A DNA stretch of 64,000 nucleotides from Myxococcota bacterium. GTDB taxonomy: Bacteria > Myxococcota_C > UBA6777. The stretch spans positions 124,001 through 188,000 of the forward strand of contig JAKLKB010000002.1 of assembly GCA_023150835.1 (NCBI GenBank), read 5' to 3'. The translations under genes and the position numbers were made by a program. This document shows, piece after piece, positions 1 through 64,000 of this stretch; the first letter of the stretch is position 1, and the number at the start of each line of letters is the position of its first letter. Under the pieces are notes generated by a model. It saw only the letters and a program-made list of their open reading frames with translations. It was not told the DNA's origin and did no database searches.

Positions 1-793
1 GCCCAACAAAACACGAGCCGCCGTAGCCAACACCCGCGTAAAGGAAGTGATGGCCGATACGGTGATCTGTCCCCATGCCTCGACGGATCTGCTCGATATT
101 GGCTCCAACGCGTTCGCAAAGGTTGGCGAGATCGTTCATAAAAGAGATGCGTGTCGCAAGCATCGCATTACAGGCGTATTTGCAAAGCTCTGCATCACGA
201 GGAGCCATCGTCAGGATCTGCGAGGCATCCTCCACAAAGGGCCGATAGAGATCGCGCATCATCTCGGAACCACGGTCTGTATTGCAACCGATCACGACGC
301 GATCAGGTTCCAAGAAATCTTTGAGCGCAAGTCCCTCACGCAAAAACTCTGGGTTGCTGACCCAATCGACGGGAAAACGCGCATGATGCTCACAGTGCGC
401 ACGCAATTGATCTTGTGTGCCTACAGGTACGGTGCTTTTGACCACCAAAACCAACCGACCAGTCGCGGCCTTGAGTACGGCCTCGGCAACCGCAAAGACT
501 TGCGAGAGATCCGCCGAGCCATCCTGCGCAGGTGGCGTTCCAACCGCAATAAAGCACACATCAACGCCTTGAACAGAAGTCACCAGATCGGTTGAAAAAA
601 CAAGGTTGCCTTTTTGATGGTTACGGATCACAACCTCGTCGAGACCGGGTTCATAGATCGGCATGATCCCTTTGCGAAGGTTTTCGATCTTTTGCGTGTT
701 GATATCGACGCAGATCACATGCCGACCGCTCTCCGAAAAACAGGCCCCTGCCACAAGGCCCACATACCCTGTCCCGATAACGCATAACTTCAT
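1..793 (-). CDS. ugd: UDP-glucose 6-dehydrogenase, N-terminal part (cut by window edge)
   Basis: Oxidises UDP-glucose to UDP-glucuronate with two NAD+, supplying uronic acid for surface polysaccharides. Only the first 264 codons lie in the window. The protein starts at ATG 793 with MKLCVIGTGYVGLVAG, a GxGxxG Rossmann motif, followed by the family motifs VGTPP, KSTVPVGT and NPEFLREG. The last visible codons encode GVGYGGSCF, which contains the catalytic cysteine near residue 260, so the catalytic part of the N-terminal domain is intact. The UDP-binding C-terminal domain would lie to the left of base 1. An asparagine synthase and a glycosyltransferase sit 25 kb away, but nothing else nearby defines the polysaccharide. 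Confidence 0.93.
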   Translation of the reverse strand, partial: MKLCVIGTGYVGLVAGACFSESGRHVICVDINTQKIENLRKGIMPIYEPGLDEVVIRNHQKGNLVFSTDLVTSVQGVDVCFIAVGTPPAQDGSADLSQVFAVAEAVLKAATGRLVLVVKSTVPVGTQDQLRAHCEHHARFPVDWVSNPEFLREGLALKDFLEPDRVVIGCNTDRGSEMMRDLYRPFVEDASQILTMAPRDAELCKYACNAMLATRISFMNDLANLCERVGANIEQIRRGMGTDHRIGHHFLYAGVGYGGSCFVG

Positions 794-868
794 AATTGCT
801 CCTCTATTCAGCACGCCAAATGGCGGATCTTGATCTGGGTGGACTTGCGTGTTTGGATTTGTTTTCGT

Positions 869-928
869 GAGGCTTGTTTTCGTGAGGCTTGTTTTCGTGA
901 GGCTTGTTTTTGTGAGGCTTGTTTTCGT
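869..928. repeat. 15-bp tandem array upstream of ugd
   Basis: Four units of GAGGCTTGTTTTCGT, one with a C-to-T change, preceded by a partial unit from about 856. The array runs directly into the left end of repeat A1, whose edge also reads TTGTTTTCGT. It therefore looks like amplification of the edge of that repeat. It lies 75 bp upstream of the ugd start on the opposite strand. Confidence 0.9.
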
Positions 929-1048
929 GGGGCGTTGCCCCAAACCCCACAAGGGACCGATGGCCCCTTGACCCCGTGTTGGCGCAACGAACAGACCTTT
1001 TCACAAAGACAACACCGCCGATTGGGGGCCTACGAACACGTCTTCTTT
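921..1048 (+). repeat. dispersed repeat family A, copy A1
   Basis: About 128 bp. It has a first hairpin (GGGGC/GCCCC near 929-941), a second hairpin (CAAGGGACC/GGCCCCTTG, loop GAT, one mismatch, near 950-970), then TTGACCCCGT and a degenerate tail ending near CGAACACG followed by a T-rich run. The same order of blocks occurs at 7028, 11837, 31335, 56327, 57314 (inverted) and 60180. This copy has the most diverged tail. Confidence 0.85.
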
Positions 1049-1170
1049 ACCCACCGCGCAACTCCCACCTTGGTGAACTTTCGCGCCTTTGCTCTAGCAC
1101 AAAACGGAATACGCGATCAATGTTTGTGATGGAGCGGTTGAAGAAACAAACAACGCAGATCGTCTGAAAC

Positions 1171-1321
1171 GCCGATGGGATGAAGCATATCCATCATCTC
1201 GATATGCCGATGGGATGAGGCGTATCCATCATCTCAATATGCCGATGGGATGAGGCGTATCCATCATCTCGATATGCCGATGGGATGAGGCGTATCCATC
1301 ATCTCAATATGCCGATGGGAT
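1171..1321. repeat. 35-bp tandem array downstream of clpX
   Basis: Four full units and an 11-bp partial unit with a period of exactly 35 bp, each beginning GCCGATGGGATGA. Each unit contains a weak inverted repeat (GGAT ... ATCC) and could form a small hairpin. Units alternate at one position (CTCGATAT or CTCAATAT), suggesting the array grew by duplicating a two-unit block. It ends 9 bp from the clpX stop codon. The rest of the ugd-clpX gap holds only the 15-bp array and repeat A1; no gene or clear terminator is visible. Confidence 0.93.
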
Positions 1322-1330
1322 GGAGAGGGT

Positions 1331-2593
1331 TTAAGAAGCGATGCGACGGGAAGGTTCGGGTGTAGGCTTGGGGGGATGGATGGTTCGTTCGATCAAAGCG
1401 GAGTCGATGCGAAGTTCACGGGTGGTTTTTTTGGAGGGCAGTTCGTACATGAGATCGAGCATCGAACGTTCGAGGATGGAGCGCAGGCCTCGTGCGCCTG
1501 TCTTGCGTTCGAGGGCCAAACGTGCGACGGTTTGGAGGGCTTCGGGATCAAAATGCAGGGCGATCCCATCCAGCTCAAACAACCGTTGATATTGGCGAGT
1601 CAGGGCATTTTTGGGTTCGGTGAGGATACGGATCAAGGTTTCTTGATCGAGGCCGGAAAGGGTGGCGATCACAGGTAGGCGCCCGACAAATTCGGGGATG
1701 AGTCCGTAGCCGATCAGATCTTCGGGACGAACCTCTTTGAGCCAATCGCCTGTGTCTTTTTGGACGCGGGTTGGGATATCGGCACCAAAGCCGATCACTC
1801 GCTCTTGCATACGGCGTTGAATGATGGTTTCAAGGCCCGTGAAAGCTCCTCCGCAGATAAAGAGGATGTTGGTAGTATCGACTTGGAGGAAGTCTTGTTG
1901 GGGGTGTTTGCGCCCTCCTTTGGGGGGGACGTTGGCGACGGTACCTTCGAGGATCTTGAGCAGGGCTTGTTGAACGCCTTCACCAGAGACGTCGCGGGTG
2001 ATGGAGGGCGAATCACTTTTGCGGCTGATCTTGTCGATCTCGTCGATATAAACGATCCCACGTTGGGCTTGCTCGATGTCGTAATCTGCGGATTGTAGGA
2101 GGCTGACGAGGACATTTTCGACGTCTTCGCCGACGTACCCTGCTTCGGTGAGGGTGGTGGCGTCGGCGATGGCGAAAGGCACCTTGAGGATACGAGCCAA
2201 GGTTTGTGCCATCAAGGTTTTGCCGCATCCTGTGGGGCCGAGCAGCAAGATGTTTGATTTTTGCAGTTCGACGTCATCCGTTGAGAGATCGGAGTGGATG
2301 CGTTTGTAATGGTTGTGAACGGCCACAGCAAGGGTCTTTTTGGCGCGTTCTTGACCGATGATGTATTCATCAAGCAAAGCCTTGATCTGGGCGGGCTTAG
2401 GCAAAGAAAAGCGTGTGGAGCCGAATTCTTCGCGGTCATCGGACTGTTCGGCGATGATATCGTTGCAAAGGTCGATACATTCATCGCAGATATAGACCGA
2501 AGGTCCAGCGATCAGCTTGCGCACTTCGCGCTGGCTTTTTCCACAAAACGAACAAAACAGGTTGTCATCTTCACCGCTACGACGGGCTGCCAT
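1331..2593 (-). CDS. clpX: ATP-dependent Clp protease ATP-binding subunit ClpX
   Basis: AAA+ unfoldase that delivers substrates to ClpP. The 420-residue length is normal. The N-terminal zinc finger is intact (C14, C17, C36, C39), followed by the Walker A motif GPTGCGKT near residue 120, Walker B VYIDEID, and sensor 2 GARGLR. The VIGFGADI segment matches the IGF loop that docks on ClpP, so the pair should form a working complex. The start is ATG 2593. Only 6 bp separate it from the end of clpP, and the order tig-clpP-clpX is the one seen in many proteobacteria, so the two are almost certainly co-transcribed. Confidence 0.98.
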
Positions 2594-2599
2594 GGCGCG

Positions 2600-3217
2600 T
2601 TAACTTTCTTGTTTTTTGAGGGCGTCATCTTTACTCGCCACCACATGATCGATAATGCCCAAGGAACCGTAGTTTTTGGCTTCTTCGGCGCTCATAAAGT
2701 AGTCGCGATCGGTATGTTGAACGAGGATTTCCATTTTTTGCCCTGTATGACGGGCAAGGATCTCATGCAAGGCATCTTTTAAGCGCAGGATCTCGCGGGC
2801 GTGGATCTCGATCTCGGAGGCTTGGCCAGAAACACCTCCAAGTGGCTGATGGATCAAGATACGCGAGTTGGGCAAGGTGTAGCGCTTTTTGGCTGCGCCT
2901 GCGGCCAAAAGCACTGCGGCCATTGAAGCAGCTTGGCCAAGGCAAAGCGTCGAGACTTTGGGTTTGACGTACTGCATACAGTCATAGATCGCAAGGCCCG
3001 CCGTGACCGATCCACCGGGGGAATTGATATAGAGGTTGATATCTTTGTCTGGATCTTCGGACTCCAAAAACAGCATCTGCGCGATCATCAAGTTGGCGAC
3101 GTCGTCGTTGATCGGCGTCCCCAAGAAGATGATGCGATCTTTGAGCAAACGAGAATAGATATCATAAGAGCGTTCGCCACGGTGGGTTTGCTCGATGACA
3201 AATGGAATCAATGGCAT
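2600..3217 (-). CDS. clpP: ATP-dependent Clp protease proteolytic subunit ClpP
   Basis: Serine protease core of ClpXP, 205 residues. The catalytic triad is visible: S98 in GQAASMAA, H123 in [10 protein letters not shown] and D172 in HTDRDYFMS. The oxyanion-hole segment NSPGGSV is also present. The start is ATG 3217, with AAGGAAGG about 8 bases upstream. The gene is co-directional with clpX, which begins 6 bp downstream, and is separated from tig by 426 bp holding a 60-bp repeat. A clpP-clpX promoter is therefore expected in that gap. Confidence 0.98.
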
Positions 3218-3312
3218 CGGGTTTTCCTTCCTTGAGTGGATGGGTCTTTGGTGGAGCGGTGCAACGTGTGTCCCTTGTCCATCGCCAACGGCTCTTGCCG
3301 ATTCTATCGACC

Positions 3313-3470
3313 GCGATATCGGCTTGCGCTGTTCGAGCGATCGCTGTGCTGGTTTGGGCCGTTTGAAGGCCCGATGTGTCGGCCTGCGTTGTTCGGGCGA
3401 TCACTGCGCTGGTGTGGGCCGTTTGAACGCTCGATGTATCGGCTTGCGTCGTTCGGGCGATCACTGCGTT
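3313..3470. repeat. 60-bp imperfect tandem repeat upstream of clpP
   Basis: About 2.6 units with a period of exactly 60 bp, sharing TCGGCTTGCG, GTTCGGGCGATCACTGCG and GTGGGCCGTTTGAA with scattered substitutions. It occupies most of the 426-bp gap between tig and clpP, where the clpPX promoter or leader should lie. The period is a multiple of three, so one minus-strand frame stays open for 161 codons. That frame overlaps clpP and looks like a by-product. Nothing else is evident in the gap. Confidence 0.85.
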
Positions 3471-3643
3471 CACGGCGAGGGCGACTCGATCGATCACGAC
3501 GCAAGCTCGGAGCATTCGGTCGATCGTAGCGTTGGTTTCGCGCATTCGAGCGAACAAGGTGGAAAGAAGATATCCATCTTTTGAGAAAAGACAAGCAAGC
3601 CCTCCCCGCGCACAACGTCCACCCTCCCCAAGATCATGTGGCT

Positions 3644-5023
3644 TCACGCAGGGGCAGATATCTCGGAAGAAGCCGCATCTCGGGCATTTTCGGCCTCTTT
3701 TTTCTCGGCTTCGGCTTCTTCTTGCTTTTCTGACTCGATGCGGTGTTGAAGGGCTTCGGAAGAAAGGCGCTCGATGTGATGGGCGGCTTTTTCAAAAAGT
3801 CGATCCAAGGCTTTTCGGCTTTGGATCTCGCGCTTGAGCTCGTCGAGATCTTCTTGCGATTGCGCACTTTTGAGATAAGCCACCGAGCGGTTTTGGCGCT
3901 TGGCTGTTTCGGCCAATTCTGCATCAAGCTCGTGTTCTTCGACTTCCACAGCAAAGTCACGAACAGCTTGTTGGAGGATAATGCTGTTGCGGACTTCAAG
4001 GAAGGCTCCACGTCGGAGCGTCTCGCGCAGCGCTTCGGGATCAAAGAGGGGGCGATCACCTTGCATAAACATACGGAACTGCGCCAACATCCCGCGCACT
4101 TTGTTGTTGAGGTGGTTGTTAAGGAAGTGTGGCGGAACTTGTATGTCGCAGGCTTCACCGAGCTGTTGGAGCAAGCGGGACTTGGCGCGATCTTTACATC
4201 GCACCTGTCCATCTTGTTCGAGGTGGGTTCGGATCTTGGCGCGCATATCCGCAAGGTCGGTATAGCCGGCATCTACGGCAAGATCATTGTCAAGTTCAGG
4301 AAGAACGCGTTCTTGGATCGAAATCAGCTTGAGATCAAAGTGTTGCGTGTCTTGGCCTTCGACGGGGATCTCGACGTGTTTTTCTTCCTCAGGGATCATC
4401 CCAACAAGCGCATCTTCGGCTTCTTTTGGCAAAACGCCCAAGTAAGCGCCAAGCCGAACTTGGACATTCTCACGGGATTTCGCCTCGTCGCCTTGTTTGA
4501 ATTGGTATGTCACTTTCAGGGTATCTCCCGATTGGGCGGCCCGATCATCGATATCTCGCAAAGATGACAGCCGTTCGCGTTCACGCTCAATCTCACGATC
4601 TACGTCCGTCTCCGAAAACTCGACCTCTTCAACGAGCAGCGTTGTTTCGTTGATCTTGCTGAGATCAACGATCGGGCGGATCTCCAATTTGGCCGTAAAG
4701 GCGTACTCTTTTCCACGAAAGACTTCGCCGCTGTTGGAGTCGGGGATGCTCAAGATATCGAGGGATTTGTCCTTCATCAGTTCCGCGAAGGAATTCTCGA
4801 TCAAGCGTTTTCGTGCTTCTTCTTGGATGGCTTGGCGATAGTGGGGGAGTTGTTCGAAGACTTGGCGGGGGACTTTTCCGGGTCGAAAGCCTTTGAGGCG
4901 AACGTTGCGCGAGAGTTTCTGGAAGATCTCGTTGAGGGCAGAGTCCACATCAGACGCTGGGATCGCAAAATGGACTTGGCGCTCGACAGGGCTGACCTCT
5001 TCGATTCGGATATCGATCTTCAT
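3644..5023 (-). CDS. tig: Trigger factor, ribosome-associated chaperone and prolyl isomerase
   Basis: Folding chaperone that binds the ribosome near the nascent-chain exit, 459 residues (a little longer than the roughly 430 of E. coli). The ribosome-binding signature is present as GFRPGKVP near residue 45. The central region fits the FKBP-type isomerase domain, and the helical C-terminus ends in a Lys/Glu/Ala-rich tail. The start is ATG 5023, preceded by AGAAAGG. The open frame continues upstream through the tRNA-Leu gene, and that extension must be ignored. tig, clpP and clpX follow three tRNA genes on the same strand. Confidence 0.97.
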   Translation of the reverse strand: MKIDIRIEEVSPVERQVHFAIPASDVDSALNEIFQKLSRNVRLKGFRPGKVPRQVFEQLPHYRQAIQEEARKRLIENSFAELMKDKSLDILSIPDSNSGEVFRGKEYAFTAKLEIRPIVDLSKINETTLLVEEVEFSETDVDREIERERERLSSLRDIDDRAAQSGDTLKVTYQFKQGDEAKSRENVQVRLGAYLGVLPKEAEDALVGMIPEEEKHVEIPVEGQDTQHFDLKLISIQERVLPELDNDLAVDAGYTDLADMRAKIRTHLEQDGQVRCKDRAKSRLLQQLGEACDIQVPPHFLNNHLNNKVRGMLAQFRMFMQGDRPLFDPEALRETLRRGAFLEVRNSIILQQAVRDFAVEVEEHELDAELAETAKRQNRSVAYLKSAQSQEDLDELKREIQSRKALDRLFEKAAHHIERLSSEALQHRIESEKQEEAEAEKKEAENARDAASSEISAPA

Positions 5024-5122
5024 GGCGACCTTTCTGTTGGGAATAGACGAAGGTGTTGAATTTGGGATGGCTGCTTTGTTTGTTGGGGAAGCAAACGAAG
5101 AACACAGTAGCCTGAAAGGGAG

Positions 5123-5206
5123 TGCGATAGGGGGGAGTCGAACCCCCACGGTTGTTAAACCGCTGGATCCTAAGTCCAGTGCGTCTACCAATTCCGCCAC
5201 CATCGC
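5123..5206 (-). tRNA. tRNA-Leu (anticodon UAG)
   Basis: Type II tRNA with a long variable arm. Acceptor strands GCGATGG and CTATCGC pair (one G-U). The anticodon loop is CTTAGGA on a CTGGA/TCCAG-type stem, giving anticodon UAG. The T arm contains GGTTCGACTCC. Discriminator base A; CCA is not encoded. Read as protein, it gives the familiar spurious MVAELVDALDLGSSG peptide. Confidence 0.97.
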
Positions 5207-5213
5207 AAGAAAC

Positions 5214-5247
5214 AAAGGGGTTTTTTGTTGTTTCAAAAAACCCCTTT
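5214..5247. promoter_or_regulatory. Perfect 13-bp inverted repeat between two tRNA genes
   Basis: AAAGGGGTTTTTT at 5214-5226 and its exact complement at 5235-5247, with an 8-nt loop. It fills the spacer between tRNA-Arg(UCG) and tRNA-Leu. The stem is A/T-rich at both ends and no separate U-tract follows it, so it fits a processing hairpin at least as well as a rho-independent terminator. As a terminator it would uncouple tRNA-Leu and tig from the upstream tRNAs. Confidence 0.8.
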
Positions 5248-5249
5248 TG

Positions 5250-5323
<74 letters not shown>

Positions 5324-5372
5324 AAAAGAGAGGACGTGGTTGTTTGTGTGCTTGGGTTTGGTAGAGCGTTGA

Positions 5373-5446
<74 letters not shown>

Positions 5447-5605
5447 TTGGAAAAGGGACACTCTTTGGGAGCGATGCGTTGCCTGAGCCACAAAAAACAA
5501 GCGGGCGAAACAAGGCTTTCCGCCAAGCACACAGAACAGAGCGGAGTATATACAACGCTTTTGTCCAAGACGCAAGCAGATTTTCAAGCCTTTCCACAAG
5601 AGCGC

Positions 5606-6238
5606 TCAAGCAAGAGGCATTTGTTGGGGAAGCCACGCTAAAAGCCACGTCCGAAATGCCTGCAAAGCTCGCGCACGATGGCTGCGTTGATTTTTCTCGG
5701 TGGGTTCGAGTTCTGCGAGTGTTTTACCTTGTTCTGGAATCCAAAACAATGGATCAAACCCAAATCCGTGAGGCCCCCGTTCTTCGGGGATGATAACCCC
5801 TTCGCAACGGCCTTCAAACACGGCTTCGCCACCTTCCCAAAGAAAGACCAGCGTACAAACGAAATACGCGCTTCTTTGTTCGATGGGGATTTGTTGGATG
5901 GCTGCGATCAACTTGTTTCGGTTGGCTTGCTCGCGTTGCGCACGATCAGGATGATGCCCCGCATAATACGCAGAGTCTACACCCGGCTCGCCTCCAAGCG
6001 CAGGCACCACAAGCCCCGAATCATCGGCCAATGCCCAACAACCTGTGTGCTCGTATGCTGAACGTGCCTTGATTCGGGCATTTTCCACAAATGTTTTCGC
6101 ATCTTCGATCGGCTCGGGTAGTGCAGGAAAATCTTCCGCCGTCAACACCTTCATCGGAATATCCGACAGGATCGCACGGATCTCACGAATCTTCCCCGGA
6201 TTGTGCGAACAAACCAACAAACGATGAAAAACAAACAT
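5606..6238 (-). CDS. rdgB: dITP/XTP pyrophosphatase, RdgB/HAM1 family
   Basis: House-cleaning enzyme that hydrolyses non-canonical purine triphosphates (dITP, XTP, ITP) to monophosphates. At 210 residues it is of normal length. Family motifs are present: SHNPGKIREI at the N-terminus, ADDSGLVV with the metal-binding aspartates near residue 70, PGVDSAYYAG, and HGFGFDPLF near residue 157. The start is ATG 6238, with AAGGGAG upstream. The stop of rph is 20 bp away on the same strand, and rph-rdgB is a common operon. The gap to the tRNA cluster downstream is about 160 bp. Confidence 0.97.
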   Translation of the reverse strand: MFVFHRLLVCSHNPGKIREIRAILSDIPMKVLTAEDFPALPEPIEDAKTFVENARIKARSAYEHTGCWALADDSGLVVPALGGEPGVDSAYYAGHHPDRAQREQANRNKLIAAIQQIPIEQRSAYFVCTLVFLWEGGEAVFEGRCEGVIIPEERGPHGFGFDPLFWIPEQGKTLAELEPTEKNQRSHRARALQAFRTWLLAWLPQQMPLA

Positions 6239-6258
6239 CGATCTCGGCTCCCTTATCT

Positions 6259-6975
6259 TTATGCAACGCCCCGAAGATAGGCCCTTGTTACCTCCAAGAT
6301 CTGCTCAATCCCCGATTGGCCCAGTTTGATCAATTCTTGTAGTTGTTCCATCGAAAACGTCCCGCGTTCGCCTGTTCCTTGCACTTCGATCATCTGGCCA
6401 CGCCCCGTCATTACCAGATTCATATCGACTTCTGCGCGTACATCTTGCTCATAAGCCAAATCCAGTACGGCTCGGCCATCCACAATCCCCACACTCACCG
6501 CTGCCACGTCGTCGACCAAAACCTTCCGACTGTCCAAGATCCCCCGCTTTTCCAACATACGCACCGCCAAAACCAACGCGATGTATGCCCCGCAGATCGA
6601 AGCACAACGCGTCCCACCATCCGCATTCAACACATCGCAGTCCAAAAAAATCGATCGCGGCCCCAACGCTTTGGTGTCCACCACCGCACGCACCGCACGC
6701 CCGATCAATCGCTGGATCTCTTGCGAACGACCATCGATCTTGCCGTTGCGTGCGCGTTGAACCCGCTGCTGTGAAGACGACGGCAGCATCGCGTACTCCG
6801 CTGTCACCCAACCCGTCCCTTCGGGCACAAACAGCGGTGCTTTTTCTTCGGACATCGCGCTGCAATGCACCACCGTCTGACCCATCCGAAAGATCACCGA
6901 AGCCGCATGTTGTGAAAACCCCGCCTCCACAGAGACTCGCCGCATCTGCTCCCATCCTCGATCTCGCAATCCCAT
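6259..6975 (-). CDS. rph: Ribonuclease PH
   Basis: Phosphorolytic 3'-5' exoribonuclease that trims tRNA 3' ends, 238 residues. Diagnostic segments are EGTGWVTAEYAMLP, RSQEIQRLIGRAVRAVVD, and DCDVLNADGGTRCASICGAY, which contains the phosphate-site residues. The start is ATG 6975 (MGLRDRG), preceded by GGGAGAAAAAG. The frame stays open upstream for another 42 codons, but those codons are the complement of repeat A2 and are not part of the protein. Since none of the three tRNA genes downstream encodes CCA, 3' trimming plus CCA addition is needed in this cell. Confidence 0.97.
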   Translation of the reverse strand: MGLRDRGWEQMRRVSVEAGFSQHAASVIFRMGQTVVHCSAMSEEKAPLFVPEGTGWVTAEYAMLPSSSQQRVQRARNGKIDGRSQEIQRLIGRAVRAVVDTKALGPRSIFLDCDVLNADGGTRCASICGAYIALVLAVRMLEKRGILDSRKVLVDDVAAVSVGIVDGRAVLDLAYEQDVRAEVDMNLVMTGRGQMIEVQGTGERGTFSMEQLQELIKLGQSGIEQILEVTRAYLRGVA

Positions 6976-7027
6976 CTTTTTCTCCCTCGATCCGCTCGCC
7001 TTCAAATTAGGCGTCACTTGTTGATTT

Positions 7028-7158
7028 GCTTTCGTGGGGCGTTGCTCCACACCCCACAAGGGACCTATGGCCCCTTGACCCCATATCGGCGAACAGAGCA
7101 TCGTTTTTCACACCAACGACTCTCTCGCTTGAAATACCGCGAACACGGGGTTTTTTGC
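7028..7158 (+). repeat. dispersed repeat family A, copy A2
   Basis: First hairpin GTGGGGC/GCTCCAC, second hairpin CAAGGGACC/GGCCCCTTG with loop TAT, then TTGACCCCATATCGGCGAAC and a tail ending GAACACGGGG plus a T-run. About 60 bp of the tail is almost identical to copy A5 at 56327, implying a recent common source. It lies between the divergent rph and infA genes. The rest of that 525-bp gap shows only a short direct repeat (AATCCGCAAGCCTTCG, twice) near 7240-7290 and the infA promoter. Confidence 0.88.
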
Positions 7159-7451
7159 CCGCTGCGTCACTCTCCATGATCGGAGCTCCGCGATCGGACC
7201 CGTACGCAAGACTTCGGCACTTTATCACCGCAACCGAGCTAATCCGCAAGCCTTCGCCCCTTTCTCATCGCAATCGGACCAATCCGCAAGCCTTCGGCAC
7301 TTTTTTGGCTACCGCGCCACTCCGAACGAGAAAGCTGTTGGCTTTTTGATCTCTTTGTGTTATCTCTACGCACGCTTTTTTTGCCCAAGGTGTTCTCTGT
7401 CCTTGCTTGTTCCTTGCCACTCGGCGGAGAGAACCCAACGGCCCACACTTT

Positions 7452-7479
7452 TTGTGGCCTGTCCCGACCTTGGTATGCT
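7452..7479 (+). promoter_or_regulatory. Candidate sigma-70 promoter for infA
   Basis: TTGTGG at 7452-7457 and TATGCT at 7474-7479, 16 bp apart, about 22 bp upstream of the infA start codon. That would leave a leader of roughly 15 nt holding the GAGAGG ribosome-binding site. The same TATGCTT hexamer sits upstream of the genes at 18238 and 58759. Confidence 0.5.
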
Positions 7480-7500
7480 TGCTTTGTAGAGAGGTGTTTT

Positions 7501-7719
7501 TTGTCCAAAGAAGATGCAATTGAAATGGAAGGCACTGTCGAAGAAGCCCTTCCCAACGCGATGTTTCGTGTAAAGCTCGAAAATAACCACATGGTCCTCG
7601 CCCATATCTCCGGTCGGATGCGCAAATTTTTTATCCGCATCCTGCCCGGTGACAAAGTCACCGTCGAATTGAGTCCCTACGACCTCACTCGTGGGCGGAT
7701 CACCTATCGAAGCAAATAA
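7501..7719 (+). CDS. infA: Translation initiation factor IF-1
   Basis: Single S1/OB-fold domain protein, 72 residues, which binds the ribosomal A site during initiation. The sequence continues as [20 protein letters not shown] and ends [12 protein letters not shown], an excellent family match. No ATG is available in register. The start must be TTG 7501, with GAGAGG about 6 bases upstream, which gives the standard length. The last codons and the TAA stop form the first unit of an 18-bp tandem array. The gene appears to be monocistronic with a very short leader. Confidence 0.96.
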
Positions 7720-7832
7720 CCGCCTCGAAGCAAACAACCGCCTCGAAGCAGATCACCGCCTCGAAGCAAATCACCGCCTCGAAGCAAACAACCGCCTCGA
7801 AGCAAACAACCGCCTCGAAGCAAACAACCGCC
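7707..7832. repeat. 18-bp tandem array starting inside the infA stop region
   Basis: Seven contiguous 18-bp units of the type TCGAAGCAAACAACCGCC. The first unit includes the infA codons for R-S-K and the TAA stop; later units replace TAA with ACA or TCA. The array thus looks like amplification of the 3' end of infA. It ends 38 bp before the start of the next gene. Confidence 0.95.
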
Positions 7833-7870
7833 GTCGATCCGACCCCGCGCTTTCTTTGTGAGGCCCCGTC

Positions 7871-8779
7871 ATGTCTACTCACGTCCTTTCTCCACTCCAC
7901 ATCGCCCCCCATCTCCTTCTCCTCCCGCTTGACCAGCCACGTGACGGCTTTCATCACTTTATCAGCGCTTGGCTATTCCGTGACGACCGCGTCTGCTTTG
8001 TCGTGGACCCCGGCCCCACCTCGACCATCCCCACTCTGATCCGCTACCTCGAACAACAAGGCATCGAAAAACTGGATGCCGTTCTCCTAACACACATCCA
8101 CCTCGATCACGGCGGGGGCACAGGCTCCCTCCTTCAATCTTTCCCTGTTGACCGCGTCTTTTGCCATCCCCAAGGCATCCCCCATCTGATCGACCCCGCC
8201 CGTCTCTGGGAAGGTAGCGTCAAAGTCCTCCGCGAACTCGCCGAAATGTATGGCCCCTTAACTCCCGTCCCTTCCGAAAAACTCGTATCCACCGAAGAAA
8301 TCGCCTCCCTCGCTGGCTTGCCGCTCCCCATCCTCCCCACCCCCGGGCATGCCCCCCACCAAGTCGCCTACGCTTGGGACGGCTTTCTCTTCCTCGCAGA
8401 AGCCGCAGGTGTTCTGCTCGATACGCCCGAAGGCCCCTACCTTCGGCCTGCAACACCTCCCGCTTTTCGCCGCGACGTCTTCTTCCAATCTATCCAAGCC
8501 CTTCGCTCCTTCGCTCCCGCCACTCACACCCTTTGCTACGGCCACTTTGGCGCACACAAACAACCCCTCCTCATGCTCGAACAGGCCGAACGCCAACTCC
8601 ACACTTGGCTCTCCCTCTTCGAATCCCACCCAAACGACCAAGACAACGACCTGATCGAACAGCTCAAACAACACGATCCGCTTTTTGCTCGCTTCGATCT
8701 CCTCCCCCCCGATCTTCAATCTCGTGAACGCTACTTTATCGGAAACACCCTCTGGGGAATGCGTACTGAAAAACGTTGA
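7871..8779 (+). CDS. MBL-fold metallo-hydrolase
   Basis: Metallo-beta-lactamase superfamily hydrolase, 302 residues, likely binding two zinc ions. The hallmark THIHLDHGGG (H75, H77, D79, H80) is followed by a further histidine in PTPGHAPH, the acidic region AEAAGVLLDT, and YGHFGAH near the C-terminus. No signal peptide is seen, so it should be cytoplasmic. The C-terminal 90 residues are helical and of the kind found in glyoxalase II-like or lactonase-like members. The substrate cannot be told from sequence. It follows infA and the 18-bp array and has no obvious functional partner nearby. Confidence 0.85.
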   Translation: MSTHVLSPLHIAPHLLLLPLDQPRDGFHHFISAWLFRDDRVCFVVDPGPTSTIPTLIRYLEQQGIEKLDAVLLTHIHLDHGGGTGSLLQSFPVDRVFCHPQGIPHLIDPARLWEGSVKVLRELAEMYGPLTPVPSEKLVSTEEIASLAGLPLPILPTPGHAPHQVAYAWDGFLFLAEAAGVLLDTPEGPYLRPATPPAFRRDVFFQSIQALRSFAPATHTLCYGHFGAHKQPLLMLEQAERQLHTWLSLFESHPNDQDNDLIEQLKQHDPLFARFDLLPPDLQSRERYFIGNTLWGMRTEKR

Positions 8780-9184
8780 TCTCTCGATCCCCTCCTACAA
8801 CCCCACGAACCACTCACGCTCAAGAGCCTCGCAAAACATCCCTGATCGCTTCGCACAACAAACTCCCTTCCCCCCCAAACGACAAGTTCCCTTCTCCGCT
8901 GATCGACCCGATAGATCGGCTTCTTCGCGCTGCCTTCCCGCTTTTTTTTGAACCCGATTCTTTCCCTTCATCACAGCCTGCGCTAAGATAAGCACGCAAT
9001 GTGCCCTAGAAAAATTGTCGTCTGCTTTTGGCGTCTGATATCATGGAACGCTGGATAGATTAAACCAAAAATTTCGGGGCAAGCATCCAAAAAGATCGAC
9101 CGCCTCACATCAAACCACCCGACGTCGATCTGAACACACACTTTCTCTTGCTTCTCCTTGCGAGAACAGCCGATAGAGCAACAA
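8780..9184. other. Intergenic region without recognised gene
   Basis: About 400 bp between the MBL hydrolase and the leader hairpin of the next gene. I see no convincing reading frame, RNA gene or repeat here. A promoter for the downstream gene is expected but none stands out. Confidence 0.5.
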
Positions 9185-9215
9185 CAGCGCAGGACAACAC
9201 AAGTCTCCTGCGCTG
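9185..9215 (+). promoter_or_regulatory. Leader hairpin before the 9230 gene
   Basis: CAGCGCAGGA (9185-9194) pairs perfectly with TCCTGCGCTG (9206-9215), leaving an 11-nt loop. It is immediately followed by the strong ribosome-binding site GGAGGAGG and a TTG start at 9230. The stem ends a few bases before the ribosome-binding site and could influence initiation or mRNA stability. No U-tract follows, so it is not a standard terminator. Confidence 0.75.
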
Positions 9216-9229
9216 CGGAGGAGGATAGA

Positions 9230-11137
9230 TTGACCTCTCAAACCACCACTCGACGCGGTCGGTCGCCTTACTTTGATGCCGCTGACGTAATCCTAGGACT
9301 TCTTCGCTCCTCTCCTCTGGCGATGTGGGTCAACCCTGAGAGTTTCTCGAAGTATCTTGAACGCCGCCTCCCTGAGTACGTGCAAGACGGCGTCCTTGAT
9401 CTTGAACCGATCTGGCAAAGCATCACCCGCATCCCCGGCATCCAGCGGCAAGCGATGGAGACCTTTTTCTCTGAACTCAGCCGACAACCTCTGCCTTGGC
9501 CCACCCGCTCTCCGCATGCGCTCGGCGGCGCAACTCGCGTTGCCATCGACGAAGACAAACTACAGCGTGGCATCGATCAGATGGTCGCCTTGATGGAGTC
9601 CTCCACGCTCAAACAAAGCCTCTCCCCTGACAAGTTCCGACGCTATCTCGAACGCCGTCTCCCCGAAATGATCGACGTTCAAGGCATCGATCTTCAACCC
9701 CTTGAAACCACACTCCGCAAAAGTCTCAACTGCGAAGCCGAAGCTCTCGACGCCTACCTCCGCCGCCTCCACCGCTTTTCGCTCCCTTGGCCCATCAAAG
9801 ACATCACCCCCGCCGCCCCCACCAGCTCTTACAAAACATCCACCAGCCTCCGCCCTCTCCACTCTCCTCCCCCTCTGCGCGAAACCCCACCCGCCCACAC
9901 CTCCACACACCACACCACACCACCAACCTCCAACCCACCACAACCAACCTCACCCACCCAAGCCAACCTCCGCACCGCTCAGAAACGCAACCAACAAGCC
10001 GCCCTCCAACAAACCTCCGATACCCTTGTGCGCTTAATGCAAGCCTCCCCTCTTTCTGTCTTTCTTCGCTCCGATAACTTTCAACGCTACCTCCAACGCT
10101 GGCTCCCTGAATACACCGCCAACGGCTCCCTTGAAACACAGCCCATCTGGAAACACCTCGAACAAATCCCCTCCGTCGATACCAGCGCCCTGATCGCTTT
10201 CTTTAACGAAGTCTTACGCCAAGAATTCCCCTTCCCCGTCCTACCTCCCGAAGACTTCGACAATATCAAACGCCGACAAGCCACTTCCGCCTCACTTCAA
10301 ACTCTCCAACCCTCCGACTTTTCAACGCGATCCTCTCAACCCAGATCCCCCAACAACCGCCCCTCCGCTCCAATCCACAGCGCCCCCTCTTCTCCCTCCA
10401 ATCCCGCATGGGCCGACGGAACCTCATACGACTCCATGATCAGCGCACTCGAAAGGGATCTCGGCGATATCGACCTTGACGCCATCGAAGTCGTTCAAAC
10501 CGCCCAAGGAAACACACAAAACTCTTATGACCTAATGAATAAGCCTAGTTCTTCGACCCAAAACAAACTCCCGAACCCACGCAAACAGGCACGCTCTAGC
10601 TCGACACAAATCTCCGCGCTCTCATCGCAACTACAGAGCCTCCAAGACGCGGATATCGTGTTTGATGACCCTTCTTCTGTTCGACGCTCTCGCGCCTCTA
10701 TTCCTCTCCCTTCCCTTACTGATCTTCAAGAACGCGCACGCGCTTTCGGACAAAAAGCTTATGAATGGAATTGGCAACGCATCGCCGTCGTCTCTTGGAT
10801 CGCCCTTGGGATCGCTTTCTTTTCGCTTGGCATCTGGTGGCTCTCTCGACCGATCAAGCTCGGTGAAGCCATCGATCCGATCCCTTACAAACGCCATCTC
10901 CCCGTCCAACAAGCCTTCCTCAACGGACCCCACCTCACTTTCTCCCTTGACCCTTTCTACCAACACCTCTGGGAACCCGACACCCTCCGCCAACAATGTG
11001 GACGCCTCAACGCCATCCTCCTCCAAAAAGAGATCCGCACTCTCCGCATCTACACCACCAAAAACGACAAACCCTACAAGCTGATCCTCACTTGCCACAT
11101 CCTCCGCCACACACCCCTCAAAACACACAAACCCTGA
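9230..11137 (+). CDS. Membrane-anchored protein with three copies of an unrecognised 73-residue domain
   Basis: About 635 residues. I do not recognise the family. Three segments of exactly 73 residues, at about 19-91, 116-188 and 264-336, share FxRYLxRxLPE, a central acidic LxxxP, a second helix with AxxxFFxEL and a closing P-[WF]-P. They are separated by linkers; the second (about 75 residues) is Pro/Thr-rich. A Ser-rich disordered stretch follows, then one transmembrane segment at about 518-539 and a 96-residue C-terminal domain. With no N-terminal signal the repeats are probably cytoplasmic. I chose TTG 9230 because GGAGGAGG lies 6 bases upstream; the frame also runs back to a TTG at 9158 that lacks such a site. 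Confidence 0.75.
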   Translation: MTSQTTTRRGRSPYFDAADVILGLLRSSPLAMWVNPESFSKYLERRLPEYVQDGVLDLEPIWQSITRIPGIQRQAMETFFSELSRQPLPWPTRSPHALGGATRVAIDEDKLQRGIDQMVALMESSTLKQSLSPDKFRRYLERRLPEMIDVQGIDLQPLETTLRKSLNCEAEALDAYLRRLHRFSLPWPIKDITPAAPTSSYKTSTSLRPLHSPPPLRETPPAHTSTHHTTPPTSNPPQPTSPTQANLRTAQKRNQQAALQQTSDTLVRLMQASPLSVFLRSDNFQRYLQRWLPEYTANGSLETQPIWKHLEQIPSVDTSALIAFFNEVLRQEFPFPVLPPEDFDNIKRRQATSASLQTLQPSDFSTRSSQPRSPNNRPSAPIHSAPSSPSNPAWADGTSYDSMISALERDLGDIDLDAIEVVQTAQGNTQNSYDLMNKPSSSTQNKLPNPRKQARSSSTQISALSSQLQSLQDADIVFDDPSSVRRSRASIPLPSLTDLQERARAFGQKAYEWNWQRIAVVSWIALGIAFFSLGIWWLSRPIKLGEAIDPIPYKRHLPVQQAFLNGPHLTFSLDPFYQHLWEPDTLRQQCGRLNAILLQKEIRTLRIYTTKNDKPYKLILTCHILRHTPLKTHKP

Positions 11138-11162
11138 CCTAAGAGGCTGCCTAGAAAAAGGT

Positions 11163-11435
11163 TTGATGGGTAGAAAACGCGGGCATCACGTGGAGGATAT
11201 CGAAAAGAAGAGTCCACGGAAAGCGCGGAAAGTACAGAAAGCGCGGAAAGTACGGAAAGCGCAGAAAGCGCGGAAAGTACAGAAAGCGCAGAAAGCGCAG
11301 AAAGCGCGGAAAGTACGGAAAGCGCGGAAAGCGCAGAAAGCGCGGAAAGTACAGAAAGCGCAGAAAGCGCGGAAAGTACAGAAAGCGCAGAAAGCGCAGA
11401 AAGCGCGGAAAGTACGGAAAGTACGGAAAGTACGG
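11163..11435 (-). repeat. dispersed repeat family C, copy C1: conserved flank plus 24-unit 9-bp array
   Basis: The flank at 11167-11219 (GCGGGCATCACG ... AAGAGTCCACGG) is the complement of the flank of copy C2 at 49013. The array at 11220-11435 is exactly 24 units of AAAG[CGC or TAC][A or G]G, giving four unit types. A block of seven units (types D-A-B-D-D-A-C) occurs twice, showing segmental duplication inside the array. Both strands stay open in one frame because the unit is 9 bp; the plus frame would encode a Lys/Arg/Val/Ala-rich peptide. Confidence 0.93.
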
Positions 11436-11480
11436 GGTTTCTCTGTGCGCTCAGACTTTCTGCCTTCCTCCCCCTCGCGG

Positions 11481-11595
11481 CAGCAGCGAGGCTTTGCGAG
11501 CGTCGCAGGGAGAGGGTTACCTTGGTAAAAGATAACGTCATAACCTTCCTTCGCAGCAGCGAGGCTTTGCGAGCGTCGCAGGGAGAGGGATGCCC
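11481..11595. repeat. Direct repeat of about 40 bp
   Basis: CAGCAGCGAGGCTTTGCG and the following GAGCGTCGCAGGGAGAGGG occur at about 11481-11517 and again at about 11554-11590, separated by a short unique stretch that includes TTGGTAAAAGATAACGTC. It lies between repeats C1 and B1 in the gene-free region 11138-12098. Confidence 0.85.
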
Positions 11596-11645
11596 GAAGG
11601 GCAGGGGTGAGCGTCACGCGATTTGTCCCCCAGTAAGAGCCAAAG

Positions 11646-11836
11646 ACCGTGAACAGGGGAGGGAGGAAAAGTCGGAGGCAGCGAGGTTTTGGTTTTCCAT
11701 GCCACATACTGTTTGCACGAGAACTCGTCTTTGCCTGCTCCAACTTCCCCCCGTTGGCCGGGGGGATTGAAGGGTGGCGAGCAAAAGAAAAAGCGATCAA
11801 GACCGACTCTACGAGGTTTCCACCTTCACCTAACGC
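11646..11836 (+). repeat. dispersed repeat family B, copy B1
   Basis: About 190 bp matching B2 (48719-48990) block by block: GTGAACAGGGGAGGGAG, AAAGTCGGA, a central A/T-richer section, AACTTCCCCCCGTT with its complement, then GCGATCAAGACCGACTCTAC and GAGGTTTCCACCTT. It ends in CACCTAACGCCTATGGGGC, where repeat A3 begins directly. Unlike B2, it lacks a clear matching left terminal inverted repeat, so it may be truncated on the left. Confidence 0.85.
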
Positions 11837-11966
11837 CTATGGGGCGCTGCCCCATGCCCCGCAAGGGAGCACCGCTCCCTTGACCCTGTATAGATGGGGC
11901 GAGCAGCATTTTTCAAAGCCAACAGATCGACCGCTTGAACGCTTGCGAACGCGGCTTTTTTTTGGC
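11837..11966 (+). repeat. dispersed repeat family A, copy A3
   Basis: First hairpin GGGGC/GCCCC, second hairpin with a perfect 9-bp stem CAAGGGAGC / GCTCCCTTG and 3-nt loop ACC, then TTGACCCTGTAT and the conserved tail ending GCGAACGCGGC plus T8. The complement has an open frame encoding a peptide with the segments KKSRVR, VGFEKCCS and VKGAVLPCGAWG, shared with copies A4, A6 and A7. Confidence 0.9.
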
Positions 11967-11992
11967 TGCGGCTCGCTCCGAGATGTGTACGC

Positions 11993-12083
11993 ATCCAAAA
12001 GATATCGCTGTGCTAGACACCGAACATTGCGAAGATTCCAAAGCTGCAAAAACGATCCAAAAGATATCGCTGTGCTAGACACC
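11993..12083. repeat. Direct repeat, 29 bp, spaced 62 bp
   Basis: ATCCAAAAGATATCGCTGTG followed by CTAGACACC occurs at 11993-12021 and at 12055-12083 as an exact copy. Together with C1, the 40-bp direct repeat, B1, A3 and C4, it makes the whole gene-free stretch 11138-12098 a mosaic of repeats. I see no credible gene there. Confidence 0.9.
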
Positions 12084-12086
12084 CTC

Positions 12087-12141
12087 TCGTTCCGTGTTTT
12101 ACGAAGCGCGAAACTCCCGCTGGTCGTTGCCTGTGGACTGT
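12087..12141 (+). repeat. dispersed repeat family C, copy C4 (array reduced to one unit)
   Basis: Contains CGTTCCGTGTTTTACGAAGC, then AACTCCCGCTGGTCGTTGCC and TGTGGACTG, matching copy C2 (GAAGCGCGCAACTCCCGTTG, GTCGTTGTCCGTGGACT). Only one 9-bp-type unit remains. The first part is also the coding sequence for the last residues of the adjacent membrane protein on the minus strand. Confidence 0.8.
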
Positions 12142-13595
12142 TTGTTGTTTGCTAAAGACTCCATCAATACACACAAAGAGGGCTGGGCTTGTTCTTCACC
12201 GATCTCCACAAACTCACACGAAAGGTAAGACAGCCCTTCCCAATCCACCGATTGCGCGGCCAAAAAACAGCGACGATGCACTCGTTCAAATACCCTTCGA
12301 CGATCCGCATCTTCCGCCCCCTGCTTTCGCGGCTCCCATCGTAGCCCCTCGATCACCTCGCGCAATGCCAGAGAAAAAGCCCCGCGCTCCAAGGCCCCTT
12401 CAAGCGGCTTCGCTGCAATCCCGACGCACAACACCCTTCCCTGCGCCCTTTCTTGCAATGACGACCAAGACAACACCGCCCAAGGCCACAACAACGTCCC
12501 TTCGGGATGCTTTTCCAACAGGCCCTCTTCGCCCAAAGCATAAAATACCGACGGCGCGAGACGGATCAACTGCAAGGCTGGAAAGATCATCAACGCATAA
12601 AAGACAGAAACCCCCGCAAGAAGCCAACGCTCAAACGACTCCGCGTGTGCCTCCGTCCACGCCATCCACAACATCACAAACCCACACACGCTCAAAAAAA
12701 ACAACATCCACGCTTTCCATAAGCGTTCTCTTCGCGCACGCACCGCCGAGACCACACGCCGATCCCGCTGTGCTCCCCGTTGCACCACATCGATCACACA
12801 ATACATCAACCCGCCTCCCCACATCGCATAACTTGCCCACAGCATCAAAGGCCGCGCCTGCCAAGCTTTGTACAAATGAATCCACACCGTGAGCGCCAAA
12901 AATACCACATACACCGCCCCCATCAAAAAAGGGTCCCATCCAATGCGTTTGATCCTCTCTGATACATCGAGGCTTTGAGCCGCTTCTTTTGGCAAACGCG
13001 CCCACCGATTCCCTCCCGCAAGATCCGCCTCTTCCAACATACCTCGGATCTCTTCCCACGCAGCGTCGTCTTCGTCTTCCAACAACGCTGTCTCGCTCGA
13101 TTCCAACGGCACCATCCCATTCGATTTCAACAACGCCGTCTCGCTCGATTCAACGAAGCGTACTTGTCGCTCACCCTGCTGTTGCACCCATCCCATCGGC
13201 GATTGCGCAGTCCTCGATAACAACGCCAAGCGCCATCCGCCAAGCCCCCGCCAAAAGACCACCCCCGGCAACAACCCCACCACGATCAACGCCAGAAAGA
13301 ACATCCATCCACTCGGACGCCATATCCCGCCCAACGCCACACACAAAGCGATCCCTGAAAAGCTCAAATACGCCACCAGCCCCCACTCTGCCAAACGCCC
13401 ACCCCACCAAGCCCAACGCCGACTCGTGCTTTCTTCTAAGATCGACATCCCAAAATACGCAGCCATAAACGGAAAAAGCTGTATGCCAAAACCCACCCAA
13501 AAAGGCATCCGCCCCTTCCAAACATCCACGAAAAATCCTACCTGACCAAAAAAACCCAACATAAAAAACAAAAACAATCCCATACTCCGTTCCAT
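12099..13595 (-). CDS. Integral membrane protein of unknown function, about 8 TM segments
   Basis: 498 residues. I do not recognise the family. Four hydrophobic segments in the first 140 residues and four more at about 225-380 are visible. A soluble acidic loop of about 90 residues lies between them, and a soluble C-terminal domain of about 110 residues follows. The loop carries an internal duplication (ESSETALL twice). The start is ATG 13595, with AGGAGAAGG about 5-7 bases upstream; a TTG seven codons earlier is less likely. The last 16 residues (ending QREFRAS) are encoded by dispersed repeat C4, so the original C-terminus may have been replaced. The gene is divergent from mutA. Confidence 0.7.
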   Translation of the reverse strand: MERSMGLFLFFMLGFFGQVGFFVDVWKGRMPFWVGFGIQLFPFMAAYFGMSILEESTSRRWAWWGGRLAEWGLVAYLSFSGIALCVALGGIWRPSGWMFFLALIVVGLLPGVVFWRGLGGWRLALLSRTAQSPMGWVQQQGERQVRFVESSETALLKSNGMVPLESSETALLEDEDDAAWEEIRGMLEEADLAGGNRWARLPKEAAQSLDVSERIKRIGWDPFLMGAVYVVFLALTVWIHLYKAWQARPLMLWASYAMWGGGLMYCVIDVVQRGAQRDRRVVSAVRARRERLWKAWMLFFLSVCGFVMLWMAWTEAHAESFERWLLAGVSVFYALMIFPALQLIRLAPSVFYALGEEGLLEKHPEGTLLWPWAVLSWSSLQERAQGRVLCVGIAAKPLEGALERGAFSLALREVIEGLRWEPRKQGAEDADRRRVFERVHRRCFLAAQSVDWEGLSYLSCEFVEIGEEQAQPSLCVLMESLANNKQSTGNDQREFRAS

Positions 13596-13624
13596 CCGCC
13601 TTCTCCTCGCGATCAACGCACTTC

Positions 13625-13733
13625 ACCACCCTTGGCAACCACCGCTCCTGTGGGTGTATAGAGGCTTGGCAAGCCGAACAAAGCCGCACAACACAAACCA
13701 CCCTTGGCAACCACCGATCCTGTGGGCTATAGT
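13625..13733 (+). promoter_or_regulatory. Duplicated promoter-like element upstream of mutA
   Basis: ACCACCCTTGGCAACCACCG followed by a variant base and TCCTGTGGG occurs at about 13625 and again at about 13697. Each copy reads like a sigma-70 promoter facing mutA. In the second, TTGGCA at 13704-13709 and TATAGT at 13728-13733 are 18 bp apart. In the first, TTGGCA is followed by TGTATA or TATAGA at 17-19 bp. The second -10 lies about 120 bp upstream of the mutA start. Duplicated promoters of this kind would raise or tune expression of the operon. Confidence 0.55.
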
Positions 13734-13855
13734 GTACCCATCAACATACCGACGAACACAACGATCGCCTAGGTTCTTCGGCCTCTTTCTCAAACGCCTT
13801 TGCCACAAAAGCCCCAACAGACGGACCCGAGACAACGCATCCCACGAGCAAAAAC

Positions 13856-15925
13856 ATGACAGACGCCATCCGCCCCTACCCTTGGGAAGACTTCCCACCC
13901 CACAGCTTCGACGCATGGAAAGAGGCTGCCCAACAAGTCCTCAAGCAAACTCCCCTCGAACGCCTGACCCAACACACTCTTGACGGCCTTTCTCGCCCTC
14001 CCCTCGCCCCCACCTATGCCCCACCACAAGACCTCTCCCCTTCGCTGCTCGACTCCCGCCGAGGCACACAAATCCCCCAAGGCGGTTGGTCGATCGCTCA
14101 ACGCTACACACACCCCGATCCACAGGTTCTTTTGCACGATCTTTCACACGATCTCCAACACGGTCTCCATGCCGCTTGGATCGATGTCTCGGCGCTCAAC
14201 TCCACCCCTTTCGCGTCCGCCCTCCAACCCCTTTGTGCGCTTTTTGATGGGCAAGGTATCCCTCTTTATCTCGATGCTGAGGCCGATGCGATGGCCTTTT
14301 CTGCACTACGCATCGCTGCCGCACAACGCGCCGCCATCCCGCTTTCGTCTTTGCGCGGTTCGTGGTGTCTCGATCCACTCGGAGTCGCCGCCGCTACAGG
14401 ATATCTCCACAATAGACTCGAAGACGCCAAACACCGCACCCTCGCACTTGTCCAATGGAGCCTGCAACACACCCCGCAGATGCGCACGTTGCGCGTCTCT
14501 GCCCTACCTTACCACCATGCGGGAGCCTCCGTAGCCCAAGAACTCGCCGCGACTCTCGCCACAGCCACAACTTACCTGCGCTGGTTGTGCGAGGCCGATA
14601 TCTCTCTCGAAGAGGCCGCCCAACAGATGCTTTTTGATCTGCCCGTCACTTGCGATGTTTTTGTCGAGATCGCCAAACTCCGCGCCCTGCGGATGCTTTG
14701 GTCACGAGTGCTTTCTTTTTCTCTCGGTCGATCGGCAGAGATCACTCCACACTTCCACGCACGCACTTCGCCGCGCATCCTGACGCAACGCGATGTCTGG
14801 GTGAATCTCTTGCGCGCCACCACCGCCACCTTCGCAGCCAGTATCGGCGGCGCACAAAGCATCGAATGCACCCCCTTTGACACCGCCCTCCAGATCCCCG
14901 ACGCATTCTCCCAACGCATCGCCCGCAACACCCAAGTGATCCTTCAAGAAGAATCTCATCTCGGCCATGTCCTCGATCCTGCGGGAGGTAGCGATACCAT
15001 CGAACACCTCACCGAGCAGATCGCAAACGCTGCTTGGGGCCTGTTCCAATCCATCGAAGCGCAAGGCGGCCTGCCCACTGTCCTCCAACAAAGCTCTCTC
15101 CAACAAGCCATCTCCGAGACCGCCCACAAGCGCCTCTCCCGAATCGCCCAACGCAAGGACTTGATCACAGGTGTCAGCGCATTCCCCTTCCTCAACGAAC
15201 GCCCACCCCAACCGCCTCCCATCGATCACAACGCCCTCCGATCGCGCCTTGCCTCCGCCCTCCAAAAACACATCCTCGATTATCCGCAAGAAGCCATCTC
15301 CCGCTCCCTTCGCTCATCCATCGAAGCCCCTGATACTACGCAAGATCCAACAACACTCTTGCTCTCGCTTGTTCACGCAGCTCACCAAGGCGCAACCCTC
15401 GAAACCCTCTCCAATGCCCTCTCCATCGACCCAAGATGGCAAGTCCCCCCACTCGAACCGCACCGCGATGCCGAACGCTTCGAGATCTTGCGCGATGCAA
15501 GCGATGCCTACCTCCAACAACACGGCCAGCGGCCACAGATCTTTCTTGTCAATCTCGGCCCGATCCCCCAACATCGGCCCCGCGCCGACTTTGCCCGTCA
15601 ACTCTTCGAGGCCGGTGGCTTCGAATCCATCGACAACGGCGGATATTCCTCGCCTGAGGAGGCCGTCCAAGCCTACCAAAACCACCTCACCCCCGCCGCG
15701 ATCTTGTGCTCCAACGATGCAGCCTACGTCGAGATGATCCCGCAGATCGCACCCATGCTCAAAGCTGCTGGCGTTCGACACCTCTATCTTGCGGGAAAAC
15801 CTGCACAACACGAAGCCGCTTGGCGTAGCGCAGGCGTGGATCAATTTGTCTTTCTTGGATGCGATGCTTGCGCCACGCTCGAAGCCTTGCAGCAAGCCCT
15901 CAGCATAAGGACGAACCATGCGTAA
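13856..15925 (+). CDS. mutA: Methylmalonyl-CoA mutase, small (beta) subunit
   Basis: Non-catalytic partner of MutB in the B12-dependent interconversion of (R)-methylmalonyl-CoA and succinyl-CoA, 689 residues. It has the same barrel plus C-terminal fold as MutB, but the cobalamin-binding DxHxxG motif is absent: the corresponding segment near residue 566 reads [11 protein letters not shown]. This is normal for small subunits. The start is ATG 13856 with only a weak ribosome-binding site. The stop overlaps the mutB start by 8 bp, implying translational coupling. The conserved order mutA-mutB, with meaB 2.8 kb downstream, supports propionate or odd-chain and branched-chain catabolism, or a succinate-propionate route. 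Confidence 0.94.
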
Positions 15926-18122
15926 GATCCCTTCATTCGCGGATATCCCACTGCACGATCCGACCACCTCCGCTCCTGCCTTCACCGCCGAGATCTCACA
16001 AGGCGATCTCGCTGCTGTTGTGGCTTCCTCCGCTTCTTCTGCGATCTGGGAAACACCTGAAGGTATCCCGATCAAGCCCCTGTATACGGCCAATGACCTC
16101 GACGGCCTTTGTCATCTCTCGACCTATCCCGGCCTTCCGCCATTTTTGCGCGGCCCCTACCCCACCATGTACACCCAACAGCCTTGGACCATCCGACAAT
16201 ATGCTGGCTTTTCCACCGCAGAAGCCAGCAACGCCTTTTACCGCCGCAACCTCGCCGCAGGACAAAAGGGCCTTTCCATCGCCTTCGATCTCGCCACCCA
16301 TCGCGGTTATGACTCCGATCATCCCCGTGTCACGGGCGATGTCGGTATGGCGGGCGTTGCGATCGATTCGATCCTTGATATGCGCATCCTGTTCGACGGC
16401 ATCCCCCTCGATCAGATGAGCGTTTCCATGACCATGAACGGCGCAGTCCTCCCGATCATGGCCCTTTATATCGTCGCCGCCGAAGAACAGGGCGTCTCCG
16501 CCAAACAACTCAGCGGCACCATCCAAAACGATATCCTCAAAGAGTTTATGGTCCGCAACACCTACATCTACCCACCCGCTCCCTCCATGCGGATCATCGG
16601 CGATATCTTTGCCTTTACTTCCGCCGAGATGCCGCGATTCAATAGCATCTCGATCTCGGGATACCATATGCAAGAAGCTGGAGCCACCTGCGATCTCGAA
16701 CTCGGCTATACTCTCGCAGATGGACTCGAATACATCCGAACGGGCCTTGCATCGGGACTTTCCGTCGATGACTTTGCACCTCGCCTATCCTTTTTCTGGG
16801 CCATCGGCATGAACTTCTTTATGGAAGTCGCCAAACTCCGCGCTGCTCGCCTGCTGTGGGCCTCGCTACTCAAACCCTTTTCGCCCCAAGATCCGCGATC
16901 GATGTCGCTGCGCACCCATTGCCAAACCTCGGGGTGGTCCCTCACTGCCCAAGATCCCTTCAACAATGTGGCCCGCACTTGCATGGAAGCACTGGCCGCC
17001 ACACACGGACACACCCAGTCCCTCCACACCAACTCCCTCGACGAAGCCCTTGCCCTTCCCACCGACTTTAGCGCACGCATCGCCCGAAACACCCAGATCT
17101 TTCTTCAACTCGAAAGCGGTATCTGCAACACCATCGATCCTTGGGGCGGAAGCTATTACGTCGAACGCCTCACCCACGACCTCGCCTTACGCGCTTGGGA
17201 ACACATCCAAGAGATCCAATCGCTCGGTGGCATGGCCAAAGCCATCGCCACGGGAATCCCCAAGATGCGCATCGAAGAAGCCGCCGCCAAAACCCAAGCC
17301 CGTATCGACAGCGGACGCCAAAGCATCGTCGGTATCAATCGCTTTGCGCTCGACAAAGAAGCCAACCTCGATATCCTTCAAGTCGATCACTCCGCCGTCC
17401 GTGAGGCCCAGATCAAACGCTTGCACAAGCTGCGCGCAGAGCGCGATCCCCTCCGCCTCCAAGCCTCCCTTGAGGCCCTCACTCGTTGCGCCCAAGATGG
17501 CAGCGGAAACCTCCTTGCTTTGTCCATCGAAGCCGTCCGCGCACACGCAACGGTCGGAGAGATCAGCGATGCCCTCGAAAAAGTCTTTGGCCGCCACCAA
17601 GCCCCAATCAAGGCCATCTCTGGCGTCTACAGCGGCGAGATCGGCAACCAATCTCCCGCCATCGAATCCACCCGCCAACTCGCCGATCGCTTCGCCCAAG
17701 CCGAAGGACGACGACCTCGTATCTTGATCGCCAAGATGGGACAAGACGGCCATGATCGCGGCCAAAAGGTGATCGCCACCGCTTTTGCCGATCTCGGCTT
17801 TGATGTCGATATCGGACCCCTCTTCCAAACCCCCCAAGAAAGCGCCCGTCAAGCCGTCGAAAACGATGTCCACGTCATCGGCGTAAGCAGCCTTGCTGCC
17901 GGACACCTCGCTCTCGTACCGCAACTGCGCGAAGCCCTCAAATCCTACGGACGCGACGATATCTTGATCGTGATCGGTGGCGTCATCCCCCCCCAAGACT
18001 ACGACACCCTCTATCGCGAAGGCGTCACCGCCATCTTCGGACCCGGCACCGTCATCCCCCTCGCTGCCCAAGAACTCCTTCACAAACTTGCTCAACATCT
18101 CGGATACACCGAATTGGATTGA
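15918..18122 (+). CDS. mutB: Methylmalonyl-CoA mutase, large (alpha, catalytic) subunit
   Basis: Catalytic B12 enzyme, 734 residues, full length. The N-terminal substrate-binding barrel includes [20 protein letters not shown] (family hallmark with the active-site Tyr) and [16 protein letters not shown]. The C-terminal cobalamin domain carries DGHDRG at residues 610-615, with H612 as the axial cobalt ligand, followed by GVSSLAAGH and GGVIPPQDY. The start is ATG 15918 with AAGGACG upstream, inside the last codons of mutA. The two subunits form the alpha-beta heterodimer; the MeaB chaperone GTPase is encoded in the same direction three genes downstream. Confidence 0.97.
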
Positions 18123-18129
18123 TCTTTTG

Positions 18130-18154
18130 TTGACTTTTTCCCTTCGGGTATGCT
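18130..18154 (+). promoter_or_regulatory. Candidate promoter for the lipoprotein gene
   Basis: TTGTTG then, 16 bp later, TATGCT at about 18149-18154, in the 115-bp gap between mutB and the lipoprotein gene. A TTGACT overlaps the same region but at a poor 13-bp spacing. The TATGCTT hexamer matches those before infA and the gene at 58759. Confidence 0.4.
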
Positions 18155-18237
18155 TTCCTCAGAAACCCCACGCCAAACGATCGCTTTTTTTGAAAACCTC
18201 TTGTGTCAAGCCAACCCAACACCGAAAGGAAACCCCG

Positions 18238-20148
18238 ATGAGATGGTGGATTCGCGCTTGCGTTCTTGGATGCTTTTGGGTCGTCGCTGCTTGTGGGGGC
18301 GGCGGCAGCAAACGCTCCAATGGAGAACCTTGTACAAATAACGACGAATGTAGCAGTGGCCGTTGTTCGGGATCTTTGGGCAATGCAGGCGTTTGCACTT
18401 CCAGCCAAGGAGGGGGAAACACGGCGAAACCCGGGCAAGTTGGAGCTGCCTGCACAAAAAATTCAGACTGCAAAGAACAACAATGCGCGATCAGCTCGCC
18501 CGGTGGGTATTGCACCGCAACCTGCGGAGGAAACGCACATCTCAGCGCCTGCCCCGAAGGCTCGATCTGCTTTTCCACAGCCTCGGGTGCTTCCAATTGC
18601 CTGTTTGTTTGCCGAAACACCCAAGACTGCCGAGAAGGCTACTTTTGTTATCCGACCTCTTCGACACAAGGCGTCTGCTTTCCCAAATGCCGCGACTCCC
18701 AAGAATGCGCCCCCGGCTTCGTTTGTGACGCAAGCATCGGCGCTTGCATTCGTGGAGGTGAATCCTCGACGGTCTTGGGCAGGATCGGTAGCGCTTGCAA
18801 AGAAAACGCTCATTGTTCGGGAAGCGTCTGCGTCACCCAATGGAGCGATGGATACTGCGCATCCGCTTGTTCAGAACAAAACACCACCTGCCCAACAGGC
18901 GGCACTTGTGTTCGGCTGAGCGAAACGATGCTCGCCTGCCTCGGAAGCTGTCAAGGAAACCAAGATTGCCGACCTGCCTACTTTTGCGCCCCACTCGACC
19001 AAGGTGGCGGAGTCTGTTTACCCCGATGCAACGCTGACTCCGAATGCAGCCAAGGCTATCGCTGCGATGGCTTGTCGGGACAATGTGTGCTCCAACAAGG
19101 CGGCCCTCCTGTTGGCGTCCGCGTCGAACAGAGAGCACTCCCGACCCTGCAACTGTCGGAACAAACAGCCCAAAGCCTTACCGTCGATGTCCCCCAAGGG
19201 GCCATCTCTCTGATGTTGGCCCTTTCGACTGACGCCAATTCGTTCGCCGTTGTCCAACAGATCACGGATCCAAGCGGTCGGATCTTGTTTCGGCTCGGCG
19301 ATACAAGAAGCGCGATGCGGATCGAAGTCCTCGGAAAAGGCGGACAATCCGTTATGATACCCAACTCACCCAACGTCAGTTTGCAAGCGGGAACTTACAC
19401 GTTCCACATCGTAGGAACCGAACAAGCCCAAGCCCAAGCCACCGCACTGATCAAATTCGCCGACGCGACCGCTTCCACAGGAACCATTGATTTGAATCTT
19501 TATTTTGTCGGAACGCCCGGACTCACGGCCTCCACCGCTGAAAAAGATCAAGCCTTCCAAAGCATCCTCGCAAACGCCCGAGCACGTTGGTTAAAGCTAG
19601 GTATTACCATCGGTCAGATCCGCGCTTTTGATGTCCAAGAACCCTTGGCCTCCGAATTATCCATCATCCATTACTCAAAGCTTGGTAACTTATTCTCTCT
19701 CTCACAGGGACAAACCAACAAGGCTCTCAATATGTTCTTTGTTCGCGAAGTCCAAGGCGACCAAGCCGGCTTCACGGTCTTTGGTGTCGCAGGCGGCTTA
19801 CCCGGACCAGCCTTTCTTCACGGCACAAGGCAAAGTGGTGTCGTCGTCAGCACAGAAGGCTACCAACAAGCCATCGAGCGCGTTGGCATGACCTTCGCGC
19901 ACGAAGGAGGTCACTATCTCGGCCTCTACCACACCAGCGAACGCACAGGCACCAGCCACGACCCACTCTACGACACGCCCCAATGTACCGCTGCTTTGGA
20001 CAAAAATGCCGACGGGATCGTCAACGGCGAAGAATGTCTTCAAGCTGGTGCAAACAACCTGATGTTTTGGACCGTAGCTCCGATCACACAAGATCATGTC
20101 ACCCCCAACCAACGCTTTGTCGTGATGATGAATCCCCTGATCAAGTAA
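18238..20148 (+). CDS. Cys-rich lipoprotein with a pappalysin-like metzincin protease domain
   Basis: 636 residues. The lipoprotein signal ends VVAAC (C19), so the mature protein should be lipid-anchored outside the inner membrane. Residues about 30-310 hold repeated Cys-rich modules (C...G..C......C....C) of the kind common in myxobacterial surface proteins. The C-terminal half ends in a zinc protease signature HEGGHYLGLYH (H555, E556, H559, H565) with DPLYDTPQC and a Met-turn NNLMFW (M609), an arrangement like the pappalysin branch of metzincins. The start is ATG 18238 with GAAAGGAA upstream. It lies between mutB and meaB but has no metabolic link to them. Confidence 0.85.
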   Translation: MRWWIRACVLGCFWVVAACGGGGSKRSNGEPCTNNDECSSGRCSGSLGNAGVCTSSQGGGNTAKPGQVGAACTKNSDCKEQQCAISSPGGYCTATCGGNAHLSACPEGSICFSTASGASNCLFVCRNTQDCREGYFCYPTSSTQGVCFPKCRDSQECAPGFVCDASIGACIRGGESSTVLGRIGSACKENAHCSGSVCVTQWSDGYCASACSEQNTTCPTGGTCVRLSETMLACLGSCQGNQDCRPAYFCAPLDQGGGVCLPRCNADSECSQGYRCDGLSGQCVLQQGGPPVGVRVEQRALPTLQLSEQTAQSLTVDVPQGAISLMLALSTDANSFAVVQQITDPSGRILFRLGDTRSAMRIEVLGKGGQSVMIPNSPNVSLQAGTYTFHIVGTEQAQAQATALIKFADATASTGTIDLNLYFVGTPGLTASTAEKDQAFQSILANARARWLKLGITIGQIRAFDVQEPLASELSIIHYSKLGNLFSLSQGQTNKALNMFFVREVQGDQAGFTVFGVAGGLPGPAFLHGTRQSGVVVSTEGYQQAIERVGMTFAHEGGHYLGLYHTSERTGTSHDPLYDTPQCTAALDKNADGIVNGEECLQAGANNLMFWTVAPITQDHVTPNQRFVVMMNPLIK

Positions 20149-20287
20149 TCGAGTTGTTTTCTGCCCACGACGGCCCGCTGCGCAAGCCCCAACACAGATC
20201 GTAAAACAACATCGCTCATCCCCCAAGAATCCGTTCGTTTCGCAACGTCCCTTTTTCAAAAACGCTGCTCTCATGGAGAACGTTCCG

Positions 20288-20911
20288 ATGAAATATTATA
20301 CGCTCTTCTTTTTGTTCATCCTTTCACTTCGCTCAGCGATTGCGGCTCCCCCCGCATCGCAGCCCTCTCCTCACACAACAAATTCCCACCTGCTCAAGCG
20401 CCTTACCCTGCTTTTGCATCACGACGAACACGTGATCAAAGCGCAGATCCGCCGACTCGATCGGCCAGAAAACTTGATCGCATCCCTCGAACACATCGCC
20501 AACGATCCACAAGTGGCCTTGTTTATCCGAAGCCGAGCCTTGAGTATCGCAACCCTCTTCCCAAAAGAGCCGACTATGCGGCTTTACACGTCACTGATCC
20601 TTGCCTCTCCAACCCATCCCTTTTTGCGCCGAAAAGCCTTGCAAGCGATGGCTTTCGCCTTCAAAGAAAAAGCACTTGCCCCTGCAATCGCTTGCCTCGA
20701 CGCGAAGGATTTTGCACTCCGACGTACCGCCATTGAGATCGCCAGCGTTTATCCTCAACCCAACGTCAAAATCCGCCTCGAACAACAGCTCAAACAAGAA
20801 CCCAATCTCTACCTCCAAAAAAAGCTTCAACGTATCTTGTTGCGCTGGAACCACCCACCACAACGGTCTCTCGTCACTCCGACACGGGTAGCCCCTTCTC
20901 CTTCGCGCTGA
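20288..20911 (+). CDS. Secreted HEAT-repeat-like protein
   Basis: 207 residues. An N-terminal signal peptide (MKYYTLFFLFILSLRSAIAA) is followed by helical pairs with the spacing of HEAT repeats, for example FIRSRALSIATLFP, FLRRKALQAMAFAF and FALRRTAIEIAS. This suggests a periplasmic scaffold or binding protein. I chose ATG 20288, which has GGAG 8 bases upstream; an in-frame ATG lies 15 bp earlier. It sits between the protease lipoprotein and meaB, 33 bp before meaB, and may share their transcript. No catalytic motif is seen. Confidence 0.7.
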   Translation: MKYYTLFFLFILSLRSAIAAPPASQPSPHTTNSHLLKRLTLLLHHDEHVIKAQIRRLDRPENLIASLEHIANDPQVALFIRSRALSIATLFPKEPTMRLYTSLILASPTHPFLRRKALQAMAFAFKEKALAPAIACLDAKDFALRRTAIEIASVYPQPNVKIRLEQQLKQEPNLYLQKKLQRILLRWNHPPQRSLVTPTRVAPSPSR

Positions 20912-20944
20912 ATCCTAACCAAGACACACCCATCAGGGCCTCCG

Positions 20945-22021
20945 ATGACCAAGGATCTCCCGAATCACTCGAACTCGAATCCCGAAAATCGCCCAAAAAC
21001 ACCGACACGTCGGTCTTTTTCGATCGAAGACTACATCGCAGGTATCCGCCAAGCAGATCGGGCGATCCTTGGTCGGGCGATCTCGCTGATCGAAAGCAAC
21101 CGACCCGACCACCGCGAACAAGCCCAATCGCTGCTGTTGGCGCTATTGCCAGAAACGGGTCGCGCCCATCGCATCGGGATATCGGGGATCCCGGGCGTCG
21201 GCAAAAGCACCTTCATTGAGTCCTTTGGCAGTATGCTGACAAAAGAACACCGCGTCGCAGTGCTTGCGATCGATCCATCAAGCAGCGTCAGTCACGGATC
21301 GATCTTGGGCGACAAGACGCGGATGCAACATCTGGCGTCCGATCCGCGTGCGTTCATTCGCCCATCACCGAGTAGCGGGTCTTTTGGTGGTGTCACACGC
21401 AAAACTCGCGAGACCATCTTGCTTTGTGAAGCCGCAGGATTTGATATCGTGATCGTTGAGACCGTAGGCGTCGGACAATCCGAGGCGATCGTTGCAGAGA
21501 TGGTCGATAGCTTTTTGGTGCTGATGTTGGCGGGTGCTGGCGATGAACTCCAAGGCATCAAACGCGGTATCCTTGAAGTCGCCGATATCTTGGCCGTCAA
21601 CAAAGCCGATGGGGACAATAAGCCTCTCGCCGAACGCGCACAGCGCGAATACACCAACGCTCTCCGCTTGATGCGCCCGACCTCTCCTTCATGGAAACCC
21701 CCCGTCCTCGCTTGTTCGAGCATCGACGGAGCGGGCCTCTCGGCGATCTGGGAACAGCTACAACAACACCGCCAAACGCTCGAATCCACAGGTGAGATGG
21801 CGCAAAAACGCGCCCAACAGCAACTGCGCTGGATGTGGCGGATGGTCGAAGATCAACTGCTCTACACACTCCATCATCTCCCCGCCCTGCGTACCGTCCT
21901 CCCCACACTCCAAGCCCAAGTCCAAACCGCTTCGATCACACCCACCCTCGCAGCAGAAAAAATCTTGCAAATCTTTCTCTCCACCCTCGCAACATCCCCC
22001 GAATCTCTTGCGGGCACCTGA
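20945..22021 (+). CDS. meaB: Methylmalonyl-CoA mutase-associated GTPase MeaB (ArgK family)
   Basis: G3E GTPase that protects and reloads methylmalonyl-CoA mutase with adenosylcobalamin. At 358 residues it includes a 25-30 residue N-terminal extension. Motifs: Walker A GISGIPGVGKST near residue 80, the DPSSSVSHGSILGDKTRM switch region (family hallmark), ETVGVGQSE, and NKADGDN as the base-specificity motif. The C-terminal helical dimerisation arm is present. The gene follows mutAB in the same direction, with two unrelated secreted-protein genes in between. No separate cobalamin adenosyltransferase is seen in the window. Confidence 0.95.
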   Translation: MTKDLPNHSNSNPENRPKTPTRRSFSIEDYIAGIRQADRAILGRAISLIESNRPDHREQAQSLLLALLPETGRAHRIGISGIPGVGKSTFIESFGSMLTKEHRVAVLAIDPSSSVSHGSILGDKTRMQHLASDPRAFIRPSPSSGSFGGVTRKTRETILLCEAAGFDIVIVETVGVGQSEAIVAEMVDSFLVLMLAGAGDELQGIKRGILEVADILAVNKADGDNKPLAERAQREYTNALRLMRPTSPSWKPPVLACSSIDGAGLSAIWEQLQQHRQTLESTGEMAQKRAQQQLRWMWRMVEDQLLYTLHHLPALRTVLPTLQAQVQTASITPTLAAEKILQIFLSTLATSPESLAGT

Positions 22022-22041
22022 CCGGGTGGCAAGATCAAAGG

Positions 22042-22704
22042 TCAAGCGGCGTGGTTGTGGTGAAGTCCTTCTTTTCGATAAAGTAGATACGAATAGACCA
22101 CAGGTAGAAGAGAGCCGACCAAGATCAACGCGATCGCCACAAAAAATCCGACTTGGCCTGTCACGAACAAACCCAAGAGCATGGTCAACAGCCCAGCCAG
22201 TCCCATCGACCACGCCGCGAAACGGTGGGTCTTTTCCCAAACGACATCGCTCGAAAGCGTCCATGGAGTGCGGATCCCCGCAAAGAAATTCGAGCGAAGC
22301 ATCGGCATCACCGCACCGATGCACAAAAACAACCCACCGAGCAAGAGCATCATCCATTGCGAAGAAAGGTGCATCTTGGGCGACATTGCCGCCTGCAAGG
22401 ACATCAGATGGAGCGCCAAAAAGAACCCATTCATCGCGATCATGATCACTTCGATGGCTTTCATAGAGGCTTCGATGTTGGTTTTGCGCGGATCAAGTCG
22501 CAACAGAAACGCCACCAACAGCGACAAGCCTAACCCCACCCAAGGCAACAACAACGCGCCGATCCACTTGGAAGCAAAGTTATCCGGCACACCCGCAGCA
22601 TTCCAATGGATCGGATAGCGCTCAGGCAACGTCCCCCAAAAGTACCAAGAAGCCAACATCCCCACTCCCAACAACACCACAGAGACCCCGATTGCGCGTT
22701 TCAT
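22042..22704 (-). CDS. SdpI/DUF1648-family membrane protein
   Basis: 220 residues with about six transmembrane segments. The N-terminal motif PERYPIHWNAAGVPDNFASK (DUF1648) and the later FFAGIRTPWTLSSDVVWEKT with a following HRFA (SdpI C-terminal region) are diagnostic. B. subtilis SdpI gives immunity to the SdpC toxin and senses it, but most homologues have no known role, and no sdpABC-like gene is nearby. The start is ATG 22704 with AAGGAG 7 bases upstream. It is convergent with meaB (20 bp between the stops) and lies just upstream of the parAB genes' direction of travel. Confidence 0.88.
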   Translation of the reverse strand: MKRAIGVSVVLLGVGMLASWYFWGTLPERYPIHWNAAGVPDNFASKWIGALLLPWVGLGLSLLVAFLLRLDPRKTNIEASMKAIEVIMIAMNGFFLALHLMSLQAAMSPKMHLSSQWMMLLLGGLFLCIGAVMPMLRSNFFAGIRTPWTLSSDVVWEKTHRFAAWSMGLAGLLTMLLGLFVTGQVGFFVAIALILVGSLLPVVYSYLLYRKEGLHHNHAA

Positions 22705-22832
22705 GGCTCGCTCCTTTTTGCGTACAAAAGATCACGCCGATGCCACCGAAAAAATGGCTGGCAACCGACCACGCGGATCACATCCCATCGATCCACCTGT
22801 TTTCGATCTTTCCCTACGCGTCTGCTCAAAAC

Positions 22833-23939
22833 TTATTCCCCTGCTTTTTCAGAAGAAAGTTTCGCAAGCAGATCGGGGAGGGCGGTGAGTAGGCGTTGGG
22901 CGATCAGACGGGCTTCGTCGCGTTGGGCGACGGTGAGGTCGGCAAAGGGTTGATCTTGTTGGGTGAGTTTGAGGCACTGGCGCAAGTGTCGGAGGGCGGG
23001 GGGTATTTTTTCGGGGGAGGCGGAAAGAGCGGCTTTGGGCCGAGCAGGAGCGCGGGGGATATCCTCGATCGAAAAAGCGGAAGCGTCTTGGAGAGACGCA
23101 TCGGGGGGGAGCGGAGCGTAAAAATCCTTGTATTGTTCGGGGATATCTTGTCGATCCTCATCGATGTATTCGGAATCATCGAGATCTGTGTTCTCTTCGC
23201 CATGTGCATGGGAGGCAGAAGATCGAAACAGGGAGAGGTTGGGATCGCAGCGAGAAGGGACAAGCAGATCGCGAGCATCCATCACTCCCTTGCGATCGAG
23301 CTTTCCGTCGATGACTTCGAGCAGAAGTTGAGCGCGGATGGCAGGATCTTCGATCCGAGAGAGTTCTTCGGCGGTGCGAACAGGGAGATCGTAGAGGCGA
23401 ACAGCTTCTTCGATATCGGGATAACGCAACAGCGAGAGCAGCGAACTGACATAACTTTTGCTTTTTGCGACGCGGCGGCCTATCTCGCGCACGCTGTAGT
23501 GAAACTGATCACGCAAACGTGCGAAGGCTTGGGCTTCTTCGATGGGATGAAGGTCTTCGCGTTGCAAGTTTTCGGTGAGTGCGATCTCCATCATGGCCTG
23601 ATCAGGGAGATCTTGAACCATCACAGGGAGACGTTGAAGCCCCGCCATGATCGCCGCTCGCAGGCGGCGTTCGCCAAAAGCCAACTCAAAGTACGCTCCC
23701 TTTGGGCGAACCAACAGGTGTCCAAAGAAGCCGTGTATCTGGATGGATTGAGCCAACTCTTCGAGGGCGGCTTCAAGGAAGCCTTCGCGGGGTTGGTAGG
23801 GGTTGGGCAGCAGGCGATTGATCTCGATATCTTCGATGTGTGGGGGGAGATCGTCTTTTTGAAAACGCGACAACAGGTTGAGGTGAGAGAGGGTTTCTTG
23901 GGCTTTTTGTACCGTAATTCGGGCGCGTTTACGCGACAT
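22833..23939 (-). CDS. parB: ParB-family chromosome/plasmid partition protein
   Basis: Centromere-binding CTPase of the ParABS system, 368 residues. Family motifs: NPYQPRE near residue 45, the CTP-binding GERRLRAA, ENLQREDLHPIEEA, then the helix-turn-helix region with RVAKSKSYVSSLLSLLRYP. The C-terminal third is long, acidic and Pro-rich (LDDSEYIDEDRQDIPEQYKD), which is longer than usual. The start is ATG 23939 with AGGAAG upstream, overlapping the parA stop by 11 bp. I found no consensus parS (TGTTTCACGTGAAACA) in the window by eye. Confidence 0.93.
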   Translation of the reverse strand: MSRKRARITVQKAQETLSHLNLLSRFQKDDLPPHIEDIEINRLLPNPYQPREGFLEAALEELAQSIQIHGFFGHLLVRPKGAYFELAFGERRLRAAIMAGLQRLPVMVQDLPDQAMMEIALTENLQREDLHPIEEAQAFARLRDQFHYSVREIGRRVAKSKSYVSSLLSLLRYPDIEEAVRLYDLPVRTAEELSRIEDPAIRAQLLLEVIDGKLDRKGVMDARDLLVPSRCDPNLSLFRSSASHAHGEENTDLDDSEYIDEDRQDIPEQYKDFYAPLPPDASLQDASAFSIEDIPRAPARPKAALSASPEKIPPALRHLRQCLKLTQQDQPFADLTVAQRDEARLIAQRLLTALPDLLAKLSSEKAGE

Positions 23940-24822
23940 CGTCTTTCTTCCTAAGAGCGGCGACCTCAGGCGGGGGCGCAAGCCGCAGACCTTCCGATTG
24001 GATCAGCTCGCGGGCAACCGCACGATAAGCATCTGCAACATTGGAGGTTTTTGCGTAGGTCAGGATGCTTTCGCCCACGACGGGAGCTTCTTTTAAGCGC
24101 ACATTGAAGTGAATGATCGGCTCAAACACATGCACTTGATTGCTGAGGGCTTGCTTGGTGGATTCGATCACTTCGCGGTTGTGCAACGTACGCAAGTCAG
24201 CCATCGTGATCAAGACGCCACCGACGATCAGGTTGTAATTCACTTTTCGTTTGATCATCGAGATGGTTTGCATCAGCAGATCCATCCCTTTCATCGCGAG
24301 ATAATCGGCTTGTAGCGGGATGATCACTTCGTGACAAGCCGAGAGCGCGTTGATCGTCAACAGCCCGAGGTTGGGGGGGCAATCGATCAAGATGTAATCA
24401 AACAGCCCGCTCATCGGCTGCAACGCTTCGCGTAGCACCAACTCGCCCATCGTTGCACGCGCCAACTCCAGTTCAGCCCCTGCGAGTTCGATATTGGCTG
24501 CTGCCAGCACCACGCCGCTTTCGGTCATCAACAAGATATCGCGCAGCGGCACCGCGTCATCTTCGCGGATGGTGCTGGTCAAAACATGAAACATACTGTG
24601 TTGCAGGCTGTCTGCATCCAAGCCCATGGAAGTACTCAGCGAGCCTTGCGGATCAAGGTCGATCGCCAAAACATCCCGCCCCATCTCGCGCAGCGCTGCC
24701 GCAAGATTGAACGTGGTTGTCGTCTTTCCAACACCGCCTTTTTGGTTCACCACGCAAAAGATGCGCGTCCGTTTGGCTTCGGGTTCTTTGCTCGCTGTCT
24801 TTCGCCGCTGCGCTTTCGCCAT
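23929..24822 (-). CDS. parA: ParA-family partition ATPase
   Basis: Walker-type ATPase that moves ParB-bound DNA, about 297 residues. Deviant Walker A KGGVGKTTT with the signature lysine, DLDPQGSLSTSMG, and DYILIDCPPNLGLLT (Walker B) are all present. A basic N-terminal tail of about 20 residues precedes the core. I chose ATG 24822, with AGGTGG 6 bases upstream; a GTG three codons earlier is possible. Translationally coupled to parB. The gene is not beside gidA/gidB as in many chromosome-origin loci, so whether this is the primary chromosomal pair is open. Confidence 0.94.
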   Translation of the reverse strand: MAKAQRRKTASKEPEAKRTRIFCVVNQKGGVGKTTTTFNLAAALREMGRDVLAIDLDPQGSLSTSMGLDADSLQHSMFHVLTSTIREDDAVPLRDILLMTESGVVLAAANIELAGAELELARATMGELVLREALQPMSGLFDYILIDCPPNLGLLTINALSACHEVIIPLQADYLAMKGMDLLMQTISMIKRKVNYNLIVGGVLITMADLRTLHNREVIESTKQALSNQVHVFEPIIHFNVRLKEAPVVGESILTYAKTSNVADAYRAVARELIQSEGLRLAPPPEVAALRKKDDVA

Positions 24823-25072
24823 CTCCGCCACCTACACGACATCCCCGAGGCATGGGGGTTTTCGCCTATATTGCTCGTGTTTCCTCGCTCGGACACACCG
24901 CGTCATCCTTCGATGGTGATGCCTTGAATCACCCGTGCTGTCAAGCCTTTTCGCATGATATTCTCGATCTTTGTTCAGTCGATCGTTTCCCTTGAGGCCC
25001 TTTCTTTCGATCGACTTTTCAGCGCGAAGTCCCCTCTTCAGAGAAAAAAGGACATACAGTCCCTCTCTCTGG

Positions 25073-26941
25073 TCATACTTCCAACCGATGTTCGGCAAGA
25101 TAACGCCCCAAAGCAAAAAGACACCAAGGCCTCGACCAGCGCACTCGTTCAGGAGAACGCAGAAAAGTCTCCCAGAGTTCAAGCAACGGCTTTTCCTGAA
25201 ACAGCGGGCAGAGCGTGGGAAGCGCTCGAAGGGTTTCCGCGATCGTTGCTTTCAGCTCATTTTGCATCCAATGGTGAAAAGGCAAGGTGAACCCCATTTT
25301 GGGGCGCTTTGCGAGATCTTCGGGCAGGACGCCTTGAAGAGCTTGGAGAAAGCGCCACTTGGGATGAGGGCGATCTTGTCGGGCTTGGGGTTCGAGGGCC
25401 AAGCAAAGGTCGGAAAAAGCGGTGTCCAGAAAAGGCACACGGATCTCAAGGCTGTGCGCCATGCCCATCGCATCCGTATCGCGAAGCAGCGTTTGGCCCA
25501 TGTACACGTTCGCTTCGTACAACAAGATCCGATCCTCGGTATTTCTGCCAACGAAAAGTTCTTCGAGTTCTTGATATCGTTGTCTCGGCAGTCCATCGAT
25601 CATCCGTTCGGATCGAAGGGATGGGGCGATCCGTTGGATTTGTTGAAAAGAAAAAAGACGCCTTTGCGCAAGACAAGAAGACAAGAAAGACGGGCGGTTA
25701 TGGAAAAGCTGATCGAGTTTCCCCATCCGCGCCGAAAAAGGCTCCATCCAAAAGAGTGCGTTTTCTAAGAAAGAAGGCACAAACCGGGTCGCATTTTGGA
25801 GAGCGCCAAACGCTTGGATTCGTTTGGCGGCCCGATACCCGCCAAACAATTCATCTCCCCCCAGTCCTGAAAGCGCGACCTTAAAACCCGCTTGTTTGGC
25901 GGCTTCTGATACGACGTACGTATTGATGCCGTCAGATGTTGGTTGATCCATCGCAAGCAAAGCAGCTTCCAAGACGCCCAACATCCGAGACCCCGTCAAA
26001 GCGATCTCTTGGTGGTGTGTACCGAACTGCGCAGCGATCTGCCGTGCAGCTTGGGACTCGGACATGGATGTCTGCTCTGGAAACACCACAGAAAGCGTAT
26101 GAATCTTGCCGTTGTGGCACCGTGTGGCCGCAGCAGCGATCGCGGTAGAATCCACGCCCCCCGAAAGAAAAACTCCCAACGGAACATCGCTGATCAGATG
26201 GCGCTCAACGGATTGAAAAAACGTCTCACGAAGCTCGATAGGCGAGATCGTCCGTTTTTCTCGACTGGGCCACCAGTAAGATCGTGCGGTGATCGGCTGA
26301 TGTGGTGCCCAACGCAGGGCACTGTGCGCGGGAAACATCGACACATCACGCAACAGCGTATTTGGTTCTTGGACTGAACCAAATGCTAAATAACTGGACA
26401 GGCCCATCGGATCGATGTTTCGAGAGATCAGGCCCGACGACAAAAGAGCCCGAATCTCCGAAGAAAACACAAGGCAACCTTCTGTCTGCGCGATGTACAG
26501 CGGCTTTTGACCAAAACGGTCCCGTGCAAGGAGAATTTGGCCTTCTTGTTCGTCCCACAGCGCAAAGGCGAACATTCCGTTGATTTGCGGGAGGATCCCT
26601 TCTCCATAGCGTTGCAACAAGCGCATCAACACTTCGGTGTCACCGCTTGAGTGAAGCCCTTCAAGATCCACCTTGTATTTTTCGCGCAAAAACAGGTAGT
26701 TATAACATTCTCCGTTGTACACAAACGCCCAACGTCGGGTAGGATCAAGCATGGGTTGCTCTGCGGCTTCGGAAAGATCCAAGATCGCCAATCTTCGGTG
26801 ACCGAGCACACAGCGGCCCGATGGAGAGACATAGATCTCCCCACCATCAGGGCCTCGATGAAGCATCGCAGCCATCATTTTTCGTACAGCATCGACGTAT
26901 CGTCCCGCATGAGGCCCAACCAATCCAGCTATACCGCACAT
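25073..26941 (-). CDS. asnB: Asparagine synthase (glutamine-hydrolysing)
   Basis: Amidotransferase with an N-terminal Ntn glutaminase (nucleophile C2 in MCGIAG; RGPDGGE; NGECYNY) and a C-terminal synthetase domain with PP-loop SGGVDST at residues 260-266. Full length at 622 residues. The MCGIAG start fixes ATG 26941, since Cys must follow the initiator Met. Upstream lies AGAAAGGTGG. Homologues of this length occur both in Asn synthesis and in polysaccharide or lipid-linked sugar clusters. The divergent glycosyltransferase 514 bp away leaves the second option open. The gap of 250 bp to parA shows no feature I can name. Confidence 0.92.
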   Translation of the reverse strand: MCGIAGLVGPHAGRYVDAVRKMMAAMLHRGPDGGEIYVSPSGRCVLGHRRLAILDLSEAAEQPMLDPTRRWAFVYNGECYNYLFLREKYKVDLEGLHSSGDTEVLMRLLQRYGEGILPQINGMFAFALWDEQEGQILLARDRFGQKPLYIAQTEGCLVFSSEIRALLSSGLISRNIDPMGLSSYLAFGSVQEPNTLLRDVSMFPAHSALRWAPHQPITARSYWWPSREKRTISPIELRETFFQSVERHLISDVPLGVFLSGGVDSTAIAAAATRCHNGKIHTLSVVFPEQTSMSESQAARQIAAQFGTHHQEIALTGSRMLGVLEAALLAMDQPTSDGINTYVVSEAAKQAGFKVALSGLGGDELFGGYRAAKRIQAFGALQNATRFVPSFLENALFWMEPFSARMGKLDQLFHNRPSFLSSCLAQRRLFSFQQIQRIAPSLRSERMIDGLPRQRYQELEELFVGRNTEDRILLYEANVYMGQTLLRDTDAMGMAHSLEIRVPFLDTAFSDLCLALEPQARQDRPHPKWRFLQALQGVLPEDLAKRPKMGFTLPFHHWMQNELKATIAETLRALPTLCPLFQEKPLLELWETFLRSPERVRWSRPWCLFALGRYLAEHRLEV

Positions 26942-27454
26942 CGAATCGATTCCACCTTTCTCGCCTAGGAATGTACCCAGCACAACCAAAACAATTCGTT
27001 TGCTACAGCACAAACCGATCTACGCGAAGATCTGAACGGAGACAACCCCAAAACAACAAGAATGCGGTGTATGCGCGCCCTTCTTCTGCACGTGGTCAGG
27101 GAGGGGAACAGCGCCTTGATGCGTTGTTGCTTCGTGCTTGCCCGCTCATGCCGCAAGCGTCCGAGTTTTGGCCGGGGAACAACGCCTTGATGCGTTGTTG
27201 CTTCGTGCTTGCCTTTCAGAAGGCAGCGGTTGTATGTGTGAAGGGTTCCCCCCTTCGCGGAATTTTGGGTATGGCAACCTGCTCCATCACACAAACCAAC
27301 AGCGTAACTTCCGTCCAAAAAGAAATGCAGCTCTATCCAAACGAAATAAACCTCGATTCAACAAACAAAGAACAAGAATCACATCCATTCCGGCCTTTTC
27401 GCAAAAGGCGCAAACAACGTTCGAGAAAATATCGAATGATGCGGAGACACAAAG
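26942..27454. other. Intergenic region between asnB and the glycosyltransferase, with a 40-bp direct repeat
   Basis: 513 bp. GGGGAACAGCGCCTTGATGC followed by GTTGTTGCTTCGTGCTTGCC occurs at 27103-27142 and, with one change, at 27174-27213 (71 bp apart). The rest holds no gene I can support. Promoters for the two divergent genes should be here but none is obvious. Confidence 0.8.
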
Positions 27455-28633
27455 TTGAGATACCTTGTTGCCGTCGACTATCACTTCCTTGATGCCCCGG
27501 GCGGGGCACCGCGAGTTGCTTATGATATCGCCCAATTAGCCAAAGATGCCGGCCATGACGTGGCGATGATCTGCTACCACCCAAACGCCACACACGACGA
27601 TCTTTGCACACAAGACGGAATGCAAGTGTTACGGGTAGGCCATACATCGTTGCCGAAGTGGGATCCTCGCCGCACGTTTTCCTCCATCCAAAACGTGCAA
27701 CAAGCCGTTCGTCGCTTTTTTGGCAAACAGTCGTGGGATCGGCTGCACATCCACAGTATCATGACCGGCTTGGGAGCCTCCTTAGCGCTCAACTCCCGCA
27801 CCCACCGATGCCTGACACTCCATTCGCCTGTTTCTCTCGAATATGCTGCACACGAACCGTCCGATCTGTTCCAAAGAGCAAAACACCTGCTGGGTGTTCC
27901 TCTGCTCGTTTGGATGGAGCGAAAGCTCCTCTACCAAAGCCAGCACATCCACGTCCTTTCACGTTTTAGCGCACGCTACATTGAGCAAACATATCCCTCC
28001 CTCGCCGAAAGAGTCGATGTGATCCCTTATTGGCGCCAAGCCGCGCTAAAACGGACGCACACCAAAGAAGCTGCACGGGCTGCGCTGGGGTGGGATCTCA
28101 ACAAAGTCATCTTTTTTACAGTGAGAAACCATATCGCACGCACAGGCATCGGCGATGCCATTGAGGCCGTTCACCCGCTCGCAAAAGCCGGTCGATGCGA
28201 ACTGATGATCGCAGGAGATGGACCCCTTCGCTCCGCTTACCAACAACGCGTCGTCGAGGCTGGCCTCGAACAAGATATCCGCTTTCTCGGTCGCATCTCT
28301 GATCAGGCGCTACACCTCGCCTACCAAGCCGCTGATGCCTTTTTGGTGCCGACCCGCGCTCTCGAATGTTTTGGACTGATCTTGATCGAAGCGATGGCTT
28401 TCGGGTGTCCTGTGATCAGTTCGGATTCTTCCGCTATTCCCGAAGTGATGAACCCGATCTTGCCGCAGTACGTGTATCCCGCAGGCAATGTACCTGCGCT
28501 CACAAAAAAGCTCACGCAGTTTCTAAACAAAGAACTCCCCCTCCCCTCCGCAGATCAAATCACCCAATACGTCGAAGACACGTACGGCCCCCAGCGTGTG
28601 ATCCCCATGTACTTGAAATGGCTTTTGGCCTAG
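27455..28633 (+). CDS. Glycosyltransferase, GT4 family
   Basis: GT-B fold retaining glycosyltransferase, 392 residues. The N-terminal acceptor domain has DAPGGAPRVAYDIAQLAKDA near residue 13. The donor domain carries GDGPLRSAYQ, IRFLGRISDQ and the GT4 signature RALECFGLILIEAMAFGCPV, containing the EX7E pair, followed by SSDSSAIPEV. The start is TTG 27455, with GGAG about 8 bases upstream; no ATG is available in register and homologues usually begin MRxLxV. Cytoplasmic or membrane-peripheral. It is divergent from asnB, so a role in surface glycan assembly is reasonable, but the sugar is unknown. Confidence 0.88.
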   Translation: MRYLVAVDYHFLDAPGGAPRVAYDIAQLAKDAGHDVAMICYHPNATHDDLCTQDGMQVLRVGHTSLPKWDPRRTFSSIQNVQQAVRRFFGKQSWDRLHIHSIMTGLGASLALNSRTHRCLTLHSPVSLEYAAHEPSDLFQRAKHLLGVPLLVWMERKLLYQSQHIHVLSRFSARYIEQTYPSLAERVDVIPYWRQAALKRTHTKEAARAALGWDLNKVIFFTVRNHIARTGIGDAIEAVHPLAKAGRCELMIAGDGPLRSAYQQRVVEAGLEQDIRFLGRISDQALHLAYQAADAFLVPTRALECFGLILIEAMAFGCPVISSDSSAIPEVMNPILPQYVYPAGNVPALTKKLTQFLNKELPLPSADQITQYVEDTYGPQRVIPMYLKWLLA

Positions 28634-28651
28634 ACCCACCGCTTATTTCGC

Positions 28652-28765
28652 GATGATTTTAGAGCCATCTTTTGCTTCATGATGCTCTGGATGATTTTAG
28701 AGCCATCTTTTGCTTTGCGATGCTCTGGATGATTTTGAAGCCATCTTTTGTTTTCACGGTGATCT
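28652..28765. repeat. 38-bp tandem array upstream of the hydrogenase operon
   Basis: About 2.9 units with a period of exactly 38 bp: GATGATTTTAGAGCCATCTT then TTGCTTCATGATGCTCTG, with small changes per unit. The last unit decays into the FNR-like box at 28759. It begins 18 bp after the glycosyltransferase stop codon, so it fills the space between that gene and the hydrogenase promoter. Confidence 0.92.
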
Positions 28766-28772
28766 AGATCAA
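28759..28772 (+). promoter_or_regulatory. FNR-like binding site upstream of the hydrogenase operon
   Basis: GTGAT-CTAG-ATCAA matches the FNR consensus TTGAT-N4-ATCAA at 9 of 10 positions. It is centred 78 bp upstream of the first hydrogenase codon. If it acted at -41.5, transcription would begin near 28807; the -10 region there (TACACA at 28795) is weak, as expected for an activated promoter. The context, an anaerobic [NiFe] hydrogenase operon, fits oxygen control by an FNR/CRP-type factor. Confidence 0.6.
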
Positions 28773-28843
28773 CATACGCAAAGCGATCATGCGCTACACA
28801 AGCCAACGTCGCAAAAAACGATCCCCACGGAGTTTGATGGACG

Positions 28844-29968
28844 ATGCACTATCGATTGGAAGCCTCAGACCTACAACAACTCTTGGATGCCCTAAAAGCC
28901 GATGGCTACGCCTTGTTGGGTCCACAGCGTCAAGACAACGCCATCCTCTACGACACACTTGAATCTGCGGCGGATTTACCGCAGGGATGGACCGATCAGC
29001 AAGAAGCAGGGCAATACAAGCTCAAACGCCGCGAAGATGCGGCCTATTTTGGTTATGTGGTGGGGCCGCGCAGTTGGAAACGGGTGTTCTTACCGCCCCG
29101 AAAGCGGTTATGGAGCGCCACCCAACAAGACGGCGCATGGAGCATCGAAGAAGAACCCCTACCGACCCAAAAGGTCGCTCTGATCGGGGTGCGCGCTTGT
29201 GAGATCCACGCCATCGCGATCCAAGATCGCGTGTTGCGCGAAGGCCCCTACCCCGACCCGTATTACACCACCATGCGCGCCCAAAGCCTGATCATCGCGG
29301 TAAATTGCACACAAGCGGCCCCCACCTGTTTTTGCACCTCGATGGATACGGGTCCTAACGCCACCTTTGGCTTTGATCTCAGCCTTACAGAGCTTCTTGA
29401 ACCCGATCACGGCTTTGTTGTGGAAGTGGGCAGCCCCAAAGGCCAAGCTCTTGTCGAAACCTTGGGACTTCCTGCCGCAAACGATCCCGATCAAGCCCGC
29501 GCCCAAGCAGGCGTCGATCAGGCCCGCAAACAGATCAAGCGCACGCTCCAACGCGACGATGTCAAGGCGCTTTTGTATCGCAACCTCGAACACGCCCGTT
29601 GGGACGAAGTCGCTTCTCGTTGTCTTAGCTGCGCCAACTGCACGATGGTCTGCCCCACGTGCTTTTGCACAGAGATGGAAGATATCACCGACTTGACAGG
29701 CGATCATGCCGAACGTTGGCAGCGTTGGGACTCTTGTTTTCACGGGCAGTTTACGCACGTACACGGCGGGCCTGTTCGCCAGTCGACACGCTCGCGCTAT
29801 CGCCAATGGCTGACGCACAAACTGGCATCATGGGAAGATCAGTTCGGAACAACGGGCTGTGTGGGCTGTGGGCGTTGTATCGCGTGGTGTCCCGCAGGAA
29901 TCGACCTTACCGCCGAAGTCAAGGCGTTTCGCGAAAGCGAACACTCGCAGGAGAAAAACAAACGATGA
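28844..29968 (+). CDS. hydB: Group 3b [NiFe] hydrogenase (sulfhydrogenase) beta subunit, 4Fe-4S protein
   Basis: Electron-transfer subunit of cytoplasmic NADP-linked hydrogenase, 374 residues. The N-terminal two thirds match the hydrogenase/sulfite-reductase A family, with [16 protein letters not shown] and a [10 protein letters not shown] motif. The C-terminus has two 4Fe-4S motifs, [14 protein letters not shown] from C260 and [11 protein letters not shown] from C339. It is the first gene of the operon, 72 bp after the FNR-like box. Its stop overlaps the start of the next gene (ATGA). It would pass electrons between the HydG flavin subunit and the catalytic pair. Confidence 0.9.
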
Positions 29969-30465
29969 CTCCTCAAGATCTAAAGGCTTTTTTGGCTGAA
30001 CACCCCTTCTTTTCGACACTTCCAGCGGAAGACCTTGCGATCATGTCGTCTTGTGCGGAGTATGCGAGCTTTGCAGTAGGCGATATCCTGCTGCGCGAAG
30101 GCCAACAGGCCACGCGGTTTTATGTCTTGCGCGAAGGTAGCGTCGCGATCGATGTACACCATCCTGCACGAGGCTTGATCACGTTGATGACCGTCGGAAA
30201 AGGCGATGTCGTCGGATGGTCGTGGCTGCTTGAACCTTATCTCTCACAATTTGATGCCCGCGTCTTGCGTCCCACCAAGGCCCTTGTCTTCGATGCGGTG
30301 GCCTTGCGTGCGAGCTTTGAACAGCATCCAGCCTTGGGCTACGCTGTCACACGCAAGCTACTCGCCCAAGTCACCAAACGCCTTTATGCCGCACGCATCC
30401 AATTGCTCGATCTCTACGGCATCTCCAACAACCCCTCATCCGATAGTCCGAAGTATCAGGAGTAA
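29965..30465 (+). CDS. Cyclic-nucleotide-binding-domain protein inside the hydrogenase operon
   Basis: 166 residues holding one cNMP-binding fold (about 15-125: [54 protein letters not shown]) and a C-terminal helix. The phosphate-binding cassette lacks a clean GE...R-S pattern; [10 protein letters not shown] stands in its place, so binding of cAMP or cGMP is uncertain. There is no helix-turn-helix, so it is unlikely to be the regulator of the FNR-like box. Translationally coupled to hydB (ATGA) and 2 bp before hydG, so it is made with the enzyme and may be an accessory or sensor subunit. Confidence 0.82.
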
Positions 30466-30467
30466 CG

Positions 30468-31310
30468 ATGGGAGCCTTACCCGCGATCCGACCGATGACA
30501 CCGCGCCCTTTTCGTATCGAAGCTGTGCGCCCAGAAACTCCGAACGTCTTTACATGGACGCTGCGCCCGACACAAGAAGGCGAGCCGTTGGTGTTTCAAC
30601 CCGGCCAGTTCAATATGTTGTCGATCTTTGGAGTGGGAGAAGTACCGATCTCGGTCAGCGGAGATGCCGAACAGTCCGAGATATTGGTGCATACAATCCG
30701 CTCCGTGGGAACCGTCACCCAAGTAATGGAAACCAAAAAAGCGGGGGATATCATCGGAGTGCGCGGCCCGTTTGGAAATACATGGCCGCTCCAAGCAGCC
30801 GAAGATTGCGATGTCGTCCTTGCAGTGGGCGGTTTGGGACTTGCACCGATGCGACCCACGATCTACCACCTCTTGCATCACCGCGAACGCTACAAGCGGG
30901 TGTATCTGCTTTATGGTACACGCACCCCCAAAGATATCCTCTATCCTGACGAACTCAAGGCGTGGAGCGAAAGCGGAGCCTTGGATATCCGAACGACCGT
31001 CGACGTGGGCATGGATGGATGGAATGGCGAAGTGGGCCTTGTGACGGACTTGATCAGCGACATCCGTATCGATCCGTACCACAGCATCGCGATGGTTTGT
31101 GGACCCGAGATCATGATGCACTTTACAGCAAAAGCGTTGTTTCACCGACGGATCGCTCCTGCGCGGATCTTTCTCTCGATGGAGCGCTCGATGCGTTGTG
31201 GAACAGGCTGGTGCGGCCACTGTCAGCTAGGCCCGACTTTTCTCTGCAAAGACGGCCCTGTGTACGATTATCCAAGCATCCAAGCTTGGCTGCACAAACG
31301 CGAACTCTGA
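30468..31310 (+). CDS. hydG: Group 3b [NiFe] hydrogenase gamma subunit, FAD/NAD(P)-binding with 2Fe-2S
   Basis: Flavoprotein of the ferredoxin-NADP reductase type that exchanges electrons with NAD(P)H, 280 residues. The N-terminal FAD barrel has FQPGQFNMLSIFGVGEVPIS, then the nucleotide domain GGLGLAPMRPT and YGTRTPKDILY, and a C-terminal 2Fe-2S motif MRCGTGWCGHCQLGPTFLCK. The start is ATG 30468, following GGAG. The gap to the next subunit gene is 193 bp and is filled by repeat A4, whereas the other genes of the operon are tightly packed. Confidence 0.92.
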   Translation: MGALPAIRPMTPRPFRIEAVRPETPNVFTWTLRPTQEGEPLVFQPGQFNMLSIFGVGEVPISVSGDAEQSEILVHTIRSVGTVTQVMETKKAGDIIGVRGPFGNTWPLQAAEDCDVVLAVGGLGLAPMRPTIYHLLHHRERYKRVYLLYGTRTPKDILYPDELKAWSESGALDIRTTVDVGMDGWNGEVGLVTDLISDIRIDPYHSIAMVCGPEIMMHFTAKALFHRRIAPARIFLSMERSMRCGTGWCGHCQLGPTFLCKDGPVYDYPSIQAWLHKREL

Positions 31311-31334
31311 GAAAGAGAGAGGTGATGTCAGAAG

Positions 31335-31466
31335 GTTTTTGTGGGGTTTTACCCCACACCCCACAAGGGAGCGCGGCTCCCTTGACCCCGTATTCGCGGA
31401 GAGAGCAGATGTTTTTCAAACCAACAAAACTGCCGCTTGATATGGCGCGAACACGGCTTTTTTTGG
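31335..31466 (+). repeat. dispersed repeat family A, copy A4, inside the hydrogenase operon
   Basis: First hairpin GTGGGGT/ACCCCAC (7 bp, loop TTT), second hairpin CAAGGGAGC / GCTCCCTTG (perfect 9 bp, loop GCG), then TTGACCCCGTATTCGCGGAG and a tail ending GCGAACACGGC plus T7. The complement is open and encodes the family peptide ([31 protein letters not shown]). Lying between hydG and the small-subunit gene, it would be transcribed with the operon. Confidence 0.92.
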
Positions 31467-31503
31467 CAACTGCGTTTCTTTTAGAAAGAGATAAGGTGGT
31501 GCA

Positions 31504-32307
31504 ATGACGCAAAAGCCCAAGTTGGCGGTGTGGAAGTTTGCCTCTTGTGATGGTTGCCAGTTGAGCTTACTGGATTGCGAAGATGAATTGCTTGCGGTCG
31601 CAGGCGCGGTCGATATCGCGTATTTCCCCGAAGCAACGCGGCGGATGGTGGATGGTCCTTACGATGTGTCGCTGGTGGAGGGTTCGATCACCACGCCGCA
31701 TGATGCCGAACGGATCGTGGCGATCCGCAAAAACTCCAAGAAACTGATCACCCTCGGCGCATGCGCAACCGCTGGCGGTATCCAAGCCCTGCGAAACTTT
31801 CGAGACGTCAAAGAATGGACCTCTCTGGTGTATGCTCATCCCGAATACATCGACACACTCGCGCACTCCGCCCCGATCGCAGAACACGTCAAGGTGGACT
31901 TTGAGTTGCGCGGTTGCCCGATCAACAAGATGCAATTGGTCGAAGTGCTTGCGGCTTTTCTCAACCAGCGCAAGCCGCTTGTCCCCAACCACAGCGTCTG
32001 CGTGGAGTGCAAGCTCAACGAACAAGTCTGTGTAATGGTGACGCAGCAGACGCCGTGTCTTGGGCCTGTGACGCAAGCCGGATGTGGGGCGCTTTGCCCT
32101 CGCTATCTGCGCGGATGCTTCGGATGTTTTGGCCCCAAAGAAAATCCCAACACATCTTCGATGGCGGCACAATGGCGCTCGCTCGGCGCAAGTGAAGCAC
32201 AGATATTACGGGCCTTCCGTGGGATCAACGGGTACGCAGAAGCCTTTCGCCTCGAAAGCGAACGCAGCGAGCAGCAACTCCAATCCACCGAACAAAAAGC
32301 CAAGTGA
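31504..32307 (+). CDS. hydD: Group 3b [NiFe] hydrogenase delta (small) subunit
   Basis: Small subunit carrying the proximal 4Fe-4S cluster and, by its extra cysteines, further clusters; 267 residues. The N-terminus [20 protein letters not shown] holds the proximal-cluster cysteines (C15, C18), followed by GACATAGGI and [19 protein letters not shown]-terminal Cys-rich region ([31 protein letters not shown]) matches the ferredoxin-like part of group 3 enzymes. There is no Tat signal, so the enzyme is cytoplasmic. The stop overlaps a possible GTG start of the large subunit, but ATG 32337 is preferred for the latter. Confidence 0.93.
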
Positions 32308-32336
32308 CGAGTCGAGAAAGCAAGGGAAATAGGCGC

Positions 32337-33686
32337 ATGGACAAGCGAACGGAAGTCATACAAGTCGACGTACTGGCCCGCGTGGAAGGGGAAGGGGCTT
32401 TGTATCTGGATATCGACGGCGGCGAGGTCAAAGAAGCCCATCTGCGGATCTTTGAACCGCCCCGTTTCTTTGAGGCGTTTTTGCGTGGGCGCGACTTTCG
32501 CGAGATCCCCGATATCACAGCGCGGATCTGTGGGATCTGCCCGATCGCCTACCAGATGGGGGCTTGTCACGCAGCCGAGCAGATCGTGGGAATTCATCCC
32601 GACGGGCCGCTGCGTGAGCTTCGCCGCTTGATCTATTGTGGCGAATGGATCGAAAGCCACGTCCTCCACATCTATATGCTCCATGCCCCCGACTTTTTGG
32701 GATACCAAAGCGCGATCGAGATGGCCGAGATCTACCCCGCCATCGTCGAACGCGGCCTACAAATGAAAAAACTTGGCAACGATCTGATGACCTTTGTCGG
32801 AGGACGCGAGATCCACCCGATCAACGTCAAGGTCGGTGGCTTTTACAAAGCACCTACTGTCAAAGCGATGCGTGCATGGCGTGATCGCCTATTGTGGGCA
32901 CGCGACGCCGCCATCGAAACGATCCGCTGGACCGCCAGCCTCGATTTTCCCGACTTCACACGCGACTACGAGTTTGTCAGTCTTCGCCATCCCAACGAAT
33001 ACCCCCTCAACGAAGGGCGGCTTGTCTCCAACCGTGGGCTCGATATCGATATCACCGAATACAACGACCACTTCCAAGAAGAACACGTCGCACACTCCAA
33101 CGCCCTCCAGTCCATACACAAAGGACACGGCCCCTATTTCGTCGGTCCCCTCGCACGTTACCACAACAACTTTGATCTGCTGACACCCACCTGCCAACAA
33201 CTCGCCCGTGAGATCGGCCTTGGAGAAAGCTGCAACAATCCCTTTCAGAGCATCGTTGTCCGCAGCATCGAAGTCCTCTACGCCTACGAAGAAGCCCTAC
33301 GCATCGTCGAAAACTACACCGAACCCGATGTCTCGGCTCTTGACTTTACACCCCGCGCTGGCACAGGTCACGGATGCACCGAAGCACCCAGAGGGATCTG
33401 TTATCACCGCTACACCACCGACGACAACGGCATCGTGCTTGACGCGCAGATCGTCCCCCCCACCTCCCAAAATCAAAAGAGCATCGAAGACGATCTCTTG
33501 CATCTGGCCCGTCGATCGATGCACCTCTCCACCGAAGATCTGACATGGCGATGCGAACAAGCCATCCGAAACTACGACCCCTGTATCTCTTGCGCAACGC
33601 ACTTCCTCACGCTGCACATCGAAAACAAACAGGACGCCAACACACCGACTCTCGCAAACCCCCTTGCCTCCGAACCCACCGAATAA
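32337..33686 (+). CDS. hydA: Group 3b [NiFe] hydrogenase alpha (large, catalytic) subunit
   Basis: Catalytic subunit with the Ni-Fe centre, 449 residues. The N-terminal ligand motif RICGICP (C65, C68) and C-terminal motif DPCISCATH (C416, C419) provide the four cysteine ligands. After the H of DPCISCATH a tail of about 27 residues follows, which the maturation protease should remove. The start is ATG 32337 with AAGGGAAATAGG upstream; a GTG at 32304 overlapping the previous stop would add 11 residues. Together with the beta, gamma and delta subunits it makes a soluble bidirectional NADP(H)-linked hydrogenase. The specific nickel-insertion hyp genes are not in the window. Confidence 0.96.
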
Positions 33687-33692
33687 CGAACC

Positions 33693-34232
33693 ATGACCAC
33701 ACCTCCACCATCTCGCCTTTTGACCGATGTTTCGCAAGAATGCTCCATCTCCCCGCCGATCCGCCTGTTTGGGATCGGTAATCCTTTTCGCAGCGACGAT
33801 CGTGTCGGTCGATTGATCGCACAACAGCTCTCCGACCTCAACAGCCCATCCATCGGGATCTATGAAAGCGATGGAGACGGGGCCAAACTCATCGATCAAT
33901 GGCAAGAGGCTCGCGTCGTCTTCCTTGTCGATGCCGTGTCTTCACGACAACCTGTGGGCGCGCTGCACCGCTACGAAGCCCACGATCTCCCCCTTCCCAA
34001 CGCCATCTTCGGTCGTTCGACTCACCATTGGGGCATGGCCGACGCGATCGAGTTGGCTCGCCGACTCCACAAACTCCCGCCCCGTGTGCTTGTGTACGGG
34101 ATCGAGGCCAGCAACTTTTCTTATGGACTCACCCTTTCCCCTGCCCTCCAAGCCGCCCTCCCCCGCCTTGTCAGCGATCTGCGCGCAGCCTTGACGATAC
34201 ACGCGCTCGCTCTTTCCGTCCCATTCACATAA
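33693..34232 (+). CDS. Hydrogenase maturation endopeptidase
   Basis: HyaD/HycI-type protease that trims the C-terminus of the large subunit after nickel insertion, 179 residues. Motifs: GIGNPFRSDDRVG (family GNxxxxDDxxG), IYESDGDG with the nickel-probing acidic residue replaced in part by DGDG, VDAVSS, and STHHWGMADAIELA with the metal-binding histidine. An N-terminal extension of about 22 residues precedes the core. It starts 6 bp after the large subunit and is the last gene of the operon. The substrate is presumably the adjacent large subunit. Confidence 0.92.
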   Translation: MTTPPPSRLLTDVSQECSISPPIRLFGIGNPFRSDDRVGRLIAQQLSDLNSPSIGIYESDGDGAKLIDQWQEARVVFLVDAVSSRQPVGALHRYEAHDLPLPNAIFGRSTHHWGMADAIELARRLHKLPPRVLVYGIEASNFSYGLTLSPALQAALPRLVSDLRAALTIHALALSVPFT

Positions 34233-34329
34233 AGCTCGTCAAAACCTCGAATGGATCGACGTCCTGTGTTCTCCCTCAACCCACCCTACGACCTTCGCCC
34301 CTTCTCTTCGCCCCCTTCTCTTCGTCCCC

Positions 34330-34400
34330 TTTCCGTGTTTTCCGTGTTTTCCGTGGACTGTTATTCGATATCCGAGCGATGTGTGATCGTAAGATATTGC
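34330..34400 (+). repeat. dispersed repeat family C, copy C3 (three units)
   Basis: Units TTTCCGTGT, TTTCCGTGT and TTTCCGTGG (9 bp each) at 34330-34356, then the flank ACTGTTATTCGATATCCGAG corresponding to ACTCTTCTTTTCGGTATCCT of copy C2. It lies in the 244-bp gap between the convergent hydrogenase operon and murF. Confidence 0.8.
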
Positions 34401-34476
34401 GTAGACGCCCGATTCTTGGGCAGCCACACCTGTCTGCCCCTACACCGTTACGGTAACACACCCTGCGGATTTCGTA

Positions 34477-35964
34477 TTATTCGATATCTTCGCCATACAA
34501 GGGGAGGATCGGTGTATGGCGCGTCGGGTTGTAGGCTTCGATCCGTTGGGAGATGCGTTCGAGCCTCATCCCACGGCTACCTTTGACCAGAACCCATGCT
34601 CCTTGAACGAGCAGGGGTTGAAGGGCTGCCCACATCACCTCAAAAGAGGCTTCTTCAAAGGCATGAACCTTTTCGGCGGGCATCCCATGATCGAGGGCGC
34701 TTTGGGCCATGCCTTTTGCGCGGGGTCCAAATGCAAAAAAGGCGGATATGGCGTGTTGTGCGACCAGTTCACCGATTTTTGCGTGCATCTCGGTTTCGGC
34801 ATTACCGAGTTCGAGCATATCCCCCAAGATCGCGATCGATGGGGCGTCTTGGGCAAGATCGACAAGGGTTTGCAGGGCTGCTTTTTTGGAAGCAGGATTG
34901 CTGTTGTAGCAATCATCGATCAGATGGACACCTGCATCGGTGTGGATCACACGCAAGCGCCGACCTTCGGGCTGTAGCTGTTCAAGCCCCGCGATAATTG
35001 CTTGCGCTGACGCACCCAAAACCGCTGCGGCAGCGATCGCCCCCAGCGCGTTTCCGATCTGGTGGCGTCCAACCAAGGGCAAGCGGAACGACAGCCGCCC
35101 ATGTGCATAAGAATGGATGCTCACAGAAAAGCCCTCTTCTCCGAGGGGTGTGGCTTGGAGCAAGGTGACGAACTGAGCCTCTTGCGGCAAACGCGACGCT
35201 GCATCGGCATCCGTCGAATAGTAGACCTTCGCACAAGTCAACGAAGCAGCTTTTTCCATAATCTTCGGATCATCCGCGTTGACGATCGCGATGTCGTGTC
35301 CTCCTAAACCCAAGAAAAGCTCACCTTTGGCCCTTGCGACCCCATCGAGAGATCCGACACCTTCGAGATGCGCGGGGGCCACGAGCGTGATCCAGCCGAT
35401 ATCAGGACGAGCGATCTCCGTCATCCGAGCGATCTCGCCAAAGGCGTTCATGCCCATCTCAAGGACCGCATAGCGATGTTTTGGTTCGAGTCCAAACAAC
35501 GTCAACGGAAGTCCGATCAGATTGTTGAGATTGCCTTTGGTTTTGAGCGTGGGTGCGACTTGTTGCAAGATGGCTCCCAACATCTCTTTGCCTGTGGTTT
35601 TTCCGCTCGATCCTGTGATCCCCACCACTTTGCAATGTGAGCGATGACGGGAAAGCCACGCCGAAGCAAGATCGCCAAGCGCGGTCAACGTGTCTTCCAC
35701 CAAGATCACAGGTAGATTCGCAGCCCCCCCGCGCTCGGCCTCCGTCAACGGTCGCTGCACCAAGACTGCAACCGCCCCACGTTGTAGGGCAGACGGTACA
35801 AAGGTATGCCCATCACGAGCCGCCACCAACGCAACAAACAACGCTCCTTGTGGGAGTTCGCGTGAGTCTGTGGCCACACCACGCACCACCAATTCGGGGT
35901 TTCCGCTGATGACTTCACCGCCCGTTGCTGCCGCGATCTCCGCTACACGCATCTCCAAGGTCAT
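34477..35964 (-). CDS. murF: UDP-N-acetylmuramoyl-tripeptide--D-alanyl-D-alanine ligase
   Basis: Cytoplasmic ATP-dependent Mur ligase that adds D-Ala-D-Ala to the UDP-MurNAc tripeptide, 495 residues. Motifs: TDSRELPQGALFVAL (N-terminal UDP-binding domain), the P-loop GITGSSGKTTGKEM near residue 113, NLNNLIGLPLTL, EMGMNAFGEI, and DDCYNSNPAS (catalytic and ATP-binding loop), then GDMLELG. The start ATG 35964 overlaps the stop of murE (ATGA), a coupled pair. It is convergent with the hydrogenase operon. Confidence 0.96.
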   Translation of the reverse strand: MTLEMRVAEIAAATGGEVISGNPELVVRGVATDSRELPQGALFVALVAARDGHTFVPSALQRGAVAVLVQRPLTEAERGGAANLPVILVEDTLTALGDLASAWLSRHRSHCKVVGITGSSGKTTGKEMLGAILQQVAPTLKTKGNLNNLIGLPLTLFGLEPKHRYAVLEMGMNAFGEIARMTEIARPDIGWITLVAPAHLEGVGSLDGVARAKGELFLGLGGHDIAIVNADDPKIMEKAASLTCAKVYYSTDADAASRLPQEAQFVTLLQATPLGEEGFSVSIHSYAHGRLSFRLPLVGRHQIGNALGAIAAAAVLGASAQAIIAGLEQLQPEGRRLRVIHTDAGVHLIDDCYNSNPASKKAALQTLVDLAQDAPSIAILGDMLELGNAETEMHAKIGELVAQHAISAFFAFGPRAKGMAQSALDHGMPAEKVHAFEEASFEVMWAALQPLLVQGAWVLVKGSRGMRLERISQRIEAYNPTRHTPILPLYGEDIE

Positions 35965-37736
35965 CCCTTTTCTCCGTCTTTTTGGGGTTGTGCGCTTTGT
36001 GGCTCCCCCGCCGCTGCGGAAGGGGAAAAGGCGGTGCTATTTTGCTTGGACGGCCAACGCACCGCAAGGGCTTGTTGTGCGATCTTGCGATCATCAAAGG
36101 GATATCGGGTGGTTCCGACGATCTGATAATCTTCGTGGCCTTTTCCCGCAATCAACAAGATATCGTCCGCATCCGCCATCTCAACGGCCCGATCGATCGC
36201 TTTGCGGCGATCCAACTCCACAAGATACCCTTGGGCGCGTGGCACAGGCGGAAGTGCAGCACTCGAAGGTGGCGACGCCCATTCTTCTTCTGTGATGGAT
36301 GCGATCGCCTCGGATAGATCGGTCTTTTGTACAAGGGTTGACGCCACAAAAGAAGCCGCGTTTTCACTGCGAACACGGCGGACCTGCGCAAGAGCGGCGG
36401 CACTTTTCTTTGGAATCTGCAACGGCGCAAAGCCTTGCACGATATCCGCAACGATCTGCTGTGGATCTTCGGTGCGCGGGTTGTCCGAAGTGACGATGCA
36501 GATATCGCTTAACGAAGCAGCGATCTGCCCCATCTGCGGCCTCTTTGTGCGGTCACGATCTCCACCACACCCAAATACCACGATCAGGCGCTGAGGACAC
36601 AACGGTCGAAGACTCGACAACACTTGCTGCAAAGCATCGGGTGTATGGGCATAATCAACGAGAACTTGAAAAGGCAGCGTCGGATCGACGGCTTCCAATC
36701 GCCCCGGGACCGCACGCATCGCAGCGATCCCTTCCTCGATATCCGATGTCGACAGACCTTGTGCAACCGCCATCCCCACCGATAAAGCAAGATTGCTCAG
36801 ATTAAAGCGCCCCATCAACGGGCTTTCGATCTGGATCTGCCCTGCGGGTGTCTCCAAACGCGCCGAGATACCGCGTATATGAAGATGTGCCTCGCGTGCG
36901 ATCACTTCGGCCCGAGAGGACGGGTCCAAGCTATAACGCCACACCCGACAACGCGCCCCTTGCGCCATCTCATCGCAAGACGGATCATCCGCGTTCAACA
37001 ACGCGATCCCTTCGGATTCCACGACTTCGCGCCACAGCTTGGCCTTGGCTTCGCCATAAGCACGCATCGTCTGGTGATAATCAAGGTGATCTTGTGTCAG
37101 ATTGGTCCACCCCACCGTACGAAACGGAAGGCCATGCACGCGGTGTTGATCGAGCGCATGCGATGAGACTTCCATCAACAAAGCATCGGCTCCCGCCTCG
37201 CCCATGTGTCCTAACAAACGCCACAGCAACAGCACGTCGGGCGTCGTCAGCGGCGCAGGAAACACCGTCTCCCCCACGCGATAGTTGACCGTCCCGATCA
37301 CTCCCGGATTGTGGCCGCTTTTGCGCAAGATCGACTCCAAAATAAACGTGGTGGTGGTCTTGCCGTTGGTTCCCGTAATCCCCATCACACGGCGGCCAAA
37401 GGCCGAAGGCGTCGGGCCATAAAACGCCGCAGCCAAACGTGACAACGCCACCCGCGTATCTGAAACTTCGATCAATCGGGCGCGTTCGAGCTTCGCCGCA
37501 AGCGGCACACCACGCCGCACCACCACCGCACTCGCCCCCGCCAACAACGCTGCCGACACAAATTCATGCCCATCCCAACGCTGCCCCACCAACGCAACAA
37601 ACAACGTTCCGTTTGAAACCTGCCGAGAATCCGCCGTAATGCCCACGACGTCCACTTCTTCTCCCCAAGATCCATCGATCCCTGCTGCTTGGCAAAGCGC
37701 AGACAAGGTTTTCTTTCGCTCCATCCGTCTCTCCAT
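35961..37736 (-). CDS. murE: UDP-N-acetylmuramoyl-L-alanyl-D-glutamate--2,6-diaminopimelate ligase, with an extra insert
   Basis: Adds the third residue of the peptidoglycan stem. 591 residues, about 90 more than usual. P-loop GITGTNGKTTTTF near residue 115, EVSSHALDQHRV, and DNPR at D418, the motif that selects meso-diaminopimelate over lysine. Between the DNPR region and the conserved YLVELDRRKAI lies an extra segment of about 60 residues (beginning KKSAAALAQV, ending PPVPRAQG), and the C-terminus has an extra Ser/Gln/Pro-rich tail. GKGHEDYQ follows as normal. ATG 37736 has GAGG immediately upstream; ATG 37724 has GGAG at better spacing and may be the true start. Confidence 0.95.
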   Translation of the reverse strand: MERRMERKKTLSALCQAAGIDGSWGEEVDVVGITADSRQVSNGTLFVALVGQRWDGHEFVSAALLAGASAVVVRRGVPLAAKLERARLIEVSDTRVALSRLAAAFYGPTPSAFGRRVMGITGTNGKTTTTFILESILRKSGHNPGVIGTVNYRVGETVFPAPLTTPDVLLLWRLLGHMGEAGADALLMEVSSHALDQHRVHGLPFRTVGWTNLTQDHLDYHQTMRAYGEAKAKLWREVVESEGIALLNADDPSCDEMAQGARCRVWRYSLDPSSRAEVIAREAHLHIRGISARLETPAGQIQIESPLMGRFNLSNLALSVGMAVAQGLSTSDIEEGIAAMRAVPGRLEAVDPTLPFQVLVDYAHTPDALQQVLSSLRPLCPQRLIVVFGCGGDRDRTKRPQMGQIAASLSDICIVTSDNPRTEDPQQIVADIVQGFAPLQIPKKSAAALAQVRRVRSENAASFVASTLVQKTDLSEAIASITEEEWASPPSSAALPPVPRAQGYLVELDRRKAIDRAVEMADADDILLIAGKGHEDYQIVGTTRYPFDDRKIAQQALAVRWPSKQNSTAFSPSAAAGEPQSAQPQKDGEKG

Positions 37737-37788
37737 CCTCGACTGAGGTTCTCATGCTGCCGCTTGTTGCGGGGACAAACACCGTTGC

Positions 37789-37817
37789 TTGACAAGCCTT
37801 CTTGCCATGCTTAGATA
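37789..37817 (+). promoter_or_regulatory. Candidate sigma-70 promoter for the Gld-like ABC operon
   Basis: A perfect -35 TTGACA at 37789-37794 and TAGATA at 37812-37817, with an optimal 17-bp spacer. It points at the ABC operon and would give a leader of about 220 nt before ATG 38047. The remaining 310-bp gap between murE and this operon shows nothing else I can name. Confidence 0.6.
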
Positions 37818-38046
37818 GCCAACCTCTTTTGCGGGGGCAAGTACGCAGACACACAACACACACGTTGATCTGGGAATAAGCCCACACATCAGCTTGTTAG
37901 GCAGCAGCGACAACGGCTCATCGTCGCAACATGGCGGCTTTTTGGCCCTCGCTGCGCGCTCACAAGATGCGTACACCACACGGCACACATCCGATTTTCA
38001 GACCCTTTACCCCTCGCGCTCGACGACTGGAGCGGAAGGAACGAGC

Positions 38047-38988
38047 ATGATCAAAGTTCAAGGTCTCACCAAGCACTATCGCGATCTGATCGCTGTGGAC
38101 CAGATCTCCTTTGAAGTCCCCAAAGGAGAAATCCTCGGATTTCTCGGACCCAACGGCGCTGGAAAATCCACCACGATGAAGATGATCACCGGCTTTCTTG
38201 CACCCTCCAAAGGAACCGTCCATATCAACGGCCTTGATGTGTTTGACAATCCCATCGAAGTCAAAGGCCAGATCGGTTATCTTCCCGAAACTCCTCCACT
38301 TTACCTCGATATGACGGCCCGCGTATACCTGCGGCACGTCGCAGAACTCAAAAACCTCCCCTACGGGATGATCAAAAACGAGATCGACCGCGTGGCCGAA
38401 CGGACGGGCATCTCGCACGTCATGGATCGATTGCTCGCCAACCTCTCAAAAGGCTACCGCCAACGTGTCGGCCTTGCACAAGCTCTGCTCGGTTCGCCGC
38501 CTGTCTTGATCCTCGACGAACCCTCTAGCGGCCTTGACCCCGCTCAGATCCGCGAGATCCGCGATACCATCCGCGATCTCGCCCAAGAACACACCGTCGT
38601 CCTCAGCACACACATCTTGCCCGAAGTCACCATGATCTGTAACCGCGTGATCATCATCGATCGCGGACGCATCGTCGCCGATGACAAGATCACCGACCTC
38701 ACAGGACAAGGCCGCATCTCCACGCACCTCCAGTTGCGCCTCACCGATGCCAACGAAGCAACCGAAGCTGTCCTTGATGATCTCGCCCCTGTCGACTCCT
38801 TCGAAGTCTCCGAAGATGGACTCCAATACGAGATCTTCCTCCAAAAAGCCGATGAGTCCGTCCCCAACAAACTTCTTAGCGCCCTGCTTAAAAAGAATAT
38901 CGAGGTGCTTTCGCTCCAACCTGTGATCCCTTCGCTCGAAGATATCTTCTTAAAAGCCATCAGCAAAGATTCCAACACACCGAGCTGA
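38047..38988 (+). CDS. ABC-2-type transporter ATPase, GldA-like
   Basis: 313-residue ATPase of an ABC-2 export system. Walker A GPNGAGKST near residue 38, Q-loop region GYLPETPPLYLDMT, signature LSKGYRQRVGLAQAL, Walker B LILDEPSSGLDP and the H-loop STHIL are intact. The YLPE and SLEDIFL segments are typical of the GldA/CcmA/NatA branch. The start is ATG 38047. The three genes that follow (permease, GldG-like, DUF4340) make the set seen in Bacteroidetes gliding loci and, with DUF4340, in many myxobacteria. Its cargo is unknown here. Confidence 0.92.
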   Translation: MIKVQGLTKHYRDLIAVDQISFEVPKGEILGFLGPNGAGKSTTMKMITGFLAPSKGTVHINGLDVFDNPIEVKGQIGYLPETPPLYLDMTARVYLRHVAELKNLPYGMIKNEIDRVAERTGISHVMDRLLANLSKGYRQRVGLAQALLGSPPVLILDEPSSGLDPAQIREIRDTIRDLAQEHTVVLSTHILPEVTMICNRVIIIDRGRIVADDKITDLTGQGRISTHLQLRLTDANEATEAVLDDLAPVDSFEVSEDGLQYEIFLQKADESVPNKLLSALLKKNIEVLSLQPVIPSLEDIFLKAISKDSNTPS

Positions 38989-39113
38989 TCGCACCGCGCC
39001 TCTGCCTTCTCAACCTCCGCCGACGGCGCATGGCCCGATGCCATCGACGCTATCGCTGCTTTGCTCGAAAGCCTTCTGCTTCGTTCAAGCTGTTGTGCCA
39101 AAGGAGCTTTTTG

Positions 39114-40334
39114 ATGAACCAACGTGTCTTTGACCTTGTTCGTGCCGCACTTTGGGCGGGGAGTGTCCTTCTGATGGGCTACCTCATCCCGCACGCCTCG
39201 ATCGCCAACGCGATCTACAACACTTTCCTTGGCAAAACGCCCACCACCAGCCGCTGGGTGTTCTTTGTTCTTGGGCTGATCCTCTCAGGCGTCTTGTTGT
39301 GGATGGGCGTGCGCGCTCTACTTCAACAAGCCGTAGATCTCGATAAGCCCGATCTGCTCGGCGGTTTGATTACGGGCCTGATCCAAGGAACCGCCACCGT
39401 GTTGACCGCTACCTTGGTCTTCACCTTCTGTCGTAGCGGTGAACCCGGAACCTTGCGCCACTTCGTCTTTGATCTGCTCAACAAAAAGTTTGAATCGCAG
39501 GTCTTGTTCTATCTCTTCGGACTCTTCGGGATCTTTGCCTTGATCTTGATGGCCAACCGCAGCATCCGCGCCATCTTCTTCAAAGAGTTCCGCATCTACT
39601 TCACCACTCCCATCGCTTATGCGGTGATGATGCTCTTTACGCTGATCGCGGGCTTCTTCTTTCAAGGCGCTTTCGATATCTTCAACCAATACGCGACCCT
39701 CCCCTACCAACTCAAGATGCGCTACGCTGCACGCCTCAACCTCAACGACTTCGTCTTCACCAGCTTCCTCCAAACCCTCGGAACCATCCTGATCTTTCTC
39801 GCGCCGATCCTCACCATGCGCCTGATCTCCGAAGAACGCAAAAACCGCACCTATGAACTGTTGATGACCGCCCCCATCACTTCGACCGAGATCGTCCTTG
39901 GCAAATTCCTTTCGGCCTTTGGCGTCCTCGCCATCCTGATCAGCTTGACCTTTCTTTATCCCGTCTTGGTCGGCTTTGTCGGAAAAGGCACCTTTGAATG
40001 GGCTCCGATCTTTTCGGGCTATCTCGGCCTGCTTCTTCTCGCCGCTTCCTTCGCTGCCATCGGCCTTTTCAGTAGCTCTCTCACCGAAAATCAAGTGATC
40101 GCCGCTGTCGTCACCTTCGGCATCTTGCTGTTGATGTGGATCATCAACTGGGCCGCAAGCAGCCTCGCAGACGGTCCCGTACGCGAGATCGTCTCCTATC
40201 TCGCCATCACCAAGCACCTCTCGGAATTCGCCAAGGGCGTGATCGAGATCAAAGATATCGTCTTCTATCTATCGTTGATCGTGTTCGGCAATCTGCTGGC
40301 TCATCGCATGGTCGAATCGCAGCGCTGGAGGTAA
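39114..40334 (+). CDS. ABC-2-type permease, GldF-like
   Basis: Membrane component, 406 residues. An N-terminal extension with about four hydrophobic segments precedes a standard ABC-2 core that begins FFKEFRIYFTTPIAYAVMML and contains RLISEERKNRTYELLMTAPI, the cytoplasmic coupling region typical of GldF/NosY permeases. Four more membrane segments follow. The extension (about 150 residues) is longer than in Bacteroidetes GldF. The start is ATG 39114 with AAGGAG 7 bases upstream. The stop is 2 bp before the next start, so the genes are coupled. Confidence 0.9.
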   Translation: MNQRVFDLVRAALWAGSVLLMGYLIPHASIANAIYNTFLGKTPTTSRWVFFVLGLILSGVLLWMGVRALLQQAVDLDKPDLLGGLITGLIQGTATVLTATLVFTFCRSGEPGTLRHFVFDLLNKKFESQVLFYLFGLFGIFALILMANRSIRAIFFKEFRIYFTTPIAYAVMMLFTLIAGFFFQGAFDIFNQYATLPYQLKMRYAARLNLNDFVFTSFLQTLGTILIFLAPILTMRLISEERKNRTYELLMTAPITSTEIVLGKFLSAFGVLAILISLTFLYPVLVGFVGKGTFEWAPIFSGYLGLLLLAASFAAIGLFSSSLTENQVIAAVVTFGILLLMWIINWAASSLADGPVREIVSYLAITKHLSEFAKGVIEIKDIVFYLSLIVFGNLLAHRMVESQRWR

Positions 40335-40336
40335 TT

Positions 40337-42250
40337 ATGCTGACTTCTGTTTTCCCTTCTTGGATCGCAGCCACCTCTTCCTCATCCATGTGGCAGATCT
40401 ATCAACCATACTTAATTATCCTTGGTGTGGCCGTTGCGATGGCCATCGGCTCCGTCCTGATCTGGAAGGCCACCTTTGACTTCCGCGATCCCAAACAACA
40501 AAAAGACGCCAAAATCTGGGGGATCTACCTCAGCTTCTTTGGCCTTTTGATGCTTGCAAGTGGCTTCTTTTGGTATCAGATCGTCGAACAGCTCACCACA
40601 CGCATCGCCGTCCTCCAAGGCGTCGCCATCGGCCTGATGCTCGGTATGTACGCCGTCGGCACCTTCTCCTTTGACCGCGCCGCCGCAGGAAAATCCACGT
40701 TCTTCGCAAGTGTCAGCTTGCTCTCTGTCATCGGTTCTCTCGTTGCCATCGGTGCCATCAACTACTACGCCAACCAAAACGCCCCCAAATACGACTTCAA
40801 CGAAAACAAACTCCAATCCCTCTCGGATCGCACCGTCAAGGTACTCAAAAACCTCAAACGTGAAGTCCAAGTGGTTGGTTTCTTTTACAAACGTGAGAAA
40901 AACGCCGAAGACGGCGCACGCGATTTTTTCTCCAAATACCGCGAAGTCAACCGAAACTTCTCTTTCCGCTTTTATGATCCGCTCCAAAATCCCGAACTTG
41001 CGGCGTGTTATGGGATCCGCCAAGGCGGTGCAGGCAGCCTTGAAGGGCGTATGTTGATCACGGCGGGTTCTTGCGAAGAAGACAACAAAAAAGCCGCGAC
41101 CGATGGTGGAAACCTCCTATTCAAGGGCAAAAAGATCTTGCTCGATAAATTCCCCCCCACCGAGCAAGAGATCACCAACAAGCTCGTCCAGATCTCCCGC
41201 AAAAGCAAAAAGATCTGCTTTGCCACAGGTCGTAGCCAACCCGAGATCAAAGACGAAGGCGGCCAAGGATTTCTCGGACTCAACACCATCCTCAAAGACC
41301 GTGGCTTCGAGACGATGGAAGTCAACCTCTTTAACGTCGACGAAGTTCCAAACGAATGTGACGTGTTGATCCAAGCCTCTCCCGATGGAAACTACTTGCG
41401 CGCACGCGGCATCGCCAACGCCACTCTCTCCGAAAAAGAAGTCCGAACCATCGAGCGTTACGTCAGCGCAGGTGGCCGCTTGCTTGTGATGCACGAACCC
41501 ATGTCTCCCTCTGGACTCGAAGGTTTTCTCGCCAGCTATGGCGTCAAAGCCGACAAAGGTCTGGTGGTAGACTTCAACCATAACCTCGGTCAACGCTACG
41601 GTGGCGCACTCTCCATCGCCACCCAAACCTACCCCAACCAACACCCGATCACCGAAGGCTTTCGTGGGCGCGTCGGATCAGGCTTTGTGTACGCAACACA
41701 ACTCGGCGTAGAGCGCGCAAAAGCCGATGTCAACATCGTCGAGCTAATCAAAACCCATCCCACCCCCTTGCGCATCCCCGGACGCCAATGCTGCTCCTTT
41801 TACTTCCCCGACCCCTACAACAACAAGTTCTATGGCTTGTTGAATGCCGCTCGCCGTTGGAAAAAAGAAGAGATGCTCCGCCAAGTCGTCCTTGGAAACC
41901 TGATCGAAAACAACTTCAAAGGCGCAAAGTCCGGCTCTTTCACGCTTGCCGTCGCCGTCACCAAAAAAGTCAAAAACACCAAAAAAGATTTCCGTATGGT
42001 CGTCTTTGGTGACTCGACCTTCGCAAGCAACATCCTCTTGCGCGAAAACGAAACGCTGATCATGAACAGCCTCTCTTGGCTTGCCCAAGAAGAAGATCAG
42101 ATCCACATCCCGCCCAAACAGCGCAAACCCTCTTCGATCTCCTTGACCGGCACCCAACGCAACTTCTTGCGCTACACCAACCGCTACGGGATGCCCTTCC
42201 TCTTCCTCTCCCTTATCTTGCTGATCTCAGCGATCCGGAGGACTCAGTAA
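40337..42250 (+). CDS. GldG-like ABC-transport accessory protein
   Basis: 637 residues. Four membrane segments at the N-terminus (about 20-150), a large extracytoplasmic domain, and one C-terminal membrane segment (FLFLSLILLISAI). The domain begins NKLQSLSDRTVKVLKNLKRE, the hallmark of GldG/auxiliary ABC-2 proteins, and includes CFATGRSQPEIKDEGGQGF and RYVSAGGRLLVMHEP. GAINYYA before the domain marks the last N-terminal TM. The start is ATG 40337 with GGAGG 5 bases upstream. The stop overlaps the next ATG by one base. Confidence 0.88.
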   Translation: MLTSVFPSWIAATSSSSMWQIYQPYLIILGVAVAMAIGSVLIWKATFDFRDPKQQKDAKIWGIYLSFFGLLMLASGFFWYQIVEQLTTRIAVLQGVAIGLMLGMYAVGTFSFDRAAAGKSTFFASVSLLSVIGSLVAIGAINYYANQNAPKYDFNENKLQSLSDRTVKVLKNLKREVQVVGFFYKREKNAEDGARDFFSKYREVNRNFSFRFYDPLQNPELAACYGIRQGGAGSLEGRMLITAGSCEEDNKKAATDGGNLLFKGKKILLDKFPPTEQEITNKLVQISRKSKKICFATGRSQPEIKDEGGQGFLGLNTILKDRGFETMEVNLFNVDEVPNECDVLIQASPDGNYLRARGIANATLSEKEVRTIERYVSAGGRLLVMHEPMSPSGLEGFLASYGVKADKGLVVDFNHNLGQRYGGALSIATQTYPNQHPITEGFRGRVGSGFVYATQLGVERAKADVNIVELIKTHPTPLRIPGRQCCSFYFPDPYNNKFYGLLNAARRWKKEEMLRQVVLGNLIENNFKGAKSGSFTLAVAVTKKVKNTKKDFRMVVFGDSTFASNILLRENETLIMNSLSWLAQEEDQIHIPPKQRKPSSISLTGTQRNFLRYTNRYGMPFLFLSLILLISAIRRTQ

Positions 42251-44031
42251 TGGCGACACGTACACAATCTCAAATGATCACGACTTCGCTGTGGCTCCTT
42301 GTGGCCGCAGCCATCGGCCTTTTTGTCTACCAAGACCGCAAAGCCAAAGAAACCGCCAAACAACAAGAAGAATCTTCCAAACTGCTGTTTGTGCTCGATC
42401 CCAAACTCGATCCCGCGAAAGAAAAAGACCGAAAAGCCCTGATATCCAACATCTCAGAGCTTCACGTCTTGAACGCCAAAGCCGACAAAACCCAACAGCA
42501 AATCCGCCTCAAACAAACCAAACACGGCGATCACAGCGATTGGGATGTCCAAGCCCCCGTTCAAACCACCGCTGACGGCAAAGAAGCCGAACGCCTGCTC
42601 GCTGATATCCTCCAAGCCAAGCGCGTCGAAGTCGCCACCACGCTCCCCAAAGACGCCAAAGAAGCCAACCAAGCCCTCCAAAAATACGGACTCGACAAAC
42701 CCCAACTCTCTGTACGATTTGTCCATCCCCGAAAAAATTTCGGCATCCAGATCGGTAAAAAAGACGGCTTCACGGGAAAGTACTTTGCACGCGTCGAAGA
42801 CAGCAAAGAAATCATCCTCGTGGAAAGCTCCCTCTTCTACAGCGCAGACAAAAAACTCTTCGACCTGCGCCGCAAAGAAGTCTTTACCGACCGTACCCCT
42901 GATATCCAACAGATCAGCCTCACCCGCGCACAAGATCAACTCGTCCTCAAACGCGTCGACGAAGGCAACACCGTGATCTCCTCCGGACCCAAACACGACG
43001 ATCACGGCCATCACCACGGGCATAGCCACGGCCCCGCGAAAAAGTCCCTCGCGGGCTGGCAGATCCTCCAACCCGTCCAAGCCATCGCCGACAAACAAAC
43101 CATCAATCTGATGCTCAACAGCCTGCGCTATCTCAAAGCCGAAAAGTTTGTCAGCGAAGACATCCAAAAAGATCGCAAATCCTTTGGCCTCGATAAGCCC
43201 GACGTCTCCATCGAACTCTCCCTCAAAAACAGCAAAGGCAAGGACAGCACCTTCATCCTTCACATCGCCTACCCCACCAAAGCGCCCCAAAAAGCCTATG
43301 TCGCTCGCCCCGACAAAGGAGCCATCGCCGAAGTCGACCGCAATGCCCTCAAAGATCTCACACAACAAGTCTTCTACTTCCGCGAAAAACGCGCTCTGTT
43401 CGCCACCAACAGCCGCATCAAACAGATCGCCTTCCAACAATCCAACAAGACCTTTCGCCTCCTCCGCATCGAAGGCAAAGAAGACGAGTGGCGCGTCCTC
43501 AACCCCGGCCCCCAAAATGCCGACAAAAAGAAAGCCACCGCATTTCTCAACGATATCCTTTCCGTCAAAGTCTCTCGTTTTGTCGCAGAATCCGCCACTC
43601 CCGCACAACTCCAAACCTACGGTCTCGATCAACCGCAGCTTCAGATCGCCTTTTATGGCACCAGCAACAAAGAGCTTCTTGAGCAAATCTTGATCGGAAA
43701 ACAAGAAAACGACGGATACTACGCCACAAACAACAAGAAGGAAAAGATCTTCTTGATCAAAACGGGCGATATCACTAAGCTACCCACCCAAGATTGGCAG
43801 TTCATCCAAGGTGGCAAAGCCCCCACCCCACCCGCTGCCCGCCCCGCGCAGACGCCCGTACCGACCTCGCGGCCTGCGCCCACGCAAACCTTCCCCAAGT
43901 CGTTGCCCAAGATCTCGATCCCGGCCCCCCGTCCTGTGGTCTTCCCCACCACAACGCTGCCTGCGATCCAACCCAAGGCACCTGCTCCCGCTTTGCGCGC
44001 AGCACCTGCCTCCAAACCTGCGCAACGCTAA
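42250..44031 (+). CDS. DUF4340-domain protein of the GldG-associated operon
   Basis: 593 residues. One N-terminal membrane anchor (about 9-26) and a large periplasmic region with repeated motifs of the DUF4340 type: [24 protein letters not shown] and [12 protein letters not shown], each after an LLADIL or LNDIL-like segment. This shows three copies of the fold. Between the first and second lies a His-rich loop ([13 protein letters not shown] near residue 255) that could bind Zn, Ni or Cu. The C-terminus is Pro/Ala/Thr-rich. The start ATG 42250 shares its A with the previous TAA. Function unknown, but always encoded with GldG-like proteins in related genomes, as far as I recall. Confidence 0.85.
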
Positions 44032-44056
44032 ACAACCATCGCAAGGAGTCCGTCCC

Positions 44057-44278
44057 ATGGCCCGCGTCACCGTCGAAGATTGCCTCCACAAAGTCGAAAA
44101 CCGCTTTGCTCTCGTCATGCTTGCGGTCCAACGTGTCCGCCAACTCAAGCGCGACAAAGACGCTCGACCCATGATCCGCTCCCGAAACAAAGAAGCCGTC
44201 ACCTCTCTGCGCGAGATCGCTGCCGGAAAGATCGCTTACAAAGAAGATCCCCTCTCCAAAAATCCCTACGGTCGTTAA
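44057..44278 (+). CDS. rpoZ: DNA-directed RNA polymerase omega subunit
   Basis: 73 residues, normal for omega. Sequence [20 protein letters not shown], then [28 protein letters not shown], matching the helices that clamp the beta-prime C-terminus. The start is ATG 44057, with CAAGGAG about 9 bases upstream, 25 bp after the DUF4340 gene. It may be read from the ABC operon, an unusual location for rpoZ (often beside gmk or spoT). The stop is directly adjacent to the stop of the convergent gene. Confidence 0.93.
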
Positions 44279-45445
44279 TCACCTTTTTAACGGAGAGGTT
44301 TTTTGCGTCGAAGAGCCGCTGACACTCGGGATCACGTACACGCGATCATCTTGTTTTGCGGCTTTGTTGCGACCCATCGTGATCAGATTGCGCAACCCTG
44401 TTCCCTTTTGCCCCGTCTGCTTTTCTGCGATCCCCACGAATTCCCACGCCCGCTCGAACCAATACGCCGCCCGATAAAACTCACCTTCTTGGCGATACAA
44501 CTCCGCCACCAGATACGCCACCGTTGGGCGCTTGGCCAGCGGATACATCTTGCGTTCGAGCGCAAAACGCATCGCCGCAAGCGCTTTGCGCCGAAACAGC
44601 GATGCCCAACGTGCGTCTTTTTCCTCACGCGCTGCCCACAACGCACGCAAATAAAAATCCCCAAAGAAGCGCGCATCTTTCTTGCGTGCGATGTAGGCCG
44701 CTGCTGCGGCATGATAGCGAAAGCTCCCCGAGATATCCTCTCCTGCCCGAAAAGACTGGCGGATCGACTGCAACGCACGCTCCATCTCTAGCCGATCATA
44801 CGGCTCCAAAAAATCTTGCGTCAGCGCCGCATAGTTGCTGCGCGGACAGATCCAGACATACTCGCGTTGACCAAAACGCCCCAAGTGTGGGCGCAGATCG
44901 CTGTCTCTCGCTTCCGCACGCATCCCCTTGATCACCAACACTTCGATGATCTCGCCATCATGTGGACAACGCATCCGACGCACCCGAACTTCAGGACCGA
45001 TCACCCGACCCAAACAATAACGACCATAACGCTGACCCTCTGGGCAACTCTGGCGCGAAATAGCCGGTTGCTTGGGCGATTTCGTACCATTCGGTGTTTT
45101 CGATGCGGGCGTTACTTGCGGTGCTTGTGCTGTCTGCAACAGCTTCGGTGATCGCGGTGTACCCAACAGCTTCGGTGTTTGCGATGTACCCGACAGCTTC
45201 GGTGTTTGCGATGTACCCGACAGCTTCGGTGTTTGCGATGTACCCGACAGCTTCGGTGTTTGCGATGTACCCGACAGCTTCGGTGTTTGCGAGACCTGCG
45301 TTGGGCGACTCGCGGCGGACTCGATCTGGGGCTTCGCAGGAGACACCGTCGGGCGGTTGGAAGGGGGTACTCCGAATCCCTGATGTGGAAGGATAAACAA
45401 GGCTCCAACACCAAGCAGAGCCGCACCAAAAACACGATCAAACAT
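44279..45445 (-). CDS. Secreted DUF2225-like protein with a nonapeptide repeat
   Basis: 388 residues. A signal peptide (MFDRVFGAALLGVGALF...) is followed by a low-complexity region in which SQTPKLSGT recurs about six times, encoded by a 27-bp tandem array. The rest has CPHDGEIIEVLVIKGMRAEA, RDSDLRPHLGRFGQREYVWI and CPRSNYAALTQDF, a pattern like DUF2225 (a putative metal-binding domain normally with CxxC pairs), then an all-helical TPR-like C-terminus. One Cys of each expected pair is missing. The stop is flush with that of rpoZ. Function unknown. Confidence 0.7.
   Translation of the reverse strand: MFDRVFGAALLGVGALFILPHQGFGVPPSNRPTVSPAKPQIESAASRPTQVSQTPKLSGTSQTPKLSGTSQTPKLSGTSQTPKLSGTSQTPKLLGTPRSPKLLQTAQAPQVTPASKTPNGTKSPKQPAISRQSCPEGQRYGRYCLGRVIGPEVRVRRMRCPHDGEIIEVLVIKGMRAEARDSDLRPHLGRFGQREYVWICPRSNYAALTQDFLEPYDRLEMERALQSIRQSFRAGEDISGSFRYHAAAAAYIARKKDARFFGDFYLRALWAAREEKDARWASLFRRKALAAMRFALERKMYPLAKRPTVAYLVAELYRQEGEFYRAAYWFERAWEFVGIAEKQTGQKGTGLRNLITMGRNKAAKQDDRVYVIPSVSGSSTQKTSPLKR
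45141..45302. repeat. 27-bp coding tandem array in the DUF2225-like gene
   Basis: Six units beginning AGCTTCGGTG, period exactly 27 bp; the middle units are identical and the outer ones diverged. It encodes repeated SQTPKLSGT-type nonapeptides. The identity of the central units points to recent expansion and likely length variation between strains. Confidence 0.95.
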
Positions 45446-45674
45446 ATCCTTTTTCCTTTTCTTTCAAGGCTTCCCGTTCTCTTTTTACCTTGGCACACGC
45501 CTTGCCAAAGCGTTCTCAGCGTGTTAAGTTGCACCACCAAATCACTTCGCTCATGGGTGGGCCTGATGAAAAAGCATTCTTTGCAACACAAGATCAAGCC
45601 CCCTTGCGCCCCTCCCAAAACGAAGTTGAATAACCACACTCGCGAATCCGTCTGATGCCCGACTCAACGCTGGG

Positions 45675-45690
45675 TGTGATAAAGATCACG
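45675..45690 (+). promoter_or_regulatory. CRP-like site upstream of the YRGG protein
   Basis: TGTGA-TAAAGA-TCACG matches the CRP consensus TGTGA-N6-TCACA at 9 of 10 positions, about 88 bp upstream of the start at 45771. It lies in the 325-bp gap between divergent genes and could serve either. No convincing -10/-35 pair was identified next to it. The rest of the gap has no recognisable feature. Confidence 0.5.
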
Positions 45691-45770
45691 TCCTTATCTC
45701 TGTCTTGTCCGTCCTTTGGGCGGATGAGAATGGAACCCAACCTTACCAGCCCTTTTTGCAGGAGGCTCCT

Positions 45771-46715
45771 ATGCTTTCCAAATGGAAAACCCTTCTCCTC
45801 GCGGGATTCTTGGCGCTCTCTCTTGCGCCCGGTCTCTCTCACGCCCAGTACGATCCCGATCTCGATGACGGCAACCAAAACCAACAACCCCCACCCCAAC
45901 AAAGTGGGCAGCCTGACGCACAGCCCGGCGTTGCACAACCCGGCGTGCAAGAAACCTTACCTCCACCCGAGCAAGTCACCGCTCACCCGCACATCAACGT
46001 CAACGGCGTTCAAGTCTATTACTATTACGACAACGGCGTGGCGCGTTATTATTACTTCGATGGCAACAGTGCCCGCATCTATTACCCCGTGGGATGGCGT
46101 CCTTGGTACTTGAACGGCGGAATCCGTGTGAATTTCGATCCCGCCCCTTACACCGTCTTTGATGGCCGTCCTGTGTACTACTTCTGGTACAACGGAGCCT
46201 ACCGTTATTACTGGTACAACAACGGCGCGATGACCTATTACCCCATCGGATGGCGCCCTTGGTATATGCGCGGTGGCGTTCGCGTATGGTACGCTCCCCG
46301 CTACCGTTATCACTACCGCAACTGGTACCGTCACCGCACTTTCTATCGCCGTGGCGTGTACTATCGCCCCAACCTGTACCGCACTCGGTACCGCGCTTAC
46401 TACACCCGTTATCGCGGCGGTTATCGCGGCGGTTATCGCGGCGGTTATCGCGGCGGTTATCATCGTGGTTATCATCGTGGCGTCAATCGCGGTTATTATC
46501 GTGGCGTCAACCGTGGCTACAATCGCGGCTACAATCGCGGTGTTCAACGCGGCTACAATCGCGGTGTTCAACGCGGCTACAACCACGGCTACAATCGCGG
46601 TGTTCAACGCGGCTACAATCGCGGCGTTCAACGCAGCGGTGGTGGATATCGCGGTGGCAGCAGCGGTGGTGGATATCGCGGTGGCAGCAGCGGTCGCAGT
46701 GGCGGTCGCCGTTAA
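45771..46715 (+). CDS. Secreted Arg/Gly/Tyr-rich repeat protein
   Basis: 314 residues. Signal peptide (MLSKWKTLLLAGFLALSLAP...) cut after SHA, an acidic/Gln-Pro linker, then two copies of a Tyr-rich module (YYPVGWRPWYLNGGIRV at about 104-120 and YYPIGWRPWYMRGGVRV at about 158-174). The last third is made of short repeats of RGGY, HRGY, NRGY and NRGVQRGY. The basic, Tyr-rich tail suggests surface or matrix association, perhaps polyanion or polysaccharide binding; this is inference. The start is ATG 45771 with a consensus AGGAGG 5 bases upstream, implying strong expression. Confidence 0.72.
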   Translation: MLSKWKTLLLAGFLALSLAPGLSHAQYDPDLDDGNQNQQPPPQQSGQPDAQPGVAQPGVQETLPPPEQVTAHPHINVNGVQVYYYYDNGVARYYYFDGNSARIYYPVGWRPWYLNGGIRVNFDPAPYTVFDGRPVYYFWYNGAYRYYWYNNGAMTYYPIGWRPWYMRGGVRVWYAPRYRYHYRNWYRHRTFYRRGVYYRPNLYRTRYRAYYTRYRGGYRGGYRGGYRGGYHRGYHRGVNRGYYRGVNRGYNRGYNRGVQRGYNRGVQRGYNHGYNRGVQRGYNRGVQRSGGGYRGGSSGGGYRGGSSGRSGGRR

Positions 46716-47263
46716 TCCTCACCTCTGTTGATCGAGCCTCTTGCTCCCGCCCTTTCCGCCTCTGTTGATCGAGCCTCTTGCTTCCGCCCTTTCCACCTCT
46801 CCCACTTCATCTCTCCCCCGCCTGATCTGCCCGCTCTCCAAACCTTCTTCCCTACAACCCTTCTTGCTCTCGCCTCAAAACGCTCTCGCTGTGTTGTCAA
46901 AAGTACACTGTGAAAATGCCGTTGCACGCGCTCTCCATCACAACACACGACAAAAACCCCGTCGAAACGCTCGAATGCTTCGTATGGATCGCACCGTCCG
47001 CTGTTTTCGACGTCGGCGATCGCACACAACGAATACATCCTCCTTCACAATAACCTATCCAAAAGAAACACCTTTTTCTTTCTCTCGATCACATTTCTGA
47101 GGTGGTCTTGTTCTTGCTTTGGTGCACGCCGCCTTCCGAAAAGCAAATACTCGTTTAAAACAACGGATACAAGGCGAAGGCGCACAAGCCAAACAAGAAA
47201 CTCAGCACAAAGGACGCCTCCCAAAGCGCCCTCTGTGGCTCTCTCCATCCTAAAGGAAAGAAT
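46716..47263. other. Intergenic region before the squalene monooxygenase gene, with a 37-bp tandem pair
   Basis: 548 bp. CCTCTGTTGATCGAGCCTCT and the following TGCTCCCGCCCTTTCCG occur twice in tandem at 46722-46795 (period 37). The rest shows no gene, RNA or recognisable repeat. The promoter of the monooxygenase gene should lie here; I cannot identify it. Confidence 0.75.
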
Positions 47264-48694
47264 ATGCGTGTAGATGTTGTGATCGTCGGTGCGGGCGTTG
47301 CGGGTGCAGCCTTGGCGACGGCGTTGGGTCGTGCAGGTTTTCAGGTCGCCTTGATCGACCGTAGCCCTCATATTCCCGAAGTAATCGCTGGAGAACTCCT
47401 CCAACCGGGAGGATTCCAAGCCCTTGAATCGCTCCATCTCGAAGAAGCGGTCGAAGCCATCGACGCTCAAAAGATCATCGGCTTTTCTGTCCTCCAAGGC
47501 GAAGAAGGCCAAGCCCTCGCCTACCCCCCACGCAGCGAAAGCAAAGAACACCCCCACGCCGAAACCAAAGGCTACGCTTTCCGCCATCACCGTTTTGTGG
47601 GCCGCTTGCGCACACTCGCTCAAGAAACCCCTCATGTTCGCTTTCTGATCGGTCAAGTCAGCGATCTGATCATCGAACAGGGCCGTGTGCGAGGTCTGTG
47701 TTATCGGGACGCTGAGGAAAAACAACAAACGATCTACGCCGATCTGACCGTTGCAGCCGATGGACGGGCCTCTCGATTGCGCAGCCAACTCAGCCAAGGC
47801 GCACAGCCCGAACAAGTCTCGTATTCGATCGGCGTCTTGCTCAAAGATGTCCCCCTTCCTTTTCCACAACACGGACATGTCTTCCTTACCCAACCTGCCC
47901 CCACGCTCGCTTATCCTATCGCAACCCACGCGATCCGCCTGCTTGTCGACTTCCCGGGAAAACTCCCCAAACAAAGCAACGGCGAGATGGCCGATTATCT
48001 GCTCTCTTCGCTACTTCCGCAGATGCCCGCCTCCCTCCACGACGCCATCCGCCGCGCCGTCGAAGAGGGAGCCATCCAAACCATGCAAAATATCCGTATG
48101 CGCCCTCCTAGCCCCACCCTCCACGGAGCCGTCCTGCTCGGCGATGCCTACAATATGCGCCATCCCATGACAGGTTCCGGGATGACCGTCGCCCTCAACG
48201 ATGTCCGCTTGCTCGTTGAAGCCCTTCAATCCGCCCACTTTCATCACCCCCCTGCTCTCGACAAAGCCATCCAAAGCTTCTACCAAAAACGCGAATCTCT
48301 CGCTGCAACCGTCGATATGCTTGCTGGCGCTCTCTACGAGATCTTTCGCGCCAAGGATACCACCCACGCCCTGATGCGCGATGCCGTCTTGCGTTATTGG
48401 CAACTCGGAGGCTTCGCCGTTTCTGGACCCATGTCTCTGCTCTCAGGCATGGCCCCCAAACCCTTGATGCTGCTCACACACTTCTTTGCTGTGGCCTTCA
48501 TCGAAGCCGGCCAACGCTTGTTGCGCGCCCCCACCCAACCCCAACGCATCTTCCGCGACTTACAAGATGTTTTTCGCCTTGTATCGGGCGCATTCACGAT
48601 CATACAACCCCAGATCCCACGTGGGCTGCGCATCTTTTCTCCCCTCGCCACCGCACTCTATCCCACCCCGCTCTCTTCCCAAACCAAAGGCTAA
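47264..48694 (+). CDS. Squalene monooxygenase-like FAD-dependent epoxidase
   Basis: FAD monooxygenase of the squalene epoxidase (ERG1/SQLE) family, 476 residues. N-terminal GAGVAGAALATALGRAGFQV (FAD), then AGELLQPGGF, which is characteristic of squalene epoxidases, the DG motif AADGRASRLRSQL, and GDAYNMRHPMTGSGMTVALN near residue 293, close to the eukaryotic GDAFNMRHPLTGGGMTVAL signature. The C-terminus has hydrophobic helices suitable for membrane association. It would oxidise squalene to 2,3-oxidosqualene, the entry to sterols. No oxidosqualene cyclase or sterol-modifying gene is in the window. ATG 47264 follows AAAGGAAAG. Confidence 0.88.
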   Translation: MRVDVVIVGAGVAGAALATALGRAGFQVALIDRSPHIPEVIAGELLQPGGFQALESLHLEEAVEAIDAQKIIGFSVLQGEEGQALAYPPRSESKEHPHAETKGYAFRHHRFVGRLRTLAQETPHVRFLIGQVSDLIIEQGRVRGLCYRDAEEKQQTIYADLTVAADGRASRLRSQLSQGAQPEQVSYSIGVLLKDVPLPFPQHGHVFLTQPAPTLAYPIATHAIRLLVDFPGKLPKQSNGEMADYLLSSLLPQMPASLHDAIRRAVEEGAIQTMQNIRMRPPSPTLHGAVLLGDAYNMRHPMTGSGMTVALNDVRLLVEALQSAHFHHPPALDKAIQSFYQKRESLAATVDMLAGALYEIFRAKDTTHALMRDAVLRYWQLGGFAVSGPMSLLSGMAPKPLMLLTHFFAVAFIEAGQRLLRAPTQPQRIFRDLQDVFRLVSGAFTIIQPQIPRGLRIFSPLATALYPTPLSSQTKG

Positions 48695-48718
48695 CACCAA
48701 ATCCGCCCGTTGTATGAC

Positions 48719-48990
48719 CGTAAAGACGTAGGGGCAGCCCCCATAGGCGTTAGGTGAAGCGGAGGAAAGCCCCCCACCCCGCCCTCCCCCGTGAACAGGG
48801 GAGGGAGCGAAAGTCGGAAGCATCGGGGATTTTGTTTTTTCATGACGCACGCTGTATGCACCAAATGCAGACGCTGCCCCAACTTCCCCCCGTTCACGGG
48901 GGGATTGAGGGGGGGAGAAAAAAAAAGGCGATCAAGACCGACTCTACGAGGTTTCCACCTTAACAAGACGCGTATGGGGGCAGCCCCCGT
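48719..48990 (+). repeat. dispersed repeat family B, copy B2, MITE-like with terminal inverted repeats
   Basis: About 270 bp. The left end (GGGGCAGCCCCCATAGGCGT, then TAGGTGAAGCGGAGGAAA) is the approximate complement of the right end (TTTCCACCTT, CGCGTATGGGGGCAGCCCCC), giving terminal inverted repeats of roughly 40 bp with mismatches. Inside are a perfect hairpin CCCTCCCC/GGGGAGGG, a second hairpin CCCCCC/GGGGGG, and the GCGATCAAGACCGACTCTAC block shared with B1. No open frame for a transposase is present. Structure and copy distribution resemble a non-autonomous mobile element. Confidence 0.75.
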
Positions 48991-49012
48991 GATTATTTGA
49001 TCCAACGAATTC

Positions 49013-49147
49013 ATTCCGTACATTCCGTACATTCCGTACATTCCGTACATTCCGTACATTCCGTGCTTTGCGAAGCGCGCAACTCCCGTTGGTCGTTGTC
49101 CGTGGACTCTTCTTTTCGGTATCCTCTGCGTGATGCCCGCGTTTTGT
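49013..49147 (+). repeat. dispersed repeat family C, copy C2 (six units)
   Basis: Five identical ATTCCGTAC units and one ATTCCGTGC at 49013-49066, then GAAGCGCGCAACTCCCGTTG, GTCGTTGTCCGTGGACT and the flank CTTTTCGGTATCCTCTGCGT, GATGCCCGCGTTTTG, the complement of C1's flank. It begins 23 bp after B2, and C1 and B1 are also neighbours at 11.2-11.8 kb, so C and B co-occur at both loci. The remaining 49148-49463 contains no gene I can support. Confidence 0.93.
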
Positions 49148-49463
49148 ACCCACATCACACAACGGGCGGATCTCGTATCACACCAACGCACAAGCTATGG
49201 AGCCCCTCCCCACGCAGCCCACCCCACGCAAAGAAGCAACACCCGCCACCACCGATGTTGGTGATGCTCACCACGCTCCATGCTGGCAACGCACACCATG
49301 AGCGATGTTGTTGACCTCGCAAGGTGTTTTGTGCTTTTCTGTCGGCCACTCTCGCGCCGACCTCACACAAACACTTCGTTCCAACAACGTTGTACACGCG
49401 GCCCACAAACCAACACAACTCATCTATCACCCTACAACCTTCGGCTGTATCGCAGGCTTTTTG

Positions 49464-50759
49464 ATGAAATCACTCAACCATCTACCCCAACCCCCATCCC
49501 CAACCTCTTCCTCCCACACAAGCCCTTTCTTTCATGCGCAATACCTCGAACGATCCGAGCATTACGCGTATGCCGCCACCTTTTCTATTAGTTGGCTGTT
49601 TCTGTTCGGGCTTTTGGCGCTTGGCCTTGGCATCGCCTACTGGTCTTTGGCAGCGTGGGAAACCTACTTCGTCAACGACCCCTATTACAGGGAGCTACGA
49701 GATCTCACGGCGATCGCAAACGCCACCACTGCCCTTGTGGTCACTCTCCCTCCGCTGATCCTGCTCCAACTACTTTTCCACTCCACCACGCCTTGGGTTC
49801 AACGCGCACAAGCCTATTATGGCGGGCTTTGGGTGGCTTGGTGGCTGACGCTTTGGATCGGTATGGGCCTTCCCTTCGGCGGTTCCGCTGGAACTCTCTC
49901 GATCCTCTCTGTCGCTGCGCTCCTGACGCTCGTTGATCAACGCCGCAATCTTCTGCTCAACAAACAAGCCCCCATCCTCGGTGCGATCGCGCTTTTGCTC
50001 GCGGGCCTACTTTCCTTTCCGATCTTTGGAGCCCTCCTCTGGAAAGCTGCCCCTTGGCTGGCCCTACTCTTGGGCTTTATCGCGATGCGCACCTTCCCCT
50101 TCAAAGACGATCCTCGCGGCATCTTTGTGATCTCTGCGTTGTTTGTGTTTAGCTTTGGCCCTTGGCTCACTACACACCCCCGTTATACGGGGTTTTTGAG
50201 CCTCGCTCGTTACAACGCTCTCGACGACTCCGCCGCACAACACGCCCTCCGCTCCCTCCACACAGATCACAAACACCTTCCCTCCCTCCGCTTTTACGCC
50301 ATGCTCTACCCCCTCACCAAATCCCCTTCCCTCCGACCCCAAACCACTCGCCTGTTGCTCGTGCATTGGTCACAAAATCCCAACCATCGGCCTTTTCCAA
50401 CAGCCTTCCTCCGCCAACATTGCACAGCCCTCGATCTCCCCACCCTCCAAAAACAACTCCATGACTCCATACTCCAAAAACGCCTACTCACCGAGCTCTT
50501 CGCCTACCTCCGCTCCCCTCAAACACGCGACGACGCCCGTTGGCTTCTGCTTGCTCTCCAAAAAAGCTGGCCTCACCATCACCACGCCTTCCAAACACAC
50601 CTTCAACCCGCCACTTTCAAACCTTCCCCTCACCTCTTTCCTCCACCTCGCATACACGCATCCCTCAAAACAGCCCTTCCCTCCGCCACTTCCAAACCCA
50701 CATCCCTCAAAACAGCCCTTCCCTCCGCCACTTCCAAACCCACGACGCAAAGGAAATAG
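49464..50759 (+). CDS. Membrane protein of unknown function, first of a tandem paralogous pair
   Basis: About 431 residues. Hydrophobic segments fill residues about 35-240 (roughly seven TM), then a soluble helical domain of about 190 residues. The C-terminus carries the 14-residue unit SLKTALPSATSKPT twice, from a 42-bp tandem repeat at about 50661-50745. It shares with the next gene the segments GPWLTTHPRYTGFLSLARYN (here) versus GPWLAREQRYTNALSLAQSS and LLLVHWSQ versus LLLHWTRR in the same order, so the two are diverged duplicates. I chose ATG 49464; the frame is open further upstream. Unrecognised family. Confidence 0.7.
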   Translation: MKSLNHLPQPPSPTSSSHTSPFFHAQYLERSEHYAYAATFSISWLFLFGLLALGLGIAYWSLAAWETYFVNDPYYRELRDLTAIANATTALVVTLPPLILLQLLFHSTTPWVQRAQAYYGGLWVAWWLTLWIGMGLPFGGSAGTLSILSVAALLTLVDQRRNLLLNKQAPILGAIALLLAGLLSFPIFGALLWKAAPWLALLLGFIAMRTFPFKDDPRGIFVISALFVFSFGPWLTTHPRYTGFLSLARYNALDDSAAQHALRSLHTDHKHLPSLRFYAMLYPLTKSPSLRPQTTRLLLVHWSQNPNHRPFPTAFLRQHCTALDLPTLQKQLHDSILQKRLLTELFAYLRSPQTRDDARWLLLALQKSWPHHHHAFQTHLQPATFKPSPHLFPPPRIHASLKTALPSATSKPTSLKTALPSATSKPTTQRK

Positions 50760-50764
50760 CCTTC

Positions 50765-52699
50765 ATGCACAACGAGACACGGGCTTTCATGCGCCCAAAC
50801 GGCTTTTTTTGGCTTTCTCTTGTGGTGATGGCGGCTGGTTTGGGTTTTTGGGGTCATCTGCATTGGCAAAGCCCGCCTTGGCATGACCAAGCCTCCCTTC
50901 CATTGAGGCTTTCCGCGATCGGTGGGCATGCTCTCTGCGGTGCGTTGTTGATCGGTTTTTTCGTGGGCTTGGCCCCCCTCTCTTTGCGTGCCGCGATCCT
51001 TGAACACCCGCGCCTTTTTGCGATATCGCGAGGATATCTCTTGCTTTGGTGGTGCGTGGCGTGGGCGGGCATGGGCCTTCCGTTGTTTGGGTGGGCGGGG
51101 ATTCTTGTCTGGGGGGTGTGCGCCTTGGTATATGCTTCCCATCAAAACCGCGAAGCGAGCTACGCTGAGACCTTACAAGCCGCCCTTCCCTTCGGTGTTT
51201 TGGGTGGAATGATGATCCAGTTCGCTCCTGCTGCTTTGGCGTGGCTTTGGTGGATCGCCCCTTGGTTCGGGCTTATTCTAGCACTATGCAGTCTCCCGCT
51301 TTGGCGCTGGACCTCCGATACGCGAGGGGCCTTGCTTGGGATCTTGCTTCTGCTCTTTGGGCTTGGCCCTTGGCTCGCTCGTGAACAGCGATACACAAAC
51401 GCCCTCTCTCTCGCCCAATCTTCCGATCTTCAACCCGCGACTCTCCGCCCTTTCCTTCGCCGTCTCGTCCAAGAAACCGCGATCCCCACCTCTCACACTC
51501 AAAAGCTCTTCGGTCTCTTTGTGGCTCGGCCCAATACACAACACGAAGCCCTCCGCTGTCTTCTCCTCCATTGGACCCGCCGATCGACCCCTTCTGCTCT
51601 TCCGCAACCCCTCCTTCAACAGATCACTTGGAACGCACGCACCGAACGCCTCTTGCGCGAACAACTGCTCCCGCACCCTTCCCATCAAGCGGCTCTACGA
51701 CAACAAGCCCTCGCCCTGCTTTCTTCTCCCCAAGACGCTCCGCTCGCAGCGCATCTGTTGTCTTTCTTTGCTCGCCACCTCCCACAACATCGCCCCATAC
51801 TCTCCGCTTCGATCTCCACCCTTTACTTCTCTTCCACACACCAAGATCCCCTTTACATCGACCTTCTCCGATCACTGCTCCAACCCATACACGGAAAAGA
51901 CGCATCCATCGCGCTTTTGCGCTTCTTTTTTCAGCACCACCCCCAACAGCCCGACGCCCAAAAACAACAATGGCTCCGCGCTCTCCTTTCCTTAAACGCC
52001 CAAGACACCGCACTCTTGCGACGCACCTTCTCCGAACCCATCCGCGCACAGATCCGACAGCACTTGCGATCCCTCGACACACCACAACAGATCCTTGGGA
52101 TGCAGCTACTCGCCCACCTCGGCCACTCCGACTCCGAGTGGCTCGCCACCTTTTGGGATACCCTGCCCCCCTCTTTTTTGGACACCAAGCTGCGCCATCC
52201 TCATCCTTCTTTGCGCGCCTACGCCCACGCCCTGCGTTTCCAGCAATGGGCCTCTTACCCCTTACGCAACCAACAACTCCTCCAAGCCCTCCGAGATCCC
52301 TCCCCGCTCGTCCGACACCTCGCCCTCTCCGCCTTCCCTTCCATCCACCAACAACTCCAACACATCGCTCCGCTCGCCCCCATCGATCCTCGCCTCCATC
52401 CCTTGCTCTTCCAAACTGCCCTTCAAGCACTCCGCGCACAACCCCAAGATATCGAACCCATCGCTTACACCCTCTCCCGTCTCCACCTCACAACCACCCA
52501 AAAACAACAAGCCTTCTCCGCTGCCAAAACACTCCTCCCCCTCCAACAAGCCCGATCTGCCCGTTTTCTCCGCTCTCTCTTTGCTCTGCTCGCCACCCTC
52601 GAACCCCAACCCACCACACGCCCCACCACGCAACCTATCACGCGCCCCACCACACAACCCATCACGCGCCCCACCGCACGCCCCGCCCCAGCACGATAA
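50765..52699 (+). CDS. Membrane protein with HEAT-like C-terminal domain, second of the paralogous pair
   Basis: About 644 residues. About six membrane segments in the first 215 residues, then a long soluble alpha-helical region with HEAT-like spacing (for example PSPLVRHLALSAFPSIHQQL). It ends in a Thr/Pro/Arg tail with TTQPITRP repeated. The start is ATG 50765 with AAAGGAA about 9 bases upstream and 5 bp after the previous stop, so the pair is co-transcribed. It is about 200 residues longer than its neighbour because of the helical region. No catalytic motif is visible; the family is unknown to me. Confidence 0.72.
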   Translation: MHNETRAFMRPNGFFWLSLVVMAAGLGFWGHLHWQSPPWHDQASLPLRLSAIGGHALCGALLIGFFVGLAPLSLRAAILEHPRLFAISRGYLLLWWCVAWAGMGLPLFGWAGILVWGVCALVYASHQNREASYAETLQAALPFGVLGGMMIQFAPAALAWLWWIAPWFGLILALCSLPLWRWTSDTRGALLGILLLLFGLGPWLAREQRYTNALSLAQSSDLQPATLRPFLRRLVQETAIPTSHTQKLFGLFVARPNTQHEALRCLLLHWTRRSTPSALPQPLLQQITWNARTERLLREQLLPHPSHQAALRQQALALLSSPQDAPLAAHLLSFFARHLPQHRPILSASISTLYFSSTHQDPLYIDLLRSLLQPIHGKDASIALLRFFFQHHPQQPDAQKQQWLRALLSLNAQDTALLRRTFSEPIRAQIRQHLRSLDTPQQILGMQLLAHLGHSDSEWLATFWDTLPPSFLDTKLRHPHPSLRAYAHALRFQQWASYPLRNQQLLQALRDPSPLVRHLALSAFPSIHQQLQHIAPLAPIDPRLHPLLFQTALQALRAQPQDIEPIAYTLSRLHLTTTQKQQAFSAAKTLLPLQQARSARFLRSLFALLATLEPQPTTRPTTQPITRPTTQPITRPTARPAPAR

Positions 52700-52703
52700 A
52701 TGT

Positions 52704-53750
52704 CTACTTGATACAACGCAACAGCCCGACATCGCAGCGTTGGCCGGTTGCGCAGTCGCTGTCCTGCAAGCAACCGAGACACACGCGGCGCTGGCCGAAG
52801 GTCAAGCATTTGTCGTAGCCAACAGCAACGCATTGGCTATCGTTGTTGCAAGGACGTGCTTGACATTCTCCTCCGAGGCAGCGGGGAAATCCTGACGCAC
52901 AATCGGCGTCCTTCGTGCATTGAACGCAGCGCTTTTCGGTCGAACAAAATGGCAGAGCGATCGAACAATCGCTGGCGTCTTTGCACCCACACGATCCCTC
53001 GACACATCGGGGCTTTTGCGGATCACCAAGACAATCGTCTGCGCTCGTACATTCGACACAAGCCCCTTCGTTGCAACGCTTCCCCTCGCCACAGTCTTGG
53101 TCTTTCTCGCACGCAGGCTTGCAAGTCCATGTCTTCTCATCGCACTTTGGCGTAGGTGCTTTGCAGTCTGCGCTCGTCACACATTGCACGCAAAACAGCG
53201 CTCCACTCGAATCTTTGCGACACTTTTGACCTGTGGGGCAAGAGCAACCCGCACAGATCCCGCTCAAACATTGGGGGGCATTTTCGCTTGAACAATCCCG
53301 ATCATCGCGGCATTGCACGCACACATTGGACTCACAATAACTGCGATCCTTGCTGCTACAATCCCCGTTGCCTCGGCATTGCACACACACGCCTGTTTGA
53401 CAAAAAGGTCGTGCCGTTCCGCAATCGCTATCCGCGATGCACTCAAAGTCTCGCTTACACAAGTTGCACACAAGGCAAGTTTTGGCGGTGGGACGACCAT
53501 CGCTGTTGTTTTGGCGCTCCCAACATTCCCCGCACAATCGGGCTTTTTCGCGCTCCAATGTACACGTTCGCACCGTACTCCACTTGTTGTTCGAGTCGTA
53601 AGTATAAGTGATCTTGCAAGTGCCTTCGTATTCGCAACGATTGTCTTCTTCTTTTTCGCTTGGTTGGCAGGCCCCCGCCCACACAACAAACCACCACGCG
53701 ATCAGAGATATCCGCAACCACCGAATGTTCTGGATGGATCTAGGCTGCAT
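52704..53750 (-). CDS. Cys-rich lipoprotein
   Basis: About 348 residues. The signal peptide ends WAGAC (C28), a usable lipobox. The mature part is a string of Cys-rich modules with pattern CxxDxDC...xCxxGxCVxC (for example CVQCRGNGDCSSK, CVQCRDDRDCSSE, CVECTSADDCLG), about eight in all. It resembles the N-terminal half of the protease lipoprotein at 18238. No enzyme domain is attached, so a surface adhesion or binding role is a guess. The start is ATG 53750; a TTG one codon earlier is also possible. It is convergent with the paralogous membrane pair, stops 4 bp apart. Confidence 0.82.
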   Translation of the reverse strand: MQPRSIQNIRWLRISLIAWWFVVWAGACQPSEKEEDNRCEYEGTCKITYTYDSNNKWSTVRTCTLEREKARLCGECWERQNNSDGRPTAKTCLVCNLCKRDFECIADSDCGTARPFCQTGVCVQCRGNGDCSSKDRSYCESNVCVQCRDDRDCSSENAPQCLSGICAGCSCPTGQKCRKDSSGALFCVQCVTSADCKAPTPKCDEKTWTCKPACEKDQDCGEGKRCNEGACVECTSADDCLGDPQKPRCVEGSCGCKDASDCSIALPFCSTEKRCVQCTKDADCASGFPRCLGGECQARPCNNDSQCVAVGYDKCLTFGQRRVCLGCLQDSDCATGQRCDVGLLRCIK

Positions 53751-53822
53751 CAAGCGCTCTTTTCTTTACTTTCATGGCCCGCGTCCCTCCCCAACGGAGC
53801 CATCGCGTCCAAGGGATGGGGA

Positions 53823-54233
53823 TTAGAGGACATCGCGCCCAGTCATGGCTTTCAAATACGGCGTATTGACCGCCGTCAATTGTTGTGGGTCTGCGTAGAT
53901 CTCTTCGACGTAATCACTTTCCCACAACACTTTTTCGATCTCTTTGTTGAGGAAGTCGAGCGCAGCATCAAACACAGGAAAAGACTTCGAGTGGGCGACG
54001 GCCTCGACTGCGCGCTTGTGCGTCACTTCACCGTCGATGTTTTTTTGGAAGATCAAGCGTTCTGCTTCATTTTCCAGATCGCGGTAGCGATCGATGTAAT
54101 CTTCGATGGTCGTCTCGATCTCACGACAGAGTTTTCCCGTCGCCCCCGGGGCGATCTCCACCATCTCTTCATTCATCCAACGCTCGACCATCAGTTGAAC
54201 TTGGGTATTCACACGACGGTGATCAAAACGCAT
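53823..54233 (-). CDS. Small conserved acidic protein, possibly DUF507 family
   Basis: About 136 residues with no signal peptide. It is acidic and helical: VERWMNEEMVEIAPGATGKL, CREIETTIEDYIDRYRDLEN, KEIEKVLWESDYVEEIY. The arrangement of an N-terminal R-V-x-x-x-V-x-x-M segment, an I-x-x-x-I-x-D-Y helix and a second helical half resembles DUF507, but I am not sure. I chose ATG 54233 (MRFDHRRV), with GGAGG 9 bases upstream; ATG 54242 would abut that site. It lies between the Cys-rich lipoprotein and the low-complexity protein on the same strand. Confidence 0.65.
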   Translation of the reverse strand: MRFDHRRVNTQVQLMVERWMNEEMVEIAPGATGKLCREIETTIEDYIDRYRDLENEAERLIFQKNIDGEVTHKRAVEAVAHSKSFPVFDAALDFLNKEIEKVLWESDYVEEIYADPQQLTAVNTPYLKAMTGRDVL

Positions 54234-54435
54234 AATCGCCATCCTCCGCAAATGAGTAAGGGTTGAAAACTCCGAATCTATCGGTGTTTCGCGATGGCTG
54301 CCCTCGCCTCTTCTCGGAAACGGCAGCCCTACAACCTAGCACAACGGTCCGAAGGCGAGGTTCTATCGTACGCGACGAAGGCCCACCATAACCAACATCC
54401 CACAGCACGTCTAGTCTTTTTGCAAAGCGCAAGGA

Positions 54436-56103
54436 TCAGGCGTCGGAGTCTTCGGATGGATCGAAGAAGATGCGTTCTTGGTGTTCTTGTTCTTCCCGTC
54501 CTTCTTCGTGATAAGAGCCGCCACCTTCGGGAAGTTCGATGCGACGACTGGGCCGGTCAAACAAGTCGATCAACAGGGCCTCAGCATCGTCATCTCCTGC
54601 TTTGGCGAGGTTGGTGGCGATCATCGCAGCGATCAATTGGAGCATCTCTGCGGACATACACGACGAAGCCCCTTGTTTGATCAACATATCTTTAATCTTG
54701 TCCATCAACTTGCGCTGCCCGGGCTTTTTTAACACCTTGGTCAACAGGCTCATCAACTCACCCGAAGGGATCACGCCCTGTTGAGCGAGGCTTGCGATGC
54801 GGTTTGAGATCCCCGTCACGTCGTGCAACATCACGGTATGCAGGTTTTGTAAAGCCACCGCCTCTTGGGCGCTGGCCCATTTGAAGACCAACTGTTTGAG
54901 CTGCTGACGCGGAGAGTCGGGCGTTCCGTCTTGGGCGGATGTTTGGGTCGTTGCGTTCATCAACAGATCTTGAACCGAACCCGAAGTCGGCTTGTCGGTG
55001 GTTTGGGCTGCGGTCTGTGCGCTCGCTGCGGTCTGTGCGCTCGCTGCCGTCTGTGGGAGAGCTTGGGAAAGCTCCGCTTTGTTTTGTGAAAGCTGCGCCA
55101 TCCCCGCCCCAAGAGTCGCGGTTTGGGCAGTCGTCTGTAAGGTCGATGGTGCAGCCTCCTTCCCACCACCCAACGAGGCATCTGCTTTTCCTGACGCACC
55201 TTGCGCGAGATTGTTTTGAAGGGATGCCTTGTCTGCGGCCTTTTCGGTCGACGCGCCTTGTGCCGAGGCTTGGGCCAGTCCCTTTTCAGCGGTCGACTGT
55301 GTACTCTCTGCGGCTTTTCCTTGCAAAAGGCTTGTTGACTTCGCAGCCTCGGAAAGCCCCTTGCTGTCGAGTCCTTGGGGCTGTGGCAGCGTACCATTTG
55401 AGGAAGTCAGCTTCGCTCCGCCGCTTCCGAGCGGATCCGCCATCCCCGTAGAATGAGCCGCTTTCGTTTGGCCCGACATCCCGACCGAAGCACCTTTGGC
55501 GGCGTTTTGCGACGAAAGGCTATCGCCTTGGGCAGTTCGTGTCCCCTCGGATGCGCCCTGCAAAACGCTGCGCTGGATGGCGCGTGCTTGCGGCGTGCTT
55601 TTTGGGGCCAACAGCCCTTTGTCCTCTTGGCCCTTGGGATCGGCCTTTGCGTCTTTCCCCGATTTCAGCTTCCCACCAAGATCCCCAAATCCAATCGCCG
55701 TTCCTGCCTTGCCATCGGCCTTTCCAACATCCCCCTCCATCTTTCCCTTTTCGAGGGCTTTTTCAGCAATCAAAAATCCCAACCCCGCCTTGCTCAAACC
55801 CGCGCTCGACAAGATGTCATCCTTGCTCAACAAGTTCCCGAGCGTCGGGGCTTCTGCGCCCAAAAGCTTCGTCGTTTGATGCGTTTCAAAACTGCCCTTT
55901 TGAGGGGCTTGTGTTGGAGAGACGGTTGGCGATGGGTTGGTTTGAGCGGTAGCTTCGCCCTTTGCGACACCTTCGCTGCCTTGGGGGGAACCCTGAATCG
56001 TCCCGCCTCCTTGCGCGGGGCCTTTCGCAATCGTCCCATCCGTCAACGGAGGCATCCCTCCTTGGAGCATCGGTGTGGGTGGGGGTGAGATGATCCGCGA
56101 CAT
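54436..56103 (-). CDS. Large low-complexity protein of unknown function
   Basis: About 555 residues. Residues 1-400 are rich in Gly, Ala, Ser, Thr, Gln and Lys with short degenerate repeats (GKAAES, QGAS, AASAQTAASAQTAAQ) and look disordered. The last 150 residues form an ordered helical part (PRQQLKQLVFKWASAQEAVA, MSLLTKVLKKPGQRKLMDKI, MLQLIAAMIATNLAKAGDDD) ending in an acidic tail. It has no signal peptide and no TM. The disordered-then-folded plan recalls secretion-length-control proteins (FliK/needle-ruler type), but I see no hook domain and no secretion genes nearby. The start is ATG 56103 with GAGGA 8 bases upstream. Confidence 0.65.
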   Translation of the reverse strand: MSRIISPPPTPMLQGGMPPLTDGTIAKGPAQGGGTIQGSPQGSEGVAKGEATAQTNPSPTVSPTQAPQKGSFETHQTTKLLGAEAPTLGNLLSKDDILSSAGLSKAGLGFLIAEKALEKGKMEGDVGKADGKAGTAIGFGDLGGKLKSGKDAKADPKGQEDKGLLAPKSTPQARAIQRSVLQGASEGTRTAQGDSLSSQNAAKGASVGMSGQTKAAHSTGMADPLGSGGAKLTSSNGTLPQPQGLDSKGLSEAAKSTSLLQGKAAESTQSTAEKGLAQASAQGASTEKAADKASLQNNLAQGASGKADASLGGGKEAAPSTLQTTAQTATLGAGMAQLSQNKAELSQALPQTAASAQTAASAQTAAQTTDKPTSGSVQDLLMNATTQTSAQDGTPDSPRQQLKQLVFKWASAQEAVALQNLHTVMLHDVTGISNRIASLAQQGVIPSGELMSLLTKVLKKPGQRKLMDKIKDMLIKQGASSCMSAEMLQLIAAMIATNLAKAGDDDAEALLIDLFDRPSRRIELPEGGGSYHEEGREEQEHQERIFFDPSEDSDA

Positions 56104-56326
56104 GTGTTTGTCCTCGCAAAAAAACGCTGTGAAGCGCACTCCGACCCAACGAAGCGCATCAAGTATCTTGTTGATATAGCCGCTTTTTTGCGCAAAAAGC
56201 AACTTCCTCTCTGATCATCCTCGCCAAATCTCCCCCCAAAGTTGCGCCCGCCACGCTGGTTTGCTTTCTGACCTCTTGCATCGTATACATCCCTGCACGT
56301 TCTCTTTGGTGCCACTTGTCGGATGA

Positions 56327-56453
56327 GTTTTGTGGGGCCTTGCCCCACACCCCACAAGGGGTCGCGACCCCCTTGACCCCATATCGGCGAACAGATCATC
56401 GTTTTTCACACCAACGACTCTCTCGCTTGAACAGGCCCGAACACTGGGGTTTC
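56327..56453 (+). repeat. dispersed repeat family A, copy A5
   Basis: First hairpin GTGGGGC/GCCCCAC (7 bp, loop CTT), second hairpin with an inner stem GGGGTC/GACCCC and a bulge, then TTGACCCCATATCGGCGAAC and a tail nearly identical to A2. It lies in the 423-bp gap between the low-complexity gene and the divergent gene at 56527; nothing else is recognisable there. Confidence 0.9.
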
Positions 56454-56526
56454 CTCTCTCCCATCCAACCCTAGCCCAAGAGTTCCGCCACATCTCGTCA
56501 ACCACCCATCATAAGGACTGAAACGG

Positions 56527-57234
56527 ATGTCATCGCCTTTTTATACGAATACTTCGACGCCACCGCTTTTTCGCACACTTTTTTCTTTGGAGGGCATTGG
56601 CTTCGCTTCGATCATCTTGGTGTTTTGGGCGTTTTGGGGTGTCCCTTGTGCCTACGCGACCCCTGTCACCCCTCCCATCGAGCGTTCCGCGTCCAACCCG
56701 CCGCCCACCCAAAGCTCTCCCATCTCCCCATCCATGCGGGTTTTGTGGCGACTCCATCAAGAACAGCTCCGCCTTGTCGACACCAGCGTCCTGTACAAAG
56801 GCCCCAAAAAAATGGAGCTGACCTTCTTAGGCGGCGGTTACGAATCGATCTTCCAAAGCTCCCCCAAAGCCTTGCGCCTCGCGGGTAGCTTTCACGGCCT
56901 ACAGATCGGTGGTTTCGTCCTCAGTTCGATCGGCCTTGGAGCCACTCTCGCAGGAACCTTGATCGTGATCATTACTCCCCAAGCCGTCGTCCAACCCACT
57001 GCAGGCGGCGTTTTGGGTCCTGAACTTTTTTGGGGCCTACTGCTCGGTGGAACCGCCCTCAGCTTGATCGGCTCCATCCTTGCGCAAAGCTCCTACGGTA
57101 TGCTTTATCGCGCCGTCGATATCTATAACCGCGAAACCTTCGAGAAGATCTTTCGTGACGCCAACCAAGGACAACTCCCCCAAGCCCACACACTCCCGAA
57201 ACGACGCACCCTTCTCTATGCCGCCACCCCCTAA
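56527..57234 (+). CDS. Hypothetical membrane protein
   Basis: 235 residues. A hydrophobic N-terminal segment (IGFASIILVFWAFWGVPCAY) could be an uncleaved anchor or signal; two further membrane segments at about 122-150 and 160-180 (IGGFVLSSIGLGATLAGTLI; WGLLLGGTALSLIGSILAQ) are separated by a short loop. No catalytic motif. The start is ATG 56527 with a weak ribosome-binding site. It is divergent from the low-complexity gene and followed by an inverted repeat A6. Family unrecognised. Confidence 0.65.
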   Translation: MSSPFYTNTSTPPLFRTLFSLEGIGFASIILVFWAFWGVPCAYATPVTPPIERSASNPPPTQSSPISPSMRVLWRLHQEQLRLVDTSVLYKGPKKMELTFLGGGYESIFQSSPKALRLAGSFHGLQIGGFVLSSIGLGATLAGTLIVIITPQAVVQPTAGGVLGPELFWGLLLGGTALSLIGSILAQSSYGMLYRAVDIYNRETFEKIFRDANQGQLPQAHTLPKRRTLLYAATP

Positions 57235-57313
57235 TCCGCTCCTTCCCAAAAGACACAACACCCCGAAAATCCCCATGTACACGCCAACTCAAGCCAAACA
57301 GACACAACATCGC

Positions 57314-57438
57314 CAAAATCCCCGTGTTCGCGCTCGACCAAGCGGCTGTGCTGTCGGTTTGAAGAACGTCGGTTCGCCCCATCGATACGGGGTCAAGGGA
57401 GCCGCGCTAAGGGCGCGGGGTACGGGGCAGCGCCCCAA
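57314..57438 (-). repeat. dispersed repeat family A, copy A6 (inverted)
   Basis: The only copy on the minus strand. It reads GGGGCGCTGCCCC, then GGCTCCCTTGACCCCGTATC and the conserved tail with GCGCGAACACGGGG. The left arm of the second hairpin is rearranged, and a different stem (CCGCGC/GCGCGG) can form instead. The complementary frame is open (RVRARPSG, VGLKNVGS, GVKGAAL). It lies between the convergent 56527 gene and metF. Confidence 0.85.
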
Positions 57439-57470
57439 ACAAACAAATCGTGCAAGAGATCCTACCCCAA

Positions 57471-58427
57471 CTAGAGATGTTTCGACAACATCTCCATCAA
57501 GCGCACAAAAGGTCGAGTGCGTTGCATGATGTAAAAGTGCAGGATGGGTGCGCCTTTTTCGAGCAGATCCATCGCTTGACGATAGGCCCATTCGACGCCG
57601 ACTTGCGTCACTTCGGCGGGGGTGGTGGCCTCCATGACGCTTTGGGTCAATTCATAGGGGATATCGATGTGAAAGGAGCGGGGGATCGAAGTGAGTTGCT
57701 GCTTCGAGGTCATGATCTTGAGGCCGGGGATGATCGGCATGGTGATGCCGAACTTGCGAGCGCGATCGCAAAAATCGAAATAAGACTGGTTGTCATAAAA
57801 CATCTGCGTCACCGCAAACTGCGCACCCGCCTCTTGTTTTTTCTTCAACATCTCCAGATCGAACATCCGATTGGGCGCTTCAAAGTGTTTTTCAGGGTAA
57901 GCCGCCACACCGACGCAAAAGTTTGTTTTTGCGGCATCCATCAACTGTTCTTGGTACACACCGTGATTCATGTTGACGATCTGCTGCACAAGATCCGAGG
58001 CGTAGGTGTTGCAGGTACGCCCGGGCGCAAGCTCGCGCTTTGGCTTACCATCCCCTCGGATCGCCAACAGGTTTTCGATCCCCAAGTAGTTGAGTTCGAT
58101 CAGCGCATCTTCGGTTTCTTCGCGGGTAAAGCCTGCGCACAAGATGTGAGGAACGGGTTCAATGTTGTACTTATATTTGATCACTGCACAAAGGCCGAAA
58201 GTTCCCGGGCTTTTGCGCCGTGTTCGCCGATGAAACGTGCCATCGGGTCGCTCTTCCCACGCGATATCCGCCGCATGGCTTGTCACGTTCACAAACGGCG
58301 GATTAAAGGGCCGAATGGATTCGATGGCTTCGTGAAATTCGGTAATATTTCCCCCTCGCTTGGGCGGGATGATCTCGACGCTAACTTGGGGATTTCGGGC
58401 GGATTGGATATGATCGATCACTTTCAT
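57471..58427 (-). CDS. metF: Methylenetetrahydrofolate reductase
   Basis: Flavoprotein that reduces 5,10-methylene-THF to 5-methyl-THF for methionine synthesis, 318 residues, the usual bacterial length. Motifs: SVEIIPPKRGGN (substrate/flavin site with the catalytic Glu), NVTSHAAD, HILCAGFTREE, GIENLLAIRGDGK, VAAYPEKH, and QMFYDNQSYFDF near the C-terminal third. The start is ATG 58427 with AAAGG about 8 bases upstream. The open frame upstream to 58520 is not conserved coding. A hairpin lies in its leader at 58503. No methionine synthase or other met gene is adjacent. Confidence 0.96.
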   Translation of the reverse strand: MKVIDHIQSARNPQVSVEIIPPKRGGNITEFHEAIESIRPFNPPFVNVTSHAADIAWEERPDGTFHRRTRRKSPGTFGLCAVIKYKYNIEPVPHILCAGFTREETEDALIELNYLGIENLLAIRGDGKPKRELAPGRTCNTYASDLVQQIVNMNHGVYQEQLMDAAKTNFCVGVAAYPEKHFEAPNRMFDLEMLKKKQEAGAQFAVTQMFYDNQSYFDFCDRARKFGITMPIIPGLKIMTSKQQLTSIPRSFHIDIPYELTQSVMEATTPAEVTQVGVEWAYRQAMDLLEKGAPILHFYIMQRTRPFVRLMEMLSKHL

Positions 58428-58502
58428 CCGAGAGACCTTTGATGGTGCCTTGGGGGAGTCAAAAACCAAGGTAAACCATCCAAAACAAATGTTTTTTCCA
58501 CA

Positions 58503-58529
58503 AAGCAACCACTTTCGCACAGGTTGCTT
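58503..58529 (-). promoter_or_regulatory. Hairpin in the metF leader
   Basis: AAGCAACC (58503-58510) and GGTTGCTT (58522-58529) form a perfect 8-bp stem with an 11-nt loop, about 75-100 nt upstream of the metF start. A possible minus-strand promoter (TTCTTG, 17 bp, TATATG) lies just upstream, which would put the hairpin in the leader RNA. It does not match the SAM-I, SAM-II or SAH riboswitch consensus as I know them. It lies in a 331-bp divergent gap with no other feature except a TATGCTT before the 58759 gene. Confidence 0.55.
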
Positions 58530-58758
58530 GATCTTGCGTGGTTGTCACCATATACCCCTTCGCAAATTTTTCAAGAAGAAAGGAGGCCCAGCACAGCACG
58601 CGATAGCCCGCACATCGCTCCAAACGACTTCCGCAACACCAAGAGCAAAAACGTGATTTCTTCTTCCCCCTTTCGCTGGCCGATCTTTTTCCGTATGCTT
58701 TGGCACACCACAGCGCGCCGCGCCTCAACGCCAACACAACCAAACCAAAGGAGCGGGA

Positions 58759-60123
58759 ATGACCGAGCCAAACAACACATCCTCTCGTCCTGTCGTTGCA
58801 GTCCTTGGAGCCGGACCTGCGGGTCTTTATGCCGCCAATAAGCTCGCCCAAGAAGGTGTCGATGTCTTGCTGATCAACCGCGACATCAAACCCGGTGGCC
58901 TTGCAGAATACGGCATCTACTTTGACAAGCACAAAATGAAAAACGGCCTACGCAAACAATTCGACCGTATCCTCGCCCAAAAAAACATCGCCTACATGGG
59001 GCATATCGAAGTCCGTCAACAAGGCGGAACGTTGACCCTCGAAGAGTTCGAAGACTTGGGCTGCGCCGCTTATCTTGTGGCGGTCGGCGCACAAGGAACG
59101 CGAAAGCTCGGATATGACGGCGAAGACCAGATCTCGGGACTCTTTCACGCCAAGGATCTCGTCTACCACTACAACCAACTCCCCCCCTTCGCTTCGCAGG
59201 AGTTTTCCATCGGCCAACACGTCGGTATCATCGGCATGGGCAACGTCATGGTCGATATCGCCCACTGGCTTGTGTGGGAAAAAAAGGTCGCCTCCGTGAC
59301 AATCCTTGCTCGTCGTGGCCCCGCAGAACGCGCCTACACCGACAAAGAGATGCGCGAAGTCATCCGCGCCGTCGACCTTGATGCTCTTGATGTCGAGATC
59401 GCTCGGATCGCCGACAATCTCCGTTCCGTCGGCCAAGATCCCGAAGCCCTCAAAAAAGAATTGCGCGAACCTCTCGACAAAGCCGAAGTCTTCGACAGTC
59501 CAACACGCATGGCCTTTCGCTTCCTTGTCGGTGTCAACAAGCTGATCGCTGGCCCTGACGGTCGACTCGCTGCGGTGGAGCTTGGACACAACCAACTCAT
59601 CCAAAAAGGCGACCGCCTCAACGCCCAATCCACCGGCCAAACCGAGATCCTCCCCTTGGATACGCTGGTGTACGCCATCGGCGATCAAGTCGACGAAGGA
59701 CTCGGGCTGCCTTTTCGCAACGGACAATTCCTAACACCAAGCGGCCCAAACCCCCACGAACCCGAAAAAGCCCGCTACGAAGTCAAAGACCCCCAACACG
59801 ATCAACCCCGCCCCGGCTGGTTTTTAGGCGGATGGGCGCGCATCGCCTCTGATGGACTTGTCGGAAAAGCCCGTGCTGACGGCGAAACCGCTGCAAACGA
59901 AGTCTTGCGCTGGCTCAAACAACACAACCCCCAAAGCGCCGACCTCGCTTCCTGTCAACAACGGCTCCGCACTCTGCTTCAACAAAAGCAACACCCCTTC
60001 GTCGAATACGCCGACGTCCTCACACTCCAATCCATCGAACAAGCTCGCGCCGATGCCCTCGGTGTCCCCCTCTTTAAATTCAACACCAACGAAGAAATGC
60101 TTGCTGCCATCCAAAAATCCTGA
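58759..60123 (+). CDS. Ferredoxin/adrenodoxin-type NADP+ reductase
   Basis: FAD- and NADP-binding oxidoreductase, 454 residues. N-terminal GAGPAGLYAANKL (FAD) and the later NADP motif GIIGMGNVMVDIAHWL, followed by ILARRGPAERAYTDKEMREV, match the adrenodoxin reductase/FprA family. The FLGGWARIASDGLVGKARAD segment is the conserved C-terminal FAD/NADP site. Residues about 390-450 are a small extra helical domain. It would transfer electrons between NADPH and a ferredoxin, but the partner is unknown. ATG 58759 has AAGGAG 5 bases upstream. A TATGCTT lies about 65 bp upstream. Confidence 0.88.
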   Translation: MTEPNNTSSRPVVAVLGAGPAGLYAANKLAQEGVDVLLINRDIKPGGLAEYGIYFDKHKMKNGLRKQFDRILAQKNIAYMGHIEVRQQGGTLTLEEFEDLGCAAYLVAVGAQGTRKLGYDGEDQISGLFHAKDLVYHYNQLPPFASQEFSIGQHVGIIGMGNVMVDIAHWLVWEKKVASVTILARRGPAERAYTDKEMREVIRAVDLDALDVEIARIADNLRSVGQDPEALKKELREPLDKAEVFDSPTRMAFRFLVGVNKLIAGPDGRLAAVELGHNQLIQKGDRLNAQSTGQTEILPLDTLVYAIGDQVDEGLGLPFRNGQFLTPSGPNPHEPEKARYEVKDPQHDQPRPGWFLGGWARIASDGLVGKARADGETAANEVLRWLKQHNPQSADLASCQQRLRTLLQQKQHPFVEYADVLTLQSIEQARADALGVPLFKFNTNEEMLAAIQKS

Positions 60124-60179
60124 GAAGCTCGGTCAACGCGCTCGGTTTATTTGATCGTGTGGGGTTCCACTCCACTGTT

Positions 60180-60311
60180 TGATCATGTGGGGTTCCACCC
60201 CACGCCCCGCAAGGGAGTCCGACTCCCTTGACCCCGTATCGACGGGAAGAACAGGCGGTTTCTACACCAACAGCGGCTCCGCTCGAAGTACCGCGAACAC
60301 GGGTTTTCTCG
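60180..60311 (+). repeat. dispersed repeat family A, copy A7
   Basis: First hairpin GTGGGGT/ACCCCAC (7 bp, loop TCC), second hairpin CAAGGGAGT / ACTCCCTTG (perfect 9 bp, loop CCG), then TTGACCCCGTATCGACGGGA and a tail ending GCGAACACGGG plus T4. The left end is tandemly duplicated: TTTGATCGTGTGGGGTTCCA occurs 27 bp upstream as a partial copy. The complement is open (RVRGTSSG, VGVETACS, GVKGVGLPCGAWG). The rest of the 369-bp gap before the esterase gene has no other feature. Confidence 0.9.
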
Positions 60312-60492
60312 ACAAGTCATCCGATATCCACCCATTGTGTATACATCTCCCAGATCTCGTCTCGCTGCTATCACGAAACACCGTATTTCCAAAAAGAAAA
60401 AGCTCTTCACCAAACAACTGTGCCGCTTAAGTCTTTACAACACGGATATCTCAACATCGCGTCACTCTCCAACACAACATGAGAGGCTGCTA

Positions 60493-61701
60493 ATGCTGCC
60501 AAAAAACGTGATGTACCTTGTATTCCTCGTGTTCTTCGCTTTTGCATCGTGGCGCTGTGGCGATCTTCCTCCCGAAGAACCCCTGCCCAAAGAATCCACC
60601 ACCCCGTCCGAACAAAGCCAAGAAACCCCTGCCCAAGAGATCGCACAAACGGATACAGAGTCCCCACCTGCGGATTCCAACGGCGAACCCCAACCCGCAG
60701 ACTCCAACAACGAACCCACCACAGAACCCCTGTCTACAGACTCCAACAACGAACCGATCGCGGATTCCGCCCACGAGTCCAACACAGAGCAACCCCTCGA
60801 ACCTTCGGATCAAAACGACGCAAGCGAAACCACCACCGAACCAACCCTGCACGAATCCTCGACTGAATCGCCCCTACATCCCGAAGAAGCAACCCACCAA
60901 GACGCCCGTCCACCCGAAGTGACGAACGAATTCACCCCCGAAAAAACTCCCGAAGCTCTCCCCGAAACACACATTGGATCGAGCGGATGCGGAAAAAATC
61001 CACCCGTCACAGGTCTCCAAGAAAACATGACCCTCACCGTCATGAACAAGCAACGCAACTATGTCCTTTCCGTTCCAGCCAATTACAACAAAAACACCCT
61101 ACATCCCGTGATCTTTGGATTCCCCGGCCTCAACGCCACAGGAAAACAAGCCCGTAGTTATTTGGGCCTCGAAAAAACTCCCGGGCCTGCTGTCCTCTAT
61201 GTCTATCCGACCGCTCAAGTCGTTTCTTCTGGTTGGCAGATGCAGGTCGGAGGCGGAGACATCGAGTTTTTCGATGAGATCCTCAAAAAACTCGAAACCG
61301 AATTTTGCGTCGACACCAAAAGAATCTTCAGCACGGGTTTCAGTCATGGAGCGATGTTTACAAACAACCTCACTTGCGTTCGTATCCAAAAGCTCCGAGC
61401 GGTCGCTCCCATCGGAGGATCAGGCCCTTGGTACAACAACTGCAAAAACGGCCCTCTCCCCGCGATGGTGATCCACGGAACCACGGACACCGTTGTCAAA
61501 CTGACTGATGGCGAAAAAACCCGTGATCACTGGAAAACACAAAACGCCTGCACCAACACCTCGCAATCCGCCCCTCCGTCGCCCTGTGTCGCTTACCGTT
61601 CTTGCACACAACCCACGCTTTGGTGTGCTTTCCAAGGAGGGCACCAAGTCCCGAGCTTCGCAGGCACAGGCATCCGAGACTTTTTCCTTGGCCTCCCGTA
61701 G
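60493..61701 (+). CDS. Secreted esterase/depolymerase-like protein with a long acidic linker
   Basis: 402 residues. An N-terminal signal-like segment ends near SWRCGDL; this is a poor lipobox, but the cysteine may still be lipidated. Residues about 30-165 form a Ser/Thr/Glu/Pro-rich linker with repeated ADSNNEP units. The folded part has an alpha/beta-hydrolase triad: S284 in GFSHGA, D332 in HGTTDT and H384 in GGHQVP, and resembles PHB-depolymerase/feruloyl-esterase (LpqC-type) enzymes with extra cysteines. The substrate is unknown. The start is ATG 60493. Confidence 0.8.
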   Translation: MLPKNVMYLVFLVFFAFASWRCGDLPPEEPLPKESTTPSEQSQETPAQEIAQTDTESPPADSNGEPQPADSNNEPTTEPLSTDSNNEPIADSAHESNTEQPLEPSDQNDASETTTEPTLHESSTESPLHPEEATHQDARPPEVTNEFTPEKTPEALPETHIGSSGCGKNPPVTGLQENMTLTVMNKQRNYVLSVPANYNKNTLHPVIFGFPGLNATGKQARSYLGLEKTPGPAVLYVYPTAQVVSSGWQMQVGGGDIEFFDEILKKLETEFCVDTKRIFSTGFSHGAMFTNNLTCVRIQKLRAVAPIGGSGPWYNNCKNGPLPAMVIHGTTDTVVKLTDGEKTRDHWKTQNACTNTSQSAPPSPCVAYRSCTQPTLWCAFQGGHQVPSFAGTGIRDFFLGLP

Positions 61702-61722
61702 CCTCGATGGTATCGGGATGAG

Positions 61723-61850
61723 AGGACGAGGCGGTCGCTCTTTTCGTAGAGGTCGTGGCGGATGAGCGGACGAGGCGGTCACTCTTTTCGTAGAGGTCGT
61801 GGCGGATTAGAGGACGAGGCGGTCACTCTTTTCGTAGAGGTCGTGGCGCA
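61723..61850. repeat. 44-bp tandem array overlapping the end of the ABC-F gene
   Basis: Three units of GAGGACGAGGCGGTCACTCT followed by TTTCGTAGAGGTCGTGGCG, period exactly 44 bp. The third unit (61811-61849) is the C-terminal coding end of the ABC-F gene, including its stop; the other two lie downstream of the stop codon. The array thus consists of extra copies of a gene's own 3' end. It also fills most of the 105-bp gap to the esterase gene. Confidence 0.95.
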
Positions 61851-63444
61851 TCGCTTGGATGTTTTTGTCTTTGAGGTAGGCTTCGAGGGTGGCGTGGCGG
61901 TCGATCACACCGCGATCTGCGATCTCGATGATGCGATTGGCGACGGTGTTGGTGAACTGGTAGTCGTGGGATGAAAACAAGATGATCTCGGGGAATTGGA
62001 TCAAGCCGTTGTTGAGGGCGGTGATCGCTTCAAGATCGAGGTGGTTGGTGGGTTCATCGAGGATGATCGCGTTAGAACCGCTGAGCATCATCTTGGAGAG
62101 CATACAACGGACTTTTTCGCCCCCCGAAAGGACGGTGGATTTCTTGAAGACTTCATCGCCCGAAAACAGCATCCGACCGAGAAAACTGCGCGCAAAGGGT
62201 TCGCCTTCACTGGGGGGAGCATACTGAAGAATCCATTCGATCAAGTTGAGATCACCCTTGAAATGTTCGTCGTTTTCTTTCGGTAGATACGCCTTGGTGA
62301 TGGTGGTTCCCCATTGGATCGAACCTGCATCAGGCGCGACTTCGCCCATGATCATCTGAAAAAAAGTCGTCTTCGCAAGACTGTTCGGGCCGATCAAGGC
62401 GATCTTATCGCCCTTTTTGACCGATAAGTTAAAGTCCTTAAACAACTGCACCCCATCGACGGACTTTTCCAGCCCTTCGATCTCCAAGATAATCTTTCCA
62501 CAAGGACGCTCTGGCTTAAAACCAACAAACGGAAACTTGCGGTTGGAGGCGGGCATTTGTTCGATCTCGATCTGATCGAGCAGCCTTTTGCGGGACGTGG
62601 CTTGTCGTGCTTTTGAAGCGTTTGAACCAAAGCGCAAGATAAACTCTTTGAGTTCTTTGATCTTGTCTTCTTTTTTCTTGTTTTCATTTTGACGCTGTTG
62701 CATCACCAACTGGCTGGATTGATACCAAAAGTCGTAGTTTCCGACGTAAAGCTTCAACTGGCCGTAGTCGATATCTGCAACGTGCGTACAGACGTTATTG
62801 AGGAAGTGGCGGTCGTGGGAGACCACGATCACGGTGTTTTCGAACTTGCTCAAAAAGTCTTCGAGCCATTGGATCGATTGCAGATCCAACTGGTTGGTGG
62901 GTTCGTCGAGCAGAAGGATATCAGGGTTTCCAAACATCGCTTGAGCCAGCAAGATCCGCACTTTTTGCGTTCCTTCTAATTCTTTCATCAAGCGCTCGTG
63001 GATCTCAGGTTCGATACCAAGGCCACTTAACAAGTTCGCGGCTTCGTATTCGGCCTCGTATCCGCCAAGATCCGCAAACTCTCCTTCGAGATCCGCTGCC
63101 CGCATACCATCTTCTTCGCTCATATCGGGCTTTGCATACAACGCCTCGCGTTCTTTCATCACGCGATAAAGCTCTTTGTGCCCCATAATCACGGCATCCA
63201 AGACGCGATGCTCATCAAAAGCAAATTGATCTTGGCGCAACACAGCGATCCGCTTGTTGGGGGCGATCAGAACACGCCCCGAAGTCGGTTCGAGTTCCCC
63301 CGCAAGGATCTTGAGGAAGGTAGACTTGCCTGCCCCGTTTGCGCCGATCAACCCATAACAGTTGCCCGGGACAAATTTTACATCGACATCCTTAAACAAG
63401 ACGCGACCGCCAAAAGAGAGGGTGACACGCTCGACCTGAATCAT
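61807..63444 (-). CDS. ABC-F family ATPase (YbiT-like)
   Basis: Cytoplasmic two-NBD ATPase without a membrane domain, 545 residues, of the ribosome-binding translation-factor/resistance class. NBD1 has Walker A GANGAGKST and Walker B LLLDEPTNQLD, but the signature position reads LEGTQKV instead of LSGGQ. The inter-domain linker is Lys/Gln/Arg-rich (NENKKKEDKIKELKEFILRF). NBD2 has a normal LSGGEKVR and LDEPTNHLD, but its P-loop is GPNSLAKTT, lacking the usual GxGK glycine while keeping K and T. The start is ATG 63444 with GGAG 6 bases upstream. The C-terminal end is part of the 44-bp array. Confidence 0.93.
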   Translation of the reverse strand: MIQVERVTLSFGGRVLFKDVDVKFVPGNCYGLIGANGAGKSTFLKILAGELEPTSGRVLIAPNKRIAVLRQDQFAFDEHRVLDAVIMGHKELYRVMKEREALYAKPDMSEEDGMRAADLEGEFADLGGYEAEYEAANLLSGLGIEPEIHERLMKELEGTQKVRILLAQAMFGNPDILLLDEPTNQLDLQSIQWLEDFLSKFENTVIVVSHDRHFLNNVCTHVADIDYGQLKLYVGNYDFWYQSSQLVMQQRQNENKKKEDKIKELKEFILRFGSNASKARQATSRKRLLDQIEIEQMPASNRKFPFVGFKPERPCGKIILEIEGLEKSVDGVQLFKDFNLSVKKGDKIALIGPNSLAKTTFFQMIMGEVAPDAGSIQWGTTITKAYLPKENDEHFKGDLNLIEWILQYAPPSEGEPFARSFLGRMLFSGDEVFKKSTVLSGGEKVRCMLSKMMLSGSNAIILDEPTNHLDLEAITALNNGLIQFPEIILFSSHDYQFTNTVANRIIEIADRGVIDRHATLEAYLKDKNIQAMRHDLYEKSDRLVL

Positions 63445-63591
63445 CAAAAGCTCCGTCCATAGGGGGATTTAACCAAGGCACAGCAGCTTTCTTCTGCAAC
63501 GCCCTTGCCTACACGATATCCTCGTATCGTGTGGACAGAGCCTTTTGCCACGAAAGTGCAAGACTTTCAACAAAGATTTTCTAAAAATGTT

Positions 63592-64000
63592 TTAGGGCAG
63601 ATCCACAGGATAGACGCGGCGAGAAGAGGGTGGGGTATGTTGCGTGTGCAAGCTTTGCCAGAGATTCCAAAGCTGCCGATGTTGCTCTTTGATCGCAGCT
63701 TGACTTGTGTGATACGCATGAGCGCTGATCTGATACGGCGAAGGGGGTGTCGGGATATCGCGATTGGCCATCCCAAAAAGCAAAAAGCCCACCGCCACCA
63801 ACCCCAACAGGTATCCCCAAAGGCCCGTACGATCGGACCATACCGTCAAGATCAAGCTCACACCCCCCACGATCACACCCAACACCAGCACACACACCAA
63901 CAGCGCCCCAAGCGAAAGCGTGTAACGTGCCACCACACTACGCTGCCACAAAGCACTCCCCACGATCTCCAACCCCACAAACAACGTCAGCGAAAAGACC
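63592..64000 (-). CDS. Membrane protein, C-terminal part (cut by window edge)
   Basis: The frame is open from base 64000 to the stop at 63592, so the gene starts outside the window. At least two membrane segments (LGALLVCVLVLGVIVGGVSL; GYLLGLVAVGFLLFGMA) are visible, followed by a polar C-terminal tail of about 60 residues. Too little is present to name it. It lies upstream of the ABC-F gene on the same strand with a gap of about 150 bp. Confidence 0.6.
   Translation of the reverse strand, partial: VFSLTLFVGLEIVGSALWQRSVVARYTLSLGALLVCVLVLGVIVGGVSLILTVWSDRTGLWGYLLGLVAVGFLLFGMANRDIPTPPSPYQISAHAYHTSQAAIKEQHRQLWNLWQSLHTQHTPPSSRRVYPVDLP

Follow-up and report, generated by a model that had tools for sequence, protein, structure and literature searches.

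Small hairpin repeats are common in bacterial genomes, and whether their folds do anything is usually unclear. A sequence-only reading of one stretch of Myxococcota DNA raised this question for a family of dispersed repeats (family A) whose hairpin arms appeared to change together: is the fold under selection, or are the copies templated by a structured intermediate? The stretch, hereafter the window, comes from a Myxococcota bacterium (UBA6777; GCA_023150835.1, contig JAKLKB010000002.1, 124,001-188,000 of the forward strand; 64,000 nt). Using a 129-bp profile (nhmmer), we found exactly seven copies of family A in the window, confirming all those claimed at 921, 7028, 11837, 31335, 56327, 57314 (inverted) and 60180 (Table 1). 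A common block order had been described (hairpin 1, hairpin 2, tail and T-run), but hairpin 2 of A6 is broken. Immediately before A7, a hairpin-1-like unit is duplicated in tandem. The extent that had been claimed was too short: a third hairpin lies in the supposed tail, and well-preserved copies carry terminal inverted repeats (TIRs). These transposon ends, the third hairpin and a pair between loop and linker were all added on follow-up.

Table 1. Family A copies in the window, with positions counted along the window
Copy	Core	Strand	nhmmer E	Hairpin 1	Hairpin 2	Loop-linker pair	Other parts
A1	923-1051	+	5.8e-26	927-943	950-970	T-A	then tail and T-run
A2	7030-7158	+	1.9e-33	7034-7050	7057-7077	T-A	
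A3	11835-11963	+	1.2e-26	11839-11855	11862-11882	C-G	
A4	31337-31465	+	5.8e-37 (top score of all copies in the searched set)	31341-31357	31364-31384	T-A	C-run linker 31358-31363; hairpin 3 stem 31396-31399 with 31433-31436, then T-run
A5	56328-56456	+	1.6e-30	56332-56348	56355-56375	T-A	
A6	57313-57441	-	5.1e-24	57437-57421			
A7	60183-60311	+	1.6e-28	60187-60203	60210-60230	C-G	

The inverted ends, together with target duplications of 5-6 bp, identify family A as a non-autonomous transposon of MITE-like type, the TIR evidence coming from the quarter to a third of the copies that retain ends. The full unit measures 167-171 bp, with inverted ends of 14-17 bp (TAGGASTTACGCAG...CTGCGTNASTCCTA; element ends given as TAGGA...TCCTA). 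TIR-like ends (at most four mismatches) were found at the 5' side of 24% and the 3' side of 33% of 278 copies, relative to 0.6% in random DNA. Both ends are kept in 34 copies, 32 of which span 167-171 bp, and exact 5-6 bp target duplications were found for eight of the 34 (0.24% with shuffled flanks). These ends recur in a sister family of 116 bp, where 10 of 13 cases show exact duplications. Most copies, including those of the window, have lost recognisable ends; some 3' ends in the window still resemble the TIR (A1, with three mismatches). A different 5' module was found in 20 copies, and A3 bears an alternative 5' module (...GCCTATGGGG). Insertion polymorphism with empty sites was observed between this genome and genome G001, and 15 of 42 mapped sites are empty in the other congeneric genome. 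Both A4 and A5 are absent from G001 (A5 as an empty site, A4 with an imperfect direct repeat of ~17-19 bp flanking the insert), as is the region 11138-12096, which contains A3; conversely, one G001 copy is absent at window position 52680. The ~170-bp unit has no coding capacity. No autonomous partner was found when 2.3 Mb of sequence were scanned for pairs of these ends spaced by 0.25-3 kb, and none of the five genes of the genome from PF01609, the one transposase family covered, has both ends.

Seven copies in 64 kb had been taken to imply a high genome load, and this was borne out. The exact genome-wide core count, once scaled, gives about 540-610 copies per genome; an estimate of 1000 copies from sampled contigs was dropped in its favor. 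The genome contains 374 occurrences of the core CAAGGG-N(3-25)-CCCTTGACCCC, and the congener 365 (reversed control: 0). Family A is also abundant in the one congener examined, and a profile search did not find it in sister genera.

We then analyzed the fold. Four contacts covary with E near 0 in an alignment of 284 copies tested against a home-made tree-based null: 11-15, 13-27, 35-41 and 63-97, the last of which lies in the third hairpin. The sequence-only reading had asked for such a test; the opposite result, stem columns without covariation beyond phylogeny, did not appear. The change between C-G and T-A reported for the last pair of hairpin 1 was confirmed, and this pair has the strongest covariation in the family. 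The series reported at the end of the hairpin-2 stem (AGC/GCT, AGT/ACT, ACC/GGC) is partly compensatory, but ACC/GGC holds an A.C mismatch. Contact 13-27 joins the centre of the hairpin-1 loop to the base just 5' of hairpin 2; covariation shows the pairing, and its predicted geometry would be that of a one-pair pseudoknot. Overall, 88.5% of cells were paired versus 34-51% with partners slid, and the loop-linker pair was paired in 97.5%. A long outer stem (CCCCGTRTT/AACACGGGG) lowers the energy of the minus strand, but we rejected it since its variation is one-sided, with no covariation.

Such patterns could arise free of any function by quasi-palindrome templating, where strand switching within hairpins keeps their arms complementary. 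Three of the covarying pairs (11-15, 35-41 and 63-97) indeed sit in hairpins, and arm-copy events exist: in A6, the 5' arm of hairpin 2 has been swapped for its own complement (CCCTT versus AAGGG in the G001 orthologue, whose hairpin 2 is intact; pairwise alignment), and another orthologue presents a 20-base deletion of hairpin 2. However, contact 13-27 lies outside any palindrome, and its covariation is as strong as that of the other pairs and is also seen across phyla. Since the loop-linker pair belongs to no hairpin, palindrome templating is unable to make it. Of the two possibilities raised at the outset, selection on the fold is the better fit, and templating, with pairs that are unlinked and one of them outside the hairpins, appears very improbable.

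Family A might alternatively be an ordinary MITE whose hairpins are incidental, with covariation generated by a few subfamilies or by gene conversion. The TIRs and target duplications agree with this, and so do orthologues with nearly identical flanks whose cores differ by up to 21%, resembling conversion or accelerated change (11 orthologue pairs). In some orthologues the core has changed further than the flanks (27/126 versus 3/139 in one case), which is not predicted by simple purifying selection on the insert; A1 and A7 differ from their G001 orthologues at 2/126 and 5/124 positions, respectively. However, the four covarying pairs are mutually in linkage equilibrium: the states of 11-15 and 13-27 are distributed 57/45/66/65, though these pairs are interleaved within five bases. 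Subfamilies or long conversion tracts therefore do not explain the covariation, which also exceeds the tree-based null. The most diverged copy has no near-identical donor, its best paralogue across the whole genome being just 87% identical, and replacement of the whole copy by an existing donor was rejected. With the same pairing rule also present in unrelated sequences, we consider the ordinary MITE unlikely.

The search was extended across taxa, leaving the covarying bases free. The same architecture was found in IMG/VR (phage) contigs, on MobV plasmids and in a small number of unrelated genomes, which confirms the earlier remark that elements of this kind exist in several phyla. The loop-linker rule held in 18/18 of one set of cases outside the genus, and the pair was Watson-Crick in all 50 fully formed cases. 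Among the 69 cases with a stem-closing pair, the loop-linker pair was C-G or T-A in 62 (Fisher 1e-14); the association was absent from 20 chance hairpins. After redundancy collapse, 43 of 49 clusters pair at position 13 (shuffled mean 23, maximum 34), and none of the other loop positions exceeds the shuffle in this way among these clusters. The C-run of the linker also matches the G-run of the stem (3/3 or 4/4), in 14/14 cases for three and 55/58 for four. In Rfam 15, the window matched tRNA families only, A4 had no hit even with the threshold relaxed to E<=1 (best E 3.5), and 17 further loci carrying or resembling the motif gave no match. No earlier account was found by sequence string or by description in literature consisting mostly of journals open without subscription. 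The element thus seems to be widespread, structured and previously undescribed. Several phyla share its architecture and pairing rule, and these occurrences may have a common descent.

The genomic context was then considered for clues to the role of the element. Copies are intergenic in 94% of cases. In tandem gene contexts, 72 copies are co-oriented versus 46, and IMG/VR contigs present 18 versus 7, which makes for a modest orientation bias of about 60-70% sense. The median distance of co-oriented copies from the preceding stop codon is 42-47 bp, and convergent gaps are enriched (68/242 versus 126/680); A4 is located ~40 bp 5' of a start codon. Together with the T-run conserved at the 3' end of the core, both the distance to stop codons and the convergent enrichment would be expected of a transcription terminator, with transcripts ending at the T-run of the element. 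However, this T-run is ~70 bases away from hairpins 1 and 2, the outer stem expected before it shows no covariation, no T-run follows the motif in other phyla, and termination has no need of the loop-linker pair. We find a terminator distinctly improbable.

The folded molecule might also be a single DNA strand bound by a protein during transposition, plasmid transfer or replication, as for REP/RAYT or oriT/relaxase systems. The motif lies near a relaxase gene on two MobV plasmids, one of which carries two inverted copies. At the covarying pairs, the two kinds of wobble intermediate (G.T and A.C) are similarly infrequent, as would fit either strand and either RNA or single-stranded DNA; the minus strand folds better in the consensus, yet a choice of strand from wobble counts was abandoned for lack of this asymmetry. 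On the other hand, the Mob_Pre relaxase was not found in G000 or G001, the relaxase of genome G027 is at least 178 kb from the copies examined, and the motif adjoins many unrelated genes in IMG/VR contigs. An oriT identity, prompted by the two plasmid hits, is not general. The 3.2-kb locus of the sole intact Y1/RAYT-like gene of the genome (L010) contains no copy, and RAYT-driven spread was rejected. The DNA-strand reading is a minority possibility.

We favor a scenario in which the family A unit spread through the genus as a MITE-like transposon with a structured module as cargo. The module comprises hairpin 1 (...GGGG-Y1-N-Y2-N-R1-CCCC...), a linker [A/G]CCCC, a purine R2 and hairpin 2, to which a third hairpin and the T-run are added in this genus. 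Covariation shows that Y1 pairs with R1 and the loop base Y2 with R2, so that hairpin 1 and the linker would form an H-type pseudoknot whose second stem is a single pair. Because the C-run of the linker equals the G-run of the stem, the linker probably follows the G-C stem, with which it may form a triple helix. Since the module is found in other phyla, family A would represent its transposon-borne expansion. The fold is retained as the sequence drifts, in copies that are mostly intergenic with a modest excess 3' of a co-oriented gene, and the likeliest role would be that of a folded RNA, either at the 3' ends of transcripts or within intergenic ones. We consider it fairly probable that family A is a widespread structured module amplified by a transposon, and that the module would act as a folded RNA close to the 3' ends of genes. 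We propose more tentatively that the tandem-hairpin module could be a three-dimensional nucleic-acid motif not described before, with a single function conserved among bacterial phyla and their phages and plasmids, which the family A transposon amplified to >500 sites in one genus. The fold of family A can be read from covariation, tertiary contact included, and the same contact is seen in unrelated genomes. Should the motif serve a single purpose in all these phyla, then the standard RNA library lacks a structured element. The genus supplies hundreds of natural variants of the module on a transposon backbone.

Several known systems resemble family A in part. In H-type pseudoknots with loop-stem triple contacts, the hairpin loop base pairs with a base after the stem while the linker spans the stem. 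Family A would differ from these by its second stem of one base pair, its C-run matched to the G-run and its chained hairpins. Like BOX, RUP and SPRITE of Streptococcus pneumoniae, which are small, interspersed, non-autonomous and strongly folded intergenic repeats, family A is small, dispersed, folded and non-autonomous, with TIRs and target duplications as in BOX and RUP (PMC3049150). BOX is modular, SPRITE resembles a terminator and is over-represented between convergent genes, and all three proliferated in the past and now move slowly (PMC3049150). Family A has other TIRs, another sequence and another internal architecture, and the portions of that source consulted mention neither a loop-linker pair nor recurrence across phyla (PMC3049150). 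With the GTAG/CGTC REPs, REPINs and RAYT systems (PMC3733652, PMC3116915) it shares palindromic extragenic sequences in high copy number, but it lacks the GTAG/CGTC tag (stem foot TTTT(G)TGGGG / CCCCAC-ACCCC), presents two to three hairpins with matched C-run linkers as well as a TIR and target duplication, and has no RAYT beside its copies. With prokaryotic MITEs in general, including ERIC, of which Photorhabdus luminescens has 711 copies, it shares TIRs, short target duplications, intergenic location, foldability and non-autonomy (PMC10969869). Unlike these, family A has a GC-rich core (58%) and an interior fold whose conservation shows in covariation as the TIRs decay, and its interior motif is also found outside the MITE, in other phyla.

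We aligned 284 near-complete family A copies and tested every column pair against a null in which the inferred substitutions were redistributed along the tree (a home-made, R-scape-like test with 40 simulations). Four contacts yielded E-values near 0, by core column: 11-15, which closes the loop of hairpin 1 (C-G or T-A); 13-27, joining the hairpin-1 loop centre to the base just 5' of hairpin 2 (T-A or C-G); 35-41, in hairpin 2; and 63-97 (A-T or G-C), in a third hairpin inside what the sequence-only reading had called the tail. The co-varying hairpin arms proposed by that reading are thus borne out by contacts 11-15 and 35-41. Contact 13-27 is respected in all seven window copies. When partners were slid by 1-3 columns, pairing fell from 88.5% to 34-51%. 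The states of 11-15, 13-27 and 63-97 are each about 50:50 and statistically independent of one another (joint counts for 11-15 and 13-27: 57/45/66/65), which argues against subfamily descent or conversion tracts, since either would give linkage. These results show that family A has a conserved fold with a tertiary contact. Folding programs also propose an outer stem, which the covariation analysis did not support.

Some copies depart from this layout. Copy A6 now has CCCTT where the 5' arm of hairpin 2 would read AAGGG. A few other copies share this exchange of the arm for its complement, which has the look of strand switching within the hairpin. A variant seen in aligned copies from L119, L135 and L044 carries CCCC-GAGA-GGGG directly 3' of hairpin 2, an extra GNRA-type hairpin replacing GTRTTGG.

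A 129-bp profile built from copies in the window and nearby found exactly the seven window copies that had been claimed. The CAAGGG-N-CCCTTGACCCC core matched 374 times in the 7.56-Mb assembly of the window genome and 365 times in the sole congener compared (Myxococcota MAG KLAP109), and the reversed pattern, used as a control, gave zero matches. Scaling the exact core count by the share of profile matches containing it yields ~540-610 copies per genome, with half or less of the two congeneric genomes read, in agreement with the high load first anticipated. The core is absent from three compared genomes of other genera in the same family; the covariance model gave zero matches in two of these and only two weak matches, with the same layout, in the third.

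The unit first described is a real repeat but an incomplete one, covering just the interior of a longer element. Where a copy is well preserved, its core is bounded by TAGGASTTACGCAG(TTG) and (CAA)CTGCGTNASTCCTA, for a total of 167-171 bp. Direct 5-6 bp duplications adjoin 8 of 34 two-ended copies (0.24% expected), and some sites occupied in one of the two genomes, the window genome or the congener, are empty in the other. A4 and A5 are filled here and empty in the congener, and a congener copy is missing at window 52680. Family A is a transposon-derived repeat. All seven copies in the window are old; resemblance to the TIR survives at some of their 3' ends only. Flanking A4 is a direct repeat of ~17-19 bp that is imperfect and exceeds the usual duplication in length. 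An alternative 5' module ending GCGCGTATGGGG was present in 20 of 278 copies, and a search of 2.3 Mb for a longer element with family A ends found none.

Locations of family A cores and other features
Feature	Location	Strand
A1	window 923-1051	
A2	window 7030-7158	
A3	window 11835-11963	
A4	window 31337-31465	
A5	window 56328-56456	
A6	window 57313-57441	-
A7	window 60183-60311	
Hairpin-1-like tandem units	window 850-960; 60150-60200	
Three consecutive tRNA genes	window 5123-5446	-
ATACGAAATCCGCCCGTTGTGTGATCGTAAA...GTAGGGGCAGCC repeat	window 34361-34478; L034 4750-4890; elsewhere	
116-bp family examples (window genome, G000)	L016 12534-12649; L025 1468-1583; L051 10645-10760	
RAYT-type Y1 transposase gene (G000:C113)	L010 1450-2214	-
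Orthologues with and without hairpin 2	L049 14798-14925; L131 5496-5603 (congener)	
Inverted three-hairpin copies around one gene	L205 2676-4605	

A second family, of 116 bp, shares its ends with family A (TAGGASTTACGCAG) around another interior (...GGGCGGTTCGCGAACCGCCC...). Exact 5-6 bp target duplications accompany 10 of 13 copies, and ~40 further pattern matches occur in the window genome, some counted on both strands. This family looks younger than family A. The ATACGAAATCCGCCCGTTGTGTGATCGTAAA...GTAGGGGCAGCC repeat often adjoins family A copies, and several abundant short repeat families form mosaics in this genome. Hairpin-1-like units stand in tandem immediately upstream of A1 and A7 (at A7, about two here versus four in the congener, G001). 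The RAYT-type gene, apparently the sole intact one of its Y1 kind in the genome, holds a long QIGQA-type repeat of GGGCAGGCACA units.

Some orthologous cores are far more diverged between the window genome and the congener than their flanks (27/126 versus 3/139 differences for L064/L149; 21/127 versus 11/127 for L049/L131). Across 11 orthologous pairs, variable columns differ at 24% and conserved columns at 5%. Short-tract ectopic conversion, hairpin-driven mutation or fast compensatory change are possible sources of this divergence. In L131, a clean 20-base deletion has removed hairpin 2.

The same pairing rule was found outside the genus. Through weak database matches we derived the general form GGGG-Y1-N-Y2-N-R1-CCCC-N(2-4)-[A/G]CCCC-R2-C-hairpin, where Y1-R1 closes the hairpin-1 loop, Y2 is the loop centre and R2 the purine after the linker C-run, and we searched IMG/VR with patterns leaving the loop and R2 unconstrained. 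Y1-R1 and Y2-R2 were obeyed in 18/18 instances of the first pattern. A looser pattern returned 89 distinct, partly related instances: at Y2-R2 the 69 with a closed loop showed C-G in 47 and T-A in 15 (Fisher 1e-14), all 50 whose stem is extended and whose second hairpin closes were Watson-Crick, and no association was seen among the 20 that lack the closing pair. When instances were collapsed at 75% identity, loop position 13 was paired in 43 of the 49 cluster representatives, against a mean of 23 and a maximum of 34 in shuffled sets; the remaining loop positions show no association, and the base before GGGG gives a weaker signal (21; shuffled mean 12, maximum 21). The C-run of the linker and the G-run of the stem match in length: 3 and 3 in 14/14 cases, which were not selected for, and 4 and 4 in 55/58, an agreement partly built into the search pattern. 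Three-hairpin chains keep the rule at every internal step. The strict form is patchy: among 386 genomes surveyed, four outside the genus have it (17 copies in one). Rfam 15 has no family for the motif. On L205, a metagenomic contig from another bacterial lineage, the gene between two inverted three-hairpin copies looks like a Na/Pi-cotransporter.

Family A copies are intergenic in 94% of 295 cases. Copies co-oriented with neighbouring genes are in moderate excess over opposed ones, 72 versus 46 in tandem gaps in the window genus and, for the motif on IMG/VR contigs, 18 versus 7. Hairpin 1 and the linker would form a compact pseudoknot with linker-stem contacts, since the linker probably lies in parallel orientation along the stem's G-strand, placing R2 at the loop. 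With less confidence than this geometry, we favor RNA as the folding molecule because of the sense bias. Roughly one third of copies are opposed to the genes, and G.T and A.C intermediates are equally rare at covarying pairs, which makes single-stranded DNA a second, less probable candidate. A MobV-type relaxase is absent from the genus (two genomes checked), although on two MobV plasmids the motif lies beside the relaxase gene.

Follow-up and report, generated by a model that had tools for sequence, protein, structure and literature searches.

The locus

The window, that is, the whole stretch of 64,000 nucleotides that was analysed, carries on its plus strand a gene for a 635-residue membrane-anchored protein with three copies of one domain. 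The gene starts with TTG at 9230, and both the reading frame and the ribosome-binding site are conserved in a sister genome (G001), whose ortholog is 90% identical. The features are as follows.

9217..9225, plus strand: ribosome-binding site GGAGGAGGA (GGAGGAGG at 9217-9224), preceding the TTG start
9230..11137, plus strand: CDS of the 635-residue three-domain protein
9266..9520, plus strand: domain copy 1 (R1), residues 13-97
9557..9811, plus strand: domain copy 2 (R2), residues 110-194
9812..10000, plus strand: Pro/Ser/Thr-rich linker (linker 1), residues 195-257
10001..10255, plus strand: domain copy 3 (R3), residues 258-342
10256..10780, plus strand: linker 2, low complexity with acidic stretches, residues 343-517
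10781..10837, plus strand: single transmembrane helix, residues 518-536 (hydropathy 2.15; no other transmembrane window in the protein)
10844..11134, plus strand: C-terminal outer domain, residues 539-635, predicted beta-beta-alpha-beta-beta (alignment A2; AlphaFold2 pLDDT 81)

A Pro-rich linker, one transmembrane helix near the C-terminus and a short outer domain had been proposed in the first-pass annotation; all three are present, the part behind the helix comprising about 97 residues.

The gene is adjoined by an MBL-fold hydrolase gene and a divergent membrane protein gene. No obvious operon partner was seen within about 9 kb, where neighbours were judged mostly by eye, and the neighbours differ between orthologs. 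Just downstream lies a minisatellite (11217-11430; 9/36-bp units, GAAAGCGCA-like, with about 24 copies of the 9-bp unit) that gives spurious ORFs on both strands. An 18-bp tandem repeat (7707-7837; 7.2 copies, 92%) separates two upstream genes, and next to a trigger-factor-like ORF three minus-strand tRNA genes in a row (Leu, Arg, Arg) occupy 5122-5446.

The three copies

Three segments of 73 residues each, first noticed by their equal length and shared motifs, do align without gaps, with pairwise identities of 21, 26 and 25 of 73. The pairs score 98-157 with BLOSUM62, where shuffled sequences average near -62 (z 9.1-12.5); no other off-diagonal self-match in the protein exceeds 21. The motifs [RK]YLxRxLPE, LxxxP and P-[WF]-P are seen in the repeats. 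The ungapped 73-residue frame holds for these three copies but not as a description of the domain, whose unit is about 80-85 residues, the structural model beginning a few residues earlier and closing with a short strand; relatives also show small indels. Nor are the copies strictly tandem, since successive copies begin at intervals of 97 and 148 residues and the Pro-rich linker precedes copy 3.

Pairwise Nei-Gojobori comparison with the G001 ortholog gives an overall dN/dS of 0.16. Copy 1 has 26 synonymous changes and no nonsynonymous ones (dN/dS 0), copy 2 gives 0.05 and copy 3 gives 0.14, while the linker between copies 2 and 3 is almost neutral (0.73 over residues 194-258). The low values in the copies and the high one in the linker mark a real coding gene in which selection keeps the repeats, copy 1 foremost. 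Identity of copy 1 with its counterpart in other genera is 51-57%, but with copies 2 and 3 only 31-34%. The copies therefore probably split before the genera did; this dating is read from sequence identities, and the tree of the copies is poorly resolved.

Fold and family searches

Starting from the three copies, profile iteration over relatives gave an alignment of 28 rows and 85 positions (A1), which all three window copies match over the whole domain. The combined alignment across both lineages described below has 44 rows (A1/A4). Conserved positions, in the protein numbering of copy 1, are L25, S28, L30, L43, L58, P60, L65, P69 and P95. AlphaFold2, given the 28-row alignment, returned a model with pLDDT 95.3 and pTM 0.84, made of helices at 2-14, 17-20 and 24-38, a short strand at 43-45, helices at 47-54 and 61-71, and a short strand near 80. 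The model supports a compact, mostly helical domain, as had been guessed from the equal repeat lengths.

The domain seems to be absent from Pfam, NCBIfam and PHROGs, which bears out the earlier statement that the repeat fits no known family. Pfam (E up to 10) and NCBIfam return nothing for the window protein, and no PHROG matches any copy. Structure prediction and Foldseek with one repeat had been proposed as a check; the model is confident and the PDB gives no significant match, the lowest Foldseek E being 2.3 and no solved structure reaching E<0.001 by any route. The second aligner, VIA, peaked at Z 3.8 (TFIIB, then AlkC). Nothing in a viral structure library resembles the model, and a literature search found no description of such a domain. 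Two candidate matches were set aside: the GTP-binding protein 5owv, the best hit of the sequence profile against the PDB (E 0.003 over 49 positions), was judged chance, and the MCM_C winged helix, found in one of the 28 copies (E 2.3e-4), did not recur in the others.

Distribution in the same phylum

The phylum sample consists of five genomes, all of one family. Each of the five holds 6-10 copies of the domain by profile search. Searching the other proteins of the source genome, a further check that had been suggested, did recover the domain, which is thus not unique to the window protein: three proteins carry it, the other two being one of more than 990 residues split over two contigs (C205/C187) and one of 575 residues (C204). 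The outer domain (A2) occurs once in each of three proteins of that genome.

Builds vary across the phylum, with one to three copies, long Pro-rich linkers, and an N-terminal domain of another kind (A3) present or not. The usual C-terminal end is one transmembrane helix followed by an outer domain of about 90 residues (A2). Departures include a soluble member (L029), anchored variants lacking the outer domain (L071, which stops at the transmembrane helix, L025 and L027) and a protein with an N-terminal PAS domain and the repeat-type domain C-terminal to it (L068; G004:C7).

A3 is a second uncatalogued domain, of about 90 residues, with invariant W3, W61, L62 and W79. It occurs 13 times in G004, often twice per protein with Pro/Ser-rich linkers and with or without transmembrane helix and outer domain; examples are L034:5764-7959 and, in G004, C39, C53, C29, C1 and C71. 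Comparison of A3 with the repeat (A1) showed no sign of kinship (hhalign 0.3%), and the two are kept apart.

Relatives in other lineages

A MYXO-CTERM-rich genome led to a second phylum, where one of 354 genomes gave a match (protein L089, E 2.7e-6). The class concerned (that of G712) is probably Myxococcota. In L089 a single domain is followed by a linker, one transmembrane helix and an outer domain. Searched with L089, its class gave relatives in 17 of 317 genomes, many of them proteins of about 290 residues with the same layout. The domain profiles of the two groups (A1 and A4) align at hhalign 98.2% (E 3e-14, 83 columns) and the outer-domain profiles at 81% (E 1.2e-5), with unrelated N-terminal and C-terminal domain profile pairs reaching 0.2-0.4% as negative controls. 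From these profile comparisons, the window domain and the one-domain proteins of the G712 class appear to share ancestry.

The genome of L089 also encodes a Ser/Thr kinase (L114) in which the domain sits between the Hanks kinase part and the transmembrane helix. This copy alone matches A1 weakly (E 0.3) and is linked through the L089 family (E 1.3e-7). In a sister genome, the kinase L103/L129 has the transmembrane helix and the outer domain without the repeat. This Ser/Thr kinase (L103:1-1767) has a weak TIGR02266 (PilZ-like) match between kinase part and helix; beyond the kinase part and this weak match, no family was matched by the proteins of the class.

In a broad sample beyond the family, one of 381 genomes gave a weak domain match, which falls in an MshEN protein's linker; two relatives of that protein, L085 and L086, align co-linearly. 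A small profile of these segments reached 90% against A1 and 92% against the profile of the other class (hhalign), and the MshEN-linker segment is a probable distant relative of the domain as far as such profiles tell. The MshEN proteins of these other candidate lineages (L075:658-2427, L085, L086) have a Pro-rich linker and an end that looks GAF-like by eye. A match in G539 (a 95-residue frame) and a partial match in L087 were judged chance.

Topology and outer domain

Lysines and arginines within 15 residues of the transmembrane helix number 106 on the N-terminal side and 36 on the C-terminal side over 27 proteins; the window protein by itself shows a weak excess (3 vs 2). Relatives also carry PAS and Ser/Thr kinase domains on the N-terminal side of the domain, and together with the charge bias this puts the repeats in the cytoplasm, where the earlier suggestion had them. 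The likely topology, as predicted from sequence, is N-in/C-out.

The outer-domain model is of moderate confidence (pLDDT 81), and its fold search gave only middling Z, the best being 6.2 (alpha-lytic protease prodomain-like), with FliF ring domains and T2SS pilotins at about 5.

Neighbouring genes of relatives

Kinase genes adjoin several relatives of the window gene, and they appeared at first to cluster there. Against sampled background the enrichment is not significant: seven kinases lie in 262 kb around domain genes, three of the seven being one syntenic locus, and eight in 400 kb of background. Since kinases are this common in the background, we count the neighbourhood as no evidence. The 64-kb window itself holds no kinase.

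The soluble member in G003 (L029) lies about 48 bp upstream of one kinase gene. The 1342-residue frame there (L029:3257-7282, minus strand) fuses a Ser/Thr kinase to an FGE-sulfatase domain and to a sigma-54 activator that has a Fis HTH. Within the G712 class, one family has a pseudopilin gene behind the one-domain gene; at L116:6586-9708 and its orthologs (G839-G843) the order is one-domain gene, then pseudopilin-like and TMEM260-like transferase genes, with a divergent sigma-54 response regulator adjoining.

Proposed function

We judge the chances about even that the window protein serves as a signalling adaptor, crossing the inner membrane once and docking partner proteins through its cytosolic repeats. 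Its N-terminal 515 residues or so would be cytoplasmic, displaying three diverged copies of the domain on flexible Pro-rich linkers, with a single helix spanning the membrane and leading to a small alpha/beta domain outside. Each copy may dock a partner protein, several copies providing avidity or accommodating different partners, and these partners would belong to signalling; the outer domain may sense the envelope or make the protein oligomerise. A signalling role is suggested by fusion of the domain to PAS, to a Ser/Thr kinase and, distantly, to MshEN, fusion being a guide and not proof. As a wider conjecture, which we put forward as rather improbable, the domain could be a common docking element that wires adaptors and PAS, Ser/Thr-kinase and c-di-GMP-type MshEN networks to the membrane in myxobacteria-like lineages.

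The foremost alternative, itself unlikely, is a structural or polarity scaffold with no part in signalling, in which linkers and repeats tether nucleoid or cytoskeleton to the envelope. The long variable linkers, the several copies and the anchored variants that lack the outer domain would all suit it, but occurrence of the domain in PAS, kinase and soluble proteins suggests regulation.

Less probable still is a role in assembly or docking within an envelope machine like the type IV pilus or a type II secretion system, with a ferredoxin-like or ring-building outer domain. The distant relative in MshEN proteins (the 90% hhalign match), the pseudopilin gene following a domain gene and the middling hits of the outer-domain model (FliF ring domains, T2SS pilotins) would fit such a role. 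The pseudopilin neighbour, however, is limited to that one family and one further genome; no such genes were noted near the window gene (within about 9 kb, mostly by eye); Z of 5-6 is the chance range for such folds; and the window protein is without any Pfam match (E up to 10).

We give least credence to a ToxR/CadC-like membrane-bound transcription regulator, with the repeats as unusual winged-helix DNA-binding domains before one transmembrane helix and an outer sensor: the overall layout agrees, the strand-helix-turn-helix-strand order in the second half of the model recalls a winged helix and one copy in 28 matched MCM_C, but Pfam finds no HTH in the window protein or in 13 other-class copies, and Foldseek with the pLDDT 95 model finds no winged-helix structure at E<1.

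The domain is under strong purifying selection and is shared by proteins of several kinds, in no fewer than two and perhaps three phylum-level lineages. A name for it would allow many membrane proteins now called hypothetical to be annotated and would open a way into the signalling of bacteria very rich in Ser/Thr kinases. The three-copy window protein would be a convenient bait for finding the domain's binding partner.

Comparison with known systems

The membrane-bound Hanks-type Ser/Thr kinases of myxobacteria-like bacteria share with the window protein an N-in orientation, one transmembrane helix and a small C-terminal outer domain, and two of them go further, L114 in carrying the repeat domain and L103 in having the outer domain behind the kinase. 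The window protein differs in having three domain copies and no kinase domain (Pfam, E up to 10).

The c-di-GMP-binding MshEN proteins (L084-L086) hold the distant relative of the domain in their Pro-rich linker region; unlike the window protein, they have no transmembrane helix and no repeats, and they combine an N-terminal MshEN domain with a GAF-like C-terminus. The window protein has no MshEN domain (Pfam, E up to 10).

Bitopic regulators of the ToxR/CadC/PsaE type likewise place a functional part in the cytoplasm, before one transmembrane helix and an outer domain, whereas the window protein has three domains on Pro-rich linkers and no recognisable winged helix.

Proteins with docking repeats on Pro-rich linkers, as a broad group, share with the window protein a small conserved domain in several copies and a disordered-looking, fast-evolving linker; what sets the window protein apart is that its domain belongs to no catalogued family.
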